A stretch of DNA of 64,000 nt from Gammaproteobacteria bacterium (lineage in GTDB: Bacteria; Pseudomonadota; Gammaproteobacteria; Pseudomonadales; Halieaceae): positions 248,001 through 312,000 of the forward strand of contig JANSYN010000001.1 of the NCBI GenBank assembly GCA_024742415.1, in the 5' to 3' direction. Every line of letters starts with the position of its first letter. The stretch's first letter is position 1. Of this stretch, positions 1 to 64,000 are shown in pieces. Under the pieces are notes generated by a model, which worked only from the letters and a program-made list of their open reading frames with translations, ran no database searches and was not told the origin of the DNA. The position numbers and the translations under genes were made by a program.

Positions 1-81
1 CCGCTGGCAAAGTTTGATCCCGCCACACTGTATTCACCCGGTGCCGCCGGGTATAGCGATTATCCTGATGCCGCAGCTTGA
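1..81 (+). CDS. C-terminal end of an unidentified protein (partial)
   Basis: Reading frame 1 is open from the first base to a TGA at 79-81 and gives 26 residues, ending in YSDYPDAAA. The composition (Phe-Asp-Pro, Tyr, Ser-Asp-Tyr) looks like real protein, and the gap to the next gene is ordinary. Too little is present to name a family. It could also be chance, because a 26-codon open frame is short. Confidence 0.4.
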   Translation, partial: PLAKFDPATLYSPGAAGYSDYPDAAA

Positions 82-195
82 GCGCGCAGTGTCGCATCGT
101 GTAACGCGCCACTCGCGCTACCCGTCTGCACAAGTGCTGTGCCTTGCCCTGCTTCATTCAAACCCATCCAATAACATGCATACGCGAGGTGCCCC

Positions 196-1131
196 ATGCC
201 TGTAACCCCTGTTGAACTTGCCAACACTAAAATGCTCATCACTGGCCCTACGGGTCAGGTTGCCCTGCCGGTGGTGGAGCACTTTGCAAAGATAGCCGAC
301 GTGTACGCCCTGGCGCGCTTTCGCAAGGAAGAGGACAGGGCGCAAATAGAGGCGTTGGGAGCAACCGTGATCGCCGCCGATCTTGCCGAGCCTGACACCC
401 TTGCGGCCATTCCCGAGGACATCGACTACGTGCTCAATTTTGCCGTGGTGAAGTCCGGCGATTTTGACTATGACCTTGCGGCCAATGGCGAGGGCGTGGG
501 TAATCTGATGATGCGCTGCAAAAACGCGAAGGCGTTTGTACATTTTTCATCGACGGCCGTGTATGAGTACGCAGGCCATGAGCCGCGCAGCGAGAACTCC
601 CCACTGGGTGACAACCACCGGGTGATGTTTCCCACCTACAGTATCTCCAAGATCGCGGCGGAAACTGTCTGCAAGTTTGTGGCGCACCAGCAGGGAATAC
701 CTACAACCATTGCGCGCCTGAGCGTGCCCTATGGCGATAACGGCGGTTGGATGTATTACCACATGTTGATGATGCAAGGCGGTGTGCCCATTGAACTGCA
801 CCCGGATAAACCCAATGAGTACAACCCGCTGCATGTGAACGACTATATCGAAAAGATCCCCTACCTGTTGGGCGCGGCAACGCAAGAGGTGACGACCTTG
901 AACTTTGGTGGTTCGGAAAAAGTCAGCATTGAACAGTGGTGTGACTACATTGCCCAGCTGACCGGTTTTGAGCCGGTGTTCAGCGAGAATCCCAAAGCGT
1001 TTGGCAGCCTGTGCATTGATACGCAGCGGATGCATGAACTGATCGGGGAGACCAGCATGGATTGGCGCGAGGGCATTCGCCGACAACTGGAAAATCTGGC
1101 GCCGGAAGTGCTGCTCAGCCAGGCGGGTTGA
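196..1131 (+). CDS. NAD(P)-dependent epimerase/dehydratase family protein (extended SDR)
   Basis: A 311-residue extended short-chain dehydrogenase. Seen: a nucleotide-binding loop of the form TGPTGQV near residues 16-22 after a beta strand (MLIT), an SSTAVY segment carrying the active-site Ser near residue 118, and the catalytic YSISK (Tyr-x3-Lys) near residues 150-154. This family usually acts on nucleotide sugars or other hydroxylated substrates using bound NAD(P). The ATG at 196 is the first in frame and only a weak ribosome site precedes it. The next gene converges on it, so it appears to be a single unit or the last gene of an operon entering from the left. The substrate cannot be told from sequence. 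Confidence 0.85.
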   Translation: MPVTPVELANTKMLITGPTGQVALPVVEHFAKIADVYALARFRKEEDRAQIEALGATVIAADLAEPDTLAAIPEDIDYVLNFAVVKSGDFDYDLAANGEGVGNLMMRCKNAKAFVHFSSTAVYEYAGHEPRSENSPLGDNHRVMFPTYSISKIAAETVCKFVAHQQGIPTTIARLSVPYGDNGGWMYYHMLMMQGGVPIELHPDKPNEYNPLHVNDYIEKIPYLLGAATQEVTTLNFGGSEKVSIEQWCDYIAQLTGFEPVFSENPKAFGSLCIDTQRMHELIGETSMDWREGIRRQLENLAPEVLLSQAG

Positions 1132-1229
1132 CAGGCCCGACACCGTGAGCAGTGCTCGGCGGGGTGACGGATGTACGGCGTGCGCTGTGTTCAGCCGCTC
1201 GCTGGCGATGCGGCGCGAATACCTGCAGG

Positions 1230-3449
1230 TTAGTTCAGTGGCGCTGCGCTTGTGCCGGCGGCGGTGGCGCTGGACGCCTCCGGCAGGGCAAACGCCAGGT
1301 ACTGATCGCCGGTGGGCGTGCCGAGTTTGCCGCCGCTGCAGGTGATCACAATGTACTGCCGGCCGTTCACGCTGTAGGTTGCCGGGGTCGAATAGCCCGC
1401 CGCCGGCAGCCGGTACTCCCACAGCAACTGGCCGTTGAGTTTGTCAAATATGCGCAGCTTTTCATCCGAGGTGGCGGCGATGATCAGCAGTCCGCCCGCG
1501 GTCACCACAGGTCCGCCATAGTTGCGTGTGCCGGTTGGGGCAATGCCTTCCCTGGTCAGTTGTTCGTACTCTCCCAGCGTGATTTGCCAACGCCGTTTGC
1601 CACTGCCAAGGTCTATCGCATTGAGCGTACCCCACGGCGGCGCCACGGCCGGATAAAAACGCTGGTCAACGAAATCGTTGTAGCCGGCAAAAATATAGGC
1701 AGTCTCGCGTGATGCCTCGGCCCCGGTTGGCAGCGGGGTGTCTTTTACCTGCTCATCAGCGGTGGAGTCGGCGGCGCCGCTGCGCGCGAAAACGTAGTCG
1801 ATGACGGCGTCGAGTTCGTGGCGAGGCAGGTGCGCAAAGCCCATCATGCGACCCTTGCCAGCGAGCACGGTGCGCATTGCCGTGCGCTTGCTGCTACGTT
1901 CGGACAGGCCAACAAGTGCGGGAGCGTAGGGATAAAAACCCTGCAAATCCAGCCCGTGGCAGCCACTGCACTGCTTGCGAAAAACCAGCTCGCCAACGCC
2001 GGAGGGAGTGCCCCTGTCGACTTCCACTGCCTCGATATGAACGATGTGAGGCGCTTCAATCGCGTTGATGTAGTACAGGTTGGTTTCCGGGTCCCAGGCG
2101 CCGCCGCCCCAGTTGGCCCCGCCATAGAATCCCGGGAACAGGATGGTTTTTTCCAGGCCGAGCGGCTGCATGTAGGCGAAATCCCTAGCCTGCTCAAACT
2201 GTGCCTTGACGTAGGCATAGGTTGCAGGGGTGATTCGACTGAGATCTTCGGCGTGAAACGTCTGGCGTGTGAAAGGCTCGGGCAGTGTCACACGGGGTTG
2301 CGTGGGGTAGGCCTGCTCACCGGGTATGGTCGATGCGGGTACCGCCACCTCTTCTATCGGCCAGACCGGTTCGCCGGTGTCGCGGTCAAGCACGTACAGC
2401 ACACCCTGCTTGGACGCCTGTATGACCACATCGCGCGGCTTCCCCTGGTGCGTAATGGTCGCAAGTGTCGGGGCGCTGCTCAGGTCCCTGTCCCAGATGT
2501 CGTGTCGTACCGCCTGGAAGTGCCAGCGCCGCTCGCCGGTAAGTGCATCCAGCGCGATGATGCTGTTGCCAAAGAGGTTGGCCCCGTGGCGGCCACTGCC
2601 GTCGAAATCCGGCGCCGGCGATCCGGTGGGCACGTAGACTACGCCGCGCGCTTCATCCAGGCTCATGCCTGCCCAGGCATTGGCACCGCCTGCGGTTTTC
2701 CAGGCGTGGGGTGGCCAGCTGTCGTGGCCGAGTTCGCCGGGGCGCGGAATGGTGTGAAAGGTCCAGCGGAGTTTACCGCTGCGGACATCGTAGGCGCGAA
2801 TATCACCGGGCGCCGCGCCGGCCGTTTCGGTGACGGCAGAGCCCATGATGATCAGGTCGCCAAAGACAACACCCGGCGAAGGTGCATTGATGCTGATTGT
2901 TTGCGGGTCTCTCCCCAGACCCTCGCGCAGGTCGACGCGCCCATTCTCGCCGAAGTGGCGATCCGGCTTGCCGGTGCTGGCATCCAGGCTTAGCAGCCAG
3001 TGGCCGGTGGTAAAAAACAGGCGGCGCTGCGACGGCGCCGTGGCATCCTGCCAGTAGCTGAGGCCGCGCATGTTGGAAAGGCCCACGTGATCCAGCTGCG
3101 GGTCGTAGGTCCACAGTGGGGTACCCGTTGCGGCGTCCAGCGCAAAGACGTTGTACAGCGGATTGCGACCATAGAGCACGTCATCCACGATCAGCGGGTT
3201 CATCTGCAATTCTGAACTGGCCGGCAGTGTCGCGCCTTGCGCGCTGCTGTATGACCAGGCGAGCGTGAGTTGAGCGACGCTGTCACGGTTGATTTGTTGC
3301 AGCTGTGAATACTGGCTGTTGTAGGGGTCACCCCCGTAGTGCCGCCACCCGATGTAGTCCTGCCCGACGGCGTGCGCACACAGCACTAGCAGCACCAGTG
3401 CGGCAGTGGCACGGCTACAGGCAGGGCGGTGGTGGCGTGGGTTGCGCAT
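1230..3449 (-). CDS. PQQ-dependent dehydrogenase with inserted cytochrome c domain
   Basis: A 739-residue quinoprotein. The start at 3449 is chosen because it lies one base after the upstream SDR stop and opens a signal peptide (basic residues, then a hydrophobic run ending in AHAVGQ). The rest resembles the PQQ beta-propeller dehydrogenases, with repeated blade motifs such as LDAATGTPLW, YDVRSGKLRW and DRDTGEPVW. A c-type heme motif CSGCH lies at about residues 494-498, before the last propeller segment (RIFDKLNGQLLWEY), so the cytochrome is inserted rather than terminal. Such enzymes oxidise alcohols, sugars or aldehydes in the periplasm and pass electrons to the respiratory chain. It is probably cotranscribed with the SDR at 3451-4209. 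Substrate unknown. Confidence 0.9.
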   Translation of the reverse strand: MRNPRHHRPACSRATAALVLLVLCAHAVGQDYIGWRHYGGDPYNSQYSQLQQINRDSVAQLTLAWSYSSAQGATLPASSELQMNPLIVDDVLYGRNPLYNVFALDAATGTPLWTYDPQLDHVGLSNMRGLSYWQDATAPSQRRLFFTTGHWLLSLDASTGKPDRHFGENGRVDLREGLGRDPQTISINAPSPGVVFGDLIIMGSAVTETAGAAPGDIRAYDVRSGKLRWTFHTIPRPGELGHDSWPPHAWKTAGGANAWAGMSLDEARGVVYVPTGSPAPDFDGSGRHGANLFGNSIIALDALTGERRWHFQAVRHDIWDRDLSSAPTLATITHQGKPRDVVIQASKQGVLYVLDRDTGEPVWPIEEVAVPASTIPGEQAYPTQPRVTLPEPFTRQTFHAEDLSRITPATYAYVKAQFEQARDFAYMQPLGLEKTILFPGFYGGANWGGGAWDPETNLYYINAIEAPHIVHIEAVEVDRGTPSGVGELVFRKQCSGCHGLDLQGFYPYAPALVGLSERSSKRTAMRTVLAGKGRMMGFAHLPRHELDAVIDYVFARSGAADSTADEQVKDTPLPTGAEASRETAYIFAGYNDFVDQRFYPAVAPPWGTLNAIDLGSGKRRWQITLGEYEQLTREGIAPTGTRNYGGPVVTAGGLLIIAATSDEKLRIFDKLNGQLLWEYRLPAAGYSTPATYSVNGRQYIVITCSGGKLGTPTGDQYLAFALPEASSATAAGTSAAPLN

Positions 3450-3450
3450 A

Positions 3451-4209
3451 CTATTTGACCGCGGAACCACCGTCGACAGACAGCACCTGCCCGGTGATAA
3501 AGGAAGCGCGGTCGCTGCACAGGAACACAACCGCTTGTGCAATCTCTTCAGGCTCGCCAAGCCGGTTCATGACGGCGGCCTTTTTCAGCCCCTGGGCCAT
3601 TTTCGGCTGCTCCGCAAAGTACTTTTCGACGCCGGGCGTTTTGATGACGCCCGGTGAGACTGCGTTAATACGAATACCCTGTGCACCGTATTCGGCTGCG
3701 GCACTTTTGGTGAGCAAGTTGACACCGCTTTTTGCAGCGGCATAGGCCGTGTTGAAGGCCTGGCCGCGCAGGGATGCATTGGAGGAAATATTGACGATAC
3801 TGCCGCCGCCGTTCTCCAGCATCGCGGGAATCTCATACTTCATGCACAACCAGGTATTGGTCAGGCACATCTCCAGGGTCTGGTCGAATACTTCGCGCGT
3901 GTACTCGTGAATGGGGCCCGAACCGCGCGACAAGGCGGCGCTATTGCAGGCGATGTCCAGCCTGCCATAGTGCTCGATGGCGCTGTCGACCATGGCTTTT
4001 ACGGAGTCCTCTTTGCTGACATCGCCCAGTACAAAGGTGGCTTGCCCGCCTGCTGCGGTAATCTGTTTCACTGTTTCCTGGCCTGCGTCTGCGTTGAAGT
4101 CTGCAACAACCACGCGGGCGCCCTCGGTGGCAAATGCCTGTGCAATAGCGCGTCCGATGCCCTGGCCAGCGCCGGTGACGATGCCCACTTTGTTGTCCAG
4201 TAATGCCAT
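3451..4209 (-). CDS. Short-chain dehydrogenase/reductase (SDR)
   Basis: A 252-residue classical SDR. Seen: TGAGQGIG cofactor loop at residues 13-20, a CNSAA segment in place of NNAG, ISSNAS with the catalytic Ser, YAAAK (Tyr-x3-Lys), and the closing SVDGGSAVK. An acidic residue after beta strand 2 (VVADFN) favours NAD. It ends one base before the PQQ dehydrogenase start, so the two are almost certainly one transcript. A link between a periplasmic alcohol oxidase and a cytosolic SDR is plausible but not shown. Confidence 0.9.
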   Translation of the reverse strand: MALLDNKVGIVTGAGQGIGRAIAQAFATEGARVVVADFNADAGQETVKQITAAGGQATFVLGDVSKEDSVKAMVDSAIEHYGRLDIACNSAALSRGSGPIHEYTREVFDQTLEMCLTNTWLCMKYEIPAMLENGGGSIVNISSNASLRGQAFNTAYAAAKSGVNLLTKSAAAEYGAQGIRINAVSPGVIKTPGVEKYFAEQPKMAQGLKKAAVMNRLGEPEEIAQAVVFLCSDRASFITGQVLSVDGGSAVK

Positions 4210-4268
4210 AGTTGCTGTTCCTTGATTCGGTCCGATTTTGTTGGGTTTTGGCTGTTGGTCGGTTTCGA

Positions 4269-4781
4269 CTACACCTTGACTGTTGGTCGCTCAGCACCTT
4301 CCAGGGCGTAAATGATCATGGGTATGACCAGCACGGCGGCAACCGCGCCCGCCCAGAGCCCCTTGAACATCGCATAGGGCAGCGGGTTGATCGACGTGAC
4401 GCCGGCGCTGGCCAGCAGCACCAGCGCCACGGGGGCAAACACCAATGCGCCCAGCAGACCAAATCCCAGGGCGCACAGGGCCAGGGAGCGCGGCAAGCGA
4501 CGCACCATGGCTGCCAGCAGGGAGTCGCCCTTGAGTGTGAGTGCGGGTAGTTTCCCCTTGCGCTGGGCGGCGCGCTGCAGGGGAATCACGATCAGCGCAA
4601 CAATAAACGGCAGGATGAAGGCCGTGGCGAAAAGGTCGACAACAAAACTGGACCGGCCAGACCACCCCAGGGCAGGGCCACCACGCAGCAGCAACCAGGC
4701 GATGAGGCCGTTGATGAGTGCATTGGTGATGCCGCTGGTTATCGCCTCGCGTTGCAGGTGGTGTCCAATCGAAGAGGTCAT
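4269..4781 (-). CDS. Uncharacterised four-helix membrane protein
   Basis: A 170-residue protein with four hydrophobic segments at about residues 18-37, 46-67, 98-125 and 136-160, separated by short basic loops (QRAAQRKGK, RRLPRSL). The family is not recognised. The ATG at 4781 is preceded by an A-rich AAAAAAAGA stretch. A longer in-frame reading exists upstream, but it lies antisense to the SDR on the other strand and is not credible. The 59-base gap to the SDR at 4209 means it could be read separately. Confidence 0.65.
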   Translation of the reverse strand: MTSSIGHHLQREAITSGITNALINGLIAWLLLRGGPALGWSGRSSFVVDLFATAFILPFIVALIVIPLQRAAQRKGKLPALTLKGDSLLAAMVRRLPRSLALCALGFGLLGALVFAPVALVLLASAGVTSINPLPYAMFKGLWAGAVAAVLVIPMIIYALEGAERPTVKV

Positions 4782-5097
4782 GCTGGCGTCTTTTTTTAAA
4801 ATAGTGGCTGAAATCATACGCCATCGGCCCTGGCAGTGCTTGTCTGCACGCGTCAACATCGTGCGCATAAACTGCCACACCAACCAGATCAATGCGGCGA
4901 GGTAGACACCTGCGGGAAGTTGTTTTCCAGCAGGGCGTGACGCGCAGTCTGCGCGACACCAGCGGAAGCGATACAGCTGATGGAAGACGATAACAAATCT
5001 GGTTCCAATAGTTTGCCCCGCGGGCAGCCGCGTGTTGCATACTCTGGCATTGCTGCCCGGTGTTGGGCGGCCGAAGCTGCAAAGACCACAGGAGAAG

Positions 5098-5853
5098 ATG
5101 ATGTTGCTAGAGGGGAAGGTGGCACTGGTGACCGGTGCGGGACAGGGCGTTGGCCAGGGCATCGCCCTGGCGCTGGCCGCCGAGGGTGCGCGTATCGCCG
5201 TCACCGGGCGCACGGCAGAAAAACTGCAGGCAAGTTGTGACCTTATCACCGCCCGCGGTGGTGAAGCGCACCCGGTTGTGTGTGATGTGAAGTCTCTGCC
5301 CTCACTGACAAAGTGTGTCGAAGAAGTTATCGCGCATTTCGGGGGGCTGGACATCCTGGTCAACAATGCGCAGGAAGTCCCGCTGGGCACGCTGGAGGAA
5401 GTCACCGACGCGAGTTTCACCGCAGGCTGGGAATCCGGACCGCTAGCGACCTTGCGCCTGATGAAGTTGTGTCGGCCACACTTGAAGGGCGGTGGCTGCA
5501 TCGTAAACCTGGCCAGCAGCGCGGCCAAGCGCTGGGATATGAGCGGTTTTGGCGCGTATGCGGCAACCAAGGAAGCGATTCGTTCACTCACTCGCGCGGC
5601 GGCCTGCGAATGGGGCCATGAAGGCATTCGTACCAATGTTATCCTGCCCCACGCCAAGTCCCCGGGGCTGGCGTGGTGGATGGAAAACTATCCCGAAGAA
5701 GCCGAGGCGTTTGTAGCCACCATTCCGCAGCGCAGGGTCGGGGAATGTGAGCAGGATATCGGCCGGTTCGTGGCGCTGCTGTGCAGCGACGGCTCAGCCT
5801 ATGTGAATGGCCAGAGTATCGCCATAGACGGTGGCCAGGCCTTTCTTGGCTGA
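5098..5853 (+). CDS. Short-chain dehydrogenase/reductase (SDR)
   Basis: A 251-residue SDR. The start at 5098 follows an AGGAGA ribosome site. Seen: TGAGQGVGQG cofactor loop, VNNAQ (a variant of NNAG), LASSAA with the catalytic Ser, YAATK, and the terminal IDGGQAFLG. The residue after beta strand 2 is Gly-Arg (VTGRT), which often goes with NADP(H). The loop before the C-terminus, HAKSPGLAWWMENYP, is rich in aromatic residues and suggests a bulky or hydrophobic substrate. It stands alone upstream of the desaturase. Confidence 0.9.
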   Translation: MMLLEGKVALVTGAGQGVGQGIALALAAEGARIAVTGRTAEKLQASCDLITARGGEAHPVVCDVKSLPSLTKCVEEVIAHFGGLDILVNNAQEVPLGTLEEVTDASFTAGWESGPLATLRLMKLCRPHLKGGGCIVNLASSAAKRWDMSGFGAYAATKEAIRSLTRAAACEWGHEGIRTNVILPHAKSPGLAWWMENYPEEAEAFVATIPQRRVGECEQDIGRFVALLCSDGSAYVNGQSIAIDGGQAFLG

Positions 5854-5994
5854 CGCGTCGCTGCGGTTTAAAATGGCAGGATACTGTCATGGATGCCCAT
5901 GCAACTGGCGTGCACTCACATGCGGTTATCGTATGACAGGAGTAGCGTAAGCAAGGTAAGTTTTCGTGATACGCGTGTTGCGCAGGAGGGCACC

Positions 5995-6918
5995 ATGACA
6001 GCGAGCAGCCCAATGAAAGTCAGCGATTACCTGAGCCGCGAGGAAGTGAGCGACTTCACTTCAAAAAGCGATGTACGCGCAGCGCTGCTGGTGCTCGCGA
6101 ACTGGGCATTTATTTTTGCCATTTTGCTCACTGCGGCGGCTTTTCCCAACCCTCTGGTGCTACTGCTTGCCATTGTCCTGCTGGCGGGCAGGCAACTGGG
6201 GCTGTCGGTACTGATGCATGACTGTGGCCATCACACGCTGTTCAAAACCCAGTGGCTGAACGATGTGGTAGGACAGTGGTTTTGTGCACTGCCGGTGATG
6301 AACGACCAACCATCCTACGCCAAGGGCCATTTGCATCATCATCGCAAGGCTGGTTCCCACGAAGACCCGGATTTGCCGAATTATCAGGCGTACCCGATCT
6401 CCAGGGCCAGTTTTCGCCGCAAGGTGATTCGGGATCTGACCGGGCAGACTGGCTTCAAACTGCTGTCGTTCATCTTCAAGGGAGCCTCGGGCATTATCGC
6501 GACTGAAAAGCGTGACAGCGCGCTGCCTTTTATCCAGCAGATCTGCGTACAGGTCGCCCTTTTCGGCATTCTCTGGGCGTTGGGTATTGGTTGGACGTAT
6601 CTTTTGTGGGTGGTCGCATTTATGACGGTGTTTATGCTGGTGGTCCGGGTGCGCCAGGTTGCGGAACACGCCGCGGTGCCAGACTTGTTTGATCCTGATG
6701 TGCGCAACAACACACGCACCGTTGACGCGCCCTGGTGGCAGCGGCTGGTGTTTGCCCCCAATGGTGTCAACTACCATATGGAGCATCACTTCATGGCCAG
6801 CGTGCCCTGTTACCGCCTGGGCGCATTGCGCGCGCATCTGCGGCGCAAGGGTGCCCTGGATGACGTCCCCGTGTTTGACAGTTATGCTGATGTGCTGCGC
6901 CATGCCGTACACGCCTGA
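5995..6918 (+). CDS. Membrane fatty acid desaturase/hydroxylase family protein
   Basis: A 307-residue integral membrane di-iron enzyme. The ATG at 5995 follows CAGGAGGG with good spacing. The three histidine boxes are present: HDCGHH (near residues 71-76), HLHHH (near 113-117) and HMEHH close to the C-terminus in the segment NYHMEHHF. Hydrophobic helices surround them. The family inserts double bonds or hydroxyl groups into acyl or terpenoid chains with O2, electrons coming from ferredoxin or cytochrome b5-like donors. Neither a redox partner nor the substrate is visible nearby. Confidence 0.88.
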   Translation: MTASSPMKVSDYLSREEVSDFTSKSDVRAALLVLANWAFIFAILLTAAAFPNPLVLLLAIVLLAGRQLGLSVLMHDCGHHTLFKTQWLNDVVGQWFCALPVMNDQPSYAKGHLHHHRKAGSHEDPDLPNYQAYPISRASFRRKVIRDLTGQTGFKLLSFIFKGASGIIATEKRDSALPFIQQICVQVALFGILWALGIGWTYLLWVVAFMTVFMLVVRVRQVAEHAAVPDLFDPDVRNNTRTVDAPWWQRLVFAPNGVNYHMEHHFMASVPCYRLGALRAHLRRKGALDDVPVFDSYADVLRHAVHA

Positions 6919-7084
6919 GCGCAACTGACACGCGTGCAACCGCGCAGGCGCTGAGGTATCGCGTGCCTGCAATGCTATCCTCACAGCTATCATCACACTG
7001 TCGCAGTCAGCCTGCCCAGGCCGTAGCTTCTTGCCAGCGGTGCCGGTGGGCCGCGTAATTGCAATACACTACCGGAAGCCCCTT

Positions 7085-7894
7085 ATGAACAACACCACAA
7101 CGCACCGCCATATTGAAGTGAGCTGCGCCGATCGCATCATGACGATCACGATCAATCGCCCCGAGGTCATGAATGCACTCAATCCGGCGACACATGCTGA
7201 AATGTCCGCAGCCTTCGACCAGTTTGAACGCGACGATGCGCTGTGGGTGGCGATTTTAACAGGGGCGGGGGAGGCCGCCTTCTGTGCCGGCGGTGACATT
7301 TCGGCGATGGTCGATGCCGAGACAGAAGAAGATTACCAGGTCCCCGGGACTGGCTACGGCGGCCTGACCCATCGTTGGTCCTGCGACAAGCCCATCATAG
7401 CCGCCGTCAACGGCCTGGCGCTTGGGGGAGGCTTCGAGCTGGCATTATCGGCGGACCTGGTGGTTGCTGCAGATTCAGCCCTGTTTGGCCTGCCCGAGCC
7501 AAAAATTGGCACTGCAGCGGTGGCCAGTGGCATGCATCGCCTGGTGCGAGATATCGGATTGAAACCTGCCATGGAAATTCTACTGACCGCTGAGTTCATC
7601 GATGCGCGCAGGGCGCATGAGCTTGGCCTGGTCAATGCTGTGGTTGCTCCTGCGGACGTAATGTCAACTGCGCGCGAGTACGCTGCGAAGATCCTCAAGT
7701 GCGCGCCGCTGGCGGTCCGCGCGACCAAGCACTGTGCGCTCGCCGGGAGGCAGTATCCATCGGCGCAGGAAGCAATGGAGGCGCAGCTGGCGGGCCGCTT
7801 CGGTCCACTGGAGGCGATGTACCAGAGTCAGGATATTCGTGAGGGTTTGCAGGCGTTTATGGACAAGCGCAAGCCGCAGTGGCAGGCGCGCTAG
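7085..7894 (+). CDS. Enoyl-CoA hydratase/isomerase (crotonase) family protein
   Basis: A 269-residue crotonase. The start at 7085 has GGAAG upstream. Seen: NRPEVMNAL near residues 26-34, the oxyanion-hole segment CAGGDISAM, GLALGGGFELALSADL carrying the first catalytic Glu, and LPEPKIG carrying the second. With both acidic residues kept, hydration of 2-enoyl-CoA is likely, though isomerases share the fold. It is a single gene; no thiolase is adjacent. Confidence 0.9.
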   Translation: MNNTTTHRHIEVSCADRIMTITINRPEVMNALNPATHAEMSAAFDQFERDDALWVAILTGAGEAAFCAGGDISAMVDAETEEDYQVPGTGYGGLTHRWSCDKPIIAAVNGLALGGGFELALSADLVVAADSALFGLPEPKIGTAAVASGMHRLVRDIGLKPAMEILLTAEFIDARRAHELGLVNAVVAPADVMSTAREYAAKILKCAPLAVRATKHCALAGRQYPSAQEAMEAQLAGRFGPLEAMYQSQDIREGLQAFMDKRKPQWQAR

Positions 7895-8256
7895 CGGTGT
7901 CCGGCCTGTGGGCGGTGTCGACAGTCAGCGGCAATGCAGGCCTGCGGTGCAGCGGCGAATGCGGTGACGCTGGCAGAGTGAGCGCTGGCGTCGCCCGCAA
8001 CAGGTCGCAACGCTTGATGTTTTCACGGAAGACTTGTTAGTCTTTCTGAGCAGCGTCTCTTATGCCGCGAGCTTTCGTCGGTGCGGCGTGAGATGGCCGC
8101 TGCGAAAATAAAACAACGCGTCTGCTGTTGAACCTGACGATAACAATAATGAACGATCCGACAAGCGCCTTACGATTGCCTGTATGCACAGGGTTGCGTT
8201 GCCGCTAACGATGGCAGACGTCGCGAGGTCGCTTGTAGGGTGCTATGGAGAGCGCT
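7895..8256. other. Long intergenic region before the lipase gene
   Basis: About 360 bases without a credible gene. The left half is GC-rich. The right half turns AT-richer and holds the palindrome listed at 8029-8044 and the likely lipase promoter. No strong -35/-10 pair could be assigned with confidence. Confidence 0.5.
8029..8044. promoter_or_regulatory. Short perfect palindrome upstream of the lipase gene
   Basis: AAGACT, spacer TGTT, AGTCTT: six-base arms that match perfectly. It lies about 210 bases before the lipase start in an otherwise empty region, so it may be an operator or a small RNA hairpin. Arms this short arise by chance fairly often. Confidence 0.3.
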
Positions 8257-9270
8257 ATGAAACACATTGCCCTGAAACACGTTCTGCCACTGCTGGCCCT
8301 GCTCACCGCCTTGATGCTTGCAGGGCTGTCAGCCAAGCCTGCCCATGCCGATAACTCCGGCGCAACCCGCTACCCCATTGTACTGGTGCATGGCCTGTCG
8401 GGTTTTGATTCCCTGCTGATCATGGATTACTTCTATGGTGTCAAGAGCGCCTTGTACGGCGTCGGCGCTACGCAGGTGTTCACACCGCAGCTCACCGCAT
8501 GGGAAAGCAACGAGGTGCGTGGAGAGGAGCTGCTTGACTATGTGCAGGAGGTGCTGGCCATCACCGGAGCAGGCAAGGTGAACCTGATAGGACACTCGCA
8601 GGGCGGCCCGACGTCGCGCTACGTGGCGGCGGTGCGGCCCGACCTGGTCGCTTCGGTCACATCGGTGGGCAGCCCGCATTATGGCAGCGATGTCGCCGAC
8701 ATCATTGCCAGTTCGCCGCTGGAGGGCATTGCGGTGCAACTGGGCAATGCAATTGGCGCCTTGATAGCGGCCCTGTCGGGCGATCCCGGTCAGCAGCAGA
8801 ATGCGATGGCGGCGCTGTCGGCCCTGAATTCACAAGGCGCTGCTGCCTTTAACGCGCAGTTTCCGGCGGGGCTGCGCAGCGGCGCCTGTCGCAGCACACC
8901 TTGGGTTAACGTGGGTCGCTGGTGGTGGCCCAAGTGGGTACGCGATTACTCGGTCAATGACGGCCCTCACCAGGTCAACGGTGTGCGCTATTACTCCTGG
9001 GGCGGAACGTACAATGGCCTGACCAATTCCAATGCGCTGGATTTGTTTGATCCTGTCTTGCTGATCGCCAGCGCGCTGCACGGTGGCGCAGCCAACGATG
9101 GCCTGGTCGAACGGTGCTCAATGCATCTGGGTGACAACATCCGCGATGATTACACGATGAATCACCTGGATCAGGTGAACGGCCTGTTTGCACTGCGCGG
9201 TCTGTTTACCTCGGCGCCCCTGCCGGTGTACACCGCGCACGCCCGTCGCCTCAAGAGCGCAGGCTTGTAA
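8257..9270 (+). CDS. Secreted triacylglycerol lipase (true-lipase family I)
   Basis: A 337-residue exported lipase. An ATG at 8257 with GGAG seven bases upstream is preferred; an ATG four codons earlier (8245) is possible. A signal peptide spans residues 1-31 and ends AKPAHA. The mature part begins YPIVLVHGLSGFD (oxyanion region), then GHSQGG with the nucleophile Ser114. The acid is probably the Asp in AANDGLVERCS and the base the His in MNHLDQVNG, which also resembles the calcium site of Pseudomonas/Burkholderia lipases. Two Cys (ACRSTPW and ERCSMH) can form the usual disulfide. The foldase gene follows downstream, as is typical for this family. Confidence 0.93.
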   Translation: MKHIALKHVLPLLALLTALMLAGLSAKPAHADNSGATRYPIVLVHGLSGFDSLLIMDYFYGVKSALYGVGATQVFTPQLTAWESNEVRGEELLDYVQEVLAITGAGKVNLIGHSQGGPTSRYVAAVRPDLVASVTSVGSPHYGSDVADIIASSPLEGIAVQLGNAIGALIAALSGDPGQQQNAMAALSALNSQGAAAFNAQFPAGLRSGACRSTPWVNVGRWWWPKWVRDYSVNDGPHQVNGVRYYSWGGTYNGLTNSNALDLFDPVLLIASALHGGAANDGLVERCSMHLGDNIRDDYTMNHLDQVNGLFALRGLFTSAPLPVYTAHARRLKSAGL

Positions 9271-9509
9271 TTCAAAGCCAGACAGTCGAAGCGTAAACGG
9301 TTGCAACGCCAATGGCTGTAGAGCAGGCAGCCGGGGAACGAGAGCCGAAAACTCAAGTGTGGAAATCACAGCTAGGGGTGGCCAGGGTTGCACGGCAGGG
9401 ATTGGTCCCAACCGTGGTCATCCACGCCAGTCGCGTTGGCATCGTCGCGTGCCGCCCGTTTCATGGCGCTGCCTCTTCGGGCCAGGTGTGATCGTTCAAT
9501 GAGAGGGTG

Positions 9510-10601
9510 ATGTCTTTGCGATTCAGGTGGCCGGTTCTGTTGCTGTCGATAACAGGTGCTTCAGCGTTGTTGTTAGTGTTGCTGCTGTGGATCAAACCTG
9601 CTTCGGCACCGCTGCCCCTGGCACCGCCGTCTGCCCCGGAGGCTGCGCACGTGGCCCCGATTGCGCAAAAAACCCTGCCTCGGGCTGCGCTGTCCTCGCT
9701 GGTAGATGCGCAAGAAACCCAGCGGTTACCGCCAGCTGAGTTTTTCGCCGTGCTTCCCGGCACTCTCGTAGATACGCCGCCACCAGCCCCGTTGGCGATG
9801 GATGCGCAGGGCAACCTGGTACTCGACATGCGCCTGCGGCGATTGTTCGAACACTATCTGATGGCTATCGGCGAGGAGCCCCTGGAGCATATTGTGCTGC
9901 GCATACAGCATGCGTTGTCCGCTCAACTGGTTGAGCCTGCGCTTGCCCAGGCCAACGCGCTGCTGGAGTCGTATTTGCAGTACCGCAATCACCTGGGCGA
10001 ACTGAACAATCAGTACACACAGCAGGCCGGCGCGGCTGGCACCAGCGTTGACGCGTGGTATGCGCTCAAGCGTGCCGCGCGTGAATCGCGTTCGGCTTTT
10101 TTTTCAAGCGAGGCAAGCCAGGCATTCTTTGCTCGCGAGGATGCTTACGATGACTATATGCTGGCGCGCGCAAGGGTACTGTCAGACTCGACCCTTGATG
10201 CCGCCGCCCGGCGCGAGCAGCTGCAACTGATCGACCTGGATACCGCACCGGAGCTGGTGCGCTCGCAGCAAGAGGCGACCGCTATCAGTCGTGTTGCACA
10301 GCAGGTGGCACAGCTGCGGGCGACAGGCGCTGATGAATCGGCAGTGTACCGCTACCGGGAACAGACGCTGGGCCCGGCGGCGGCCCAGCGATTGGCGGCG
10401 TTGGATGAACAGCGCAGGGGCTGGCAGGACAGGCTGGCAAGCTACCGTGAGCAGTTGGCTATGATTGAGGCGAGTACCCAGTACCCCGAGGTTGAACGTG
10501 AGCGCATGATTGCACAGTTGCGCAGTGCGCTGTTCACAGAGCGAGAGATCCTGCGCGTCGCAGCACTCGACAGGCAGAGGCAGGGCTCAGTGGCGCCATA
10601 G
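9510..10601 (+). CDS. lifO: Lipase-specific foldase (lipase chaperone)
   Basis: A 363-residue membrane-anchored periplasmic chaperone. An ATG at 9510 directly follows GAGAGGGTG. One N-terminal membrane helix (about residues 8-28) is followed by a Pro/Ala-rich linker. The diagnostic foldase motif Rx1x2FDY(F/C)LSAxGE appears as RRLFEHYLMAIGEEP. Long helical, Gln/Arg/Ala-rich stretches continue to the C-terminus, as in lipase-foldase structures. It would fold the lipase encoded just upstream before type II secretion. The 239-base gap leaves room for a separate promoter. Confidence 0.9.
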   Translation: MSLRFRWPVLLLSITGASALLLVLLLWIKPASAPLPLAPPSAPEAAHVAPIAQKTLPRAALSSLVDAQETQRLPPAEFFAVLPGTLVDTPPPAPLAMDAQGNLVLDMRLRRLFEHYLMAIGEEPLEHIVLRIQHALSAQLVEPALAQANALLESYLQYRNHLGELNNQYTQQAGAAGTSVDAWYALKRAARESRSAFFSSEASQAFFAREDAYDDYMLARARVLSDSTLDAAARREQLQLIDLDTAPELVRSQQEATAISRVAQQVAQLRATGADESAVYRYREQTLGPAAAQRLAALDEQRRGWQDRLASYREQLAMIEASTQYPEVERERMIAQLRSALFTEREILRVAALDRQRQGSVAP

Positions 10602-10728
10602 TGTGCCGCAACCTCGTGAAGGCGGTGCAGTCTGCGCCGCGCAAGTGTAATAACGACCCAGTGAATAAGTGCATCACGGCTGCGATGAACAACCAGGTGC
10701 AGGCCCCGGCATTGATTTCACCCGTGGC

Positions 10729-11235
10729 TCATGCGCCGGCACTGGCCTTGTGGGCCTTGCGCGCAGCATCGCTGACCGGCTCGCCGCTTTCATAATAGAG
10801 CTTCATGCCCAGGGCGACATCGGCAATGGTTTTGTCGACAAAACCCGTCATGCGTTTTTCAAGCCAGGCTCCGAGTGCCCCCCAGGGCAGGGTGAATCCC
10901 ATGCTTGCGGTAAACCGGGTTTGTGCGGGGCTTGCATCATCGATCTGGTAGCGGAACCAGGCTTCTTTAAACGGTGGCGCCGGCTTGTCTCCCTTGTGTA
11001 GCTTGATAATAAATCCGTGCCCCTGTGTCCACTCGGTCACGGTCTCCTGAATATAGCTGTTGGCACTGCGATACACGTAGCGGCTGGCACCGACGCCCTC
11101 GCGTTGCTCGGTAACGATACGGGTATCGACCAAGCCAGGGACATAGTGATGTGCAACAGACAAGTCACGGAGTTTTTCCCAGGCCTGTTCGCGCGGCATG
11201 GCAATGATGACGGTAGAGGACACTTCCTGCGACAT
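10729..11235 (-). CDS. SRPBCC (START-like) family protein
   Basis: A 168-residue protein with the pattern of the SRPBCC/polyketide-cyclase-like fold: an N-terminal strand SSTVIIAMPREQAWEKLRDL, central alternating strands, and a long C-terminal amphipathic helix (WGALGAWLEKRMTGFVDKTI). The family binds hydrophobic ligands in a deep cavity. No catalytic residue can be assigned. It is divergent from the AraC regulator and convergent with the foldase gene. Confidence 0.7.
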   Translation of the reverse strand: MSQEVSSTVIIAMPREQAWEKLRDLSVAHHYVPGLVDTRIVTEQREGVGASRYVYRSANSYIQETVTEWTQGHGFIIKLHKGDKPAPPFKEAWFRYQIDDASPAQTRFTASMGFTLPWGALGAWLEKRMTGFVDKTIADVALGMKLYYESGEPVSDAARKAHKASAGA

Positions 11236-11445
11236 GGTCGGTTACCAGTGAGCATTTGCACACAGTGTAGCACCGGTTGCAGCGCCTGCGCAGGACTGTC
11301 GCCAGGATGACGCGCAACACGCTGTATGGCGTTGCTCAGCGTGGCGTTTGCGTGGTCTTAACCGGCATGGGTATCCATGTTAGCCTTCGGCTGTCAGTGC
11401 TGAACAAGGTGGTGGTCAGGCAGTGGACTTGTCCTGCAAGAGCGT

Positions 11446-12528
11446 ATGAATGAACTGAGCGTAAGCGCGGGAAAATTCCATCGGCTGCTGGATTACATCC
11501 GCAAGATCGACCTGGACGTCGCAGCCATAGCTGCGTCTGTCAATTTACAACCGGAGCGGGTGTTGGCCCTGGATGAGTCAGAGCCTTTGCCGGCGTTGCA
11601 GTATGCCAAGCTGTACAAAGCCGCCGTGGCAGAGATGCAAGAATTCAAGCACCCCATCCCCTGGGGCGCGGGGGTCGGTACTGAAGCCTTTGAGTTTCTG
11701 TGTCGCAGCATGATTACGGCACTGGATCTTGGCGAGGCGTTGGCGATTGCCGAGCGTTTTGATCACCTGCTGTACCCCATGATCGGCTACAACATGCGTT
11801 TGCTCCAGGACGAGGGCTCGGATATCGTTCGACTGAGCTATCGCATCAACCTCAAGGAGGAGGGCTCGATACTCGCGCCCAGCCACTGGGATCGCTCGGG
11901 CTATCAGGAGACCGTTGCGCGCGCCTCCGGCCTTGAGGTTTGGTACGCCTTGTGCGGCTGGCTAACTGGGCGACCGATGAAACTGGTCGAGGCCAATATC
12001 GCGGCGCCGTTTCTCAACCACGCCTATGCCGACAGCATGAGCGGTTTGTTTCAGTGTCCGGTGCACTTTGACGCCGCGGAAAACACACTGGTTTTTCAGC
12101 GCGCCATGCTGGACAGACGCCTGGTGCACACGCGTGAATCCCTGCTGGAGTTCCTCGACAGCAGTATCTATCACCTCATTGCCGTGGACAGGCGTCGCTC
12201 CAGCACCAGTGCGGCGATCAAATCACTGATCGCGATTGATCTGGAGCGTGGCTTGCCGTCATTCACCTCGGTCGCACACAGCCTGCATATGTCTGAATCC
12301 AGCTTGCGCAGGCGCCTGCAAAAGGAAGATACCAGCTACCAGTCGCTGAAGGATGAGGTGCGCTGCGAAGTGGCAATAGACCGCCTGCTCAACTACAACG
12401 CCAAGGTCGCGGACATCGCGGATTACCTGGGCTTTACCGAGCCCAGTTCCTTTGTGCGCTCGTTCAAGAGCTGGACCGGTGAAACACCCAAGAGCTACAA
12501 GGACAGAATGCAGTCCATGGGCGTTTAG
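11446..12528 (+). CDS. AraC-family transcriptional regulator
   Basis: A 360-residue regulator. The long N-terminal part (about residues 1-200, with LCRSMITALDLGEALAIAERF) matches the arabinose-binding-like sensor region found in OruR/CdhR-type AraC proteins. The C-terminal 100 residues hold the double helix-turn-helix: SVAHSLHMSESSLRRRLQ and then VADIADYLGFTEPSSFVRSF ending in TGETPKSYK. It probably senses a small hydrophobic or amino-acid-like effector. Likely targets are neighbours such as the SRPBCC gene transcribed away from it, but no operator is evident. Confidence 0.9.
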   Translation: MNELSVSAGKFHRLLDYIRKIDLDVAAIAASVNLQPERVLALDESEPLPALQYAKLYKAAVAEMQEFKHPIPWGAGVGTEAFEFLCRSMITALDLGEALAIAERFDHLLYPMIGYNMRLLQDEGSDIVRLSYRINLKEEGSILAPSHWDRSGYQETVARASGLEVWYALCGWLTGRPMKLVEANIAAPFLNHAYADSMSGLFQCPVHFDAAENTLVFQRAMLDRRLVHTRESLLEFLDSSIYHLIAVDRRRSSTSAAIKSLIAIDLERGLPSFTSVAHSLHMSESSLRRRLQKEDTSYQSLKDEVRCEVAIDRLLNYNAKVADIADYLGFTEPSSFVRSFKSWTGETPKSYKDRMQSMGV

Positions 12529-12560
12529 CGCCCAGTGTGTGCCACCTGCCTTGGTGGAGG

Positions 12561-13148
12561 CTAGGAAGGCGGGTTGTCCCCGGCACCGGCCTCTTCCTTG
12601 AGGCGAATCGGGCCAAACTGTTCCGGGAACTTGCCGCGCATGCCCGCATAGAAATCGCGGAAGTACTGCATGTCATCGATGACGTTGCCACTGAGAGTCA
12701 GCGGTGGGCCAAAGCCTCCGCGTTTCTGGCCGAAGTCCAGAAAAGACGGCACGATAGGGACTTTTGCCTGCCGCGCAATGTGGTAGAAGCCGGATTTCCA
12801 GTGCTCAGCAAAGGCACGGGTGCCTTCGGTGGGTACAACCAGTACCATGTCAGCGCCGTCGCGAAATGCTTCCACCATGATGGCAACGATGTTCTGGTTT
12901 TTGTGGCGCACGATGGGCATGCCGCCCATGGCACGCATGAACCAGCCCATGGGTGGGTAGAACAGCGTATGTTTTGCCATCCAGGTCACGGGAATATCAA
13001 ACGCCGCTGCAAACAGCAGCATCATCGGAAAATCCCAGTTGGAGGTATGCGGGGCCGCGATCAGGACATACTGCGGAAGTTCAGGGCGGCTGCCTTCCAG
13101 GCGCCAGCCCAAGCGGCGCAATAACCATTGCGCGAACCGTTTTTTCAT
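12561..13148 (-). CDS. 1-acyl-sn-glycerol-3-phosphate acyltransferase-like protein
   Basis: A 195-residue acyltransferase of the PlsC superfamily. The ATG at 13148 is chosen because the segment before it looks unlike protein. Motif I, HTSNWD (His34-x4-Asp39), and motif III, PTEGTR, are both visible, with the substrate region MGGMPIVRHKNQN between them. The family moves an acyl chain from acyl-CoA or acyl-ACP to a lysophospholipid or similar alcohol. It is shorter than typical PlsC and has only one weak hydrophobic segment. Confidence 0.8.
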   Translation of the reverse strand: MKKRFAQWLLRRLGWRLEGSRPELPQYVLIAAPHTSNWDFPMMLLFAAAFDIPVTWMAKHTLFYPPMGWFMRAMGGMPIVRHKNQNIVAIMVEAFRDGADMVLVVPTEGTRAFAEHWKSGFYHIARQAKVPIVPSFLDFGQKRGGFGPPLTLSGNVIDDMQYFRDFYAGMRGKFPEQFGPIRLKEEAGAGDNPPS

Positions 13149-13288
13149 AGCGAGTTCTTGGAGGAATGCGTTCGCCAGCATACAGGGGAACCATGGAATT
13201 GCCAGCAAATTTTGGCAGTGGGCGCCTTTCATCGTGCGCGTAGCGGTGCTTATAATCCGCTGCAGTTTACTAACCCGGGAGTCATCGC

Positions 13289-14110
13289 GTGGAGAATTTT
13301 AATAACGGTATTATTGTCGTCACAGGCGGCGCCAGCGGCATTGGGGAGGCCACCGTGCGAGCCCTAGTTACTCGCGGTGCCCGCGTTGTGATCGCGGACT
13401 TGCAGCAGGAGCAGGGTGAGGCACTGGTTGCGCAGTTGGGTAGCCAGACGACGTTCGTGCGCACCGACGTCACCTGCGAGGCAGATATACAAGCGGCGAT
13501 AGCCTGTGCCACGCATACCTTCGGTGGTTTGACCGGTATGGTGAACAACGCTGGCATCGTAGGCGCGGTCGGCTCAATCATGGAAACCAGCGCCGAGGCC
13601 TTTGACAAGACCATGGCAATACTGTCCAGGGGTGTGTTCCTGGGGATCAAGCACGCAGCGCGCGCCATGCGCGAGGGTGACGGTGGTGCCATTGTGTCCC
13701 TGGCCAGCACCGCCGGCGTGATGGGAGGACTCGGCCCGCATGTGTATACCATGGCCAAACATGGCGTGGTTGGCATTACCAAATCGGCCGCTGCGGAGTT
13801 GGCTCCGCTGGGTATTCGCGTCAACGCGGTTGCGCCTGGCGGTACGGTGACGCCGATGACCAATGCCCTGGGCGATGGTGATCTCGAGGCGCTGACGCAG
13901 AGTATTGCGGCGGGCTCACCACTGGGTATCCCGTGTATGCCTGAAGACATAGCCGATGGCATCGTGTTTCTGCTGGGCGAACACTCGCGGCAGATCACAG
14001 GCCATACCCTGGTCATTGATGCCGGTGCCACGACTGGCGGCCAGCAGACGCCATTTTTCTCACAGCAAGCCGCCACCTTGCTGCATGCGGGCAAGCGTGA
14101 GGCGGGATAA
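13289..14110 (+). CDS. Short-chain dehydrogenase/reductase (SDR)
   Basis: A 273-residue SDR starting with GTG at 13289, with GGGAG upstream. Seen: TGGASGIGEA cofactor loop, VIADLQQ (acidic, so NAD is likely), VNNAGI, LASTAG with the catalytic Ser, YTMAK, and IDAGATTGG. About 20 extra residues with no known role follow the fold (FFSQQAATLLHAGKREAG). It precedes a TonB receptor on the same strand with a 187-base gap. Confidence 0.88.
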   Translation: MENFNNGIIVVTGGASGIGEATVRALVTRGARVVIADLQQEQGEALVAQLGSQTTFVRTDVTCEADIQAAIACATHTFGGLTGMVNNAGIVGAVGSIMETSAEAFDKTMAILSRGVFLGIKHAARAMREGDGGAIVSLASTAGVMGGLGPHVYTMAKHGVVGITKSAAAELAPLGIRVNAVAPGGTVTPMTNALGDGDLEALTQSIAAGSPLGIPCMPEDIADGIVFLLGEHSRQITGHTLVIDAGATTGGQQTPFFSQQAATLLHAGKREAG

Positions 14111-14297
14111 ACCGCCAGCGGCGCCAAATGAGCCGGTTTGGGCACTTGCAATTGCCGGCGGCGGGTGGGAATAATAGGGCGCAAGCAAGTGAAGACTGTT
14201 TTTTTGCCGGTAGTGTTTCCGGTAAGCGTTATGTGTCGCCGGGCACACTGCCAATAACTATAAATCCGCCAATGAGCGGCAATGGCAGGAGCGTCCC

Positions 14298-16592
14298 ATG
14301 AAAGCAATAGCACCCCTGGTTTGTGTATTTCCCCGTCTTACCCTCGCCGTTGCGGTGACCGCCGCAACCTCTGCCATGCTGCCCTCGATGGCCACTGGCG
14401 CTGAACTCGAAGAAGTGATTGTGTCGGCTCGTAAAATGGATGAGTCCATGCAGGATGTCTCCGTTGCCGTGTCGGCGTTTTCCGGCGAGCAAATCGACAA
14501 GATGATCATGCGCGACGTGCGCGAAATCGAGGGCATGGTGCCCAACCTTGTGATCGACTCGGTAGCGGTGTCGCCTGCCGGTGCTTCGATTTATATTCGC
14601 GGCGTGGGTACGCAGGAAGTGGAGCGTTCCTTTGATCCGGCCGTGGGCGTTGTCATCGATGGCGTACCGCTGTCTTTCGTCAACGGTTCGATGCGTAACG
14701 CGTTTGATTTTCAGTCCATCGAGGTTCTGCGCGGGCCGCAGGGCACGCTTTTTGGTCGCAATACCACTGGCGGCGTGATTAACATCACCCGCACCCTGCC
14801 CACCGGCGAACTGGGTGCGCGCTATGAGCTCACCACGGGAACCGATGATCTGCTCGATGCCAAGGCGGTGGTGAATTTCCCTCTGGGCGACATGTTTGCC
14901 GGCAAGCTGGGCTTTGCAGTACAGCAAGATGGCAGCGATCGAAGCAACGTGATCACCGGTGAGGAAGTGGGCAACGCGGACAACCAGGAGTTCAACGCCA
15001 CGCTGCTGTTTCGGCCCAACGATGACTTTGACATGTTGTTTACCTACGTCAATTACCAGGATCAGAATGACGGCGTACCGCTGTCCAACCGCGCGTCACT
15101 GAACACGGACAACCCGGTGAATTCAGAGCCGGATATCGTCTGCACCTTTGGCTTTTGTGATGAGCCGGGCAAGGATTTGCGCGTGTTTGAACAAGACTTC
15201 TACTCGCGTGATCTGGATTTCGAATGGGATTCCTACACGCTCAGTTCCAACTATGACGCTGGCATAGGCACCGTGACTGCGATTTTTGGATTCCAGGAAA
15301 CCGACGAATTCGTGCCGACGGATTTTGACTCAACCCCGCTCAATACCTTCCACGTGTTACGCGAGCAGCAGTCTGAGCAGACCACCGCAGAGGTGCGCTT
15401 TGCCTCCGGTGACGAACTTAACGAGAGCTGGCGTTTCGTAGCGGGGCTGTTCTGGGTTGAAGATGATTACCAACTCGACCAGAAAACCTCGATCACGGCC
15501 GCGCTGGGGCCAGAGGCGGCTCTTTTCCAGAACCCATTCGCGGATCACAGTCGTGAAGCCTGGGCGATTTTTGGTGAAGCGCACATCGACCTGACAGAGA
15601 AGTTCATGCTGATACTGGGCGGTCGCTACACCGAGGAGGACAAAGACTACAGTGGCTCTATCGCCTTTGGTGGTGGCTCGGCAAATGGCCTGCCAGGCTA
15701 CGTGCCCGACAGTACAGTGGATGATTTCTTTATCTTTGGCCAGCCAATATGGGTGCCGATCGATGCGGCTTCCGGGTCTGAATCCTGGGATGAGTTTACG
15801 CCCAAGGTTGGCCTGGATTATCGCATCAATGATGACGTGCTGACCTACATCGCCTACTCGGAAGGTTTCCGTTCCGGTGGCTTTAATGGCCGCAACCAGA
15901 ACCTGAGCAATATCGGGCCGTTTGATCCCGAGTTTGTTGAAAACTGGGAACTGGGCATGAAGGGCGACTTCCTCGACAGAACGCTGCGCCTGAATGTCGC
16001 GGCTTTCGTCAATACCTATGAGGACAAGCAGGAAGAGATTATCGAACCAGACGGGTTTGGTGGCTCCAATACGGTGGTGCGCAATGCCTCAACGGTTGAC
16101 CTGTTCGGTATTGAGGCAGAGGCCACCTGGGTGGCGAATGAGAATCTCGTGTTCAATGCCAACCTGGGCTACCTGGATGCGCAGTACGACGAGTTTACCG
16201 CCGACATCAACGGCGACGGAATGATCACCGACAATTCTGACCTGGAACTGCGTCGCGTGCCGGAGTGGACGGGGGGTGTTAACGGTACCTACACGGTGCA
16301 GGTGGGGCCGGGAGAACTCAGTTTCTTTGGCAGCTACCGCTACACGGACGAGTACTGGGTAGAGGTGCGCAATGATCCGCGCGGTCTGGTGCAGGATCGT
16401 GGTGTACTCGATGCCACTATCGCCTATGAGTGGGAGTGGTCTGAGGGCAGGAATGTGCGCGTGGCCCTGTGGGGACGCGACATGACCGACGAAGTCGATT
16501 ACAGCTCTGCGGTGATTGTGCCGGGCACGATTGCGTTTTCCGGGGTGTCGGGTGGCGAGCAGTATGGCTTGCGGGTTAGCGGCAACTTCTAG
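14298..16592 (+). CDS. TonB-dependent outer-membrane receptor
   Basis: A 764-residue receptor. A signal peptide (residues 1-34, ending MATGA) is followed by a TonB-box-like ELEEVIVSARK. The plug domain contains VEVLRGPQGTLFGRN-type residues (seen as IEVLRGPQGTLFGRNT). The C-terminal beta-barrel has strands rich in alternating aromatic residues and finishes in GLRVSGNF with a terminal Phe. It imports a scarce or bulky ligand using TonB energy. The sequence style is that of gammaproteobacterial receptors for hydrophobic compounds rather than classical siderophore receptors, but the ligand is unknown. A strong terminator follows. Confidence 0.92.
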   Translation: MKAIAPLVCVFPRLTLAVAVTAATSAMLPSMATGAELEEVIVSARKMDESMQDVSVAVSAFSGEQIDKMIMRDVREIEGMVPNLVIDSVAVSPAGASIYIRGVGTQEVERSFDPAVGVVIDGVPLSFVNGSMRNAFDFQSIEVLRGPQGTLFGRNTTGGVINITRTLPTGELGARYELTTGTDDLLDAKAVVNFPLGDMFAGKLGFAVQQDGSDRSNVITGEEVGNADNQEFNATLLFRPNDDFDMLFTYVNYQDQNDGVPLSNRASLNTDNPVNSEPDIVCTFGFCDEPGKDLRVFEQDFYSRDLDFEWDSYTLSSNYDAGIGTVTAIFGFQETDEFVPTDFDSTPLNTFHVLREQQSEQTTAEVRFASGDELNESWRFVAGLFWVEDDYQLDQKTSITAALGPEAALFQNPFADHSREAWAIFGEAHIDLTEKFMLILGGRYTEEDKDYSGSIAFGGGSANGLPGYVPDSTVDDFFIFGQPIWVPIDAASGSESWDEFTPKVGLDYRINDDVLTYIAYSEGFRSGGFNGRNQNLSNIGPFDPEFVENWELGMKGDFLDRTLRLNVAAFVNTYEDKQEEIIEPDGFGGSNTVVRNASTVDLFGIEAEATWVANENLVFNANLGYLDAQYDEFTADINGDGMITDNSDLELRRVPEWTGGVNGTYTVQVGPGELSFFGSYRYTDEYWVEVRNDPRGLVQDRGVLDATIAYEWEWSEGRNVRVALWGRDMTDEVDYSSAVIVPGTIAFSGVSGGEQYGLRVSGNF

Positions 16593-16613
16593 GTTGGGTT
16601 TGTGGGTTCATTG

Positions 16614-16640
16614 AAAGGGGCTTCGGCCCCTTTTCTGTTT
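16614..16640 (+). terminator. Rho-independent terminator after the TonB receptor
   Basis: A perfect eight-base stem, AAAGGGGC paired with GCCCCTTT, closes a TTCG tetraloop and runs into TTTTCTGTTT. It begins 22 bases after the receptor stop. This is the clearest intrinsic terminator in the window. Confidence 0.93.
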
Positions 16641-16781
16641 GGCCCAGGTGCTGGCGGGGTGCGCCTGCGTTGCGGCCTGCCAGCCAGCGTGCCGTGCGGC
16701 TCAAAGGGCTGAGATAGTCGCCTCCCGACACGCTGGCTGACGGGGATTTGTCGTGGTTAAGGCAGGTGGTTTTGGGTTCGT

Positions 16782-16808
16782 AAAACAAACAAGGTTGACT
16801 GCTTTTTT
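16782..16808. promoter_or_regulatory. Shared operator-like palindrome, copy A, over a -35 box
   Basis: A-rich arm AAAACAAACAA, six bases GGTTGA, then CTG and a T-rich arm. The left core triplet is CAA instead of CAG. TTGACT at 16795-16800 plus TATGGT at 16818-16823, 17 bp apart, make a plausible sigma-70 promoter for the Rieske oxygenase at 16996. A bound repressor would cover the -35 box. Confidence 0.7.
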
Positions 16809-16995
16809 GTGTGGGGCTATGGTGTGCGTTGGAAGTGGCTTTGCACGGTTTCGGGCACCTGGAAATTTGCGGATACCGGTGCGTCTGTGGATCGGCTTTG
16901 CAGGTAGGCTGCGAGCGTGCCTGGCGTGGTTATCTGCGGTCGGTTGATGGGGCGTTACACGGTGTTTTTTGCAGTACATGACTATAGGTTCGGGT

Positions 16996-18378
16996 ATGAA
17001 TGACAAGATTCGGTTGACTCCAGAGCAGATCGCGGCGCGTGATCCGTCCTATTCGTTTCAGGAACTGCTCGACCGTGAGTGTGTGCCGGTGCCTGATGCG
17101 CTGCGTGAAAGCACTGAAACCTATCTTGGGTCTGAGGATCTGGCGATTGAGCGTTGGACATCGCAGGCATTTTTTGACCGTGAGGTAGACAAGGTCTGGC
17201 GCAAGACCTGGCAGATGGTCTGTCGGGAGTCGCAGTTGCGAAACGCCGGTGATTATTTTGTGTATGACATTGTCAATGATTCGATTGTGTTGACGCGTAC
17301 GCAGTCTGGTGAGTTGCGCGCCTACCATAACTCCTGCCTGCATCGCGGGCGTGTGCTCAAGCGTGGCACGGGCAACTCACCTGAATTGCGCTGTCCTTTT
17401 CACGGCTGGTCATGGAACCTGGAGGGGGACTTCCAGGGCGCGCCCTGCCAGTGGGATTTTCCACATGTGCAGGAAGAGAACTTCAAGCTGCCGCAGGTGA
17501 AAATCGACACCTGGGACGGCTGGGTATTTATCAACATGGACGAGAATGCGCCTGCGCTGAAAGCGTATATGGGCATCATTCCGGAGCATTTTCCGCAGTG
17601 GAAGCACGGCCAGCGCTATGTGTCTGCCCATGTTGAAAAGGTGATTGCCGCCAACTGGAAGACAGTGCTGGAGGCGTTTATTGAGTCCTATCATGCGATC
17701 GCCACGCATCCGCAGTTGCTGGCTTTTCAGGCGATCGACAATTCGCAGTACGACGTTTGGGGTGATCATGTCAGTCGCACGATAACACCGTATGGGGTGC
17801 CTAACCCCAGCGATGCGCACCGGTTTAGCGAGCAGGACTCCATGGATGACATGATGAAACTTGCCGGTAGCGAAGAGCGCCCACAGGTGGCGCCAGGCAA
17901 GACGGCGCGCGAGGTCCTGGCTGAAATCAGCCTGCCCACGGTGAGTGAACAGGCCGGTGAGGAGTTTACCGAGCGCGCAACGATGTCGGAGCTGATGGAT
18001 TCCACGCTGTATCTGCTGTTTCCGAACTTTGCGCCATGGGCGGGACACGGCACGGTGATCACCTATCGCCACAGGCCCAACGGCGATGATGTGAACAGCT
18101 CGATCATGGATATTTACCTGTTAACGCGATACCCCGAGGGAACCGAGCCGCCCAAGGATGCAGCGACGTTCCGCCTGGGGATTGATGAGCCGTTCAAGGA
18201 TGCCGCGGAGGTGCTGGGTGCCGGGCTGGCCAATGTGTTTGACCAGGACGGGGCCAATTTGCCGCAGGTACAAAAAGGGATGCGCGCCTCGAAGAAAGGC
18301 GCGGTCACGCTGGCAAACTATCAGGAGGTGCGCATTCGCCACTTTCACCAAACGCTGGACAAGTACCTCAACGCCTGA
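16996..18378 (+). CDS. Rieske non-heme iron oxygenase, large (alpha) subunit
   Basis: A 460-residue ring-hydroxylating-type oxygenase. ATG 16996 is preferred; in-frame ATGs lie 18 and 27 bases upstream. The Rieske [2Fe-2S] ligands are Cys114/His116 (CLHRG) and Cys133/His136 (CPFHGW). The mononuclear iron site has His233 and His238 in ESYHAIATH, with a late carboxylate probably in VFDQDGANL. The protein shares its layout with the oxygenase at 28450. No reductase or ferredoxin is adjacent; the ferredoxin at 29850 might serve both. It would hydroxylate or demethylate an aromatic or alicyclic substrate in the cytosol. Confidence 0.92.
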   Translation: MNDKIRLTPEQIAARDPSYSFQELLDRECVPVPDALRESTETYLGSEDLAIERWTSQAFFDREVDKVWRKTWQMVCRESQLRNAGDYFVYDIVNDSIVLTRTQSGELRAYHNSCLHRGRVLKRGTGNSPELRCPFHGWSWNLEGDFQGAPCQWDFPHVQEENFKLPQVKIDTWDGWVFINMDENAPALKAYMGIIPEHFPQWKHGQRYVSAHVEKVIAANWKTVLEAFIESYHAIATHPQLLAFQAIDNSQYDVWGDHVSRTITPYGVPNPSDAHRFSEQDSMDDMMKLAGSEERPQVAPGKTAREVLAEISLPTVSEQAGEEFTERATMSELMDSTLYLLFPNFAPWAGHGTVITYRHRPNGDDVNSSIMDIYLLTRYPEGTEPPKDAATFRLGIDEPFKDAAEVLGAGLANVFDQDGANLPQVQKGMRASKKGAVTLANYQEVRIRHFHQTLDKYLNA

Positions 18379-18405
18379 GCCTTCGCCAGCCGCCGGGCCG
18401 GGTTG

Positions 18406-19731
18406 CTACTGCAACTCGGCGAAGTCGATTTCTACCTGATACTCAATCGTCCTGACTGAGCCGTCTGGCATGCTGACATTGCTGATGGTGACTGTGTAGG
18501 GCGTGTCGTGCTCCCAGCCATCCACCATCCACGAAAAGAAGTTGCGCAGCCCATAGCCGCTGTTGTCGAAGTACTCACTGTGTACGTTCAGCGGCGCGCC
18601 TGAGACGCTGTTGACGACGCTGACACTGGCCGCGGAGAAGTGGTCATAGCTACTCGAACTGCCCGCGGGCGGCACCATGCTGATACTCCAGGGCGTAGGC
18701 CTGGCGCCCTGTGACACCATGACGTGCGGATAGCGCAAATACGGAAATGCAATGTACTCCACCGTGGGCGAGATGCTCGACGGTGGTGTGGGCCCAAAGC
18801 CAAACACCTTCATGGCGGCGTCGCCGCGGGTTTGTCCGTACGCTGTGTAGATCAGTCCTGGATGTAATACCCAGCGCCGATGTCCCGCCGCCATTAACGT
18901 CGAGATGTTGTAGTTATCGTTGACCCACCCCAGGGGATAAGCCGCAGGGTCGCCCTGCACGGAGCGATGGGACAGGTTCGATGAGCCAGCGCCTGCGGCG
19001 GCAGCGGCGCTGTAACAGTTGTCGCCCGGCTGTGGGGAGTGCGTCAGGTAGAAGTTGGCGATCTGCACCAGGGCGGTTTCCTGCATCTGGTTGTCGTAGG
19101 TGTTGTCGTACTGCACAGGTGGCAAGTGGTGCAACTGGCGAATCAGGTTGACGCTGTCCAGAAAGCGATCCCTGGCCGCCTGGGTCAGTGCGCCTGCGTC
19201 GCAGATCTCCTGGTCGGGCACGGCGTCATACAGGAAGGCATTGCTGCGATGGAAGCTGGAGTTCAGGCCGCTGAGCAGGTCGCGCCAGGTCGCCACGGGA
19301 TAGCGGTCTTCATCCTCATCGGCAACGAAGCGCGGCTCCAGGTAAAAATCGAAATCCATCGCCAGGAGATCGCTGATATTGGCAAGGCCGGCATGGGGCA
19401 CCATGGTGAAGGCACAGGACTGGGTGCTGTCGCCGCACAAGTGAGCATGATCGTTGCGCCAGCCGGCGAAGGTGTAGCCGGCCACAGGCTCTGCACTGAA
19501 GATGTCGGCAAAACTGGCACTGGTCACGTCAATGGTGCAGGTCTGGCCGGCAAGGCAAACGGTCCCCTCATCAGAGGTGACCTGTCCGCCCGGTGGAACG
19601 GTGATGACGACCCGACAGGCGGCCAGGCAGGTCAATAGCAGCAGTGCGGTGAGGACTTTGGCGGTCTTTGTAGTGGCCGGGGGAAGTGGGCCTGCTGTGG
19701 TGCAGTGTGTGATTGCCTGCTGATATGCCAT
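18406..19731 (-). CDS. CAP/SCP-domain lipoprotein with N-terminal repeat-like domain
   Basis: A 441-residue predicted lipoprotein: a hydrophobic segment and lipobox LAAC with Cys39. Residues 40-100 resemble a single bacterial surface repeat (PPGGQVTSDEG, GYTFAGW) and have three Cys able to pair. The middle carries a CAP-like region: ARDRFLDSVNLIRQLHHLPPV, then alanine-rich MQETALVQIANFYLTH, and NLSHRSV. The C-terminal 150 residues are unassigned and Ser/Tyr/Pro-rich. CAP proteins are secreted and varied in role. It is convergent with the Rieske gene and ends 28 bases from it. Confidence 0.75.
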   Translation of the reverse strand: MAYQQAITHCTTAGPLPPATTKTAKVLTALLLLTCLAACRVVITVPPGGQVTSDEGTVCLAGQTCTIDVTSASFADIFSAEPVAGYTFAGWRNDHAHLCGDSTQSCAFTMVPHAGLANISDLLAMDFDFYLEPRFVADEDEDRYPVATWRDLLSGLNSSFHRSNAFLYDAVPDQEICDAGALTQAARDRFLDSVNLIRQLHHLPPVQYDNTYDNQMQETALVQIANFYLTHSPQPGDNCYSAAAAAGAGSSNLSHRSVQGDPAAYPLGWVNDNYNISTLMAAGHRRWVLHPGLIYTAYGQTRGDAAMKVFGFGPTPPSSISPTVEYIAFPYLRYPHVMVSQGARPTPWSISMVPPAGSSSSYDHFSAASVSVVNSVSGAPLNVHSEYFDNSGYGLRNFFSWMVDGWEHDTPYTVTISNVSMPDGSVRTIEYQVEIDFAELQ

Positions 19732-19921
19732 GTGGTTTGCCCCGATCTGTATGTGTTACGTCGAGTGTGGCGGCCTTGTAAAGGGGCAACAACAACTATC
19801 TGGCGTTTTCTACAGATTCCAGTTTTTGTGCAAAAAATGCGAAAAACGGGAATAAAGTGGGAAAGACACAGGAATAATTCCGGCTAGAAAGAGGTTGGGT
19901 GTGGCTTAAGAGGAGAAAAAG

Positions 19922-19954
19922 ATGAAAAATAGCGAGAATGTGGCGATTAATTAA
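19922..19954 (+). other. Ten-codon open frame with a strong ribosome site
   Basis: AGAGGAGAAAAAG precedes ATG at 19922, an excellent Shine-Dalgarno match. The frame encodes MKNSENVAIN and stops at a TAA followed by more in-frame-adjacent stops. Nothing is encoded downstream on this strand before the opposite-strand gene, so a leader-peptide role is unlikely. It could be a micro-protein or coincidence. Confidence 0.2.
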
Positions 19955-19985
19955 TTAGTCGCATAGGTTATATCAAGGTATTCCA

Positions 19986-20011
19986 GCGCCGTTTTCTAGA
20001 GCAAACGGCGC
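19986..20011. terminator. Perfect hairpin after the redoxin-monooxygenase gene
   Basis: Arms GCGCCGTTT and AAACGGCGC pair fully around an eight-base loop. Read on the minus strand it lies about 25 bases after the stop of the gene ending at 20036. There is no U-run after the stem, so it may protect the 3' end of the transcript or aid factor-dependent termination rather than act as an intrinsic terminator. Confidence 0.55.
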
Positions 20012-20035
20012 ATGGAAGGTCTGTGGCGGGCCAGC

Positions 20036-21844
20036 CTACAGCCCAGCGACCTCTTCGGTGGCGGCCTCTGCACCGAGTATGGATTCAGGGGTGTCGCCAA
20101 CGTAGCGCAGGGTGATAAAGCCGAAGAACATTTCATGTTTCGTTTGCAGGCCGAAGCGCACCGGTACCGTCGGATCCGGGTTGCCCGGGTTCTGCGCCGA
20201 GTTGTCCATCGCGCCGTAGGCGACAAGTCGGGTACCGGCCGGCAGCAGCAGCGGCTCCTCCAGGTCATAGCGGAACTGCCAGTTGAACTCATACTTGGGC
20301 ACTGACAACAGTACCTGTGAGGTGCCGTCGGGGTAGTGCGCGGTATAGCTCATATAGCGGCCACGGTAGTGCATGTGGGGCATTAACGAGAACAGGTAGG
20401 CATCGCGCTCCAGCAGCAGTTCGCCCTCCAGTTTGTGCTCCTTGGCGTGCGGCGGGATCATGAAACGACGCTCACCGGCGACGGCGCCGGACATCACATA
20501 CCTGGGCGTATCATCGTGCAGGTAAATGCCGATTTCGGTGGCATCGACGGTTTCCTTGCCCGAGGTGGTGTAGTGCATTTGCAGTAACAGGTTGGAACCC
20601 TTGCGCAACAGCCTGCCAGAGTCTGCCGGTGCCATATCGGGCTGCCTGCCAGGAGCAAAGCCGCCAATGCTGTCGCGGTCGCCCTCGGTGTCGCGCCGGC
20701 CACGCACGGCTTTATCGGCAGGGCTGTTGAGATAGGCAATGACATGGTGCAGTACCTGTCGATCACCGGGAATAAACTCCATACCGCGCATCCAGACATC
20801 TTCCTCAAGGTTGAGGCTGACAGGAATGTAGCGATAGTCGATCAGGCCTGTGGCCGGAATCTCCTGCGGTGGTACCTGCAACACAATGTCCGGCTCGCCC
20901 ATGGTGAATTTTGGATTTTCGAACTCCAGCGTGGGCAGGGGATCAACAGCGCCTTCTTCCATGGGCGCACCCGCGTCTATCCAGTGCACCAGGGTTTGCA
21001 CCTCCTGCGGGGTGATGTCGGCCTCGTTGGAGATCGGCACGCCAACGTGGGGGTCGATCAGTCCCGGTGGCATGCGTCGCGTTACCAGAACCTCTTTCAT
21101 CATCTTCGACCAGCCCTGCACCATTGCATGACTGGACATGGACCATGGCCCAATGCCGCCATCGTGGTGGCAGGACACGCAGTGCTGCTGCAGGATCGGC
21201 ACGACATCCTGTGTGTAGGAAATGGTTTGCCCGGCGGCCTTGTCGCGCGCCGGAAAGTTCACCAGGCAGCCCGGCGCCTCGGGGATGTCTTTAGCGACCG
21301 GCTTGCCGGCCAGCACAGCGTCCAGCGCGTCACGCAGGTAATGGTGCTTCGCTTCAGGCTTTTGCGTTTCATAGCCCAATCGATCATCTACCGGGCCCTG
21401 GTAAAGAATGGTGCGGGTTGCCGGGTCGATGATGTAGACCTCAGCCGTTCTGTCCACGCCCAGGGACTCTGCAACGAGCTGTGTTTCATCCACCAGGATG
21501 GGCATGTCATACCCGTACTCCGTTGCCTCTTGTGCAATACTGTGCCGGTTGTCCTGCGGCTGCGGATTCAACATGAAAAAGGCGACATTCGCGGCGTTGT
21601 AGTCGTCGCGGATCGCGCGCAGCGTGGGCGCGCCATTGCGCACAATAGGGCAACCGTTGCCCTGGATAAAAATCACCACGGCTTTCTGGTCACTGTACCA
21701 GCTCAGCTGGTGGTGCTTGCCCTGGTGGTCCAGGAGTGAGAAGTCACCGATGCGTTGTCCCACCGCGGCGTGGCCCGGCACGGACAACAGCAGCATGGTG
21801 AATACAGAGGTCAGGAGAAGCAGGGCCTTGCTATACGTTTTCAT
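20036..21844 (-). CDS. Redoxin - cytochrome c - copper type II monooxygenase fusion protein
   Basis: A 602-residue exported multidomain protein. ATG 21844 opens a signal peptide ending GHA (residue 26). Residues 28-190 are a redoxin/AhpC-TSA-like domain with a single Cys65 in GNGCPIV. A heme c motif CVSCH at 222-226 follows. The C-terminal half matches the copper ascorbate-dependent monooxygenase fold: His366-His367 and His424 (QMHYTTSG) fit the first copper site, and His490/His492 (PHMHYRG) the second. It would work in the periplasm. It is divergent from the RND exporter at 22044. The redoxin Cys lacks a resolving partner nearby, so a peroxidase role is uncertain. Confidence 0.85.
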   Translation of the reverse strand: MKTYSKALLLLTSVFTMLLLSVPGHAAVGQRIGDFSLLDHQGKHHQLSWYSDQKAVVIFIQGNGCPIVRNGAPTLRAIRDDYNAANVAFFMLNPQPQDNRHSIAQEATEYGYDMPILVDETQLVAESLGVDRTAEVYIIDPATRTILYQGPVDDRLGYETQKPEAKHHYLRDALDAVLAGKPVAKDIPEAPGCLVNFPARDKAAGQTISYTQDVVPILQQHCVSCHHDGGIGPWSMSSHAMVQGWSKMMKEVLVTRRMPPGLIDPHVGVPISNEADITPQEVQTLVHWIDAGAPMEEGAVDPLPTLEFENPKFTMGEPDIVLQVPPQEIPATGLIDYRYIPVSLNLEEDVWMRGMEFIPGDRQVLHHVIAYLNSPADKAVRGRRDTEGDRDSIGGFAPGRQPDMAPADSGRLLRKGSNLLLQMHYTTSGKETVDATEIGIYLHDDTPRYVMSGAVAGERRFMIPPHAKEHKLEGELLLERDAYLFSLMPHMHYRGRYMSYTAHYPDGTSQVLLSVPKYEFNWQFRYDLEEPLLLPAGTRLVAYGAMDNSAQNPGNPDPTVPVRFGLQTKHEMFFGFITLRYVGDTPESILGAEAATEEVAGL

Positions 21845-22043
21845 ATCGATTCCCGAGCGGTCATCCAGTGTGGGCAAAGTGCGCAAATGACGGCGGCGGA
21901 TGCTGCGGAAGTTGTGGCCGTTGGGCGTCTTGCGAGCGCCGTTCACGGTGCACAATTCACGGCAGGCGCGGCCGCTACGCTGTTGCGTAAATCACCTCAG
22001 GCGAATAAGGTATAGGAAAAGTGACTGGGTGGTCAAATTCTCT

Positions 22044-24377
22044 ATGCAAGCTCTTATCGACTTTCTGACGTCGAGGCGCCACCTGCTGGCTGTGCTCAGT
22101 TTACTGCTTGGAGGCGTGATCGCCTGGGGCGCCCAATACACCACCATCGACGCCTCCTCAGACGCGATACTCTCCGAGGATGACCCGTACCGGCAAGAGG
22201 TCGAGCAGGTTGATCTGGACTTCCCGCCCAGCACGGGTGCGATCATCGCCTTCATGCCTGCAAGCGGCGACATCTTCACGGTAGAGAGCCTGCGGGTGAT
22301 GGAAGAACTCACCGAGCGCTACGTGGAGGTGGATTCAGCCGTCTCGGTGGGCTCGTTGATCAACCGCCGCCTGAATGCAGTGGATGCCGACCGGCTCAAT
22401 CGCGATTACCTTATTCCAGACATCGCGACGCTGACCGAGCAGGACCTGCGCGAAATCCGTGAAGTCGCACTGGCCGACGAGGACCTGACCTCCACCATGC
22501 TGTCCGATGAGGGCGACATGGCACTGGCCATCATCAAGTACCGCGCCAGCCCGGATGACCAGCCAACCCGGCGCCAGATCGCCCAGTCCATTGTTGACCT
22601 GCGCGATTCGCTGCGTGAGAAGCACCCGCAGATGGGGACGTTCGTGCTGGGTCGCGCACTCTTCGAACTGGACAGCTACAAGGCGCAGATCAAGGATCGT
22701 ACCTATCTCGCCCCGCTGGTTCTGATCACCAATGTGCTGTTGCTGTGGTACTGCCTGCGCTCCGTTGCGTTTTCCCTGTGCGTGATGCTGGTGTCGTTCG
22801 CCACCATCGCGCTGACCATGGGCACCATGGGCTGGGCGAATATTCCATTCAACCAGATTTCGAACATGGGGCCGCTGGTGGTGCTCACCATCGCCTTTGC
22901 CGACAGCATTCATATTGTCTCGGTGTACTTGCAGGGGCTGCGACAATCGCTCAGCAAGGTCGATGCCATGCGCGAGAGCCTTGCGGTGAATCTCCAGCCG
23001 GTCACCCTGGCGACCGTGACCACGACCATGGGGTTTCTCAGCCTGAATTACTGTTCCTCCCCCGGTATCTATGGTTTTGGTAACGTCGTTGCGATCGGAG
23101 TGGTCTGGGCGTTCGTGCTGACCTTTACCCTGTTGCCGGCGCTTATCCTGTTGGTGCCGGTCAGGAAAGTGCCACAACCGCTGGGTGTGCGCGGTTTGAT
23201 GAATGCCATCGCCGAACTGGTGGAACGTCACGGCAAACCCCTGCTGGTGGGCGGCGGTATACTCATTGTGGCAACACTGGCCATGCTGCCGATGAACAAG
23301 GTCGATTTTTCGCAGTTCAGCTTTGTGGACAAGGAATCCGATTTCCACAAGGTGTTTAACGCGCTGTCAGAAAAGATCGGCAACGACCAGAGCCTGGTGT
23401 TCAGCATCAACAGCGGTAGCTACTATGGCATCGCCGAGCCCGAGTTCCTCGATGCGATCGAGGGTTTTTCGCGATGGCTGGAAACGCAGCCCGAGGCAAC
23501 CTACGTCACCAGCTATACCAAGTTCCTGAAGATCCAGAACATGGCGGAGAACGACAACGACGAAGCCTTCAAGGTGCTGCCAACAGACAACCTGCAGATC
23601 ATCGATTACCTGGTGGGCTACCAGCTGGTGCAGGAGATCGAGCCCAATCTGGAACCGATTTTCAACCCGGACTACTCTGCCATACGGCTAGTTATCGGCA
23701 CATCAAACCTTTCCAACACGCAGCTGGTTGAATTCAATGAGCGCATCGAAAACTGGCTGGAAGAAAACCTGGACCCTGCGTACAAGGTGATGCATGGCGA
23801 CAACAGCATTTTGTTTGCGCGACTCGAATACTCGATTTCAGTACAGCTGCTTGAAGGTTTTGCGCTGAGTTTCCTGCTGATTACCCTGACTATGCTGATC
23901 GGCCTGCGCAGCATCCGGTACGGGTTGCTGAGCATCATCCCCAACCTGTTTCCCGCCACCATCGTTTTTGGCTTCTGGGGGTTGTTTGTGGGCGAACTCA
24001 GCCCGTACATCCTGATGCTGTTCTCGATCAGTATCGGGCTTGTGGTGGATGATTCGGTGCATGTGCTTAGCAAGTATATCCACGCGCGGCGCCACGGCTC
24101 TGCCCCTGAGCCTGCGGTACGCTATTCGCTGGACAAGGCCGGCTCTGCGATCACCATCACCACGCTGTCGCTGGCTGTGGGTACGCTGGTGTTGTTGTTT
24201 TCAAATACCTATTACTACCAGAACGTGGCGCTGCTCCTGACGCCGATTATCGTTGTCGCCCTGCTACTGGACTTGCTATACCTGCCGCCGTTGCTGGTGC
24301 GGTTCGATCGCTGGATTGAGCGCAAACAGGGCGGCAGGGCGGCGCCGCCAGCGCAGGGAGCGCCGGCAGCGGGGTGA
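22044..24377 (+). CDS. RND superfamily (MMPL-like) transporter
   Basis: A 777-residue membrane protein with the RND plan: TM1 near residues 12-30, a large soluble loop, five clustered helices, then the same repeated. Signature helices TIAFADSIHIVSVYLQG and, in the second half, SIGLVVDDSVHVLSKY contain the acidic residues expected for proton coupling. The soluble loops lack the docking features of AcrB-type efflux pumps, and size and style fit hydrophobe/lipid exporters of the MMPL or hopanoid-transport type. The start is ATG 22044; GTG 22029 is an alternative. No membrane-fusion partner is adjacent. Confidence 0.85.
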   Translation: MQALIDFLTSRRHLLAVLSLLLGGVIAWGAQYTTIDASSDAILSEDDPYRQEVEQVDLDFPPSTGAIIAFMPASGDIFTVESLRVMEELTERYVEVDSAVSVGSLINRRLNAVDADRLNRDYLIPDIATLTEQDLREIREVALADEDLTSTMLSDEGDMALAIIKYRASPDDQPTRRQIAQSIVDLRDSLREKHPQMGTFVLGRALFELDSYKAQIKDRTYLAPLVLITNVLLLWYCLRSVAFSLCVMLVSFATIALTMGTMGWANIPFNQISNMGPLVVLTIAFADSIHIVSVYLQGLRQSLSKVDAMRESLAVNLQPVTLATVTTTMGFLSLNYCSSPGIYGFGNVVAIGVVWAFVLTFTLLPALILLVPVRKVPQPLGVRGLMNAIAELVERHGKPLLVGGGILIVATLAMLPMNKVDFSQFSFVDKESDFHKVFNALSEKIGNDQSLVFSINSGSYYGIAEPEFLDAIEGFSRWLETQPEATYVTSYTKFLKIQNMAENDNDEAFKVLPTDNLQIIDYLVGYQLVQEIEPNLEPIFNPDYSAIRLVIGTSNLSNTQLVEFNERIENWLEENLDPAYKVMHGDNSILFARLEYSISVQLLEGFALSFLLITLTMLIGLRSIRYGLLSIIPNLFPATIVFGFWGLFVGELSPYILMLFSISIGLVVDDSVHVLSKYIHARRHGSAPEPAVRYSLDKAGSAITITTLSLAVGTLVLLFSNTYYYQNVALLLTPIIVVALLLDLLYLPPLLVRFDRWIERKQGGRAAPPAQGAPAAG

Positions 24378-24398
24378 GGACTCAACGCGTTTCCACAC

Positions 24399-24435
24399 CG
24401 GGTTACCAGGTCGGGTTACCAGGTCGGGTTACCGC
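24399..24435. repeat. Short direct tandem repeat after the RND gene
   Basis: Two full copies and one partial copy of the 13-base unit CGGGTTACCAGGT lie between the convergent RND and TonB-receptor genes, followed by GGGTTAACCCG, itself palindromic. Likely replication slippage; a termination role is possible. Confidence 0.8.
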
Positions 24436-24450
24436 AGCGGGTTAACCCGT

Positions 24451-26955
24451 TTAGTTACCAAAGTTATAGCCAAAGGTTGCTCCGATGGTGCGCGGCTCCA
24501 GCAGGAACTGGTTGGTCGCCAGCCCGACATTCTGATCCGCCAGTGCCTGGCCGGTAACGTAGTCATCGTTGTTGAGGTTGCGCACCCACAGCTCGGTGTA
24601 CCAGCTGCGGTCTTCGCTGTTAAGTGTCAGCGTGGCGTTGATCACATCCCAGCTATCCACCTGGTCGTTGGGTGCGTTAAAGACCCGCGTGTAAAACTCA
24701 TCCTGCCAGTAGTAGGTTGCGGCGGCTGTGAGGCCCATGCCGTTGTCCAGCCACCAGGTATAGGCGGCGGTCAGGTTGATGGAAAACTCCGGCGCATTGG
24801 GTAGTTCATTGCCCTCGAGCGATGTTGCCAGGCCGGGGCAGGTGGGCGCGTTGTTGGGGCAGCCCGGGCCAGTGTAGATGTTGGCAAATGGGCCGCTGAC
24901 AATGTTCTCGGTGGTGCCCAGCAGGTTGATGTTGGCGGGGTCGACACTCTCGCCTTCGCCCATCTCGGTGTCCAGCCAGGCGACGTTGGCGGCAAAACGC
25001 CAGTTCTCATCGGGCACCCAGATGAACTCGCCCTCAAAGCCCTGAATATCGGCGTCGAAGTTTTCATTCACCGAGGTTTGCTGGATGATTTTCGAGACCT
25101 GCAGACCTTCATAATCGTAGTAGAAATAAGTGACGTTGGCCTGCAGCTTGTTGTCGAGCAGCCGGCTCTTCAGGCCAAACTCAATGGCGTTGATGTATTC
25201 CGGATCGAAAAACGCAAGCCCCGGGTCGCCACCCTGATCAGGGTCCAGCAACACGGAGTCTTCGGTAATCGGATTGAAACCACCGCTCTTGTAGCTGCGC
25301 GACAGCGTCATGTACGCCATGATGTCTTCGGTGGCGTCCCAACTGATATTGAACTTGCCGGTGGGCTCGTCCCAGGAACCGTCGAAGCTGTCGAAGCCGC
25401 CACCGGGTGCGTTGCCGTCACTGAGGAAGCTCAGGTAAATAGTGCGCTGGCGCGATTTCTTTTCTTCCTCGGTGTAACGCAGGCCAAAGGTGAGCATGAG
25501 ATCATCGCGCGCCTGCCAGTAGAGTTCGCCAAACGCGGCATAGGTTTCCAGTTCGTAGGGGTCGGTCTCGTTGCTGAACAGGTGAAACTCTTCGTCTACG
25601 CCCAGGGTTTGCCCGGCCAGTTCCAGTGCCGACGAGTAAATCTGGTAACCGGTCTCGGATTCGTAGGTCAGGTAGAAGGCGCCCACCATGAAGTTCCAGT
25701 CGCCGGTGTAGTCCGAGGCCAGGCGGAACTCCTGGCTCCACTGTTCCGGCGTAGTATAGGCACGGTCGAAGTTAAAGCTGCGGTCGGTAGTGATCGGAGA
25801 GCCGGGCGCTCGCTGCAGGGTCACACCCACCGGCCACACTTCGGAGGCCACGATCATGTCGTAATCGTTGCGCGCGTCCAGTTCAGACCAATGGTAGCCG
25901 GTGAGTGATGTCAGCTGCAGGTCACCGATGTCCCAGTTCATTTCCAGCGAGACCATGAGATCGTCGACCATATATTGCGGTGTGTAATCCAGGTATTGCT
26001 CGCGCGGGTCCGTCGAGGTGGGTGAATTGATGAAGTCATCCGCCGGGAAGGTTACGCCCAGTACGGGCGCCACCAGCTGATTGAGCAGGAACGCAGACGC
26101 GGTCGAGCCGCTGTGGGTTTTTTCATCGGCCAGCGATGTGGGCAGGCAGCCGATAATGCCATCCGGATCGCGCTTGCAGCGCTGGTTGCTGGCGCGCATG
26201 CGTGTTGAATCTTCGTTGAAGTAGTTGATAGTGAGGTTGGCATCGAAGCTGTCGGTCGACCACAGGGTGCTGGAGCGCAATGAATACATGTCGCGATTGT
26301 CAACATCGTCGCCAGTAAAGAGGTTGTCTACATAGCCGTCGCGTTCGGTATAAAACAGCGCGAAGCGTTGCGCGAGGTTGTCGGTAATGGGCAGGTTGAT
26401 CGCGCCCTTGACCCGGCGATGGTCGTAGTCACCCAGTTCTACAGTAAAGTCGCCACCAAAGGTGTCTTCGGGTTTTTTTGTGATGAAATTGACCACGCCC
26501 GCAGTGGTATTGCGGCCATACAGCGTGCCCTGTGGGCCACGCAATATTTCGACGCGCTCGGCATCGTAGTACTCGATCTCGAAGATGCGCGCATTCTGCA
26601 AGTAGACGCCGTTAAAGTGCGAGCCGGTGCCGCTGTCGGCGGCTGAACCCACCGCAAGGTTGCCGATGCCGCGCAGGGTGATAGAGGCGGTGGTGAACTG
26701 CCCCTTGCTCATCAACATGTTGGGTACGTGGAACTGCAGGTCAAGGTTCTTGGTGATGAGCGCGCGGTCCAGTTCCATGCCGGTAAACGCCGACACCGCA
26801 ATCGAGGTATCTTGCAGGGATGTCTCACGTTTTTCGGCGGTAACGATGATTTCCTCAAGCCTGCCGGCCTGGGCGTTAACCTCCAGGCTGAGTGATAAAC
26901 AGGCAATAGCAGCAGGCAGCGTCAGTGCGAACGCAGGGTAGGAAGTACGGGGCAT
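24451..26955 (-). CDS. TonB-dependent outer-membrane receptor
   Basis: An 834-residue receptor. ATG 26955 has GGAG eight bases upstream. A signal peptide (ending VNAQA) leads to RLEEIIVTAEKRETSLQ, typical of the TonB-box/plug junction. The plug has VEILRGPQGTLYGRN. The barrel ends GATFGYNFGN, so the last residue is Asn rather than Phe, with a Phe two positions earlier. It is the last gene of a minus-strand set with the two SnoaL-like genes, separated from them by a palindrome at 26980-27003. Likely imports the substrate handled by the Rieske enzyme at 28450. Confidence 0.92.
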   Translation of the reverse strand: MPRTSYPAFALTLPAAIACLSLSLEVNAQAGRLEEIIVTAEKRETSLQDTSIAVSAFTGMELDRALITKNLDLQFHVPNMLMSKGQFTTASITLRGIGNLAVGSAADSGTGSHFNGVYLQNARIFEIEYYDAERVEILRGPQGTLYGRNTTAGVVNFITKKPEDTFGGDFTVELGDYDHRRVKGAINLPITDNLAQRFALFYTERDGYVDNLFTGDDVDNRDMYSLRSSTLWSTDSFDANLTINYFNEDSTRMRASNQRCKRDPDGIIGCLPTSLADEKTHSGSTASAFLLNQLVAPVLGVTFPADDFINSPTSTDPREQYLDYTPQYMVDDLMVSLEMNWDIGDLQLTSLTGYHWSELDARNDYDMIVASEVWPVGVTLQRAPGSPITTDRSFNFDRAYTTPEQWSQEFRLASDYTGDWNFMVGAFYLTYESETGYQIYSSALELAGQTLGVDEEFHLFSNETDPYELETYAAFGELYWQARDDLMLTFGLRYTEEEKKSRQRTIYLSFLSDGNAPGGGFDSFDGSWDEPTGKFNISWDATEDIMAYMTLSRSYKSGGFNPITEDSVLLDPDQGGDPGLAFFDPEYINAIEFGLKSRLLDNKLQANVTYFYYDYEGLQVSKIIQQTSVNENFDADIQGFEGEFIWVPDENWRFAANVAWLDTEMGEGESVDPANINLLGTTENIVSGPFANIYTGPGCPNNAPTCPGLATSLEGNELPNAPEFSINLTAAYTWWLDNGMGLTAAATYYWQDEFYTRVFNAPNDQVDSWDVINATLTLNSEDRSWYTELWVRNLNNDDYVTGQALADQNVGLATNQFLLEPRTIGATFGYNFGN

Positions 26956-26979
26956 GTAACGATCTCCAGCGTGTTTCTT

Positions 26980-27003
26980 ATAATGTTGAGGGCCTAACAT
27001 TAT
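26980..27003. promoter_or_regulatory. Perfect palindrome upstream of the TonB receptor
   Basis: ATAATGTT and AACATTAT form perfect eight-base arms around an eight-base spacer (GAGGGCCT), 24 bases before the receptor ATG. The sequence differs from the shared CAG-N6-CTG motif. Geometry suits a dimeric repressor site, or a 5' hairpin in the receptor mRNA. Confidence 0.55.
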
Positions 27004-27030
27004 CAAGTTGGCGCGTGAGGGCAAGGTTTT

Positions 27031-27615
27031 TTAGCGTTTCCGGGTGGCGGTGCTTTCGGCCGTGGATGTGTCAGCAGTGGCAGCGCTATCTGTGGCAGGC
27101 GCTGCGGAAACCGGTGCATGGCGATTGTCAGTAGAATAGACCGCATCGTCCCGGCGCGCGCCGCGCAAACAGTCGGGCGCCTGCTCAAAGTAGGGGTCGT
27201 TGGTGGGCTGCGAACGGCTGAAGTCTACGCGCTCACTGCGATAGGCAAATTTCCAGGTGCCGTTACGTCTTTCGTAGCGATCGAGGTAGCGACCGGCGAT
27301 GATAATGTCTTCAAACCCTTCTGCGCCGGCCACCTTGTGGTAGGCATTAAAATAGACCTCGCCGTAGGCTTCATCGCCGTTGAGGTCGATCAACACGTTG
27401 CCGATCATGTGGTGGTTGGCTTCGTGGGTGGCAAGTGCTTCCATGCAGAAACGCGCGAAGTCCGCCGCCGGGCCCTGCGTAAAACCGTAGTCACACCAGC
27501 CGTCCTGCCAGAAAACCGAACGCAGCAGCGCTTCATCGAGACGGTCCAGTGCACGCATGTACTTGCAGCTTAGTTCGTAGATGTCCTGCTTGGCGATGTA
27601 ATCGTCGATTGACAT
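27031..27615 (-). CDS. SnoaL-like (NTF2-fold) protein with low-complexity tail
   Basis: A 194-residue protein. Residues 1-135 fit the SnoaL-like/ring-hydroxylase beta-subunit-like fold: helix IYELSCKYMRALDRLDEALL, FWQDGWCDYGF, then HHMIGNVLIDLNGDEAYGEVYFNAYH and AGRYLDRYERRNGTWKFAYR. From about 155 to the end it is Ala/Thr/Ser-rich, unlike the second copy next door. The gap of 48 bases to the SnoaL gene upstream suggests cotranscription. It may be a dehydratase/isomerase or an accessory to the nearby Rieske oxygenase. Confidence 0.8.
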   Translation of the reverse strand: MSIDDYIAKQDIYELSCKYMRALDRLDEALLRSVFWQDGWCDYGFTQGPAADFARFCMEALATHEANHHMIGNVLIDLNGDEAYGEVYFNAYHKVAGAEGFEDIIIAGRYLDRYERRNGTWKFAYRSERVDFSRSQPTNDPYFEQAPDCLRGARRDDAVYSTDNRHAPVSAAPATDSAATADTSTAESTATRKR

Positions 27616-27663
27616 GGATGGGTTTGTCTCCGTGATGCAACGGTCATGTCGCGTTGGGCGGTG

Positions 27664-28191
27664 TCAGGAGCCGGCGTTGTGGCCGAACGTGTAGAGCGGG
27701 TCCTTCTCAAGGTGTGCGCCTTTGGACAGTGCAGCAAAGGCTTCGCTGTCACGCTCATCCACCACGACGTGGCGCTTGCTCCAGTCCATGACGACCTGGC
27801 GGTGCTGGATTTTCCAGCACTGGTCGCGCTTGACCAGGTGGTCGAGGTAGCGTCCGTAAAAATGTATCTCCTGTTCTGCATCCGGCAACAGGTGGCCGGC
27901 GCTGACGCAGGTTTCGCTTTGTGCGCTGTCGTGGGCAAAGGTGATCAGTATGTTCCCCAGGCCGTGTCGGGTGAGCGCATATTGCGCGCGAAGGGCATCG
28001 ATCACCAGGGGAATGAAAGCGTGTGCAGGGCCCTTGTAGCTGCCGTAATCAACGGTTGCATCGGGCCAGTAGCATGCGGTCAGTGCGGCACTGTCGAGGC
28101 GATCCAGGCCGCGACTGTGCATGGCCAGTATATCGTGTATGGCCATTCGATCTGCGACTTCCGCGGGGTTGGGAACCATTCCTGGCGCCAT
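27664..28191 (-). CDS. SnoaL-like (NTF2-fold) protein
   Basis: A 175-residue SnoaL-like protein and a paralogue of the neighbour at 27031 (shared patterns RLDSAALTACYWPDATVDYG and GRYLDHLVKRDQCWKIQHRQ). The family includes cyclases, dehydratases and the beta subunits of ring-hydroxylating oxygenases. It is transcribed away from the Rieske oxygenase at 28450, the two sharing a promoter gap with a shared-motif site. Confidence 0.82.
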   Translation of the reverse strand: MAPGMVPNPAEVADRMAIHDILAMHSRGLDRLDSAALTACYWPDATVDYGSYKGPAHAFIPLVIDALRAQYALTRHGLGNILITFAHDSAQSETCVSAGHLLPDAEQEIHFYGRYLDHLVKRDQCWKIQHRQVVMDWSKRHVVVDERDSEAFAALSKGAHLEKDPLYTFGHNAGS

Positions 28192-28332
28192 GGGTTGCCT
28201 CCTTCGGGTGGTAGGGTCGCGCTGTGTGCTGCCACACTACGTGGCGTTGCTGCCCACGGCCAATGTTATCGCCGGGACGGCGCGGTTGGTTGGCACAGTC
28301 GGGGTTGAGATGGGCACCAATCCCGCTATACT

Positions 28333-28358
28333 AAAAAAACAGTCCTGCCTGATTGTAT
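28333..28358. promoter_or_regulatory. Shared operator-like palindrome, copy B
   Basis: AAAAAAACAG, six bases TCCTGC, CTGATTGTAT. The CAG-N6-CTG core and flanking A/T arms are kept, but the TTGACT -35 box is not. It lies in the divergent gap between the SnoaL gene (28191, minus) and the Rieske oxygenase (28450, plus), so it can control both. Confidence 0.65.
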
Positions 28359-28449
28359 TATTGGTGGCCTGGAAAAGTCCAACCGCGCCAGCTGGCAGTA
28401 GAGCCCTGGTGTTCATCCCTGGTCAATCACAGCACAGAATGCGCACCCT

Positions 28450-29850
28450 ATGACAAAAACAGTGGATCCCTCGCCAGGAGCAGCCCGTGCCAGCGGCCCC
28501 AGCATTGCCGACACGCTGGCGCGTGACGCCATCGCGCCGCCTGCGCCGATCCTGCAGTCGCAGTATGAGTTTCTTGGCGATGACGATATTCCCGTGGAAC
28601 GCTACACCTCGCACGCCTACATGCAACGTGAAATGAACGAACTGTGGCCCAGGGTATGGCAATGGGTTTGCCGCGAAGAACATATTCCCGATGTCGGCGA
28701 CACCTATGTTTACGATATTGGTCGGCACTCGGTTGTGGTGGTGCGATCAGCGCAAGACACCGTGCAAGCGTTTCACAATGTGTGCACCCATCGCGGTACC
28801 CGCCTGTTTGAGCGCGAGGGTTGTGGCTACAGCGGCGGCTTTACCTGTCCGTTCCATGGTTGGTCGTGGCATCTTGATGGCAGCATCGACACGATCCCGG
28901 GCCGCTGGGACTTTCCTCATGCCACCGAGCAAACCCACGCCCTGCGGCCGGTGCGCTGCGACACCTGGGGTGGATTTGTTTTCGTGAATCTCGACAACGC
29001 AGCGGCGCCACTCGAACGTCAGCTGGATGTGCTGCCGCAACACTTCGCGCATTTCCCGCTGGAGCGGCGACGCATAAAACTGCACGTGCAAAAACGCCTG
29101 CCCGCCAACTGGAAGGCCGCACAGGAAGCGTTTATGGAGGCGTACCATAATTTCGCAACCCACGATGCGCCCAATGGGGGCAATACGCAGTACGATATTT
29201 TTGGCAAATTTGTTAGCCGGTTTATTCATAACATTGGCAGCTATAGCCCGCAGTCACTGGAAGACTATCCGGGTGACAAGTGGCGCAGGCCTGCGCTCAC
29301 CGAGCAGGAACAGTTGCAGATGCTGTCGGTCTTCGGCCTGTCCAGCGACTGCGTGCCCGAGGGTGACACTGCGCGCAATGTTGCTGCAGCCGAGTTGCGC
29401 CGTAGGCTGGGCGAAGCACTCGGCACAGACCTGTCGGGTGTTAGTGAGTGCATGATGCTGGATTCGATTGAGTACCACCTCTTTCCCAATATGTTCCTGT
29501 TTCCCGGTGTGAATGTGCCAATGGTGTACCGCTTCCGTCCCGACGGCGACCGCGTGGACCACTGCCTGTTTGACCTGCTGCTGCTGGAAATGCTGCCCGA
29601 GGGGACGCCACACCCGGTCCCGCCTGAGCCGGTGTTCCTGGATGTCGATGATTCCTATACACAGGTCCAGGCCCTTGGCTGGCTGGCGCCAGTGTATGAC
29701 CAGGACACCGACAATCTCATGCTGCAACAGAAGGGCTTGAGCAGCGCTGCGAAATCCGGAGTTACCCTGGGCAACTACCAGGAGGCCCGGATCCGGCGCA
29801 TGCATATGACCTTGAACGAATACATCACACCGCCGGAGTCACAGCCCTGA
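28450..29850 (+). CDS. Rieske non-heme iron oxygenase, large (alpha) subunit
   Basis: A 466-residue oxygenase. Rieske ligands are Cys112/His114 (CTHRG) and Cys133/His136 (CPFHGW); mononuclear iron ligands are His233 and His238 in EAYHNFATH, with a likely Asp in VYDQDTDN. It aligns in layout with the oxygenase at 16996, pointing to an old duplication. Its stop overlaps the start of the Rieske ferredoxin by one base (TGATG), so the two are translationally coupled and probably an electron-transfer pair. No reductase is present. Confidence 0.93.
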   Translation: MTKTVDPSPGAARASGPSIADTLARDAIAPPAPILQSQYEFLGDDDIPVERYTSHAYMQREMNELWPRVWQWVCREEHIPDVGDTYVYDIGRHSVVVVRSAQDTVQAFHNVCTHRGTRLFEREGCGYSGGFTCPFHGWSWHLDGSIDTIPGRWDFPHATEQTHALRPVRCDTWGGFVFVNLDNAAAPLERQLDVLPQHFAHFPLERRRIKLHVQKRLPANWKAAQEAFMEAYHNFATHDAPNGGNTQYDIFGKFVSRFIHNIGSYSPQSLEDYPGDKWRRPALTEQEQLQMLSVFGLSSDCVPEGDTARNVAAAELRRRLGEALGTDLSGVSECMMLDSIEYHLFPNMFLFPGVNVPMVYRFRPDGDRVDHCLFDLLLLEMLPEGTPHPVPPEPVFLDVDDSYTQVQALGWLAPVYDQDTDNLMLQQKGLSSAAKSGVTLGNYQEARIRRMHMTLNEYITPPESQP

Positions 29851-30206
29851 TGAGCGAAAACCCGTTCGAGCACAACCTGTTGACGCATAAGCTGTGCAAG
29901 ATAGCCGATCACGATGAACTTCCGCAGGGAAAAACACAGGTGGCCGCGGTGAACGGCCGCGAGGTGCTGCTGTGTCATACAGCAGAGGGGTACTTTGCGG
30001 TCGACAACTTATGCAGTCACGCCGCGGCGCGGCTGTGTGACGGCAAGCTCAAGGGGCATCGGGTGCTTTGCCCAATGCATGGTGGTTCCTTCGACGTGCG
30101 TGACGGTGTCGCCCTGAGCAGGCCGGCCACCGCGCCCATCAGGACGTATCAACTGCTGGTTAACGAGCAGGGTATCTTTGTCAGCCTGCCAGATGAAGCG
30201 ACCTGA
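29850..30206 (+). CDS. Rieske-type [2Fe-2S] ferredoxin
   Basis: A 118-residue soluble Rieske protein. Cluster ligands are Cys55/His57 (CSHAAA) and Cys74/His77 (CPMHGG), followed by the typical SFDVRDG. It would carry electrons to the oxygenase encoded just upstream, with which it overlaps by one base. The usual flavoprotein reductase is missing from the window, so electrons must come from a reductase elsewhere. Confidence 0.92.
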   Translation: MSENPFEHNLLTHKLCKIADHDELPQGKTQVAAVNGREVLLCHTAEGYFAVDNLCSHAAARLCDGKLKGHRVLCPMHGGSFDVRDGVALSRPATAPIRTYQLLVNEQGIFVSLPDEAT

Positions 30207-30263
30207 CCCCGATCAATAAACCGGCATAGTTGCGTTGCTGTAGGCCTGACTGGCCGCGGCAGT

Positions 30264-31415
30264 TCACAGGCCAAGCACTTCGTGCAGCTGGCGGTGCATG
30301 TTTTGCACCCCCGGCTCATTGCGGCCTATCAGAACTTTACGGTCGATACCCGACTGCAGCCCGCGGTGCACTTTATCTACCAGTGAGTAGTCTTCAGCGA
30401 CGGCCACGTCGTTGATCATCTGGAAGTAGGCCTCGTATTCCTGGCGCTCGTTCTCGTCGTGCGGCTCATGGGGCAAGAACATGCTGTGATAGACCACGGA
30501 GCGCTGTGGTGTGATTGGGTAAACGCGCCAGGTTTGGAAGTGATCCGCCACCACAAAAATCACCGTGTTGGGAAAAATGTAGTTCACATAGGAGCTGTGC
30601 TCCCTGGGCTGCCACTGGTCTTCTGGCAGACCCCTGAGTTCATTGATACTCAGCGCGGGCGAGCCCATCGAGTGGTTGCGCCCGTATTGCCGGTAATTGG
30701 CAATGTTGGAGTAGGCCATCTGGGCGATCGACTCCGGGTGCAGGAACTCAAAGTGGTAGTACTCGTGAAAGGTGTCCATGTTCAGCTTCCAGCTGAAATC
30801 CGTAAACACTTTTTTTGCGCCCAGGTAATAGTGGCTGTCAAAGCCAAAACCTTCGAGACGTTCCTGTAATCCGCCGAGCACCTCGTCGATATCAAAGGTG
30901 CGCGCGGGGTTGGGCATGACAAAAATCATGCCGTACTTTTCCTGCACGTCCAGTTTGCGTAATCCTAATGCGCTGCGGTCGATGCCCTCGAAGCCTTCCT
31001 TGCCAAACGGTACGCCGATCAGCTGGCCCTCCAGGTCGTAGGACCAGCCGTGATAGGGGCAGGAGAACATGCGCCCCTTCCTGGCCTGGCCGTGCGTGCT
31101 TTCGTTCAGTGGTGCGCCGCGGTGCGAGCAGATGTTGACGAAGGCATTGAGGCCCCCGTCGTCGCGTCGCACAATCAAAATGGGGATGCCGGTGTCGTCA
31201 AAGGCAAAGTAATCTCCCGCTGCGGGCACGATGCAGCTTGGCCCGACAAACTGGGGGTAATCACGGAACAGTTCGATCTTCTCGCGCTCAAACAGGGCGG
31301 CATCAGTGTATTCGCTGACGTCGATTTCCATCACGCTGTCAGCCAGCGTGGTGGTGTTGCGCTCTACCAGGTCCAGCAACACTTTTATTTCTTCAACCAG
31401 TTGTGCTCGCTGCAT
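30264..31415 (-). CDS. Rieske non-heme iron oxygenase, large subunit (third, divergent type)
   Basis: A 383-residue oxygenase, shorter than and distinct from the two others. Rieske ligands are Cys96/His98 (CSHRG) and Cys119/His122 (CPYHGW). The catalytic iron region is MDTFHEYYHFEFLH, with His221 and His226 likely ligands and Asp214 in the bridging position. A long N-terminal helix (LVEEIKVLLDLVERN) precedes the fold. It follows the acyl-CoA dehydrogenase with a 10-base gap and is the last gene of the SDR-ThuA-acyl-CoA dehydrogenase set. Confidence 0.9.
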   Translation of the reverse strand: MQRAQLVEEIKVLLDLVERNTTTLADSVMEIDVSEYTDAALFEREKIELFRDYPQFVGPSCIVPAAGDYFAFDDTGIPILIVRRDDGGLNAFVNICSHRGAPLNESTHGQARKGRMFSCPYHGWSYDLEGQLIGVPFGKEGFEGIDRSALGLRKLDVQEKYGMIFVMPNPARTFDIDEVLGGLQERLEGFGFDSHYYLGAKKVFTDFSWKLNMDTFHEYYHFEFLHPESIAQMAYSNIANYRQYGRNHSMGSPALSINELRGLPEDQWQPREHSSYVNYIFPNTVIFVVADHFQTWRVYPITPQRSVVYHSMFLPHEPHDENERQEYEAYFQMINDVAVAEDYSLVDKVHRGLQSGIDRKVLIGRNEPGVQNMHRQLHEVLGL

Positions 31416-31425
31416 GCTATTACCC

Positions 31426-32613
31426 CTATAAACCCAGCACCATCTTGGCGATGATGTTGCGTTGGATTTCCTGCGAGCCGCCGAAAATGGAGGCGGCGCG
31501 GTTGTTCAGGTAGCGCGGTACGATCGACGCGGTGTAGTTTGCGCGAACTGGATTGCCACCGGCCACGGGGTTCATTTCGAAACCGGTATAGCCCAGAACA
31601 TCCACCGACAGCTCGTTCACCGCCTGTTCCAGGTTGACCGTACTGATTTTCAGTATGGACGATTCCGGCCCGGGATTGCCGCCACCGCTGACGTCAGAGA
31701 GTATCCGCAGCTCGGTAATCTCCAGCGCTTTCAGATCGATTTCCAGGCGTGCAACTTTGTGTGAGATCGCTCCGCTGGCGTCAAAGTGCGGGTTGTCTGC
31801 GTGAGCGTGCTGTATGAGCTGTTTCAGATTGTCCAGTTCATGACGGATGCGGTGGGCGCTGAAACCGCCGCCGCGTTCAAATTCCAGCAGGTACTTGGCG
31901 TAACTCCAGCCCTGGTTTTCCTCGCCGATGCGATTGGCTACCGGCACCCTGACATCGTCAAAAAATACCTGGTTGACCTCGTGGTCACCGGCCATGGTAA
32001 TGATGGGCTCGACGGTGATGCCCGGGGAATCCAGTTCAACCAGCAGGAAACTGATACCGGCCTGCGGTTTGACCTGAGGGTCAGTGCGTACCAGGCAAAA
32101 AATATGGTCGGCCAGATGGGCATGGGTGGTCCAGATCTTGGAGCCATTGACGATGTACTCATCCCCCTGGCGCTCGGCTTTGAGCTTGAGGCTGGCAAGG
32201 TCAGAGCCCGCGCCCGGCTCGGAGTAGCCCTGGCACCAGTAGTGTTCGCCGTTGAGTATCCTGGGCAGGTATTCCTGCTTCTGTTGTTCTGTGCCAAATG
32301 CCATGATCACCGGTGCCAGCATCAGCAGCCCAAGGGGAATCAGCATCGGTGCCCCGGCCTGGTAACACTCGCGGCTGAAAATGTATTTCTGTGCAGGCGT
32401 CCACTGCGTGCCACCGTGTTCAACCGGCCACTGGGGAACGGCCCAGCCCTTGGCCACCAGAATGGCCTGCCATTCCAGGGCAATATCTTTTTCAACGAAC
32501 ACGCTGCCGTTGTTGGCCGTGCCATCAATAATATGCTGAGGCAGGTTGTCGGCGAGAAACTGCCGGACCTCTTGTTGAAAGGCCAGTTCTTCGGCGGTGA
32601 AATTGAGATTCAT
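31426..32613 (-). CDS. Acyl-CoA dehydrogenase family protein
   Basis: A 395-residue flavoprotein. Typical segments: WPVEHGG near residues 60-66, CQGYSEPGAGSDLASL in the flavin/substrate region, GSKIWTTHAHLAD, GGGNPGPESSILK, and the C-terminal FGGSQEIQRNIIAKMVLGL. It oxidises an acyl-CoA at the alpha-beta bond, passing electrons to ETF. The N-terminal extension and the QGYSEPGAGSDLA pattern are those of acyl-CoA dehydrogenases often found in steroid and terpenoid catabolic clusters. It is in the minus-strand operon with the Rieske enzyme. Confidence 0.92.
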   Translation of the reverse strand: MNLNFTAEELAFQQEVRQFLADNLPQHIIDGTANNGSVFVEKDIALEWQAILVAKGWAVPQWPVEHGGTQWTPAQKYIFSRECYQAGAPMLIPLGLLMLAPVIMAFGTEQQKQEYLPRILNGEHYWCQGYSEPGAGSDLASLKLKAERQGDEYIVNGSKIWTTHAHLADHIFCLVRTDPQVKPQAGISFLLVELDSPGITVEPIITMAGDHEVNQVFFDDVRVPVANRIGEENQGWSYAKYLLEFERGGGFSAHRIRHELDNLKQLIQHAHADNPHFDASGAISHKVARLEIDLKALEITELRILSDVSGGGNPGPESSILKISTVNLEQAVNELSVDVLGYTGFEMNPVAGGNPVRANYTASIVPRYLNNRAASIFGGSQEIQRNIIAKMVLGL

Positions 32614-32740
32614 AAATAATCTGCCGTGTGATAGCTGAAATGGATACCGGGCCAGCGGGTTGGCGTCAAGCGTTCACTGCGCGCCGGTCAACACGTGGCA
32701 TGTGCAACACGCTGTGACAGGGGGCGGCGTTAACATGACG

Positions 32741-33514
32741 CTACGCGCTGGTGCCCTGCATCGACCAGGCGATGCCGCGCCGCAGTACTTCATAGTACTG
32801 CGGTGTTTTCCAGGCGCCTTCTTCAGGCTCGGGGTATTCTTCGATCAAGGGCTGCATGTCGTACTTGCCGCGGCAGTGACCGAGCGTGAAGTAGAGCACC
32901 TGGCCATGCCCGTAGGGATGGATGTACAGCACCGGTTGAACAGCGCTGTCTTTCTTCCAGTCATCACGTACGAAGCTCTCGACGTCTTCATCCCACAGCG
33001 AATGCATTAACGTCTGGTGCTCGCCATGCATTTTGCACAGGTACATTTCGTCGTCTACGGTGAAGGTCGCAACGCCCTTGACCAGTGGGTGATCCGGCTC
33101 GGTGACATACACCTCATAGGGCGCAATGGGCGGGTGCGACATGAACTGGCTGCCCAGCAGTTGCATGAAGGGTGCGTTCTCTTCGGGGCAATCAACACGC
33201 AAGCCTCCGTCTGCAGCAGGCTCAAGAAAACGCAGGATGGAGTTGGTGCCGTGCAGTGCAAACCAGCGTTTGCCGCTGTTGACAAAGTCGACCAGGCGCG
33301 CAGTTTCGGCGTCAGTGGGAATGACATCGCAGGTGTAGGTGATCAGGAAGTCACAGGCGCAGATAGCGTCGATGTCGCTGTAGTCTGCGCCCACCTGCAC
33401 CTTGATTCGCGGCTGCTCCGCGAGCAACTTGAGAATCTCAAGGCGCGCGAAGTCGATATCGTGGTACTTACCGCCCGCCACCAGGTAGGCGTCGACGCGA
33501 TCGGACTTGCCCAT
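32741..33514 (-). CDS. ThuA-like domain protein
   Basis: A 257-residue class I glutamine-amidotransferase-like (ThuA) protein: N-terminal VDAYLVAGGKYHDIDFARLE, the middle FLITYTCDVIPTDAETARLVDFVNSGKRWFALHGTNS, and the C-terminal VLYIHPYGHGQVLYFTLGHCRGKYD. The family lacks the amidotransferase Cys triad, and its roles include sugar metabolism and unknown hydrolytic steps. Its start is one base from the SDR stop, so the two are cotranscribed. Its role in an oxygenase operon is unclear. Confidence 0.85.
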   Translation of the reverse strand: MGKSDRVDAYLVAGGKYHDIDFARLEILKLLAEQPRIKVQVGADYSDIDAICACDFLITYTCDVIPTDAETARLVDFVNSGKRWFALHGTNSILRFLEPAADGGLRVDCPEENAPFMQLLGSQFMSHPPIAPYEVYVTEPDHPLVKGVATFTVDDEMYLCKMHGEHQTLMHSLWDEDVESFVRDDWKKDSAVQPVLYIHPYGHGQVLYFTLGHCRGKYDMQPLIEEYPEPEEGAWKTPQYYEVLRRGIAWSMQGTSA

Positions 33515-33515
33515 A

Positions 33516-34277
33516 TCAGAGCTGGACCCGCTTGGTGAAGCCGCCGTCGGCCACCAGGTTCACGCCCGTAATCAGGCTGGCCGCAGGACTAGCCAGAAAG
33601 GCCACCGCGTTGGCCACTTCTTCGGCCGTGCCAAAGCTGCCGCGCGGTATGTCATTGAGTGTGGCCTCGTACAGGTCAGTCATGTTGGCCTTGATGAATT
33701 CCCAGGCGCCGCCCTCAATATACACCGGGCCGGGTGAGACACAGTTGACGCGAATGCCGCTGGGCGCCAGTGCCTGGCTCAGCTGCTTGGCGTGCACGAC
33801 AAGCGCCGCCTTGATCGCATTGTAGGGCTGTGGCCCCATGAACGTTTCTACGCCGGCAGTTGACGAGATCACCACAATTGAGCCGGCGTCGGATTTTTCC
33901 AGGTAGGGCATCGCCGCTTCGATACCGCGTGTTGTGCCCAGCAGGTCCACGTTGAAGTTGTTCTGCCAGCCCTCGTCACCCATGGCGCCACCACCGGCAC
34001 TCACATTGGGTACGAAAATATCGATGCCGCCAAGTGCTTCGGCGGCGCTGGCAATCCAGGCCTGGTAGCTGTCCTTGTCTGCCACATCGACGACGGCCCC
34101 GGTAACGTTGACTCCCTTGGCTTTGAGGTCGGCAACCGCGCTGTCCACTTCTTCCTGGTTGCGGGCGCAAATACCCAGGTCAACGCCTTCATCGGCCAGC
34201 AGGTTGGCGATAGCACGGCCAATGCCGCGTGTAGAGCCGGTGATAATTGCTTTTTTACCAGATAATCCGAGATCCAT
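33516..34277 (-). CDS. Short-chain dehydrogenase/reductase (SDR)
   Basis: A 253-residue SDR. ATG 34277 follows CAGGAG. Seen: TGSTRGIGRA cofactor loop, ICARNQEEV (Arg after strand 2, so NADP is possible), VPNVSAGGG replacing NNAG, ISSTAG with the catalytic Ser, YNAIK, and VADGGFTKRV. First gene of the minus-strand operon SDR-ThuA-acyl-CoA dehydrogenase-Rieske, divergent from the zinc alcohol dehydrogenase with shared-motif copy C between them. Confidence 0.9.
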   Translation of the reverse strand: MDLGLSGKKAIITGSTRGIGRAIANLLADEGVDLGICARNQEEVDSAVADLKAKGVNVTGAVVDVADKDSYQAWIASAAEALGGIDIFVPNVSAGGGAMGDEGWQNNFNVDLLGTTRGIEAAMPYLEKSDAGSIVVISSTAGVETFMGPQPYNAIKAALVVHAKQLSQALAPSGIRVNCVSPGPVYIEGGAWEFIKANMTDLYEATLNDIPRGSFGTAEEVANAVAFLASPAASLITGVNLVADGGFTKRVQL

Positions 34278-34395
34278 GGTTTTCTCCTGACGATGAAGTG
34301 GGGTGTGCTGCTGCTGGCCGTACGCGCGGAGGGTGGAATAGCCGCCCGGGAACGCCAAAATTCCAATCGCTCGCAAATTAGCAAACCTGTTCTGG

Positions 34396-34425
34396 AAAAA
34401 CAATCAGATTTGACTGTTTATTTTT
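34396..34425. promoter_or_regulatory. Shared operator-like palindrome, copy C, over a -35 box
   Basis: One of the best copies: AAAAACAATCAG, ATTTGA, CTGTTTATTTTT, symmetrical over CAG-N6-CTG and the A/T arms. TTGACT at 34410-34415 with TAATTT at 34433-34438 (17 bp) can be the promoter of the zinc alcohol dehydrogenase at 34503. It sits in the divergent gap with the SDR operon. Confidence 0.75.
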
Positions 34426-34502
34426 ATTCGGATAATTTGAGCCTTCTTTTTTGTGTTCAGCAGGCGCTCTTTGGTGGCTGCAGGCAAGTATGAGGCTCGG
34501 CA

Positions 34503-35537
34503 ATGAAAGCAGCAGTATTCAAGGAAGTGGGTAAGCCGCTCCAGGTAGAAACAGTGGCGGACCCAACACCGGAAGCCTCCGAACTCGTTGTTAAAGTCGG
34601 TTTCTGCGGCATTTGCGGCACCGACCTGCACGCCACGCGCGAGGGCCTGACAACTGCCTGTTGTGACCAGATTCTCGGTCATGAGTACGTGGGCGAGGTA
34701 GTGGAAGTCGGCAAAGCGGCCGAAGGTGGCTGGCAGGTGGGTGATCGTGTGTGCGCGATGCCGTTCATTGCCTGTGGCAGGTGCCTGCCCTGTGCCGCCG
34801 GTCACTTTTTCCAGTGTAACAACAAAAAAGTGTCCGGCGTGGATGACGCCGGCGGCTTTGCCGAATACGTCACCACCGGATGCAGGGAAACGCTACCCCT
34901 GCCCGACGAACTGGACCTGCAAACTGCCGCACTGGTAGAGCCGCTTGCGGTAGGCATTCACGCGGTGCGGGTTGCCAGGGTCCGCGCCGGTAGCCGCGTG
35001 CTGATTCTGGGCGCTGGCCCCATTGGCTTGACGGTAGCACTTTGGTGCCGTTTTTTCGGTGCGCGTGAAGTGGTGGTCAGCGAGATTGCGCAGACACGCG
35101 CCAGCCTGGCGCGCCAGATGGGGGCGACGGCGGTAGTGCACCCCAATGTGGAAGCCGGTGCAGAGGGCCTGCTGGAGCAGTACATGGACGTAGCCGGTGC
35201 ACCACCTGACGTGATCTTTGAATGCGTGGGTGCGCCAGGCCTGCTGCAACAGTGTATTGAAATTGCGCCTTTTGGCGGCAAGCTCGTGCCGGTTGGCGTG
35301 TGTGAACAGCCCGATGCGATCATGCCGTTCTTTGGACTGGTCAAGGAACTGAACATCCAGTTCGCCATTGCCTATTCCAAAGATGATTTTGAAACCTGCG
35401 TTGCGATGCTGGCCGAGGGGCGTATTGATGTCAGCCCCATGATCACGGACGTGGTGAGCCTCGACGAGCTGCCCGCGGCCTTCGAGGCACTGCGCACCCC
35501 GAGCGATCAGTGCAAGGTACTGACCCGCATGTGGTAG
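34503..35537 (+). CDS. Zinc-dependent alcohol dehydrogenase (MDR family)
   Basis: A 344-residue medium-chain dehydrogenase with GAGG upstream. Catalytic-zinc residues Cys38 (CGTDLH, with His43) and His60-Glu61 are present, and the structural zinc Cys are 91, 94, 97 and 105 (CGRCLPCAAGHFFQC). The Rossmann loop is GAGPIGL. It resembles threonine/sorbitol/butanediol-type dehydrogenases. With the divergent SDR operon it would oxidise alcohol intermediates. Probable regulation through shared-motif copy C. Confidence 0.92.
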   Translation: MKAAVFKEVGKPLQVETVADPTPEASELVVKVGFCGICGTDLHATREGLTTACCDQILGHEYVGEVVEVGKAAEGGWQVGDRVCAMPFIACGRCLPCAAGHFFQCNNKKVSGVDDAGGFAEYVTTGCRETLPLPDELDLQTAALVEPLAVGIHAVRVARVRAGSRVLILGAGPIGLTVALWCRFFGAREVVVSEIAQTRASLARQMGATAVVHPNVEAGAEGLLEQYMDVAGAPPDVIFECVGAPGLLQQCIEIAPFGGKLVPVGVCEQPDAIMPFFGLVKELNIQFAIAYSKDDFETCVAMLAEGRIDVSPMITDVVSLDELPAAFEALRTPSDQCKVLTRMW

Positions 35538-35592
35538 CGCGCGCCGTTAGCCGGCTGGCAGCCGGCGCTGGCGGCGGTTCCTCAATGGCGGG

Positions 35593-36462
35593 TTAATCCC
35601 GATAGTAGTCGACGCCCACGAGCTGTTGCCAGTGGTTGGCAAAGGCGTTGTCGTCGGACGTACAAAGCATTTTTACCCACTCATCGCCAATGGCCTTGTC
35701 ACGCCCGGCAGTCACTTCCGTTGCGTCCTTGCCAACCGGTAGGCGAAAGGGCGTGTCTTCGGCTTCAAGGGCGTGCTGTACCGCCAGTGCGACATCACCC
35801 GGCATGGCGGGGCGCTGCAGTCCGAATTCAAAAAAACGCGTGAGCCGCGCAACGTTCCTGGGATACAGCGGTGGCGCCTCTGAGGGGGTTACCTTGGTCC
35901 ACATGGGCGTCACCACACAGCCAGGCTCGATAATGGTGACCGCAACGTCAAACTCGGCCATTTCCTGTGCGAGACTTTCGCACAGGCCTTCCATTGCCCA
36001 TTTACTGGCGGAGTAATGCGCGTGGCAGCCGGCGGCGTAGCGTCCGGCCAGTGAGCCGACGACGACGATGTTGCCGCTGCGCTGCTGGCGCAATAGCGGC
36101 GTGACGGCGCGAAACAGCGCGACATTCCCGAAGTAGTTGGTTTCAAAAATTTCTCGCACGACCTCCAGTGGCGTTTCCTCAACCGAGGAGCCGGCGCCGA
36201 TACCGGCGTTGGCGACCAGCACATCCAGTCTGCCGCTGTCCTTTACGATCGTCGCCACGGCGTCGTCGATGCTGGCCTGGTCTACCAGGTCAAGGCGCAG
36301 GATCTTTGCTGACAGCCCTTCACCGGCGATCTTGCTGCGCAGCTCATCGGCCGTATCGGGGTTGCGCACGCTGGCATAGACCTCGTGGCCCTGTCGTGAC
36401 AGATGTAATGCGGTTTCCTGGCCGATGCCGGTGCTGCAACCTGTAACTAGAATAACGGACAT
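35593..36462 (-). CDS. Short-chain dehydrogenase/reductase (SDR)
   Basis: A 289-residue SDR with AGGGGAAG upstream of ATG 36462. Seen: TGCSTGIGQE cofactor loop, ASVRNPDTA, VANAGIGAG, VGSLAGRYAAG with the catalytic Ser, YSASK, and the C-terminal extension typical of retinol/17-beta-hydroxysteroid-type SDRs. It is the last gene of the minus-strand set starting at the TonB receptor (39992). Confidence 0.9.
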   Translation of the reverse strand: MSVILVTGCSTGIGQETALHLSRQGHEVYASVRNPDTADELRSKIAGEGLSAKILRLDLVDQASIDDAVATIVKDSGRLDVLVANAGIGAGSSVEETPLEVVREIFETNYFGNVALFRAVTPLLRQQRSGNIVVVGSLAGRYAAGCHAHYSASKWAMEGLCESLAQEMAEFDVAVTIIEPGCVVTPMWTKVTPSEAPPLYPRNVARLTRFFEFGLQRPAMPGDVALAVQHALEAEDTPFRLPVGKDATEVTAGRDKAIGDEWVKMLCTSDDNAFANHWQQLVGVDYYRD

Positions 36463-36523
36463 GCGCTTCCCCTGATGCTGTATGCGATTGAAGTGATTGG
36501 GTCGAATAGGGTGTATAGGCTGT

Positions 36524-36775
36524 TCATTGTGTGTCGGTTTGGTCGTCGCTGCCTTCCAGTACAGGCGCCGCGCCCTGTCGCGCCTTGTAGTCGAGGCGGT
36601 ACTCGCAGGTCACGCAGCGTCGCATCCCGGCGCGCATGCTGTCGTTGCGGGCGCGCAGTTCGATGTTCTCCGCGCGCAGCCTGCGGACCTCGGCGCGCAG
36701 GCTGAGCAGGCTCGCCGGAGCCGATAACCAGTCGCGCAGGCCCAGGGGTTTACCCGCCTTAGCCGGTTTGCCAGC
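36524..36775 (-). pseudogene. Coiled-coil plus CxxC reading frame without a start codon, likely frameshifted extension
   Basis: The minus strand is open for 83 residues with strongly protein-like content: LGLRDWLSAP, a basic-acidic coiled coil of leucine heptads (LLSLRAEVRRLRAENIEL), then CVTCEYRLDY and an acidic tail. No ATG, GTG or TTG precedes the coil, and the frame begins inside the last codons of the gene at 36759-37562, offset +1. Removing one base from the AAA in the last codons of that gene would fuse them. So either the upstream protein was longer and has suffered a one-base insertion, or ribosomes shift frame there, or there is a sequencing error. Confidence 0.6.
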
Positions 36776-37562
36776 TCATGCGTACGGTGCATGAGGTTTC
36801 GGGCAAGTGTGGGTCAAACTCCATCTTCAGGCCGCCATCCTTGCCATTGAACAGGGCCTCAAACGGACCCTTGCAAATGTACAGGCAACCTTCCTCGGGC
36901 AGTGCGTTGGGGTTGGGCAGCCGATCTGCCGGGCCACAGGTATGCCAGCCGCAATCGGGAATGTGCATCACTGTGAGACCATTGGCCGGATCGTATTCGG
37001 TAATGGTGGCGGGCCCGGTCAGCCAGTGCGCCGGGTTGAACGTCTCGAACATGAACGTGCTCCAGCGGCCGGGCTTGGTAGAGCCATCAGCGGCGGGCTT
37101 GGCTTTCTTGCCTTTGTTCTTTTCGGACATGCTGTTCATCATATTCAGAAAGTCCGCAGAGGTTTCGTAAGAGAGCGCCACCGAGGTGCCCACGACGATG
37201 TCTTCGAACTGCCTGGGGTTGAAGTATTTGCGCAGCTCCAGTAGCGCCCATTCCGCCTCGCGCACAAAATTGCCGTAGCGCTTGCGCCACTTCTCGCGCG
37301 GCGAGTCATTCCAGCGCAACACCTCGCGGCGGGACTTGATCTGTGCGTAATCGCGATCAATCTGCTGCGGGTCGCCGGACAGGCGCAGTATCGGTAAAAA
37401 GGTGTGGCTGACAATCGGCATGGCCTTTTTTACCAGCATGGAATTGGACATCCACATGTCAATCCAGGCCTGCGGGCCCCAGTTGTAGTAAAAACCGCCG
37501 CGAGATGGTGGGGCGACGCGGCCGGTGCTTTGGTCGGTACTAATGAGCGTGTCTTTTGTCAT
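36759..37562 (-). CDS. Uncharacterised protein of the TonB-receptor operon
   Basis: A 267-residue soluble protein with GGAGGGAG upstream of ATG 37562. The family is not recognised. The N-terminal half is helical (SREEKWRKRYGNFVREAEW-like charged region); the C-terminal half contains Cys- and His-rich strands: MHIPDCGWHTCGPADRLP, EEGCLYICKGPFEALF, and DPHLPETSCTVRM. The pattern loosely recalls ligand-binding or L-2-amino-thiazoline-4-carboxylate-hydrolase-like folds, but that is a guess. It starts 21 bases after the TonB receptor stop, so it is cotranscribed. The C-terminus may be truncated by a frameshift (see 36524-36775). Confidence 0.8.
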   Translation of the reverse strand: MTKDTLISTDQSTGRVAPPSRGGFYYNWGPQAWIDMWMSNSMLVKKAMPIVSHTFLPILRLSGDPQQIDRDYAQIKSRREVLRWNDSPREKWRKRYGNFVREAEWALLELRKYFNPRQFEDIVVGTSVALSYETSADFLNMMNSMSEKNKGKKAKPAADGSTKPGRWSTFMFETFNPAHWLTGPATITEYDPANGLTVMHIPDCGWHTCGPADRLPNPNALPEEGCLYICKGPFEALFNGKDGGLKMEFDPHLPETSCTVRMSWQTG

Positions 37563-37583
37563 CGCTTTGCTCCCTCCGTGGCG

Positions 37584-39992
37584 CTACTGCCTGAAGCGCA
37601 GCGTAAGGCCGTAGACCGCTTCCGGAGCGGTCACACCTGCGTAGCCGCCCAGTACCGGTATATCTATACCAAAGACGTAGTATTCCTCGTCCAGCAGGTT
37701 GCGTCCCCACACTGCGGCTTCCCAGCTGCTTTCAGGGTTGGTCAGTGTAAAGCGCAGGTTGACCAGGTTGACCGCTTCATTTTTCAGGATGGGATCTATG
37801 TCCTGGTCGAGGTAGAACTCGTCGATATAGCTGTGCTCCAGCCGGGCGATACCCATGAGGTTTTCACCCAGCTCCATGTCGTACTGTGCGAAGGAGCTGA
37901 CGTTCCATTCGGGCGCGTTGTCCAGCGGTGCGCCCGCCAGATCCTGTATGCAGCCACCGCCGAGCGTCGGGTTGCCACCCTGGGCGCCGTCGCGAATGTA
38001 GTAGTTGAAAACGGTCTGGTCGACCGTGCACTGGCCGTTGTCGAACTCCTCGTACTCGGCTTTGTTGTAGCCCAATGCGCTGCTGACTGTGAGGTTGGCC
38101 AGTGGTATGAAGGTCAGTTCGATTTCTGCGCCGTAGCTTTCCAGTGAGCCTGCATTGGTCACTTCAAGCGTTGTACCGTCGAAGGTTTGCGACTGGAAAT
38201 CATCATAAGTCACGAAGTAAAAGGTGCCGTTGAGTTGCAGGCGTCGGTCGTCGGTGGATCCCTTCCAGCCTACTTCATAGTTTGTGGCGGTCTCTTCATC
38301 GAACTCAGCGCTATCGCCGGCCAGTTCGCGACGCTGGTTGAAGCCCCCGGACTTGAAGCCGCGGCTGATGCTGGCATAGGTCATGAGATCCGGCGTGAAG
38401 AAGTAGCGCAGGTTGAGCGAGGGTGAAATGTCGTCGTCCTCGCGGTCTTCATCGTAGAAAATATCCGGCCCGGCCACCGGCGGAATGTCGAGAATGGATT
38501 CCGGGTCGGTGAGCTGTGCGCCCACGCGTTCTTTCTTCTCATAGGTGTAGCGCAGGCCCAGCGTTGCGCTGAACTGCTCCGAGATATTCCAGACCACCTG
38601 TCCAAACGCAGCGTAGCTGGTGGTTTTGTAGTTGTTGATGTCAGTGTTGACCGTGCCGTCCGGGAAGAAGGCATCGATGCCCATGTTGCGTACCAGTTCC
38701 TGCGATTGGGCGAAGGTGCCTACCGAGTCCAGTTCGGAGTAGTAATAATACAGGCCACCCTGGTAATCGATGGTCTCACCGCCAGCAGAGGTCAGGCGCA
38801 GCTCTGAAGAATACTGGTCGAGTTCAACATCGTTGGAGCCCTGCACTCCGTTATAGCCGGTAAAGTCGCCGTCGTAGGCGCTCTCGGCTTCATAGTGACG
38901 CCAGGCGTTGATGAACGTGACGGTGTTTTCGTTAAACACTTCCCTGTTCCATTCCAGTGCGATGCCGCCCACGTCAATCTTGTTATAGGTGGGTGCGTCC
39001 AGCCAGTAGTTGTCGCTGAAGGGGTCGGCTGGTGGCGGAGCAAAGCCCGAGGAATCCTCGAACGAGGCGAACTGGTAGATCGGCTGGCCCTGGGCGTTGT
39101 TGCCCAGTTGTTCGGCAAAGGCCTGCGAGGGTGTATTCGTGCCTGGCGCATTGAGTGGCGAGAAACCGTTGTAGTCAATCACCGCCAGTGCGCAGCAGTC
39201 GGTATCCTCGCGGGTGTAGTCAAGCGTAAGCAGGAACTCACCGAGCCCGGCGTCGTTGAGGTTGCCATCAAACAGGGTGCGCGATTTGAAGCCGATCTTG
39301 CTGGCGTCATTGAGACCTTCTCCGTTGAAGTCGTTTTCGAACAGGTGATCGCCGTCAATGACGAAGCCGGTGAGGCGGGTGGCATGACCACTCTCACCCA
39401 GGGGAAGGTTGACCATGCCGCGCAGCTCGACGCGTTCATCGGAGGTGTAGGTCAGCTCACCCTCGCTTTCAAATTCTGTAGAGGGCGTGCGCGTAATCAC
39501 GCTGATCGCCCCGGCCGCGGTGTTCTTGCCATAGAGCGTGCCCTGAGGCCCGCGCAGCACCTCGACCCGTTCGATATCCATGAGGTCCGAGACGCTCATG
39601 CCCGCGCGACCCTGGTAAACGCCGTCAATAAACACGCCCACGCTGGGATCGATGCCCACGTTGGTGCCCACCGAACCGATGCCGCGAATGCGGATAGACG
39701 TTGCGCTGGAACTGGTGCCCGGAGTGATTTTCAGGTTGGGTGTGTACTGGTCCAGCCCCGCCAGATCGCGAACGCCGGTGTCCTCGAAAAACTGGCCGGT
39801 AAAAGCAGAGACCGACATGGGCACTTCCTGCAAACTCTGTTCACGCCGGTTCGCAGTGACGACAATCTCTTCCAAAGCCAGCACTTCTTTCGGTTTCGCC
39901 GTGCTCGGGGCAGTGCTTTGCTGGGCCAGAGCAAACGGGAAGGAGAGGGGCGCCAACAGGACAAGGCCTGCGAGAATCTGCGGTTTAGCCAT
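37584..39992 (-). CDS. TonB-dependent outer-membrane receptor
   Basis: An 802-residue receptor starting at ATG 39992, with a signal peptide ending FALAQ. TonB-box region LEEIVVTANRREQSLQE, plug with VEVLRGPQGTLYGKN, and a beta-barrel ending GLTLRFRQ. It heads the operon with the uncharacterised gene and the SDR, and is divergent from the tandem carotenoid-type oxygenases, with shared-motif copy D between them. That layout suggests it imports their substrate or a related compound. Confidence 0.92.
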   Translation of the reverse strand: MAKPQILAGLVLLAPLSFPFALAQQSTAPSTAKPKEVLALEEIVVTANRREQSLQEVPMSVSAFTGQFFEDTGVRDLAGLDQYTPNLKITPGTSSSATSIRIRGIGSVGTNVGIDPSVGVFIDGVYQGRAGMSVSDLMDIERVEVLRGPQGTLYGKNTAAGAISVITRTPSTEFESEGELTYTSDERVELRGMVNLPLGESGHATRLTGFVIDGDHLFENDFNGEGLNDASKIGFKSRTLFDGNLNDAGLGEFLLTLDYTREDTDCCALAVIDYNGFSPLNAPGTNTPSQAFAEQLGNNAQGQPIYQFASFEDSSGFAPPPADPFSDNYWLDAPTYNKIDVGGIALEWNREVFNENTVTFINAWRHYEAESAYDGDFTGYNGVQGSNDVELDQYSSELRLTSAGGETIDYQGGLYYYYSELDSVGTFAQSQELVRNMGIDAFFPDGTVNTDINNYKTTSYAAFGQVVWNISEQFSATLGLRYTYEKKERVGAQLTDPESILDIPPVAGPDIFYDEDREDDDISPSLNLRYFFTPDLMTYASISRGFKSGGFNQRRELAGDSAEFDEETATNYEVGWKGSTDDRRLQLNGTFYFVTYDDFQSQTFDGTTLEVTNAGSLESYGAEIELTFIPLANLTVSSALGYNKAEYEEFDNGQCTVDQTVFNYYIRDGAQGGNPTLGGGCIQDLAGAPLDNAPEWNVSSFAQYDMELGENLMGIARLEHSYIDEFYLDQDIDPILKNEAVNLVNLRFTLTNPESSWEAAVWGRNLLDEEYYVFGIDIPVLGGYAGVTAPEAVYGLTLRFRQ

Positions 39993-40099
39993 GTTCAATA
40001 CCTGTGAAATCTTATGTTTATCAGGCGCTTCCGGAGTTTGTAGAGAAGCCTGGCGACCTGCGCAGTCACCGTTTGGCAACAGTAGCAAATGCTGATTTC

Positions 40100-40130
40100 A
40101 AAAACAAACAGAATTGACTGATTTTATTTT
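40100..40130. promoter_or_regulatory. Shared operator-like palindrome, copy D, over a -35 box
   Basis: AAAAACAAACAG, AATTGA, CTGATTTTATTTTT. TTGACT at 40114-40119 and TAGTGT at 40137-40142 (17 bp) form a promoter about 30 bases ahead of the carotenoid-type oxygenase at 40178. On the other strand it lies about 108 bases before the TonB receptor ATG, so both divergent operons can share it. Confidence 0.78.
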
Positions 40131-40177
40131 TACCGATAGTGTAAGCCTCTTTCAGTCACATCAATTGAGGTTCGTCC

Positions 40178-41605
40178 ATGTCCTTGCCAATGCCAGATAA
40201 CAACCCCTTTCTTAACTTCCCTTATGGGGCGATACACATGGAGTGCGAGGCGCGTGACCTCATCGTCGAGGGAGAAATCCCGGCGGGCCTCAGCGGCACC
40301 CTGTATCGCGCTGGCCCCAATCCACGTTTCGCCCCGCGCGGTGACTACCACTTCTTTGGCGGCGACGGCATGGTGCACGCCTTTCACATCAAGGATGGCA
40401 AGGCCGATTACAACAACCGCTGGGTGCGTACCGCCAAGTGGAACATTGAAGACAAGGAAGGCCGCGCGGTAATCAATGCGATGAACCCGTTTGATTGCGA
40501 GCCGGAGTACAGCGATTTCGTACTGACCGACAAGGAGGGCCTGGCCAACACCGCCACCGTTTGGCACGGTGGGCGCATGCTGGTCATGGAAGAGGGGCAC
40601 CGCCCCTATGAAATCGACCCGGTCACGCTGGAAAGTATCGGCAGTTGGGATTTTCGCGGCAAACTGCAAACGGCGATGACCGCGCACCCGAAAATCGATC
40701 CGGACACCGGCGAGATGATTTTCTTCGCCTACATGGCCACCGGCCCCTTTTCCGCGGATGTCATGGTGCATAAAGTGAACGCGGCGGGCGTACTGACCGA
40801 GAGTATTCATGTGCCAACGCCGTACTCGGCGATGGTGCACGATTTCGTCGTGACCGAGAACTACATCATCATCCCGATTATGCCGATCACCGGTTCACTC
40901 GAAAGAGCCATGGAAGGTGGCCCACCCTTTGCCTGGGAGCCGGAGAAGGGCGTGCATATCGGCATCCTGCCGCGCAACGGCGGTAGCAGTGACGACGTGC
41001 GCTGGGTCGAGATGGACGTGGCCTTCGTGTTTCACTTCATGAATGGCTTTGACCGTGACGGCGTGATTACCATCGACGGCTGTCAGTTCGAGCGCGTGCC
41101 GCTGTTCCCCACCGCAGACGGTGAGACCACCGGCAAGGCCGAACCACACCTCACACGCTGGACCATCGACACCAACGACCCGAACGCAAAGGTGGCGTTT
41201 GTCCGCATTGATGAGCACGAATCCGAGTTTCCCCAGTGTGACCCGCGCAGAATGGGCAAGACCTACCGTCACGGCTGGTATGCCTCCTGCGATGGCGAAC
41301 TGAAAAGCACCATGGTGCAGAACGATAACTACTACAACACCCTGGGTCACTTCGACCACGAGACCGGTGCGGTCGATCGCTTCTCCTGCGGTCAGTCCAT
41401 TGTGTCCGAGCCAATTTTTGTCCCGGCCTCTGCCGAGGCTGCTGAGGGTGAAGGTTACTTGCTGGCAGTCGCCACGAGTTTCGAAACGCGTACCAGCAGC
41501 CTGTACATTTTTAATGCGCTAGAACTGGCCGCAGGGCCGCTGGCAAAGGTGCATTTGTCGCACCGCATTCCGGCGGGCTTTCATGGCAGCTGGCGTCCAG
41601 CCTGA
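40178..41605 (+). CDS. Carotenoid oxygenase family protein
   Basis: A 475-residue non-heme iron(II) dioxygenase of the carotenoid-cleavage/lignostilbene-dioxygenase family. GAGG seven bases before ATG 40178. The four iron-binding histidines are at 170 (TAHPK), 221 (MVHDF), 286 (FVFHFMNG) and 469 (GFHGSW), consistent with a seven-bladed propeller. Second-shell Glu residues are in the expected regions. The family cleaves conjugated C=C bonds to aldehydes; some members cleave stilbenes. No signal peptide, so cytosolic. It is followed by a paralogue and a DUF3604 gene on the same strand. Confidence 0.93.
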   Translation: MSLPMPDNNPFLNFPYGAIHMECEARDLIVEGEIPAGLSGTLYRAGPNPRFAPRGDYHFFGGDGMVHAFHIKDGKADYNNRWVRTAKWNIEDKEGRAVINAMNPFDCEPEYSDFVLTDKEGLANTATVWHGGRMLVMEEGHRPYEIDPVTLESIGSWDFRGKLQTAMTAHPKIDPDTGEMIFFAYMATGPFSADVMVHKVNAAGVLTESIHVPTPYSAMVHDFVVTENYIIIPIMPITGSLERAMEGGPPFAWEPEKGVHIGILPRNGGSSDDVRWVEMDVAFVFHFMNGFDRDGVITIDGCQFERVPLFPTADGETTGKAEPHLTRWTIDTNDPNAKVAFVRIDEHESEFPQCDPRRMGKTYRHGWYASCDGELKSTMVQNDNYYNTLGHFDHETGAVDRFSCGQSIVSEPIFVPASAEAAEGEGYLLAVATSFETRTSSLYIFNALELAAGPLAKVHLSHRIPAGFHGSWRPA

Positions 41606-41616
41606 CGCATGTCATT

Positions 41617-41641
41617 GCGGGCCGCGCGCAGCGCGGCCCGC
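41617..41641 (+). other. Perfect GC-rich hairpin between the two carotenoid-type oxygenase genes
   Basis: An 11-base arm GCGGGCCGCGC pairs fully with GCGCGGCCCGC around a three-base loop. No U-run follows, so it is not a classical terminator. Its place 12 bases after one gene and about 30 before the next suggests transcript processing, partial termination or mRNA protection in the operon. Confidence 0.75.
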
Positions 41642-41673
41642 GTCTATCGGGCCGCACTTCCAAGGAGAACAAT

Positions 41674-43101
41674 ATGCAGCCCTGGCCGGATAATGCTTTT
41701 TTGCAAGGTTATTACGAACCACTCACCGCCGAGTGCACTGCCCCTGATCTGGTGATCGAGGGCGAAATACCTGCGGATCTCAACGGTACCTTTTACCGCA
41801 ACGGCCCCAACCCGCAGCTGCCGCCGAAGAACGAGTATCACTTCTTTACCGGCGATGGCATGGTACACGCCTTTACGTTCAACAATGGTCGCGTTAGCCA
41901 CATGAATCGCTGGGCGCGTACTGAGCGTTTCAAGATTGAACAGCGCACCGGGCAGTCACTGTTTAGCGGTATGAACCCGCTGGAAACTCCACCGCAGTAC
42001 CTGGACTTTGTACTCAACGATAAAGAAGGCGTTGCCAACACGTCGATCATCTATCACGGCGACCGTTTATTACTGCTGGAAGAGGGGCACCTGCCTTTCG
42101 AGATGAATCCCGACACACTGGAGTCCTGCGGCGCCTGGAATTTTTACGGCAAGCTGAACACGACGATGTCGGCGCACCCCAAGGTTGACCCTGTGTCAGG
42201 TGATCTGCTGTTCCACGCGTATATGGCCACTGGGCCGTTCTCCGACGACCTGGGCTTGTATCGCGTTGACGCCGCCGGTTTTATGCAGGAGGCGCATGTC
42301 TTCAAGGCACCCTATGCCGCGATGGTGCACGATTTTGTTGTGACGGAAAACTATATCCTCTTTCCCGTGATGCCGATCACCGGTGATATGGGGCGTGCGA
42401 TGGAAGGCAAGCCGCCGTTTGCCTGGCAACCGGAAATGCCAACACAGGTTGGCGTGATGCCGCGTGCCGGAACGCCGGACGATATCCGCTGGATAGAAGG
42501 CGATGCCTGCTATGTCTTTCATTTCATGAACGGCCATGACCACAACGGTGTGATCACGCTTGAAGCCTGCCATTTTGACTCCCCGCCGCTGTTCCCCATG
42601 ACAGACGGCACGCCAACGCCGCCCAACGTGCACCCTTCACTGGCACGCTGGACGATTGATCTCAACGCTGCAAACCCGCGGGTAAACATGGCCTACCTGG
42701 CCGACCACGGCGCCGAGTTCCCGGTGATAGATCCGCGCTTTGCCATGCGCGAATACTCGCACGGTTGGTACACCTCATCTGACAGAACCATCCCTGCCAG
42801 AATTCCCGGTTCAGACGTCGTGTACAACGCGATCGTACACTTCAATGTCAAGACCGGGCAGGCAGATACCTATGCGTTTGAGTCGGGCTATGTCGCTGAG
42901 CCGATGTTCGTGCCGCGCAGTGCAGCAGCGGCCGAGGGCGATGGATACGTACTTTGCTGTGTCTACGAGATCACCACAAACACCAGTGCGCTGTGTGTGT
43001 TTGATGCACAGAACATTGCCGCGGGCCCAATCGGGCGGGCGCATGTTTCACACCGTGTACCGGTGTCGTTTCACGGTACCTGGGTGCCGGCAAAACCGTG
43101 A
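41674..43101 (+). CDS. Carotenoid oxygenase family protein (tandem paralogue)
   Basis: A 475-residue homologue of the protein just upstream, with AAGGAG before ATG 41674. Iron histidines at 168 (SAHPK), 219 (MVHDF), 283 (VFHFMNGHD) and 467 (SFHGTW). The shared YHFFTGDGMVHAFTFN and MATGPFSDDLG blocks show common descent with 40178. Clear sequence divergence in the lid loops suggests different substrate ranges rather than simple dosage. Same operon as 40178, separated by a hairpin. Confidence 0.93.
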   Translation: MQPWPDNAFLQGYYEPLTAECTAPDLVIEGEIPADLNGTFYRNGPNPQLPPKNEYHFFTGDGMVHAFTFNNGRVSHMNRWARTERFKIEQRTGQSLFSGMNPLETPPQYLDFVLNDKEGVANTSIIYHGDRLLLLEEGHLPFEMNPDTLESCGAWNFYGKLNTTMSAHPKVDPVSGDLLFHAYMATGPFSDDLGLYRVDAAGFMQEAHVFKAPYAAMVHDFVVTENYILFPVMPITGDMGRAMEGKPPFAWQPEMPTQVGVMPRAGTPDDIRWIEGDACYVFHFMNGHDHNGVITLEACHFDSPPLFPMTDGTPTPPNVHPSLARWTIDLNAANPRVNMAYLADHGAEFPVIDPRFAMREYSHGWYTSSDRTIPARIPGSDVVYNAIVHFNVKTGQADTYAFESGYVAEPMFVPRSAAAAEGDGYVLCCVYEITTNTSALCVFDAQNIAAGPIGRAHVSHRVPVSFHGTWVPAKP

Positions 43102-43290
43102 CGGGGCGACTTGTCCAGCGGCGGCATGCCCCAGGGTCGATTGCGCCGGTCGACGGCAAAGGTGGGTAAGTTGATGGCCAGGCGTGCTACTGGCATCACC
43201 GGCCAGTAATACGGATTGCGGCGTGCGAAATTGTGCCTGGCGGCGATCTGTGCCGTAATGTCGCCATAACAACGATCAGGTGCCGCCGTT

Positions 43291-45303
43291 TTGTTCAAAA
43301 AATCAATTGCTGCCTTTGTACTGCTGATTCTCATTGCGGGCGCTGGCCTGTGGATGAATCGCCATGAACTGCTCAGTGCACGCGCCGCCCAGTGGACTCC
43401 GCCCGTGGCGGCCGCACCGGCAGCGTCAGCGCAGGGGCGTACTCCCTGCGCCGACAACACACCGCTGCGCCGTGCCTGGTTTGGCGATCTGCACGTACAC
43501 ACCGCCTATTCTTTCGACGCGCGCGGAAGAGACATGCTTGCAACGGTCGACGACGCCTACCGCTACGCGCGCGGTCAAGAGATTGGCCTGGGCCCCTTCG
43601 ATGAAAACCGTGTAGGCCAGCGACGTATTCGCCTGCAGCGGCCACTGGATTTTGCCGCCGTTACCGACCACGCCGAATGGATGGGCGAAATCAGTGTTTG
43701 CACCGACCCGCGTTTCAAGGGCTACCGCAGTGAATCTTGCAGGGCCTTCAGGGGAGAGATTGAAACACCGGACTCCATCGTGAGCCGATTGTTTGGCAAA
43801 GCGCCCATGCTCAATATCATCGGCTTTGGCGAGCGCAAGGAGCAGGTGTGCGGAGCAGACGCTGGAATGTGTCGCGAGGGCCTCAAAAGCGCCTGGCAGG
43901 AGACTCAGCGCAGCGCGGAACAGCACTATGATCGAACGCAGGGCTGTCGCTTTACGACCTTCAACGCTTACGAGTATAGCAACTCAAGCGCCCGCTCCAA
44001 GGTTCACCGCAATGTGATCTTTCGCAACGAACAGGTGCCTGAGCTGCCGGTCTCTTCCCTGGAAGAAAGCGATCCGCTGGGCCTGTGGGATACCCTCGAC
44101 GCCTTGTGCAACCAGGCGGCCGGTGATTGTGAGGCACTGTCTATCCCACACAATTCCAATGTCTCCAATGGTCGCTCATTTGCCATAGCGTGGGGTGCCG
44201 AGCCAGCGCAGGAGCAGCGCCGGCAGGCGCTATTGCGCGCACGTTTTGAGCCGCTGGTTGAGATGATGCAGGTGAAAGGGGAGTCCGAGTGCAAGCCGGG
44301 CATGTGGCAGGTGTTTGGAGAGGACGAGCTGTGCGATTTTGAGAAAATGCGCGGCCTTGGCGACATGGCCCCGCAAGATTGTGAAGATGGCATCGGTGCT
44401 GGCGCGATCATGGGGCTCGGCTGTCAGTCTCGACTGGATTTTGTGCGTTACGCATTGATAGAAGGCATGGCCGAAGAGCAGCGTATTGGAATCAATCCCT
44501 ATCGCTTTGGCTTTGTCGGTAGTACAGATACCCACAATGCCAGCCCGGGCGATGTCGATGAAGATGCGTTCGACGGCTGTTGTGCCAACCGCGACACCAC
44601 GGTGCAGGAGCGACTGGGCGGCAGTGACGATGCAACCCGCAGGGGGTTCGCCGGTAGAAGCAATGCTGCGCGCAATCCGGGCGGGCTGATGGGCATATGG
44701 GCGCAGGAAAACTCGCGTGATGCACTGTTTGATGCCATGCAGCGCAGGGAGGTTTTCGCCACCAGCGGCCCGCGACTGCAACCGCGCTTTTTTGTCGGTG
44801 AGAATCTGCCCCAGGATATGTGCAACGGTGAGTTTGCTGCCAAGGGCTACACCCACGGTGTGCCCATGGGCGGCGTTATCGAGCGGCGCCTGTCGGGATC
44901 ACCCGTCTTTGCCGCAGCGGTAGCGGCCGACCCCGAGGGCGGCCTGCTGCAGCGCTTGCAGATTATCAAGGTCTGGCATGATCAGGCGGGCCGCTTTCAT
45001 CAGGCGGTGCATGATGTCGCCGGTGACGCGCACAACGGCGCTGCCGCGGACCTGGCCACCTGCGCTGTCAGCGGGCCTGGAAGCACCCAGCTCTGTGTGA
45101 CCTGGAAGGACCCCGATTTCGCTCCCGACCAGGCGGCTGCCTACTACACGCGTGCTCTGGAAAACCCTTCCTGTCGGTGGAGCTGGCGGCAGTGCCTGTC
45201 GTTGCCAGTGGCCGAGCGGCCCGCCGCATGCAGTGACCCGGATACGCCGCGCATCATTCAGGAACGTGTGTGGAGTTCGCCTGTGTGGTATGCGCCAGGC
45301 TAG
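43291..45303 (+). CDS. DUF3604 family exported metallo-protein
   Basis: A 670-residue protein starting with TTG 43291, which opens a membrane/signal segment (residues 5-22). The DUF3604 fold has PHP-like metal motifs: GDLHVHTAYSFDA (about 66-78), AVTDHAEWMGE (about 124-134) and SIPHNSNVSNGRSF. Many Cys pairs (about 20 Cys) suggest disulfides in the periplasm. The function of this family is unknown; it resembles a hydrolase. It follows the carotenoid-type oxygenases with a 189-base gap, so it may or may not share their transcript. Confidence 0.88.
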   Translation: MFKKSIAAFVLLILIAGAGLWMNRHELLSARAAQWTPPVAAAPAASAQGRTPCADNTPLRRAWFGDLHVHTAYSFDARGRDMLATVDDAYRYARGQEIGLGPFDENRVGQRRIRLQRPLDFAAVTDHAEWMGEISVCTDPRFKGYRSESCRAFRGEIETPDSIVSRLFGKAPMLNIIGFGERKEQVCGADAGMCREGLKSAWQETQRSAEQHYDRTQGCRFTTFNAYEYSNSSARSKVHRNVIFRNEQVPELPVSSLEESDPLGLWDTLDALCNQAAGDCEALSIPHNSNVSNGRSFAIAWGAEPAQEQRRQALLRARFEPLVEMMQVKGESECKPGMWQVFGEDELCDFEKMRGLGDMAPQDCEDGIGAGAIMGLGCQSRLDFVRYALIEGMAEEQRIGINPYRFGFVGSTDTHNASPGDVDEDAFDGCCANRDTTVQERLGGSDDATRRGFAGRSNAARNPGGLMGIWAQENSRDALFDAMQRREVFATSGPRLQPRFFVGENLPQDMCNGEFAAKGYTHGVPMGGVIERRLSGSPVFAAAVAADPEGGLLQRLQIIKVWHDQAGRFHQAVHDVAGDAHNGAAADLATCAVSGPGSTQLCVTWKDPDFAPDQAAAYYTRALENPSCRWSWRQCLSLPVAERPAACSDPDTPRIIQERVWSSPVWYAPG

Positions 45304-45312
45304 GGCCAGGCG

Positions 45313-46512
45313 CTAGTAGCCACGCCGCAGGTCGACGGTATTGAGCATTGGCTCGCCGGCCACGTAGCGCCGCAGGTTCTCTGCTGCGATCACCAGGCTG
45401 CGCCGGAAGCTGTCCCTGCCGGCTGACGAGACGTGCGGAGTGATAATGACATTGTCCATCGACCACAAGGGGCTGTCAGCGGGTAGCGGCTCGGGGTCGG
45501 TCACGTCCAGGCCGGCGGCGTAGATCTGGCCGCTTTCCAGCGCCGCCACCAGGTCGCTGCTTACAGTGCTCTGGCCGCGGCCGACGCTCAGGAATATGGC
45601 GCCGTGTTTGACCGTATCGAAAAAGTCCTGGTCGAACAGCCCGGTGGTGGCAGGCGTGAGCGGCAGGGCGTTCACCACGACGTCGGCGGTTTTGGCCAGG
45701 GTGTCCATTTCATCGGCAAGTCCCACGTACTCGACGAAATCCGGGCCGCTCCTGCTGGAGTTACGCGTGGCAACGACGCGCATGCCGAGGCCATGTGCGC
45801 GGCGCGCAATTTCAGTGCCGATGCCTCCCAGGCCGACGACCAGCATAGTCTTGCCGGTGAGTTCACCGAAGGTAACTTCGCGCATTAATTGCTGCGCCCA
45901 GCGCTTCTCCTGTTGCGCTTTGTGATAGGCGGGCAGATTGCGCGACAACGACAACAGCATGGCAATAGTGTGCTCGGCAATCGCAGGCCCCGACAACCTT
46001 TGGTTATTGCTAAAAACGATACTGTCCAGTTGTTGCTGTGTTGCGCCCGTGCACAAATCCATGCCGACGCTGTAGTTGTGCACCCAGCGTAATTTCTCGC
46101 TGGCGCCCTGCAGCAGTGCTGGCGTACAGATGCCAATCACAGCATCGACCTCCGCCAGTGTTGCCGGGTCAAGTTGCGCGCCACCAAATCCGGTGAAAAC
46201 AAGCTCGACATCGCCTGCGACCTGCTGCAGCCGAGCGCGGTAGCGTTCACTCAAACCGGCATCGAAGGGCATGATCAGAACAGCCACTTTTTCAGGCGCC
46301 CAGCCCGGGTGCTCGCGCATGGGCGTGTCGCTCTCGCGCAATGCCAGATCCTTGATGATCGGCCTGGGGTCGAAGTCATATGCAACGCTGCCTGTGGCTG
46401 TGCACAGCAAGAGTATGCAGAGCAGGCGAGCGGCAGTGGTGCAGGCGGCAGTCATTCCTCGTCGGCCGGGCTTGTTGCTGGAGGCAGTTGGGTAAAGCGT
46501 GTGTCGTGGCAT
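45313..46512 (-). CDS. D-isomer-specific 2-hydroxyacid dehydrogenase with N-terminal signal-like segment
   Basis: A 399-residue NAD-linked dehydrogenase. The Rossmann loop is GLGGIG and the catalytic triad Arg (SVGRGQ), Glu (DPEPLP) and His (ITPHVSS) is intact. Unusually, residues 1-45 form a signal-peptide-like start: basic PGRRGM and the hydrophobic run RLLCILLLCTATGSVA. Export of an NAD enzyme is uncommon and should be checked. Convergent with the DUF3604 gene; 115 bases from the MaoC gene upstream. Confidence 0.85.
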   Translation of the reverse strand: MPRHTLYPTASSNKPGRRGMTAACTTAARLLCILLLCTATGSVAYDFDPRPIIKDLALRESDTPMREHPGWAPEKVAVLIMPFDAGLSERYRARLQQVAGDVELVFTGFGGAQLDPATLAEVDAVIGICTPALLQGASEKLRWVHNYSVGMDLCTGATQQQLDSIVFSNNQRLSGPAIAEHTIAMLLSLSRNLPAYHKAQQEKRWAQQLMREVTFGELTGKTMLVVGLGGIGTEIARRAHGLGMRVVATRNSSRSGPDFVEYVGLADEMDTLAKTADVVVNALPLTPATTGLFDQDFFDTVKHGAIFLSVGRGQSTVSSDLVAALESGQIYAAGLDVTDPEPLPADSPLWSMDNVIITPHVSSAGRDSFRRSLVIAAENLRRYVAGEPMLNTVDLRRGY

Positions 46513-46627
46513 AGTGGATGGCTCTTTGGTGATGCAGCGGGTGGGCGAAGACGGGCAGTATAAAGGGTGAGGCTGCATCGCGCATGCAAATCACAATAGT
46601 GGGGGGCAGGCGTAAGTGCAGACGCCA

Positions 46628-47047
46628 TTACTGCCGGGCTTGCAGCGTGATCGTGGCGTTGCCTTCCAGTAATATGCCGCGCTCGTCATGTTCCAGCCAT
46701 ACACGGCAGTCTGCGCGTTGTTCGGCGTCTACTGTATACACGCTGTCTACCACGCCGCGCGCGGTCACCTGGTCGCCATCGAGCACGACGTCGGGAAAGC
46801 GCATCACAATGCGGCGTATGCAGTCTGGCCCGGCCCACGCCTGCAGCATGTTAATCATGTACGACAACCCCAGCGGGCCCTGGTTGATCGTGCGCTTGCC
46901 CAACCCCAGTGGCAGTGCATTGACGGCGTCTCGATCCCAGTGCAGTGGATTGGGGTCGCGCAGAATGGCCGCCATGGTTTGCATGCGCTGTGCCGACACG
47001 CAGGGCATCACCCAGTCGGGAATGGGATCACCAGGCTCAACGCTCAC
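46628..47047 (-). CDS. MaoC-like hotdog hydratase, C-terminal half protein
   Basis: A 139-residue hotdog-fold protein: RDPNPLHWDRDAV (the D-x4-H hydratase motif, here DPNPLHWD), then NQGPLGLSYMINMLQAW and strands VVLDGDQVTARGVVDS. It overlaps the upstream gene by four bases (ATGA), as often seen when a two-domain MaoC-type hydratase is encoded by two genes. Together they should hydrate an enoyl-CoA intermediate. Confidence 0.85.
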   Translation of the reverse strand: MSVEPGDPIPDWVMPCVSAQRMQTMAAILRDPNPLHWDRDAVNALPLGLGKRTINQGPLGLSYMINMLQAWAGPDCIRRIVMRFPDVVLDGDQVTARGVVDSVYTVDAEQRADCRVWLEHDERGILLEGNATITLQARQ

Positions 47048-47499
47048 AACGTGTCTCTCGTGTAGTGCCAGGTGATTGTCGTACGCGCAACCGGGCTGGC
47101 ATCCGGGGCCCGCACGTCGAAAGCGAACTGAATGCGATCATAGGGCTTGCCCTGGGCAGTGTGACGGCGCTCGGCTGCGGTAATGCTGCCACTGACAATG
47201 TACTCGACGTCCTCATAGAGCGCCTGGAACATCTCCCAGTCGTAGCTTTCGATCAGTATGGACAGGTCGGATTCAGCCTGGCCCAGCGCAAACATTTCAG
47301 CGATTGATGTGCCCGCGCCCGCCAGCGGCAGGTGAAACAGGGCCACAGGATGCACGCGGCCGTCGGGCAGCAGTTTGGCACCGGTGCATTCCGTGAGCAG
47401 AAAATTCTCCCAGTGCGCAATACGGTAGCGACCGCCGGGAAATCGGTGCCCAAGCAGTGCCGCAATAGCGGCTGCATCTGGCGTGGCTGAGCGTGTCAT
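47044..47499 (-). CDS. MaoC-like (FAS1-type dehydratase) hotdog protein, N-terminal half partner
   Basis: A 151-residue hotdog protein lacking the DxxxxH catalytic pair that its partner has: FALGQAESDLSILIESYDWEMFQ, VEYIVSGSITAAERRHTAQGKPYD and RTTITWHYTRD. Such inactive halves form heterodimeric hydratases with an active half. Four-base overlap with 46628-47047 indicates coupled translation. Confidence 0.82.
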   Translation of the reverse strand: MTRSATPDAAAIAALLGHRFPGGRYRIAHWENFLLTECTGAKLLPDGRVHPVALFHLPLAGAGTSIAEMFALGQAESDLSILIESYDWEMFQALYEDVEYIVSGSITAAERRHTAQGKPYDRIQFAFDVRAPDASPVARTTITWHYTRDTL

Positions 47500-47517
47500 C
47501 GCCAGGACCCGGTCCGG

Positions 47518-48246
47518 CTAGATGACCTCATTAAAGAAATCCAGCATGGCCCGCCACGAACGCCGGTCGGTTCTTGCATTGTAAACTGCACCAAAGTCGG
47601 GGTTGTTGGCCTCTGGCCGGGTGAAAGCGTGCATGGTGTTGCTGTACGCTACCAGTTGCCAATCCGCTGCGCGGCTGTTCATCTCCGCCTTGAATGCCTG
47701 CACCTGCTGCGGCGGCACCAGCGGGTCGTCCTCACCATGCAGCACCAGCACGCTGGCGTTGACAGGGCCGTTAACCTCAAGGTCATTACCTTGCAGGCCG
47801 CCGTGGAAGGAAGCCACGCCTTTGATGTCAGTGCCGCCGGCTCGGGCCAGGTCCAGTACCGCGGTGCCACCAAAGCAGTAGCCCATGGCGCCCATGCGCG
47901 CAGTATCGGCGCCGGGCAGGGTTTTTGCCGCGGCAACGGCAGCCTGCATGCGACTCAGCAGCAGGCCCCGGTCGGCCATGTAAGGTGTCAGCGTCGCCTC
48001 CAGTTGGGAAAAATCCGTTTCTGTTTTGCCGTTGCCGTACACATCGATGGCAAAGGCGATAAATCCATGCGCGGCGAGTTTCTGCGCCTTGTCGTGTACT
48101 TCCTGTAAAAGTCCGTCCCATGCGTGACAGATAAGCACGACAGGCAGTAGTGCCGTGCCGGCAGTGTCCGGTGTGTAATACACGCCCTTGCAGACGGTTT
48201 GGCCGTCGCCGGCAGGGTAGTCGATAGGGGTTGCTGTGCTGGTCAT
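47518..48246 (-). CDS. Dienelactone hydrolase family protein
   Basis: A 242-residue alpha/beta hydrolase. The nucleophile is Cys124 in GYCFGG, with Asp174 in GEDDPL and His206 in TMHAFT, the Cys-Asp-His triad of dienelactone hydrolases. Dienelactone hydrolases open lactones formed in aromatic-ring catabolism, though many homologues are general esterases. It sits between the SDR and the MaoC pair in the minus-strand operon. Confidence 0.9.
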   Translation of the reverse strand: MTSTATPIDYPAGDGQTVCKGVYYTPDTAGTALLPVVLICHAWDGLLQEVHDKAQKLAAHGFIAFAIDVYGNGKTETDFSQLEATLTPYMADRGLLLSRMQAAVAAAKTLPGADTARMGAMGYCFGGTAVLDLARAGGTDIKGVASFHGGLQGNDLEVNGPVNASVLVLHGEDDPLVPPQQVQAFKAEMNSRAADWQLVAYSNTMHAFTRPEANNPDFGAVYNARTDRRSWRAMLDFFNEVI

Positions 48247-48295
48247 GTCGCTATCCTTGTGCTGATTGCCCGGGTGTTGACTGTGTTGCGCCAGC

Positions 48296-49084
48296 CTAGA
48301 ATGTGGTGTTGCTGACGCCGCCGTCCACCACGATACTCTGGCCAATGATGTAGTTGGCCTGTGCGCTGCACAACAGCGCACAGATTGCACCGAAGTCGTC
48401 AATACTGCCAAATTTCCCGGCGGGAATCTGCCACTCATCGATCCACGACTGAACGGCCTCTTCGTAGCTGGTGCCGCGTTCTGCAGCGATTTGTGTGAAG
48501 CGTTGCTGCGCGGTGGCCGTGTGGTGCATGCCAGGCAGCAGGTTGTTAATGGTGACATTGTGCTGCGCCACGCGTTTGGCGATGCCCGCGGTGTAGTTGG
48601 ACAGGGCGGCGCGCGGCGGGCCGGACAGCGAGCGGATTTCCGCTGGAAACTTGGATGCCGCGGTCGAAATATTGACGATACGCCCAAAGCCCCGCTCGCA
48701 CATGCCGTCGATGGTTGCGCGCATGAATTCCACCGGGCTGATCAGCCCCACCTCGAGGTGCTCGCGCCATTGCTCGGTGCTGATATCGCGGAAGTCAGGC
48801 GTGAACGGTGCCGGTGAACAGGTGCCTACCAGGATGTCGGGCTGCGGGCAGATCGAGAGGATTTTCTCCCTGCCGGCTGCACTGGCGTGATCAGCGACAA
48901 CAGGCACGACACGGGCACCGGTGTCTGCCTCGATAGCACGGGCGGCCGCATGCAGGCGTTCTTCACCGCGCGCGCTAAGAAATAGCGTGACGCCTTCAGC
49001 CGCCAGCGCCCGTGCTGCACCCAGGCCGAGCCCGGCACTACCACCGTTGACCAGCGCTACTTTGCCACGTATTCCCAGATCCAT
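48296..49084 (-). CDS. Atypical SDR lacking the catalytic Tyr-x3-Lys
   Basis: A 262-residue SDR-fold protein with the normal cofactor loop NGGSAGLG and ISTAAS with the usual Ser. The expected YxxxK is replaced by SLSGPPRAALSNY, and the NNAG turn is GTCSPAP. Such divergent members may bind but not reduce carbonyls, or use a different acid. The C-terminal VVDGGVSNTTF is normal. Cotranscribed with the nitroreductase (8-base gap). Confidence 0.85.
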   Translation of the reverse strand: MDLGIRGKVALVNGGSAGLGLGAARALAAEGVTLFLSARGEERLHAAARAIEADTGARVVPVVADHASAAGREKILSICPQPDILVGTCSPAPFTPDFRDISTEQWREHLEVGLISPVEFMRATIDGMCERGFGRIVNISTAASKFPAEIRSLSGPPRAALSNYTAGIAKRVAQHNVTINNLLPGMHHTATAQQRFTQIAAERGTSYEEAVQSWIDEWQIPAGKFGSIDDFGAICALLCSAQANYIIGQSIVVDGGVSNTTF

Positions 49085-49092
49085 AAATGCGG

Positions 49093-49746
49093 CTACCAGG
49101 TGTTCATATGCAGTACGCCGTCCAGCGATTTGCGCGGCGCCGCTTTGAATGCGGTGCCCAGGGTGTAGGCGATGGGGATCAGTGCAACCTGTGCGATGTC
49201 TGCCGGTATATCCAGAAGTGCAGCGATTTCCTGCTCATGGTTGAGATGCAGGGTGGTCCAGCAGGTGCCAATGCCGCGTTCGCGGGCGGCCAGCATAAAG
49301 CTCCAGGTTGCGGGCAGGATTGAACCATAAATCGCTGCGCTGGCCGCCAGCGGCAAGCCGGGAGTGTCTGGTCGGGTGCAGCATGGGATCAGCAGGGCCG
49401 GGATACGACTGAGGTTTGCCGCCAGGTAGCTGGCGGAATCTTCCACGCGTGCCTGTACCGGCGCCATCGCAGGGTCATCCCTGTGTTGTTCGGTGGGCTT
49501 GTTGGGCCCCTCGACATACTCGGCAAATGCCCGCTGGTAGAGCGTGGCAATGGCCGTGATTGTTGCGCGATCCGTGACCACTACAAAATGCCAGCCCTGT
49601 GAATTGGAGCCGGAAGGAGCCTGCAGGGCGATCTCCAGGCATTCGCGAATGACGGCGTCTTCGACCGGACGTTCGAAATCCAGGCGTTTGCGCACGGCGC
49701 GTGTCGTTGTGAGTACGTCGTCGGCACTGAGGTTGAGTCGAGTCAT
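49093..49746 (-). CDS. Nitroreductase family protein
   Basis: A 217-residue FMN-dependent nitroreductase-like protein: TTRAVRKRLDFERPVEDAVI at the start, PSGSNSQGWHFVVV for FMN phosphate binding, and the C-terminal RERGIGTCWTTLHLN with VALIPIAYTLG. The family reduces nitroaromatics, quinones or enones. First gene of the minus-strand operon leading to SDR, dienelactone hydrolase and the MaoC pair; divergent from the acyl-CoA dehydrogenase with shared-motif copy E between. Confidence 0.88.
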   Translation of the reverse strand: MTRLNLSADDVLTTTRAVRKRLDFERPVEDAVIRECLEIALQAPSGSNSQGWHFVVVTDRATITAIATLYQRAFAEYVEGPNKPTEQHRDDPAMAPVQARVEDSASYLAANLSRIPALLIPCCTRPDTPGLPLAASAAIYGSILPATWSFMLAARERGIGTCWTTLHLNHEQEIAALLDIPADIAQVALIPIAYTLGTAFKAAPRKSLDGVLHMNTW

Positions 49747-49822
49747 GGCGCGGTGTCCTGGTGAGTGGCGGCGGAGGGGGCGGCCAGGTGCATGGGTATC
49801 GAGTCTATTTCAATCCACCCAC

Positions 49823-49850
49823 AAATAAAACAGTATCGACTGATTGTTTT
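49823..49850. promoter_or_regulatory. Shared operator-like palindrome, copy E
   Basis: AAATAAAACAG, TATCGA, CTGATTGTTTT. The core spacing and arms match, and the right arm CTGATTGTTTT is the best in the set. The -35-like hexamer is TCGACT, weaker than in copies A, C, D and G. It lies between the nitroreductase operon and the acyl-CoA dehydrogenase at 49932. Confidence 0.7.
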
Positions 49851-49931
49851 GGCCGGGGGCGTTTGTTAGCATGTCAGTCACTTTTCCTGATCGGCCTGCG
49901 CCGGTTTCAATCTGATATACAAGGGTTTTCC

Positions 49932-51035
49932 GTGGATTTTAGTCTCAGTGAAGAGCTGGTGCTGCTGCGTGATAGCGTGGACAAGTACGTCAGTGAGAAC
50001 TGCACCGTAGAGCGGCACCGCAGGCTGCAGCACAGCGAGCTGGGGTTTGACGCCGACGCCTGGCAGCAATTTGCCGAACTGGGCTGGTTGTCTGTGCCTT
50101 TTGGCGAGGCTCTGGGCGGTTTTGACGCGGGGCCCGCCGGCACCATGGTGGTAGCGCAGGCGCTGGGCAGGGCGCTGGTGCGCGAACCGTACCTGCATAC
50201 TGTGGTGACCTGCGGCAATCTGCTGCAATGCGCCGGTACGCAGGCACAGCAGGCGGCATGGATTCCGCCAATTATTGACGGCAGTGCACAGTGGGCTTTT
50301 GCCTTTGCCGAGCGCGGCAGTGATTTTGACCTCGGGCAGGTGACGACCCGCGCCGTGGCGCAGGGCGATGGCTTTGCCGTGAGCGGACGCAAGATTGCGG
50401 TGCTCAACGGACACTGTGCGGATCAGCTGTTGGTGACCGCGCTGTATGACGGTGCTGTAGGGCTGTATGTCATTGATGCCACCGCGACCGGGGTGTCCCG
50501 CGAGCGCTTCGTGGCAGTAGATGGCAGTGGAGGTGCCCACCTGGTACTGGATAACGCAGCGGCCGAGCGGCTGGGCGAGTCGCCTGATGGCCAGGCCGCG
50601 CTGGCAACGGCGCTCAACCATGTGACCGTCGCCATGGGTGCCGAGGCACTGGGTGCCATGCAGTCGCTACTGGACGCCACGGTGGAATACACCAAGACGC
50701 GGCAACAGTTCGGCCAGCCCATCAGTCGGTTCCAGGTATTGCAGCATCGCATGGCCGATATGTTCATGAAGGTCGAGGAAACGCGTTCCCTGGTGCTCAA
50801 CGCAACCATCTTGCTGGGGCAGGGCAGTGCGGCAGCGGATGCTGCCTGTGCTGCGCTGAAAGTGAAGTTTGCCGAGGCCTCGCGGTTTGTCTCGCAGCAG
50901 GCCATACAGCTGCATGGCGGCATCGGCATGACCGATGAACTGGTGATCGGTCACCACTACAAGCGTTTGCTATTGCTGGGTAAGCTGTATGGCGATGAGC
51001 AGTATCACCTTGAGCGGTTTGCCGCCGCGGGCTGA
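49932..51035 (+). CDS. Acyl-CoA dehydrogenase family protein (short form)
   Basis: A 367-residue flavoprotein starting with GTG 49932, with AAGGG upstream. It has the N-terminal helical pattern FSLSEELVLLRDSVDKY, a glycine-rich GEALGGFDAGPAGT region, the conserved ATVEYTKTRQQFGQPISRFQVLQHR, and ends LHGGIGMTDE and GHHYKRL. It is shorter in the middle domain than classical members. Shorter acyl-CoA dehydrogenases often form heteromers in sterol and terpenoid degradation, so a partner is possible. Confidence 0.9.
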   Translation: MDFSLSEELVLLRDSVDKYVSENCTVERHRRLQHSELGFDADAWQQFAELGWLSVPFGEALGGFDAGPAGTMVVAQALGRALVREPYLHTVVTCGNLLQCAGTQAQQAAWIPPIIDGSAQWAFAFAERGSDFDLGQVTTRAVAQGDGFAVSGRKIAVLNGHCADQLLVTALYDGAVGLYVIDATATGVSRERFVAVDGSGGAHLVLDNAAAERLGESPDGQAALATALNHVTVAMGAEALGAMQSLLDATVEYTKTRQQFGQPISRFQVLQHRMADMFMKVEETRSLVLNATILLGQGSAAADAACAALKVKFAEASRFVSQQAIQLHGGIGMTDELVIGHHYKRLLLLGKLYGDEQYHLERFAAAG

Positions 51036-51138
51036 GCCGTAACCGTGCCCAAGAGGGCGCAGCGGGTTTGTCAGGGCAGTGATGGACAGGCACAAGCACA
51101 GCAACGCACAGAGCGGCAGACATACGCATAGATACAAG

Positions 51139-51174
51139 CACAGAGTCAGGCACAGAGTCAGGCACAGAGTCAGG
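51139..51174. repeat. Triplicate 12-base tandem repeat overlapping a stop codon
   Basis: CACAGAGTCAGG is present three times in a row. The third copy includes the stop codon of the DMT transporter gene at 51170. Slippage could change the C-terminus of that protein or its readthrough tail. Confidence 0.85.
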
Positions 51175-52096
51175 CCTGGCCCGTACTCACGCGCTGGCGC
51201 GGCATAGCTGCCAGCCCCGAACCCAACACAACCAGCACGGCTCCCATGCCGCCGAGCCAATCCAGCGGTTCTGCGATGATGTCCAGACCCAAAAAGTGAT
51301 TGAAGGCGTAGGTAAACAGTAGTGTAAAAAGCGGCGTCAGCGGAATCACTGCGCTGACGCGCGATGCGTCCCAGTAGCTCATGGCCAGCCCAAAGGCACC
51401 GTAAGCGACAATCGTGTTAACCCCGGCAAACAGCAGTAGCAGCAGCTGCTGGCTGGTCAGCGCCATGGCCTGCGCCGGTTGTGCCAGCGGCAGCAGCAGT
51501 ACACTTCCCCCCAGGCAGATCAGCAGCAGAATGTCTTTGGCATGAAAGTGGCTGAGCAGTTTTTTCTGTGCCAGGCCATAACCTGTCCAGACAATGGCGG
51601 CGCCCACCAGCAGCAGGGCACCCAGGGCGTAACCTGGCTCCGTCGGCACGCTGGCCGCGATGCGCTGGTGAAAAAACAGCAGCATGCCCACACTGAAACC
51701 CGCCACACCCAGCCACTGCCAGGCGGGCAAGCGCTCGCCCAGGAACACCACACTGGCGATGAGCAACAGGAAGGGGGCCAGTTGGATCAGAATCTGGGAA
51801 GCGCCCGGGTTGGTGTGATCCAGCCCCCAGATGTACAGCAGGTAGTTGCCGCAAAGACCCAACACGGCCAGTGCGCTCCAGCGCGCATGGGGCCTGGCCA
51901 GCAGGGACTTCAGGGCCGGGCCGCTGTGGTGTCCATACCACAGCAGTGCAATCAGGGCAGAGATGGAAAAGCGATACCAGGAGATCGTGAGCGGATCCAT
52001 CACGGCCAGCACCTCCTTGAGTGCCAGCGGCAAGAGCCCCCACATCACCGTCGTAATCAGCGCGAAGGTCAGGCCCAGCTTCCAGTTATCGGTCAC
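51170..52096 (-). CDS. DMT superfamily (EamA-like) transporter
   Basis: A 308-residue membrane protein with about ten hydrophobic helices in two repeats: FALITTVMWGLLPLALKEVL and WYRFSISALIALLWYG first, then AIVWTGYGLAQKKL and AYGAFGLAMSYWDASRVS. RarD/EamA-type exporters move amino acids, antibiotics or small organics. GTG 52096 is the start. It follows the TetR gene with a 13-base gap, a typical repressor-exporter pair. Confidence 0.88.
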   Translation of the reverse strand: MTDNWKLGLTFALITTVMWGLLPLALKEVLAVMDPLTISWYRFSISALIALLWYGHHSGPALKSLLARPHARWSALAVLGLCGNYLLYIWGLDHTNPGASQILIQLAPFLLLIASVVFLGERLPAWQWLGVAGFSVGMLLFFHQRIAASVPTEPGYALGALLLVGAAIVWTGYGLAQKKLLSHFHAKDILLLICLGGSVLLLPLAQPAQAMALTSQQLLLLLFAGVNTIVAYGAFGLAMSYWDASRVSAVIPLTPLFTLLFTYAFNHFLGLDIIAEPLDWLGGMGAVLVVLGSGLAAMPRQRVSTGQA

Positions 52097-52109
52097 CGGG
52101 CGCGTCCCG

Positions 52110-52808
52110 TCATGCGCCTTTGGTATGGCGACCGATAGCGGAGCTTTCCTCTTCTTCGAAGATTTCCTCGAGGCGGTCAGACAGGTAGTTCATAAGCCGG
52201 CTGACGCGCTCTTCGCGATGTGTCATCAGGCGGCTGGCGGCCAGGCCTTCCATCATAAACTTGGTCACGTCCATGGCGAGCAAGAAGCGCTCGCCGCGGT
52301 CTTTCCATTCGGCAAACAGGGCTTCGTTGGATTCGCGCACGTGTTGTTCAAAGGCCTGCTGGGAGCTCTCCAGTATCGCCTTGAGCTCTGGGTCAGAGCG
52401 GCTGGCGGTGCACAATTCGTGATAGACCACAAAAAGGTCACCAGTAAGGTGCTCCCAGTAGGCCTCAACGCCGGCCCTGCGGCGCGCGGGGCCCTGCAGC
52501 GCAGCAGGAATGTTGCTCACACGCTGGGTGTAATCTTCGATCAGTTTATCGTGCAGGTATTCCACTGCGGCCTGTATCAGTTCGGTTTTCGAGGGAAAGT
52601 GGTGCAGCATCGCACCGCGCGACACGCCGGCAGCCTGTGCCACCTTGGCGGTGGTGACGTTGGTGTAACCCAGGTTGATAAAGCAGTTAATGGCCGCATC
52701 CAGAATGCGGTCACGGGTCATCGCGCTCTTCTGTGCCTGCCAGCTAATGTCGGAGGGGGCTTTTGCTTCGACGCTTGTTTTCGTCGGCTTGGGTTTCTTG
52801 GTAGCCAT
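52110..52808 (-). CDS. TetR family transcriptional regulator
   Basis: A 232-residue repressor. A basic N-terminal arm (about 28 residues, Lys/Pro-rich) precedes the helix-turn-helix: TRDRILDAAINCFINLGYTNVTT, VAQAAGVSRGAMLHHFPSKTEL. The rest is the all-helical ligand-binding and dimer domain, ending in an acidic EEIFEEEES region. The gene carries a variant of the window's shared palindrome about 32 bases upstream, so autoregulation is plausible, and it is the best local candidate for the regulator of the whole set. It probably also controls the exporter downstream. Confidence 0.9.
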   Translation of the reverse strand: MATKKPKPTKTSVEAKAPSDISWQAQKSAMTRDRILDAAINCFINLGYTNVTTAKVAQAAGVSRGAMLHHFPSKTELIQAAVEYLHDKLIEDYTQRVSNIPAALQGPARRRAGVEAYWEHLTGDLFVVYHELCTASRSDPELKAILESSQQAFEQHVRESNEALFAEWKDRGERFLLAMDVTKFMMEGLAASRLMTHREERVSRLMNYLSDRLEEIFEEEESSAIGRHTKGA

Positions 52809-52839
52809 AATGGATCGCGGTGCCTTTACAAAAACAACA

Positions 52840-52864
52840 AAAAAACAAACAGGACTGATTAAAA
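52840..52864. promoter_or_regulatory. Shared operator-like palindrome, variant copy F (short spacer)
   Basis: AAAACAAACAG, only GA, then CTGATTAAAA. Arms match the other copies but the core is CAG-N2-CTG instead of N6. It is 32 bases ahead of the TetR ATG. It may be a weak autoregulatory site, a pair of half sites, or a look-alike. Confidence 0.5.
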
Positions 52865-53008
52865 CAGGATGAAGGCAGATTATAACCAGAAGCGGGGAGT
52901 CTTATCGACTAAATATTCGCACCGCGGCCCACTGATGCGTGCCGGCAGGAGTAAAACGGATGTCGCGCGCCCCGGTCATGCCCCGGCGCGCGCTGTCAGG
53001 CAGGCTGC

Positions 53009-54472
53009 TCAGTCGTTGACGCCGCCCATGCACAGGTACTTGATTTCCAGGTAATCGTCGATGCCGTACTTGGAACCCTCGCGACCAATACCCGATTCCT
53101 TCACGCCACCGAAGGGTGCGACCTCGGTAGAGATGATGCCCTCGTTGACGCCGACGATGCCGTAATCCAGCCCCTCGCTGACGCGCCAGATACGGCCGAT
53201 GTCCCGGGCGTAGAAGTAGGCAGACAGCCCAAAGGGCGTGTCGTTGCCGATGCGAATCGCTTCTTCCTCGGTGCTGAATCTGAACAGTGGCGCAATCGGC
53301 CCGAAGATTTCCTCGTTGTACACTTCCATGGAGTCATCGACGTCCACAAGCACTGTCGGGGCGAAGAAGTTCTGCCCTGTCGTTGGTGTGCTGCCGCCGA
53401 CAAGGACTTTGGCACCTTTGCCGGTGGCCTCATTGAGAATTGAAGTGACTTTCTCGAAGGCACCGTCGTTAATCAGTGGGCCCATGGTCACGCCGGCATC
53501 AGCGCCGTTGCCCAGCTTCTGCTGTTTGACCGCGGCAACCAGTTTTTCTGCAAACGCGTCGAACACGCTGTCCTGCACCAGGATGCGATTGGCGCACACG
53601 CAGGTCTGACCCGCGTTGCGGAACTTCGACGCCATGCAGCCGGCGACCGCGGCATCGAGGTCCGCATCGTCGAAGACGATAAAGGGTGCGTTGCCACCCA
53701 GTTCCATGGAGGTTTTCTTGACCGTGCCGGCGCACTGTTCCATCAGCACTTTGCCGATTTCTGTAGAGCCGGTGAAGGTCAGTTTGCGCACAATCGGGTT
53801 GCCGGTCATTTCACCGCCGATAGCGCGCGCGTTGTTGCCGGCCACCACGCTGAATGCGCCGGCGGGTACCCCGGCACGATGCGCCAGTTCGGCCAGCGCC
53901 AGCGCACACAGTGGTGTCTCTGTTGCGGGTTTGAGCACCACGGTACAGCCGGCAGCCAGTGCCGGCGCGACCTTGCGTGTAATCATCGCAATGGGGAAGT
54001 TCCAGGGCGTGATCGCAGCGACCACACCCACCGGTTGTTTCAGGGTAACGATGCGCTGGTTGGGGTTGTTCGCACTGATAGTATCACCGTAGATGCGGCG
54101 CCCCTCTTCGGCGAACCACTCAACGAAAGCGGCACCGTAGCCGACTTCGCCGCGCGACTCTGCCAGGGGTTTGCCCTGTTCGGCGGTCATCAGTTGGGCC
54201 AGGTCCTCCTGATTCTCCATAATAAGCTGGAACCAGCGCTTGAGCACGGCGGAACGCTCCTTGGCAACCACGTGGCGCCAGCTCTGGAAGGCCGTCTCAG
54301 CTGCCTCAATCGCGCGCCGTGTTTCAGCGGCTCCGGCATTGGGGATGGCAACGATTTCCTCTTTGGTCGCCGGGTTCAGTACCGGCATGGTTGCGCCACT
54401 GTCCGCGTCCGTCCATGTGCCGTCAATGTACAGCTGATTGCGCAGCAAAGTGGGGTCGGAAAGTTTCAGCAT
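53009..54472 (-). CDS. gabD: NAD(P)-dependent succinate-semialdehyde dehydrogenase-like aldehyde dehydrogenase
   Basis: A 487-residue aldehyde dehydrogenase with AAGGAG upstream. Catalytic Cys291 (NAGQTCVC) and Glu257 (MELGG) are present, with the cofactor segment FTGSTEIGK. GabD-like wording (TPWNFPIAM, GNAPFIVFDDADLDAA) suggests a succinate-semialdehyde-type enzyme, but the real substrate may be any aldehyde from the oxygenases. Last gene of the minus-strand operon starting at the ABM-domain gene (58109). Confidence 0.88.
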   Translation of the reverse strand: MLKLSDPTLLRNQLYIDGTWTDADSGATMPVLNPATKEEIVAIPNAGAAETRRAIEAAETAFQSWRHVVAKERSAVLKRWFQLIMENQEDLAQLMTAEQGKPLAESRGEVGYGAAFVEWFAEEGRRIYGDTISANNPNQRIVTLKQPVGVVAAITPWNFPIAMITRKVAPALAAGCTVVLKPATETPLCALALAELAHRAGVPAGAFSVVAGNNARAIGGEMTGNPIVRKLTFTGSTEIGKVLMEQCAGTVKKTSMELGGNAPFIVFDDADLDAAVAGCMASKFRNAGQTCVCANRILVQDSVFDAFAEKLVAAVKQQKLGNGADAGVTMGPLINDGAFEKVTSILNEATGKGAKVLVGGSTPTTGQNFFAPTVLVDVDDSMEVYNEEIFGPIAPLFRFSTEEEAIRIGNDTPFGLSAYFYARDIGRIWRVSEGLDYGIVGVNEGIISTEVAPFGGVKESGIGREGSKYGIDDYLEIKYLCMGGVND

Positions 54473-54502
54473 GGGTTGTCTCCTTGGGCGCCTGAGCGCG
54501 GT

Positions 54503-55492
54503 TTACTTGCCGGCCAGGCGTGCTACTACGGGAGCAAACGCCTCGACCATGTTGTTTTCGCCATCATCAAGTACGGCGATGTACGAGATGCCGTAGGTCT
54601 CCCTGCGGCGTAGCAGTTCGTCACAGATGTAATCCACGCTGCCGATCAGGCAGTGTGGGTGCAAGAGGATGTCCTGCGTGCTCATGCCCAGCGCCTCGCC
54701 AATTGCCGCTGCGGTGGGCTCCGCGTGGTCCGTGATGATGGTGTTGTAGGCGCCGATTTCCAGCTCAATGTTGTCAAAGCGCGCGCCAGCGCCCTGCGCT
54801 ACCCATTGTATTTTCTTTGCGGTGGCTTCTGCCAGCCCGGAGTTCATGCCGTCCGGGCCGAGCATGCCGGCGCGATTGTTAAAATTCAGGCTGACGATGT
54901 CGGCCTCCTGGCCGGCGAATTCGAGGATTCTTTTGCTGCCACCGCCAATCATCAGGGGAGGGTGGGGTGTTTGTGCCGGTGCCGGCGTACCGTGAAAGCC
55001 ATGCCACTTGATAAAGTCGCCATCGATAGCCAACGGCTCGCCGCGCATGAACGCCTTGTAGCCATGCACGAATTCAGCAAAGCGTTCGAAGCGCTGGGGA
55101 AACTCATCAAAGGGCAGGTTGACTGCCTCGTATTCATTCCTGATCCAGCCGGCACCAATGCCAAACTCCAGGCGTCCCTCGGACAGGTAATCCATGGTGG
55201 CCGCTTCCTTGGCCAGCATGATGGGCTGCCGGTAGTCGTTGCAGAATACGCGGCAGCCCACGCGCAGCGTTGTGGTCTGCTGCAGCGCCATTGCAATCGC
55301 CGGCACGGCGGCCAACATCTGCGGCGGATGGAAGGTGCTGTCCAGCGCCGGCCCCGGGCTCAGAAAATGATCTGCAAGAAAAAACGTCGAATAGCCAAGG
55401 TCTTCGGTTTTTCGTATCAGCTCGCGCCAGCTGGCGGGCGAGTCGGTGTTGAAGCTTTGCAGTGAGAATCGAAAAGGCCTGTTGTTACTCAT
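54503..55492 (-). CDS. Luciferase-like (LLM class) flavin/F420-type oxidoreductase
   Basis: A 329-residue TIM-barrel oxidoreductase. ATG 55492 follows GGGAG. Seen: FRFSLQSFN, a WRELIRKTEDLGYSTFFLADHF block, GRLEFGIGAGW, and HPPLMIGGGSKRIL. Automatic annotation of this type often says F420-dependent; F420 is uncommon in gammaproteobacteria, so FMN is the more likely cofactor. Cotranscribed with the molybdopterin enzyme (43-base gap) and the aldehyde dehydrogenase. Confidence 0.88.
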   Translation of the reverse strand: MSNNRPFRFSLQSFNTDSPASWRELIRKTEDLGYSTFFLADHFLSPGPALDSTFHPPQMLAAVPAIAMALQQTTTLRVGCRVFCNDYRQPIMLAKEAATMDYLSEGRLEFGIGAGWIRNEYEAVNLPFDEFPQRFERFAEFVHGYKAFMRGEPLAIDGDFIKWHGFHGTPAPAQTPHPPLMIGGGSKRILEFAGQEADIVSLNFNNRAGMLGPDGMNSGLAEATAKKIQWVAQGAGARFDNIELEIGAYNTIITDHAEPTAAAIGEALGMSTQDILLHPHCLIGSVDYICDELLRRRETYGISYIAVLDDGENNMVEAFAPVVARLAGK

Positions 55493-55535
55493 GACGCAGT
55501 CTCCCGGGCTTGCAGCTGGTGTAGGGCTGGAGAGT

Positions 55536-57701
55536 TCAGGACAGCTTGCTGACGGCAACCGGAATGCAGCTTTGACGTGGCATGCCTGAGTACCTCTCGT
55601 TGTTTTTACGGTTATCGATCAGTCGATTGGTGTTGCTGCCAATATCACGCACCTTGCCGTCACTGTTTGCTTCCGGATCCGGGGAGCCGCCCCAGCAGTG
55701 GGCCATTGAGATAACGCCGGGGCGTACATCGTCGCTGGCCTGGGCCACTGCAGGGATCATGCCTTTTGCGGATCGCACGTTGATGATCTCGCCGCTGCTG
55801 ATTCCCCAGCGCTCGAGCTCCTGTGAGTGCATAAACGCCGGGTTGGTGGTGCCTTTCTTTTTCAACAAGCTCAGTTCCGGCCCGGTGGAATTGTAGGTGT
55901 TTTTCATGCGCCGGCTGATCAGCAGCAGTGGATAGTCTGCACTGGACGCGGCGTTGAGGTCGGCAAGTGCGCTGGCCAGCTCCTCGTCCAGGCCCGGCGG
56001 GTACAGTTCAAGCCGCTGCGCGGTCTCTGGATCAGGCGGGCCGACAATCACATCGGGCACGTCGTAGACCTTGCCGCCCTGCGTGTCGCGAATCACTTCC
56101 AGCGGTACGCGCGAGCCCTGTGTGATCAGCTTGAGCAAATCAAACTTGGCAGGTTTGTTGACCATATCGATAGGGCCGTTGGCCATGTGCAGGTCCAGCC
56201 CCATGCGCTTGCCGAGTTCCCAGAAAAGCTCCCACTCTTCTATTTTGTCGCCCTCGGCCTCGACGACTGTCGGGGTGTACTGTGAATAGGGTTTGTCGTG
56301 CCAGATGTCGGTGAGCAGGGTAACGTCCTCGCGCTCAAGGCACAGCTTGGGTGCCAGCACATAGTCGGCCAACTGTGCCGTGGGCGACATTTTTAAATCG
56401 ACGCATACCAGCAGTTCCAGCGACTGCAGGGCGCGCAGTGTTTTCTCCTGGTCGGGAAAGGCCAGCAGCGGTTGGCCGCCGATCACCAGCAGCGCTTTGA
56501 TCTGGCCTTCACCTTCGGTCAGTATCTCATCCGTCAGCACAGCGGTGGGCATTTCCGGTTTGGGCCCGTAGGGTGACAGCACGGTGCTTTCACCGATGTC
56601 GTCGGACACACGGCTTTTGACGCACTCGTTCAACCACTGCTGTTGCGGCCCGGTCGCCTGTGCCAGGCGCGGGATGTCCGGCGTTAACACGCCAGGGTTG
56701 GGCATGCGTTCGCCCTCGCGACAAAACCGGCCACAGATCGCATTGAGGCTTTGCACCAGGTGCTGCAATAAATTGGGGTGTGGCCCCATCTCCGGGCCGG
56801 TGCCGGTCGTTGCGGTACCGCGTGGCCCGGCCGCAAACAGCCGCGCCGCGTCGTAGATCTGCTGCGCAGTAATGCCGGCCGCCGTGGCCACGGCCTCTGG
56901 CGTAAACTCGCTCACCTTGCTGGCCAGTGCGCTGAAGTGGTCGGTGTGTTCGTCACAGAACGCCTTGTCGTACAGGGATTCGCTGATAATCACGTTGAGC
57001 AATGCAGCGACCAGGGCAGCGTCATGGCCGGGGCGTACCTGCAGGTGCAGGTCCGCGCGTTTGGCGACTTCGGTTTCACGGGGGTCGATGCAGATGACTT
57101 TCATGCCGCGCTTCTTGCCCTCGCGTAGCGCATTGTGCGGGCTGAACGACGGGATGCCACCGGGAATGGAAAAATGCGACACCAGCGTGTTGCAACCGAT
57201 AATCAGGGCAACGTCGGAGTCGTTCCACATGTGGCCGCCGCCGTTCCACCAGCCCATGCGCGCCGGGCCAATAGCCACTTTGGCCGGTTGGTCAATGGTC
57301 ACGCTGGTGTAGTAGGAGGGTGAACTGATGGCCCCGTGAAAGGCGCGCGCAACATCGTGAGCTGCCGAATTCTGATAGGAATACGTACCGTTGTAGCTGG
57401 CGATACTGCGCGGCCCGTATTTTTCAAGGATCGCCTGCAGCTTGTCGCTGATCTCGTCCAGCGCGCTGGCGGTGGCAATGTCGGCATAGCTGCCGTCGGC
57501 CTGGCGTTTCTGTGACTGCTGTAACCGCGTGGGGTGATCGATCTGTTCGATGAGTTGGCGCCCCTTGATACAGGTGTAACCGCCATAGACTTCGTTGTCG
57601 GTATCGGGCTGCAGGTCGATCAGCTTGTTGTTCTCCACGGTTGCCACCATGGGGCAATAGGCGTGGCAGAAACGACAGTAGGTTTTTACTTGTTTTGTCA
57701 T
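55536..57701 (-). CDS. Molybdopterin-dependent oxidoreductase (formate dehydrogenase-like superfamily)
   Basis: A 721-residue protein with an N-terminal [4Fe-4S] motif YCRFCHAYCPM (Cys-x2-Cys-x3-Cys) and a fourth Cys in TCIKGRQ, followed by the molybdopterin domains: GPRSIASYNGTYSYQNS, GCNTLVSHF, EGKKRGMKVICIDPRETEVAKRADLHLQVRPGHD, and the C-terminal dinucleotide-binding domain (LISRRMKNTYNSTGPE). No Tat signal, so cytosolic, and no electron-transfer subunit is adjacent. Superfamily members handle formate, aldehydes or ring hydroxylation/dehydroxylation. It precedes the luciferase-like gene. Confidence 0.9.
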   Translation of the reverse strand: MTKQVKTYCRFCHAYCPMVATVENNKLIDLQPDTDNEVYGGYTCIKGRQLIEQIDHPTRLQQSQKRQADGSYADIATASALDEISDKLQAILEKYGPRSIASYNGTYSYQNSAAHDVARAFHGAISSPSYYTSVTIDQPAKVAIGPARMGWWNGGGHMWNDSDVALIIGCNTLVSHFSIPGGIPSFSPHNALREGKKRGMKVICIDPRETEVAKRADLHLQVRPGHDAALVAALLNVIISESLYDKAFCDEHTDHFSALASKVSEFTPEAVATAAGITAQQIYDAARLFAAGPRGTATTGTGPEMGPHPNLLQHLVQSLNAICGRFCREGERMPNPGVLTPDIPRLAQATGPQQQWLNECVKSRVSDDIGESTVLSPYGPKPEMPTAVLTDEILTEGEGQIKALLVIGGQPLLAFPDQEKTLRALQSLELLVCVDLKMSPTAQLADYVLAPKLCLEREDVTLLTDIWHDKPYSQYTPTVVEAEGDKIEEWELFWELGKRMGLDLHMANGPIDMVNKPAKFDLLKLITQGSRVPLEVIRDTQGGKVYDVPDVIVGPPDPETAQRLELYPPGLDEELASALADLNAASSADYPLLLISRRMKNTYNSTGPELSLLKKKGTTNPAFMHSQELERWGISSGEIINVRSAKGMIPAVAQASDDVRPGVISMAHCWGGSPDPEANSDGKVRDIGSNTNRLIDNRKNNERYSGMPRQSCIPVAVSKLS

Positions 57702-57764
57702 GATCAGATTCCGCGCAGTGTTGTAGCAGCCGCAGCACCGTGTGCTGGTGGCCGGGAGTGTTGG

Positions 57765-58109
57765 TTATTCGGTAAAGAAGTCGGCCCTGGGTGTGCCTTG
57801 CGGGTCGTAGACGGGCTCTTCCAGATCAATTCGGTATTTCGCAACGTCGGCGTCAGCAATGCCGTATTTGCCAAGGCTTGCCAGCATGTTCTGGTAGTAG
57901 GGTCCCGCCAGGTGCGCCGCCAGTGCCTCAACTGAGGACCATTTCTCAAACACATACACGCGCGTTGCAGAGGTGGGGTCAGCCGACCATACATAGTGCT
58001 CGCAGCCCTGCTGGTCGCGCGTCTCCACCACCAGGCTGGCGGTTTCCTGCAGGGCAGTTTCGCGGTCGCCCTCGGGTAGATGAAGCGTGCCGGCGATGAT
58101 TACGGTCAT
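57765..58109 (-). CDS. Antibiotic biosynthesis monooxygenase (ABM) domain protein
   Basis: A 114-residue dimeric-alpha/beta-barrel protein: MTVIIAGTLHLPEGDRETAL, CEHYVWSADPTSATRVYVFEKW and AHLAGPYYQNML. ABM proteins oxidise or simply bind small aromatic/polyketide compounds, or degrade heme. It heads the minus-strand operon (ABM, molybdopterin enzyme, luciferase-like, aldehyde dehydrogenase) with shared-motif copy G upstream. The ATG at 58109 is preferred over a longer reading with an implausible N-terminus. Confidence 0.85.
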   Translation of the reverse strand: MTVIIAGTLHLPEGDRETALQETASLVVETRDQQGCEHYVWSADPTSATRVYVFEKWSSVEALAAHLAGPYYQNMLASLGKYGIADADVAKYRIDLEEPVYDPQGTPRADFFTE

Positions 58110-58186
58110 GGCGTGTCCCGGGCGGGCAACTCGCTGCCCGACGTTAGAGAATAAAGGTTCGAAAAAGGTAGCAGAAGGGTCAGAGT

Positions 58187-58213
58187 AAAACAATCAGGGT
58201 TGACTGCTTTTTT
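58187..58213. promoter_or_regulatory. Shared operator-like palindrome, copy G, over a -35 box
   Basis: AAAACAATCAG, GGTTGA, CTGCTTTTTT. TTGACT at 58200-58205 and TAAGTT at 58223-58228 (17 bp) can be a promoter for the plus-strand oxidoreductase at 58383. It lies in the divergent gap with the ABM-molybdopterin operon. Confidence 0.75.
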
Positions 58214-58338
58214 GGTAGCGGCTAAGTTGGGCGCTGTTCGACACGCCTTGCAGGCGCAGTTCCCGGGTACGCGGTTTAATGGCGGCGCCGCATACGCCAA
58301 TGCTGTGCCTACCCCGTAATCACCCTTTAACCATCTTT

Positions 58339-58368
58339 TAATCACTACTAATCACTACTAATCACTAC
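58339..58368. repeat. Triplicate 10-base tandem repeat in a leader
   Basis: TAATCACTAC occurs three times without gaps, ending 14 bases before the ATG at 58383. It is in the predicted 5' leader and could bind a regulator or vary in copy number and so change leader spacing. Confidence 0.85.
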
Positions 58369-58382
58369 GAGCACTGATCACC

Positions 58383-59402
58383 ATGACCACAATAACTAAC
58401 CGCCAGTACTATCTCGCTGCCCGGCCAAACGGCGCGCCGACGCCCGCGGATGTTCCCTATCGCGACGTCCCTGTGGATGAACCCGCCGAGGGTGAGGTGG
58501 TTCTGCGCAACCTGTACATCTCGCTGGACCCGGCGATCAGGGGCTGGATGGGTGACGACCCAAACTATATAGAGCCAATTGCGCTGGGCGATGCCGTACG
58601 TGCATCGGTCATAGGGCGGGTGGTAAAGAGCGCCAGCGAGGAGTTTGCGCCAGGCGATGTGGCCATGGTCATGGGTGGGTGGGAGCAATACACCACAGTC
58701 CCCGCCGCCATGTGCTCAAAGCTCGACGAGTCTGCGGGTATTCCGCTGAGCTATTTTCTGGGTGTGCTTGGCCCAACCGGCCTGACGGCTTATTTTGGCT
58801 TGCTTGAGGTCGGCAAGCCCAAGGCGGGTGAAACCGTGCTGGTCAGTGCGGCGGCGGGCGCCGTTGGGTCGATCGTGGGGCAGATCGCAAAAATGCAGGG
58901 CGCTCGCGTGGTCGGCATGGCCGGTAGCGATGACAAGTGCCAGTGGCTGAAAGACGAGCTGGGCTTTGACGAGGTGATCAATTACCGCAGTTGCGGTGAC
59001 TATGCAGCGGCAATCAGCAAAGCCTGTCCGGACGGTGTGGACGTGTATTTCGATAATGTCGGCGGCGACATCCTCGATGCGGCGCTGGCCTGCCTGAACA
59101 AGTTTGCCCGCGTGGCGGTGTGTGGTTGGATATCAACCTACAACATTGCCGATGCCCCCGGCCCCAGCGCGAAGAACCTGTGGCAACTTGTGGCCAACAG
59201 CGTGACCATCCAGGGCTTCGTCGTGATCGATTACATGGAACGCTTCCCCGAGGGTGTGGGCCAGTTGGTAGAGTGGCTGATGGCCGGCAAGCTGCAGTTT
59301 CGCGAGGAAGTGGTGGAAGGCCTGGACAACATTCTGCCGACCTTCCTCAAATTGTTCGACGGCTCCAACAGCGGCAAGCTGGTGATCAGCCTCCCGGAGT
59401 AA
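58383..59402 (+). CDS. NADP-dependent zinc-free oxidoreductase (MDR, enal/prostaglandin reductase-like)
   Basis: A 339-residue medium-chain reductase without zinc ligands: YISLDPAIRGWM near residues 41-52, the NADP loop AAAGAVGSIVGQIAKMQGARVVG, DEVINYRS, and YFDNVGG. Such enzymes reduce alpha,beta-unsaturated aldehydes or ketones, a fitting step after oxidative cleavage. Ends 48 bases from the convergent luciferase-like gene. Confidence 0.9.
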   Translation: MTTITNRQYYLAARPNGAPTPADVPYRDVPVDEPAEGEVVLRNLYISLDPAIRGWMGDDPNYIEPIALGDAVRASVIGRVVKSASEEFAPGDVAMVMGGWEQYTTVPAAMCSKLDESAGIPLSYFLGVLGPTGLTAYFGLLEVGKPKAGETVLVSAAAGAVGSIVGQIAKMQGARVVGMAGSDDKCQWLKDELGFDEVINYRSCGDYAAAISKACPDGVDVYFDNVGGDILDAALACLNKFARVAVCGWISTYNIADAPGPSAKNLWQLVANSVTIQGFVVIDYMERFPEGVGQLVEWLMAGKLQFREEVVEGLDNILPTFLKLFDGSNSGKLVISLPE

Positions 59403-59450
59403 GTTGCGCGGGCGTGGCGCTGCGCTCTGCGTTTCAGCGGTCGGAGTGCT

Positions 59451-60329
59451 TTAGCCCGGGGCCAGCAGCTCCAGCAGTGTTTCGTCCGGGCCCATCTCAC
59501 CGTCGTTCTTGAAGGGCTGGATGCAGACGTGGTCTGCCCCCGCATCCCAGTGGGCCTGGATACGATCGCGAATCGACTCCTCTGAGCCCCACGCCACAAT
59601 CGCATCGACCAGCTTGTCGCTGCCGCCGTTTTCGAAATCTTCGGTGGTGAAACCCGTTTCGAGCAGATTGTTGCGGTAGTTGGGCAGGTCGATATAGGTG
59701 GCCATATGCTGGCGCGCGATGGCGCGTGCCTTGTCCGGGTCGGATTCGAGCAAGACCATTTGTTCCGGACACAACAGCGCGTCTTTGCCTAGGGTCTCCC
59801 TGGCCTTGGCGGTATGTTCGGGCGGTACAAAATAGGGGTGCGCGCCGCTGGTTCTTTCAGCCGCGAGCTTGAGCATGTTGGTGCGCAGCGCGGCCAGTAC
59901 AATCGGCGCGGATTCAGGCGCCGGTACTGACATAAACAGGGAGCTGTCCATGGCGTCGAGGTAGTTGCGCATGGTGGTGACCGGCTTTTTGTAATCGTGG
60001 CCGCGAATATCGGCGACCAGCGGCGCATGGGACACACCCATACCCAGCATGAAGCGACCCGGCACCAGTTCAGAGAGCGTCTGGCGAATGGCGTTCATGG
60101 ACATCGCATCACGCGCGTAGATGTTGGCGATGCCGGTACAGAACACCAGGCTTTGGGTGTTCGCCGCGAGGTAGCTGATGGTGGTGAACGGGTCACGCCC
60201 TACAGCCTCGGGAATCCACAGGGCGCCATAGCCCCACTGTTCCAGCCGGCGGCAGAAGTTGACTGTTTCTGTTGCGCTCATGTTGTCGATGAACGACCAC
60301 ACGCCCAATGTTCCGATAGTATTCTTCAT
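59451..60329 (-). CDS. Luciferase-like (LLM class) flavin/F420-type oxidoreductase
   Basis: A 292-residue TIM-barrel protein, distinct from that at 54503: TLGVWSFIDNMSA at the start, GYGALWIPEAVGRDPF, LGMGVSHAPLV and the C-terminal VCIQPFKNDGEMG. Belongs to the short luciferase-like group often labelled F420-dependent; the cofactor is uncertain. It is transcribed alone and is divergent from the NUDIX gene. Confidence 0.87.
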   Translation of the reverse strand: MKNTIGTLGVWSFIDNMSATETVNFCRRLEQWGYGALWIPEAVGRDPFTTISYLAANTQSLVFCTGIANIYARDAMSMNAIRQTLSELVPGRFMLGMGVSHAPLVADIRGHDYKKPVTTMRNYLDAMDSSLFMSVPAPESAPIVLAALRTNMLKLAAERTSGAHPYFVPPEHTAKARETLGKDALLCPEQMVLLESDPDKARAIARQHMATYIDLPNYRNNLLETGFTTEDFENGGSDKLVDAIVAWGSEESIRDRIQAHWDAGADHVCIQPFKNDGEMGPDETLLELLAPG

Positions 60330-60547
60330 GCTGCGTTCCCGATGCTGTTGGTTTGCCGTATTTGCGCGTGCTGCTGGCCCGCGTGTGCGCCAGAGCCTGC
60401 ACTCCAGTGCGGTCCGATGGCTGCGTCGATGCCTGCTGCTGCGCCGGATGTCGCTGCAGTGCTGCCGCTGGCCGCAAGAAAGACTGCGCAGTGTATATTG
60501 AAACCTGCACCAGCGGCACTGCAAATGGTTTAAAGTACAGGCCACTC

Positions 60548-61186
60548 ATGATGAAAGCACTGGAAAAGCAAGCGTTCTCCCTGCAGTTGCGGCGCCACAT
60601 TCGCCACAATCTGAATAATTTTGCGGTACGCCGACAGCCGCTGGCGCAGTTACGTGCGGCGGCGGTGACGTTGCCTGTGACCGTCGTCGACAATGAACCG
60701 GCGCTCATCATCACGCGGCGCGTGTCGCGCCTGCGCGCGCACAGTGGTCAGTGGGCACTGCCGGGTGGCAGAATCGACAGGGGGGAATCGCCCGAGCAGG
60801 CCGCGCTGCGGGAGCTGCGTGAAGAAATAGACTTGCAGTTGCCCCACAGGGCCGCGCTGGGCCGGCTGGACGATTACGTCACGCGCTCGGGGTACCGTAT
60901 TACGCCGGTGATCGTCTGGTGTGGACTCAACGAGCCGCAGTTGGCGCCCAACCCGGATGAAGTCGCCTCCATTCACTTTATTCGCTTCAGGGAATTGCAG
61001 CACCCGGATGCGCCGGTGGAAGAGCGCATCGCGCAAAGTGACCGGCCGGTGCTGTCGATGCGCCTGGATGCCGACAGGATCTATGCGCCCACCGCCGCCT
61101 TGCTGTACCAGTTCGCCGAGGTGGTGATCAAGGGTGATGCAACCCGCGTTGATCACTATGACCAGCCGCTGTTTGCCTGGAGTTAG
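60548..61186 (+). CDS. NUDIX hydrolase, CoA pyrophosphatase-like
   Basis: A 212-residue NUDIX protein. The Nudix box is complete: GGRIDRGESPEQAALRELREEI (Gly-x5-Glu-x7-Arg-Glu-x2-Glu-Glu). The segment RVSRLRAHSGQWALPGG before it is typical of CoA- or nucleotide-diphosphate hydrolases of the NudL group. ATG 60548 or the next codon is the start. Isolated between the divergent luciferase-like gene and a 183-base gap. Confidence 0.88.
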   Translation: MMKALEKQAFSLQLRRHIRHNLNNFAVRRQPLAQLRAAAVTLPVTVVDNEPALIITRRVSRLRAHSGQWALPGGRIDRGESPEQAALRELREEIDLQLPHRAALGRLDDYVTRSGYRITPVIVWCGLNEPQLAPNPDEVASIHFIRFRELQHPDAPVEERIAQSDRPVLSMRLDADRIYAPTAALLYQFAEVVIKGDATRVDHYDQPLFAWS

Positions 61187-61369
61187 CCGCCGCTTGAACA
61201 GCGTCGCCGTTTGAAGAGGGCCGCTGCCCGGCCAGAGCCGTTACGTGCCGATAACCGCTGCCCGAAAATCGCCATCGCCTGAACACAGCCACGCAAGCCT
61301 AGCACCGCTGCCAGGCATGGACCCTGAGCGCACCGGCTGCTGCAGCGGTGCCCGGCGCAGGGGTTTGCA

Positions 61370-61798
61370 TCAGGCCGGTCGTGTAAAGTCGCCGCTGAAA
61401 TCCGGTGGGCCGTTGTAGATGAAGCAGTACTCGCGGCTTTGAAACAGCCACTGTCCCTTCACTTTCACATAGGTATCGTTGTAGCGGCTGATCAGCGTGC
61501 CTTTGTTGCCATCGAGGTCGCGGCTGTACTCGTGCAGGTACCAGTGGCCAGTGGCGCTATCGCCCTGGAATTCAAACAGGCAGGAACTGGGCAAGAGCAG
61601 GGCGTACTCAAAGCTGGCCATCATTTGCTGCCACAGCGCCAGGATGTTGTCGCGACCCTGCACCGGGTTGCCCATGAGGTTCCACACCCCATCCTCGGCC
61701 CAGGTAGCAATCCAGGCATCGGCATCGTAGCGGTTTACCGCGTCTACATAGCGCGCCATCAAGTTGCGCAGCGCGATTTCATCTTCCAGATTCTGCAT
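61370..61798 (-). CDS. SnoaL-like (NTF2-fold) protein
   Basis: A 142-residue SnoaL-like protein with GGAG upstream: EIALRNLMARYVDAVNRYDADAW, WAEDGVWNLMGNPVQGRDNIL, and GHWYLHEYSRDLDGNKGTLISRYNDTYVKV. It is divergent from the carotenoid-type oxygenase at 61971, sharing a promoter gap with motif copy H. Third SnoaL-type gene in the window; not an immediate paralogue of the pair at 27-28 kb. Confidence 0.85.
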   Translation of the reverse strand: MQNLEDEIALRNLMARYVDAVNRYDADAWIATWAEDGVWNLMGNPVQGRDNILALWQQMMASFEYALLLPSSCLFEFQGDSATGHWYLHEYSRDLDGNKGTLISRYNDTYVKVKGQWLFQSREYCFIYNGPPDFSGDFTRPA

Positions 61799-61847
61799 CT
61801 TTCCTATCTCCGCCGTTGACTGCCCTCACTGTACCCGCGGTCCTGGG

Positions 61848-61877
61848 AAAAATAAACAGACGGGACTGTTTTTTAAT
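61848..61877. promoter_or_regulatory. Shared operator-like palindrome, copy H
   Basis: AAAAATAAACAG, ACGGGA, CTGTTTTTTAAT. CAG-N6-CTG and both A/T arms are kept; the -35-like TTGACT is replaced by GGGACT. It sits between the SnoaL gene (61798) and the carotenoid-type oxygenase (61971). Confidence 0.7.
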
Positions 61878-61970
61878 AAAGTGAGCTGCTAACATCGATG
61901 GCCAGTTTTGTCGGCCGTTTTGCCGTGGAAACCGGTTGCCTGATAGCGGATACCTGATGGAGGTTGTGTG

Positions 61971-63380
61971 ATGGATTTGAGTGCCTTTCCTTACCTGCAG
62001 GGGAATTATGCCCCGGTAGAGGTAGAGAGCGATTTCGATAATAACCAGCTAACCGTTGAAGGCACCGTGCCACAAAGCCTCACCGGCGCCTTCATGCGCG
62101 ACGGCGCCAACGTGGCGTTTCAGCCCAATCACTACGTCTATCCGCTGGACGGTGACGGCATGATCCACGCCGTCTATTTTGACGATGGCAAAGTGCATTA
62201 CCGCAACAGGTGGGTAGAGACCAACCACCTGAAAACAGAGCGCCAGTTCGGCCGCATGATTTACGGCAGCGTAGGCAAGCTGCTCGAGGTGCCGCCCGAG
62301 GTGATAGCGGCCGGGGGTGAGCCCAGCCCGATCCGCAATACGGCAAACACCAACGTGATTTATCACGGCAACAAATTGCTCGCGATGTGGGAAGGCGGTT
62401 TCCCGCACCTGCTCAACAGTGACCTGTCTACGGTAGGTCTGTTCGATTACGACGGCGCGCTGCAGCCTGGCGATGCGCTCACGGCGCATCCCAAGATTTG
62501 CCCGGTAAGTGGCGACCTTATTACCTGCACCCAGCGCTGGGACAGCCCCAATTACTACTTGCAGGTGTTTGACAAAAACGCCAAACACAAGCAAACCACA
62601 CTGGTCGAGTTTGAGCGCAAGGGCATCATTCACGATCTGCAGATTACCGACAACTACGTGATTATTTTCTATGCCCCGGCATTTCACAGCCTCGAAAAAG
62701 CCATGCGCGGAGAAGACCCGTTTGAGTGGGAGGCGCAACTGGGCACCAAAATTATTGTCATTCCGCGCGATGGCAGCTCCGGGCAGAAAGTCTTTGAAAC
62801 CGAGGCCTTCTTCAGCTGGCACTTTTGTAACGGCTTTGAAAGCGGCGGCAAGATCATTATCGATTACGTCTGGATCAACTCCATACCGTTCACCCAGGCG
62901 CAGGGCACTGGTGTTGAAAAACAGCCGCGGCGCATGTACCGCATGGAACTCGACCTGCAGACCAAAGCGGTGAGCAATGAGCAGTTCTCCGACGTGTTCT
63001 GCGAATTCTCTCGCGTCGATGAGCGGCGCATGGGTAAAACGTACCGCTACGGGTTTGCCGCATCCTCGAATCGCGATTGGGGTGACGCACACGGCTATAA
63101 CTGCACCGGCCGCTACGATTTCCATACTGGCCAGACGCAGCTTTGGGAATACGGCGCCGAGGCCAATGCCGGCGAGCCGGTGTACGTTGCCAACCCCGAG
63201 AGCGACAAGGAAGCCGACGGCTGGGTCATGTGTTTTGTGTACAACCCCGAAGAGGGCGCCTACCTGTCGATTTTGAGCGCCGGTGATTTTGCCAGTGGCC
63301 CGGTCGCCAAGGTCAAGGTGCCCGCCCGTGTGCCCAACGGTTTTCATGCCAACTGGATGCAGGGTCTTACCCTGAACTGA
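61971..63380 (+). CDS. Carotenoid oxygenase family protein
   Basis: A 469-residue iron(II) dioxygenase with GGAGG seven bases before ATG 61971. Iron histidines at 173 (TAHPK), 221 (IIHDL), 284 (FSWHFCNG) and 459 (GFHANW). It differs clearly from the two tandem paralogues at 40-43 kb (for example LTGAFMRDGANVAF and the shorter blades), so it belongs to another subgroup. It is followed by a deleted remnant of a related gene. Confidence 0.93.
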   Translation: MDLSAFPYLQGNYAPVEVESDFDNNQLTVEGTVPQSLTGAFMRDGANVAFQPNHYVYPLDGDGMIHAVYFDDGKVHYRNRWVETNHLKTERQFGRMIYGSVGKLLEVPPEVIAAGGEPSPIRNTANTNVIYHGNKLLAMWEGGFPHLLNSDLSTVGLFDYDGALQPGDALTAHPKICPVSGDLITCTQRWDSPNYYLQVFDKNAKHKQTTLVEFERKGIIHDLQITDNYVIIFYAPAFHSLEKAMRGEDPFEWEAQLGTKIIVIPRDGSSGQKVFETEAFFSWHFCNGFESGGKIIIDYVWINSIPFTQAQGTGVEKQPRRMYRMELDLQTKAVSNEQFSDVFCEFSRVDERRMGKTYRYGFAASSNRDWGDAHGYNCTGRYDFHTGQTQLWEYGAEANAGEPVYVANPESDKEADGWVMCFVYNPEEGAYLSILSAGDFASGPVAKVKVPARVPNGFHANWMQGLTLN

Positions 63381-63407
63381 TAGCCAGCACTGCGCAGGAG
63401 ACTGAGC

Positions 63408-63675
63408 ATGACCTCCAGACCAGCGATGGATTCCTGTGAGTTTCCCTATGTGCAGGGCAACTATGCGCCTGTGCTGGATGAGTCAACGCTCGATGAAGGC
63501 GCCGGCGTCCTGCGGGTTGAAGGACGCGTACTGCAGAACCACAGCGGCGCCTTTGGCGCCCCTGGCTATTCTGAGCGCTGCTGCAATCGAACGTGGGCCC
63601 CTGGCAAAGGTGTACAGACGCACACGAGTCACTAACGGGTTTCACGCAAACTGGATGCCGGGCATCACGCTTCAG
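63408..63675 (+). pseudogene. Remnant of a fourth carotenoid oxygenase gene with large internal deletion
   Basis: A good ribosome site (CAGGAG) and ATG 63408 open a frame whose first 49 residues match the start of the gene upstream (EFPYVQGNYAPV, VEGRVLQNHSGAF). After about 63555 the homology jumps, in another frame, to the C-terminus of the same family: LAILSAAAIERGPLAKV, then NGFHANWMPGITLQ, ending at 63675. About 390 codons are missing. GGCGCC occurs on both sides of the junction. Translation from 63408 would give only a 75-residue peptide. Confidence 0.85.
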
Positions 63676-63711
63676 GGCGCGGCTGGCCGACCAACACACG
63701 GGAGTAACGTT

Positions 63712-64000
63712 ATGCCCCATCAGGTTCCTATCGCGGAGGGTCTGTTTACCTGGCCCGCCGACCAACCGGCCCTGCTGTGCAGCCGCTGTCAGCACTGCGG
63801 TATCGCCAGTTTTCCTGTGGCTGATTCCTGCATGGCCTGCTCCGGTCAGGAGGTCAGCGTAGAAGAGCTGCCGAACCAGGGCACCCTGTGGACGTGGACC
63901 GTACAGCACTTCATGCCAAAAACGCCCTATAACAGCGGCGAAACCATGGAAACCTTCAAACCGTATGGGGTGGGTTATGTCGAGTTGCCCGGCGGCGTAC
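63712..64000 (+). CDS. DUF35 zinc-ribbon/OB-fold protein (partial, runs off the window)
   Basis: ATG 63712 with GGAG seven bases upstream opens 96 residues before the window ends. The rubredoxin-like zinc ribbon CQHC...CMAC lies at about residues 27-42 (LLCSRCQHCGIASFP, DSCMACSG), followed by the OB-fold start ELPNQGTLWTWTVQHF. DUF35 proteins work with thiolases or form acyl-CoA hydratase/aldolase complexes in sterol degradation. The remnant frame just upstream is in phase with it with no stop between, so a longer start is conceivable. Confidence 0.88.
   Translation, partial: MPHQVPIAEGLFTWPADQPALLCSRCQHCGIASFPVADSCMACSGQEVSVEELPNQGTLWTWTVQHFMPKTPYNSGETMETFKPYGVGYVELPGGV

Follow-up and report, generated by a model that had tools for sequence, protein, structure and literature searches.

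What regulates the genes of an oxygenase island in a marine Halieaceae bacterium, and do they answer to one regulator or to several? The stretch analysed here (the window) comprises 64,000 nt of contig JANSYN010000001.1 (positions 248,001-312,000) from a genome of 4.14 Mb, in which eight promoter gaps had been predicted to share one dispersed palindromic operator. Our examination confirms that the eight-site observation is real. We consider it about 85% probable that a TetR-family protein, the product of 52110..52808 on the minus strand, uses the sites as its operators, and that these and three or more good sites outside the window make up a single catabolic regulon.

A palindromic motif in the promoter gaps of an oxygenase island

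All eight sequences of the original prediction are present at their coordinates, and seven of them are CAG/CAA-N6-CTG palindromes within A/T-rich arms; the CAA triplet reported on one arm of the site at 16782 is indeed there. Base frequencies reveal a preferred half-site, CAGTC/GACTG, that extends beyond the CAG/CTG triplets. We trained a symmetric 30-bp matrix on seven sites, leaving out the form at 52840, and it recovers eight separate window matches of at least 21 bits, the next separate match reaching 13.3 bits (62583, within the CCD3 gene).

The predicted operators, given without strand and with matrix and leave-one-out scores in bits, are distributed as follows. The first (16781..16810; 33.3 and 29.0) precedes the gene for Rieske ring-hydroxylating oxygenase A (16969..18378, plus strand), and the second (28331..28360; 34.9 and 31.6) those for Rieske oxygenase B (28450-29850) and a Rieske-type ferredoxin (29850-30206) on the same strand. 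The third (34396..34425; 39.5 and 35.5) lies between a minus-strand core operon (30264..34403) for an SDR (SDR1), a ThuA-like protein, an acyl-CoA dehydrogenase and Rieske oxygenase C, and the plus-strand gene for the zinc alcohol dehydrogenase ADH1 (34503..35537). The fourth (40100..40129; 39.3 and 36.4) separates minus-strand genes for a TonB-dependent receptor (37584-40088), a protein with no Pfam match (36759-37562) and SDR2 (35593-36462) from plus-strand genes for two RPE65-family (lignostilbene/carotenoid-type) dioxygenases and a DUF3604 protein (40178..45303). The fifth (49822..49851; 36.2 and 31.0) stands between genes for a nitroreductase, SDR3 and a dienelactone-hydrolase-like protein (47518..49746, minus) and the acyl-CoA dehydrogenase ACAD2 (longest frame 49761..51035, plus). 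The weakest of the eight (52837..52866; 21.0 although outside the training set) is the proposed autoregulatory operator of tetR, to which alignment of upstream regions also points; the EamA transporter gene downstream of tetR (51170..52096, minus) is probably on the same transcript. The seventh (58186..58215; 34.7 and 31.5) divides an operon for ABM, molybdopterin oxidoreductase, luciferase-like (LLM) oxidoreductase and aldehyde dehydrogenase (ALDH) proteins (53009..58193, minus) from the alcohol dehydrogenase gene ADH2 (58383..59402, plus), and the last (61848..61877; 34.5 and 28.8) divides a SnoaL-like gene (61370..61798, minus) from the carotenoid-cleavage-type dioxygenase gene CCD3 (61968..63380, plus). 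For all the sites but that of tetR promoter geometry is a further line of evidence. Structural comparison placed the Rieske, dioxygenase and SDR proteins in broad classes only and suggested no substrate. Pfam matches show the gene labelled "RieskeD" to encode a sulfotransferase and that labelled "aldolase?" a DUF1214 protein.

The placement of the sites in promoter gaps stands, with the qualification that the longest frames of SDR1 (34403), ABM (58193) and ACAD2 (49761) reach into a site. As homology begins further in, around residue 43-50 of SDR1, at 31 of ABM and at 63 of ACAD2 (where its Pfam match starts), these starts are probably annotated too early, the real start of SDR1 probably being near 34270. 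The sequence at 52840-52864 had been read as a short-spacer form. We dropped such a class because the matrix places this site in the N6 register (CAA-N6-CTG with one weak arm), and because two of three Microbulbifer loci (L108 and L110, not L111) carry a full CAG-N6-CTG ahead of tetR, in its promoter.

Might these simply be chance A/T-rich, T-tract-flanked matches in intergenic gaps? A pattern allowing two mismatches does yield at least 7-8 matches in the unrelated genomes G025, G026 and G030, with reversed-pattern controls giving 2-4. However, order-2 random sequence gives a mean of only 0.15 matches of at least 14 bits per 64 kb (20 runs), and under leave-one-out scoring none of the eight sites is equalled at any other window position or in 400 kb of random sequence of site-flank composition. 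Twenty column-permuted matrices produce a mean of 0.05 matches per locus set, and orthologous gaps retain the site in many genomes, a conservation that refutes this explanation; we accord it a negligible likelihood. The expectation that no comparable copy would occur in the first 14 kb or inside genes was also borne out, there being nothing of 6 bits or more in the former and, as the best further match in the window, only the 13.3-bit one in CCD3.

Sites elsewhere in the genome

A scan of the whole genome finds the motif concentrated rather than random, with 36 pattern matches at up to three mismatches where the reversed pattern gives 9; the highest-ranking ones lie in the island. Outside the window the pattern search recovered C12:324261 (no mismatches) and C4:110534, C18:84926 and C25:232370 (two mismatches each). 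We regard three of these as good candidate operators, preceding SDR-SnoaL, P450/TetR and 2-oxoacid-dehydrogenase genes, and one as doubtful: C25:232369 scores 29.7 bits with the symmetric matrix and 12.6 with a profile model, and is without a convincing target. The profile model, for which C4 and C12:324259 were added to the eight window sites in training, ranks both the tetR site (13.9 bits) and C25 below a match on C23 (14.1 bits; 14.4 with the matrix), which lies inside an open frame (L075:8605-9009) and was taken as chance. The idea of a single regulon holding most genes from 17 kb onward is thus supported in the main, except that the genes at 18.4-27.6, 45.3-47.1 and 59.4-61.2 kb lack individual sites; the predicted regulon also extends past the window, to C12:324259 and other contigs.

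The island TetR and its co-occurrence with the motif

The protein of 52110..52808 contains a TetR_N domain (PF00440; E 1.4e-15, 57.2 bits against a cut-off of 24), and its predicted structure of 11 helices (pLDDT 84) shows the all-helical fold with a C-terminal ligand/dimer domain. It has 211 fold matches in the PDB at E <= 0.001, the best 50 of which are mostly titled as TetR-family or known TetR-type regulators, and predicted palindromic operators in target promoters, its own included, are likewise in keeping with this family. Among named TetR subfamilies 22 NCBIfam models match at E 0.001, none at its curated cut-off, the best being the ScbR-type (51.9 against 150). The genome encodes only one close TetR, and no other match exceeds 39% identity over the HTH part.

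The original prediction had named this protein as the binder, a role that is supported by the co-occurrence of sites and TetR over genomes. In a profile-model scan of 145 genomes of the order, which scored part of the first-look candidates and used stricter filters in one of its two runs, at least three distinct places were found only in G000 (9), G090 (8) and G053 (6), and at most one in any other genome. A TetR of at least 65% identity is present in precisely these three (Fisher p 2.0e-6; 9.7e-5 when the window's genome is left out; thresholds picked post hoc). Under loose thresholds (any model match; any TetR at E 1e-30) three genomes have both, 11 the site only and three the TetR only (p 0.012). 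The profile model found no match in G031, G074 and G135 despite a TetR of 40-55% identity; G031 has weaker sites before SDR1 (16.9 bits), before the molybdopterin gene (17.7) and elsewhere (21.4). Conversely, no TetR was found in the same-genus genomes G002, G009 and G011, though sites are present among the matches listed; the contigs of G009 and G002 end inside ALDH or ABM, short of the place of tetR, and G011 is 74% complete. Counts of the two-mismatch pattern were abandoned as a genome discriminator in favor of the profile model built from own-genome sites, because among the matches listed some TetR-less genomes score too.

At the level of loci, a site of at least 22 bits is present in 27 of 30 with a TetR of at least 49% identity and in 32 of 50 at 40-47% (18 lack it), and in none of 10 loci of other TetRs from the same genome, an eleventh (L201, at the C4 site) having been left out. 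The distant loci, those at 40-47%, were picked by the shared peptides WQAQKS and SRGAMLHH, and hence share the recognition helix; mapped with homologues of window and regulon genes only, 29 of the 37 with SDR1 have a site of at least 18 bits within 250 bp upstream of it, and eight do not. The gene for 2-oxoacid-dehydrogenase E1-alpha adjoins ACAD1 in G022 and is apart from the core operon in seven same-genus genomes, on another contig or 350 kb away (in four of the seven the separation rests on contigs of fragmented assemblies); all seven separated genes (L222-L228) have an upstream site of 24.7-32.6 bits. The site is thus kept upstream of orthologues, and it avoids genes: 174 of 183 distinct sites are outside homologues of regulon genes, the other nine overlapping no query but ACAD2, the longest frame of which extends too far in the window. 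At the tetR promoter, 10 of 15 orthologues from the same genus retain CAG-N6-TTG by eye, the matrix sees a site at 18 bits in only 5 of 18 loci (L090-L107), and in G005 and G013 the site has decayed.

Another regulator could bind the sites, with the island TetR as merely one of its targets. A candidate is a second TetR (L072:8632-9309), as the C4 site sits between a P450 gene and this protein, an arrangement kept in G014 (L202). However, it is only 23% identical to the island TetR over about 85 residues, and the sites accompany relatives of the island TetR in Microbulbifer and in the distant SDR1-ThuA-Rieske loci. We therefore think such a substitution improbable, and retain the island TetR as the likely binder.

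Promoter geometry and mode of control

Across 233 gene-directed flanks, TAnnnT hexamers peak at +22 (46), +27 (24), +29 (46) and +30 (73) from the operator centre, and at no other offset from 12 to 44 do they exceed 15. Of the 17 directions in the window's own genome, 4 combine a hexamer at +22 with TTGACT and 5 combine one at +30 with TTGTTT; the background rate is 8 in 1615 positions. Eight of the 17 have it at neither offset; among these NitroR and SnoaL2 have it at +29, CCD3 at +27 and the five others at none of these. Promoters are recognised here only through their constant spacing from the operator: when 33900-40400 was scanned for sigma-70 promoters in general, it gave 1 site against 2.1 in shuffles, and matrices found no good promoter at tetR, SDR4 or E1. 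The site at 16781 holds a -35 TTGACT with a -10 TATGGT 17 nt on, toward the Rieske oxygenase gene. Those at 34396, 40100 and 58186 contain -35-like hexamers for both flanking promoters, namely of SDR1 and ADH1, the TonB receptor and carotenoid-oxygenase genes, and the ABM operon and ADH2. At 28331 the promoter position is ambiguous (TATACT at centre -19, TATTAT at centre +10), and the tetR site lies downstream of a TATAAT.

In the majority of cases the operator coincides in part with the -35 region of one or both neighbouring promoters, an arrangement that points to steric repression, as in KstR2. A TetR dimer would bind the palindrome near AAAMAAWCAGTC-N2-GACTGWTTKTTT. In one geometry TTGACT at the operator centre would serve as the -35 with the -10 at centre +22, and in the other TTGTTT in the operator arm would do so with the -10 at centre +30. 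Given this overlap, one bound dimer could exclude RNA polymerase from both divergent promoters, while at tetR, where the operator follows the -10, it would block the start, resulting in negative autoregulation. A hydrophobic substrate or an intermediate might then release TetR and turn on together uptake (TonB), first oxidation (Rieske and carotenoid-type dioxygenases, P450) and later steps (SDR, ADH, ALDH, acyl-CoA dehydrogenase and 2-oxoacid dehydrogenase).

The same geometry bears on two other interpretations. TetR could be an activator, or act both ways, since the reverse geometry puts the operator centre about 42 bp before the start, the usual site of activators that contact the -35. TetR-family regulators are, however, mostly repressors, the forward geometry puts the centre on the -35 hexamer itself, the tetR site comes after the -10, and a TTGACT -35 with 17-nt spacing should need no activator; activation is thus unlikely, if a little less so than binding by another regulator. 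Alternatively, the motif could belong to the promoter itself, as a sigma-factor recognition sequence, or be a repeat that has spread, since it holds -35-like hexamers at a fixed distance from -10-like ones. Yet both palindrome halves are kept where TTGACT is missing (28331, 61848), a ten-site alignment shows no variation in CA on one side and CTG on the other, the tetR site comes after the -10, and the flanks of different targets are by eye unlike each other except for the -10 elements. We consider this very improbable.

Relationship to known regulators

The kind of system is already known, and the regulator-operator pair looks new. The original prediction likened the motif to no familiar operator, and we found no description of this regulator among the open-access papers listed for the motif letters, the gene set and the family. 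Tn10 TetR/tetO is alike in having operators over divergent promoters and autoregulation, and unlike in being a single locus rather than a dispersed regulon and in its operator. SCO7518, EthR2 and Rv0078 (PDB 2dg8, 6hrz, 5wm9, 6c31) share the TetR fold and are top among the Foldseek matches listed, at about 20% identity. KstR and KstR2, TetR repressors of cholesterol catabolism in actinobacteria (PMC3068626), resemble the proposed system in repressing degradative genes from a short palindrome in divergent promoter gaps, with one site for two divergent operons, negative autoregulation and a motif found by genome comparison. They differ in gene set and in lineage, the present system being gammaproteobacterial. 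The KstR2 operator is AnCAAGnnCTTGnT, unlike the CAGTC-N2-GACTG with A/T arms seen here; the island TetR scores 27.1 bits on the NCBI KstR model NF033703 (cut-off 280), and KstR2 structures match its profile only over positions 30-105 (E 2.5e-6). According to PMC13273656, PheR of Sphingobium represses a phenanthrene-degradation operon starting with the oxygenase gene phnA1, and its deletion also raises TonB-dependent receptor transcripts; PheR is of the IclR family with an essential motif GCAACG, unlike the island regulator with its TetR_N domain. The passages of PMC12997858 on lignin dimers name no TetR regulator.

Implications

We incline, by a modest margin over doubt, to a broader proposal. 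An undescribed TetR subfamily with the signature WQAQKS and SRGAMLHH may be dedicated to repressing an uncharacterised catabolic core (SDR, ThuA-like protein, Rieske oxygenase and 2-oxoacid dehydrogenase) that Halieaceae have in common with Steroidobacteraceae, Woeseiaceae and others, and to repressing a related Microbulbifer island. In Halieaceae recruitment would have brought its operator to about a dozen sites, from which as many as seventeen gene directions are served, and the operator would have stayed with relocated genes as a two-faced promoter-operator block, with the TTGACT centre facing one way and the TTGTTT arm the other.

A regulator-operator pair and a gene set for coastal Halieaceae are defined here from sequence. 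The operator would mark members of the regulon, among them the P450 and 2-oxoacid dehydrogenase genes found on other contigs; this makes the pathway easier to delimit and opens a direct route to its substrate, which would be the compound that frees TetR from a 30-bp probe. The same core is present in Steroidobacteraceae and further lineages, so the annotation of many uncultured Proteobacteria would profit from a single answer, and the pair itself would supply a new sensor part.

Proposed operator sites in the window and their predicted gene targets
All eight palindromic sites listed in the original prediction are present in the sequence at the coordinates given. A symmetric 30 bp matrix trained on seven of them recovers eight separate matches of at least 21 bits in the window, the next separate match reaching 13.3 bits; random sequence yields a mean of 0.15 matches of 14 bits per 64 kb. 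In leave-one-out scoring none of the eight is equalled elsewhere in the window or in 400 kb of composition-matched random sequence.

The predicted sites lie before Rieske A (16781-16810) and Rieske B with its ferredoxin (28331-28360), between an SDR1-ThuA-acyl-CoA dehydrogenase-Rieske C group and the divergent ADH1 (34396-34425), between a TonB receptor group and two divergent RPE65-family dioxygenases with DUF3604 (40100-40129), between nitroreductase-SDR3-DLH and the divergent acyl-CoA dehydrogenase 2 (49822-49851), before tetR-EamA (52837-52866), between ABM-molybdopterin oxidoreductase-LLM-ALDH and the divergent ADH2 (58186-58215), and between SnoaL and a third, divergent dioxygenase (61848-61877). 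Transcript extents were deduced from gene direction and spacing. The proposal of a regulon holding most genes from 17 kb on agrees with the sites at most gene groups, but genes at 18.4-27.6, 45.3-47.1 and 59.4-61.2 kb lack a dedicated site. Matches of the Rieske proteins are broad only, and for the dioxygenase CCD1 lignostilbene-type models score best, yet remain under their cut-offs (399 of 800). The luciferase-like protein at 54503-55558 scores 257.5 against a cut-off of 213.15 for TIGR03621, an F420-dependent family that would not be expected in a gammaproteobacterium.

The site before tetR had been described as a short-spacer form; the site is real, but read as CAA-N6-CTG it conforms to the N6 register, scoring 21.0 bits though excluded from matrix training. 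The equivalent promoter has a full CAG-N6-CTG in two of three Microbulbifer loci. Among 15 same-genus orthologues, inspection by eye shows CAG-N6-TTG in 10; by matrix, at 18 bits, just 5 of 18 loci (L090-L107) have a site here. This promoter and its flank also contain an everted half-site pair, CTG-N7-CAG, seen by eye in 13 of the 15 orthologues, which is perhaps a second, overlapping site.

Among 183 distinct sites of at least 20 bits in the loci examined, 174 fall outside homologues of the query genes (those of the window and regulon, to which this count applies), and for the other nine the sole overlap is with the ACAD2 query, a gene for which the longest frame in the window is drawn too long. 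A homologue starts within 300 bp of 160 sites, and 73 have homologues on both sides.

Sites elsewhere in the genome
Across the whole 4.14 Mb genome, in which the window is C12:248001-312000, a pattern search allowing three mismatches gave 36 matches versus 9 with the reversed pattern, both strands of a site being counted separately. Matches with at most two mismatches beyond the window are C12:324261, C4:110534, C18:84926 and C25:232370 (contig:position). A profile model trained on ten sites (the eight of the window, the C4 site and C12:324259) places nine of these at the top; the tetR site scores 13.9 bits and C25 12.6, both lower than C18 (16.2) and a C23 match (14.1) that we take as chance. 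C12:324259 lies upstream of an SDR-SnoaL pair, and C25 has no clear target. The C4 site (L072:7230-10769; C4 near 110533) separates a P450 from a pair formed by a second regulator, TetR2, and a flavin monooxygenase. TetR2 is just 23% identical to the island TetR (52110-52808, minus strand), and an operator beside it suggests a possible regulatory cascade. The same P450/operator/TetR2/flavin monooxygenase arrangement is kept in G014 (L202), a compared genome.

The C18 site precedes the E1-alpha/E1-beta genes of a 2-oxoacid dehydrogenase. In another compared genome, G022, E1-alpha adjoins the acyl-CoA dehydrogenase behind SDR1. Close orthologues (89-92% identical to that of the window's genome) lie on another contig in the window's genome, G003, G008, G012, G014 and G015, and about 350 kb away in G004, the separation being less certain in G003, G008, G012 and G015 because their assemblies are fragmented. 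All seven genomes have a site of 24.7-32.6 bits about 110-210 bp upstream of E1-alpha, an arrangement difficult to account for unless selection keeps these genes in one regulon. No separate site was seen at the 52-60% E1 paralogue downstream of the dioxygenase CCD3.

Promoter geometry and probable mode of action
In 233 site-to-regulon-gene directions, where orthologues are non-independent, a TAnnnT element stands at +22 from the site centre in 46, at +27 in 24, at +29 in 46 and at +30 in 73, any other offset between 12 and 44 occurring in at most 15. In the window's genome four of 17 directions (Rieske A, ADH1, CCD1, ADH2) have +22 with TTGACT 17 nt before, and five (SDR1, TonB3, ACAD2, ABM, E1) have +30 with TTGTTT 17 nt before, against a TAnnnT background of 8 in 1615 positions. 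The palindrome centre and arm would thus each provide a -35 element, one per direction, at 34396, 40100 and 58186. Poorer -35 elements accompany the offsets of NitroR and SnoaL2 (+29) and of CCD3 (+27); SDR4, P450, TetR2, Rieske B and TetR match none of the four offsets. Before Rieske B, TATACT lies 19 bp ahead of the centre, and a TATTAT at +10 scores higher.

Operator centres at -42, taken by themselves, would suit an activator as well. At tetR a TATAAT lies 33 bp ahead of the centre, with the operator downstream of it. The simplest reading is repression, in which bound TetR would occlude the polymerase.

Co-occurrence of the sites with TetR
The island TetR is the sole close member in its genome, other matches being at most 39% identical across the HTH part. 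It occurs in 15 of 18 same-genus genomes including its own (the other 14 at 73-81% identity) and at 55-56% in G022 and G031; its nearest named relatives come from Halioglobus, Haliea, Halieaceae and Seongchinamella. Three same-genus genomes have sites without TetR, and in two (G002, G009) the contig ends just before the tetR place. Among 145 genomes of the order, the profile model finds at least three distinct site places only in the window's genome (9), G090 (8) and G053 (6), with one each in eleven others and none in 131 at E 0.05. Exactly these three have a TetR of at least 65% identity (Fisher p 2.0e-6, or 9.7e-5 leaving out the window's genome, with thresholds chosen post hoc); loose thresholds give both in 3, site only in 11 and TetR only in 3 (p 0.012). 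In G031, one of the TetR-only genomes (55%), SDR1 and the molybdopterin gene are preceded by weaker sites, of 16.9 and 17.7 bits respectively.

In G090 a second subfamily TetR (42-44%; L217:4477-7768, C1 near 3103272) faces a TonB receptor gene with a near-perfect palindrome of its own, and appears to be a paralogous switch. The same genome has tandem operator-like sites of 23.5 and 32.8 bits, 31 bp apart (L214:10840 and 10871).

Depth in distant relatives
Among the best 80 of 332 loci from a TetR-signature search, sites of at least 22 bits occur in 27 of 30 with TetR identity of at least 49% and in 32 of 50 with 40-47%, counts that are not independent trials because loci were picked by recognition-helix peptide and some genomes are doubly represented (L105 apparently from G014, L116 from G031 and L117 from G022). 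At 22 bits, 20 column-permuted matrices average 0.05 matches, and none of ten loci of other TetRs from the window's genome has a site (L201, at the C4 site, excluded). Distant sites favour AAACAGTC-N2-GACTGTTT; their centres read CAGTC-AT-GACTG, and those of Halieaceae sites vary. Common neighbours in the distant loci examined are SDR1, ThuA, a Rieske oxygenase, E1 and an SDR4-like gene, and 29 of 37 distant SDR1 loci have a site of at least 18 bits within 250 bp upstream of SDR1.

G022 has two TonB receptor genes well away from the island, each with a predicted operator (L089:8465 and 12356; C1 near 1368466). Records titled as Klebsiella pneumoniae MAGs (L116, CAMAXE010000021.1; L143; L169) carry subfamily TetRs; the title of L116 looks mislabelled, since it apparently corresponds to G031:C21, in the window's order.

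Relationship to known systems
KstR2 is a TetR repressor whose palindrome lies in divergent gaps, with two-way repression and autoregulation (PMC3068626), the arrangement proposed here. The island TetR is not KstR, scoring 27.1 bits against a cut-off of 280 on the KstR model, and has a different motif; it matches 22 NCBIfam models and reaches the cut-off of none. A functional parallel is PheR of Sphingobium, which links catabolism with TonB receptors and belongs to the IclR family (PMC13273656). Among the open-access papers listed for the motif, gene set and family, none was seen to describe this TetR-operator pair. The observation behind the original prediction was right, and its interpretation, a regulon with a dispersed operator and TetR as the binder, is supported with corrections. 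The proposed TetR-operator system is of an already known kind and not a new principle; its operator set is useful for naming a pathway.
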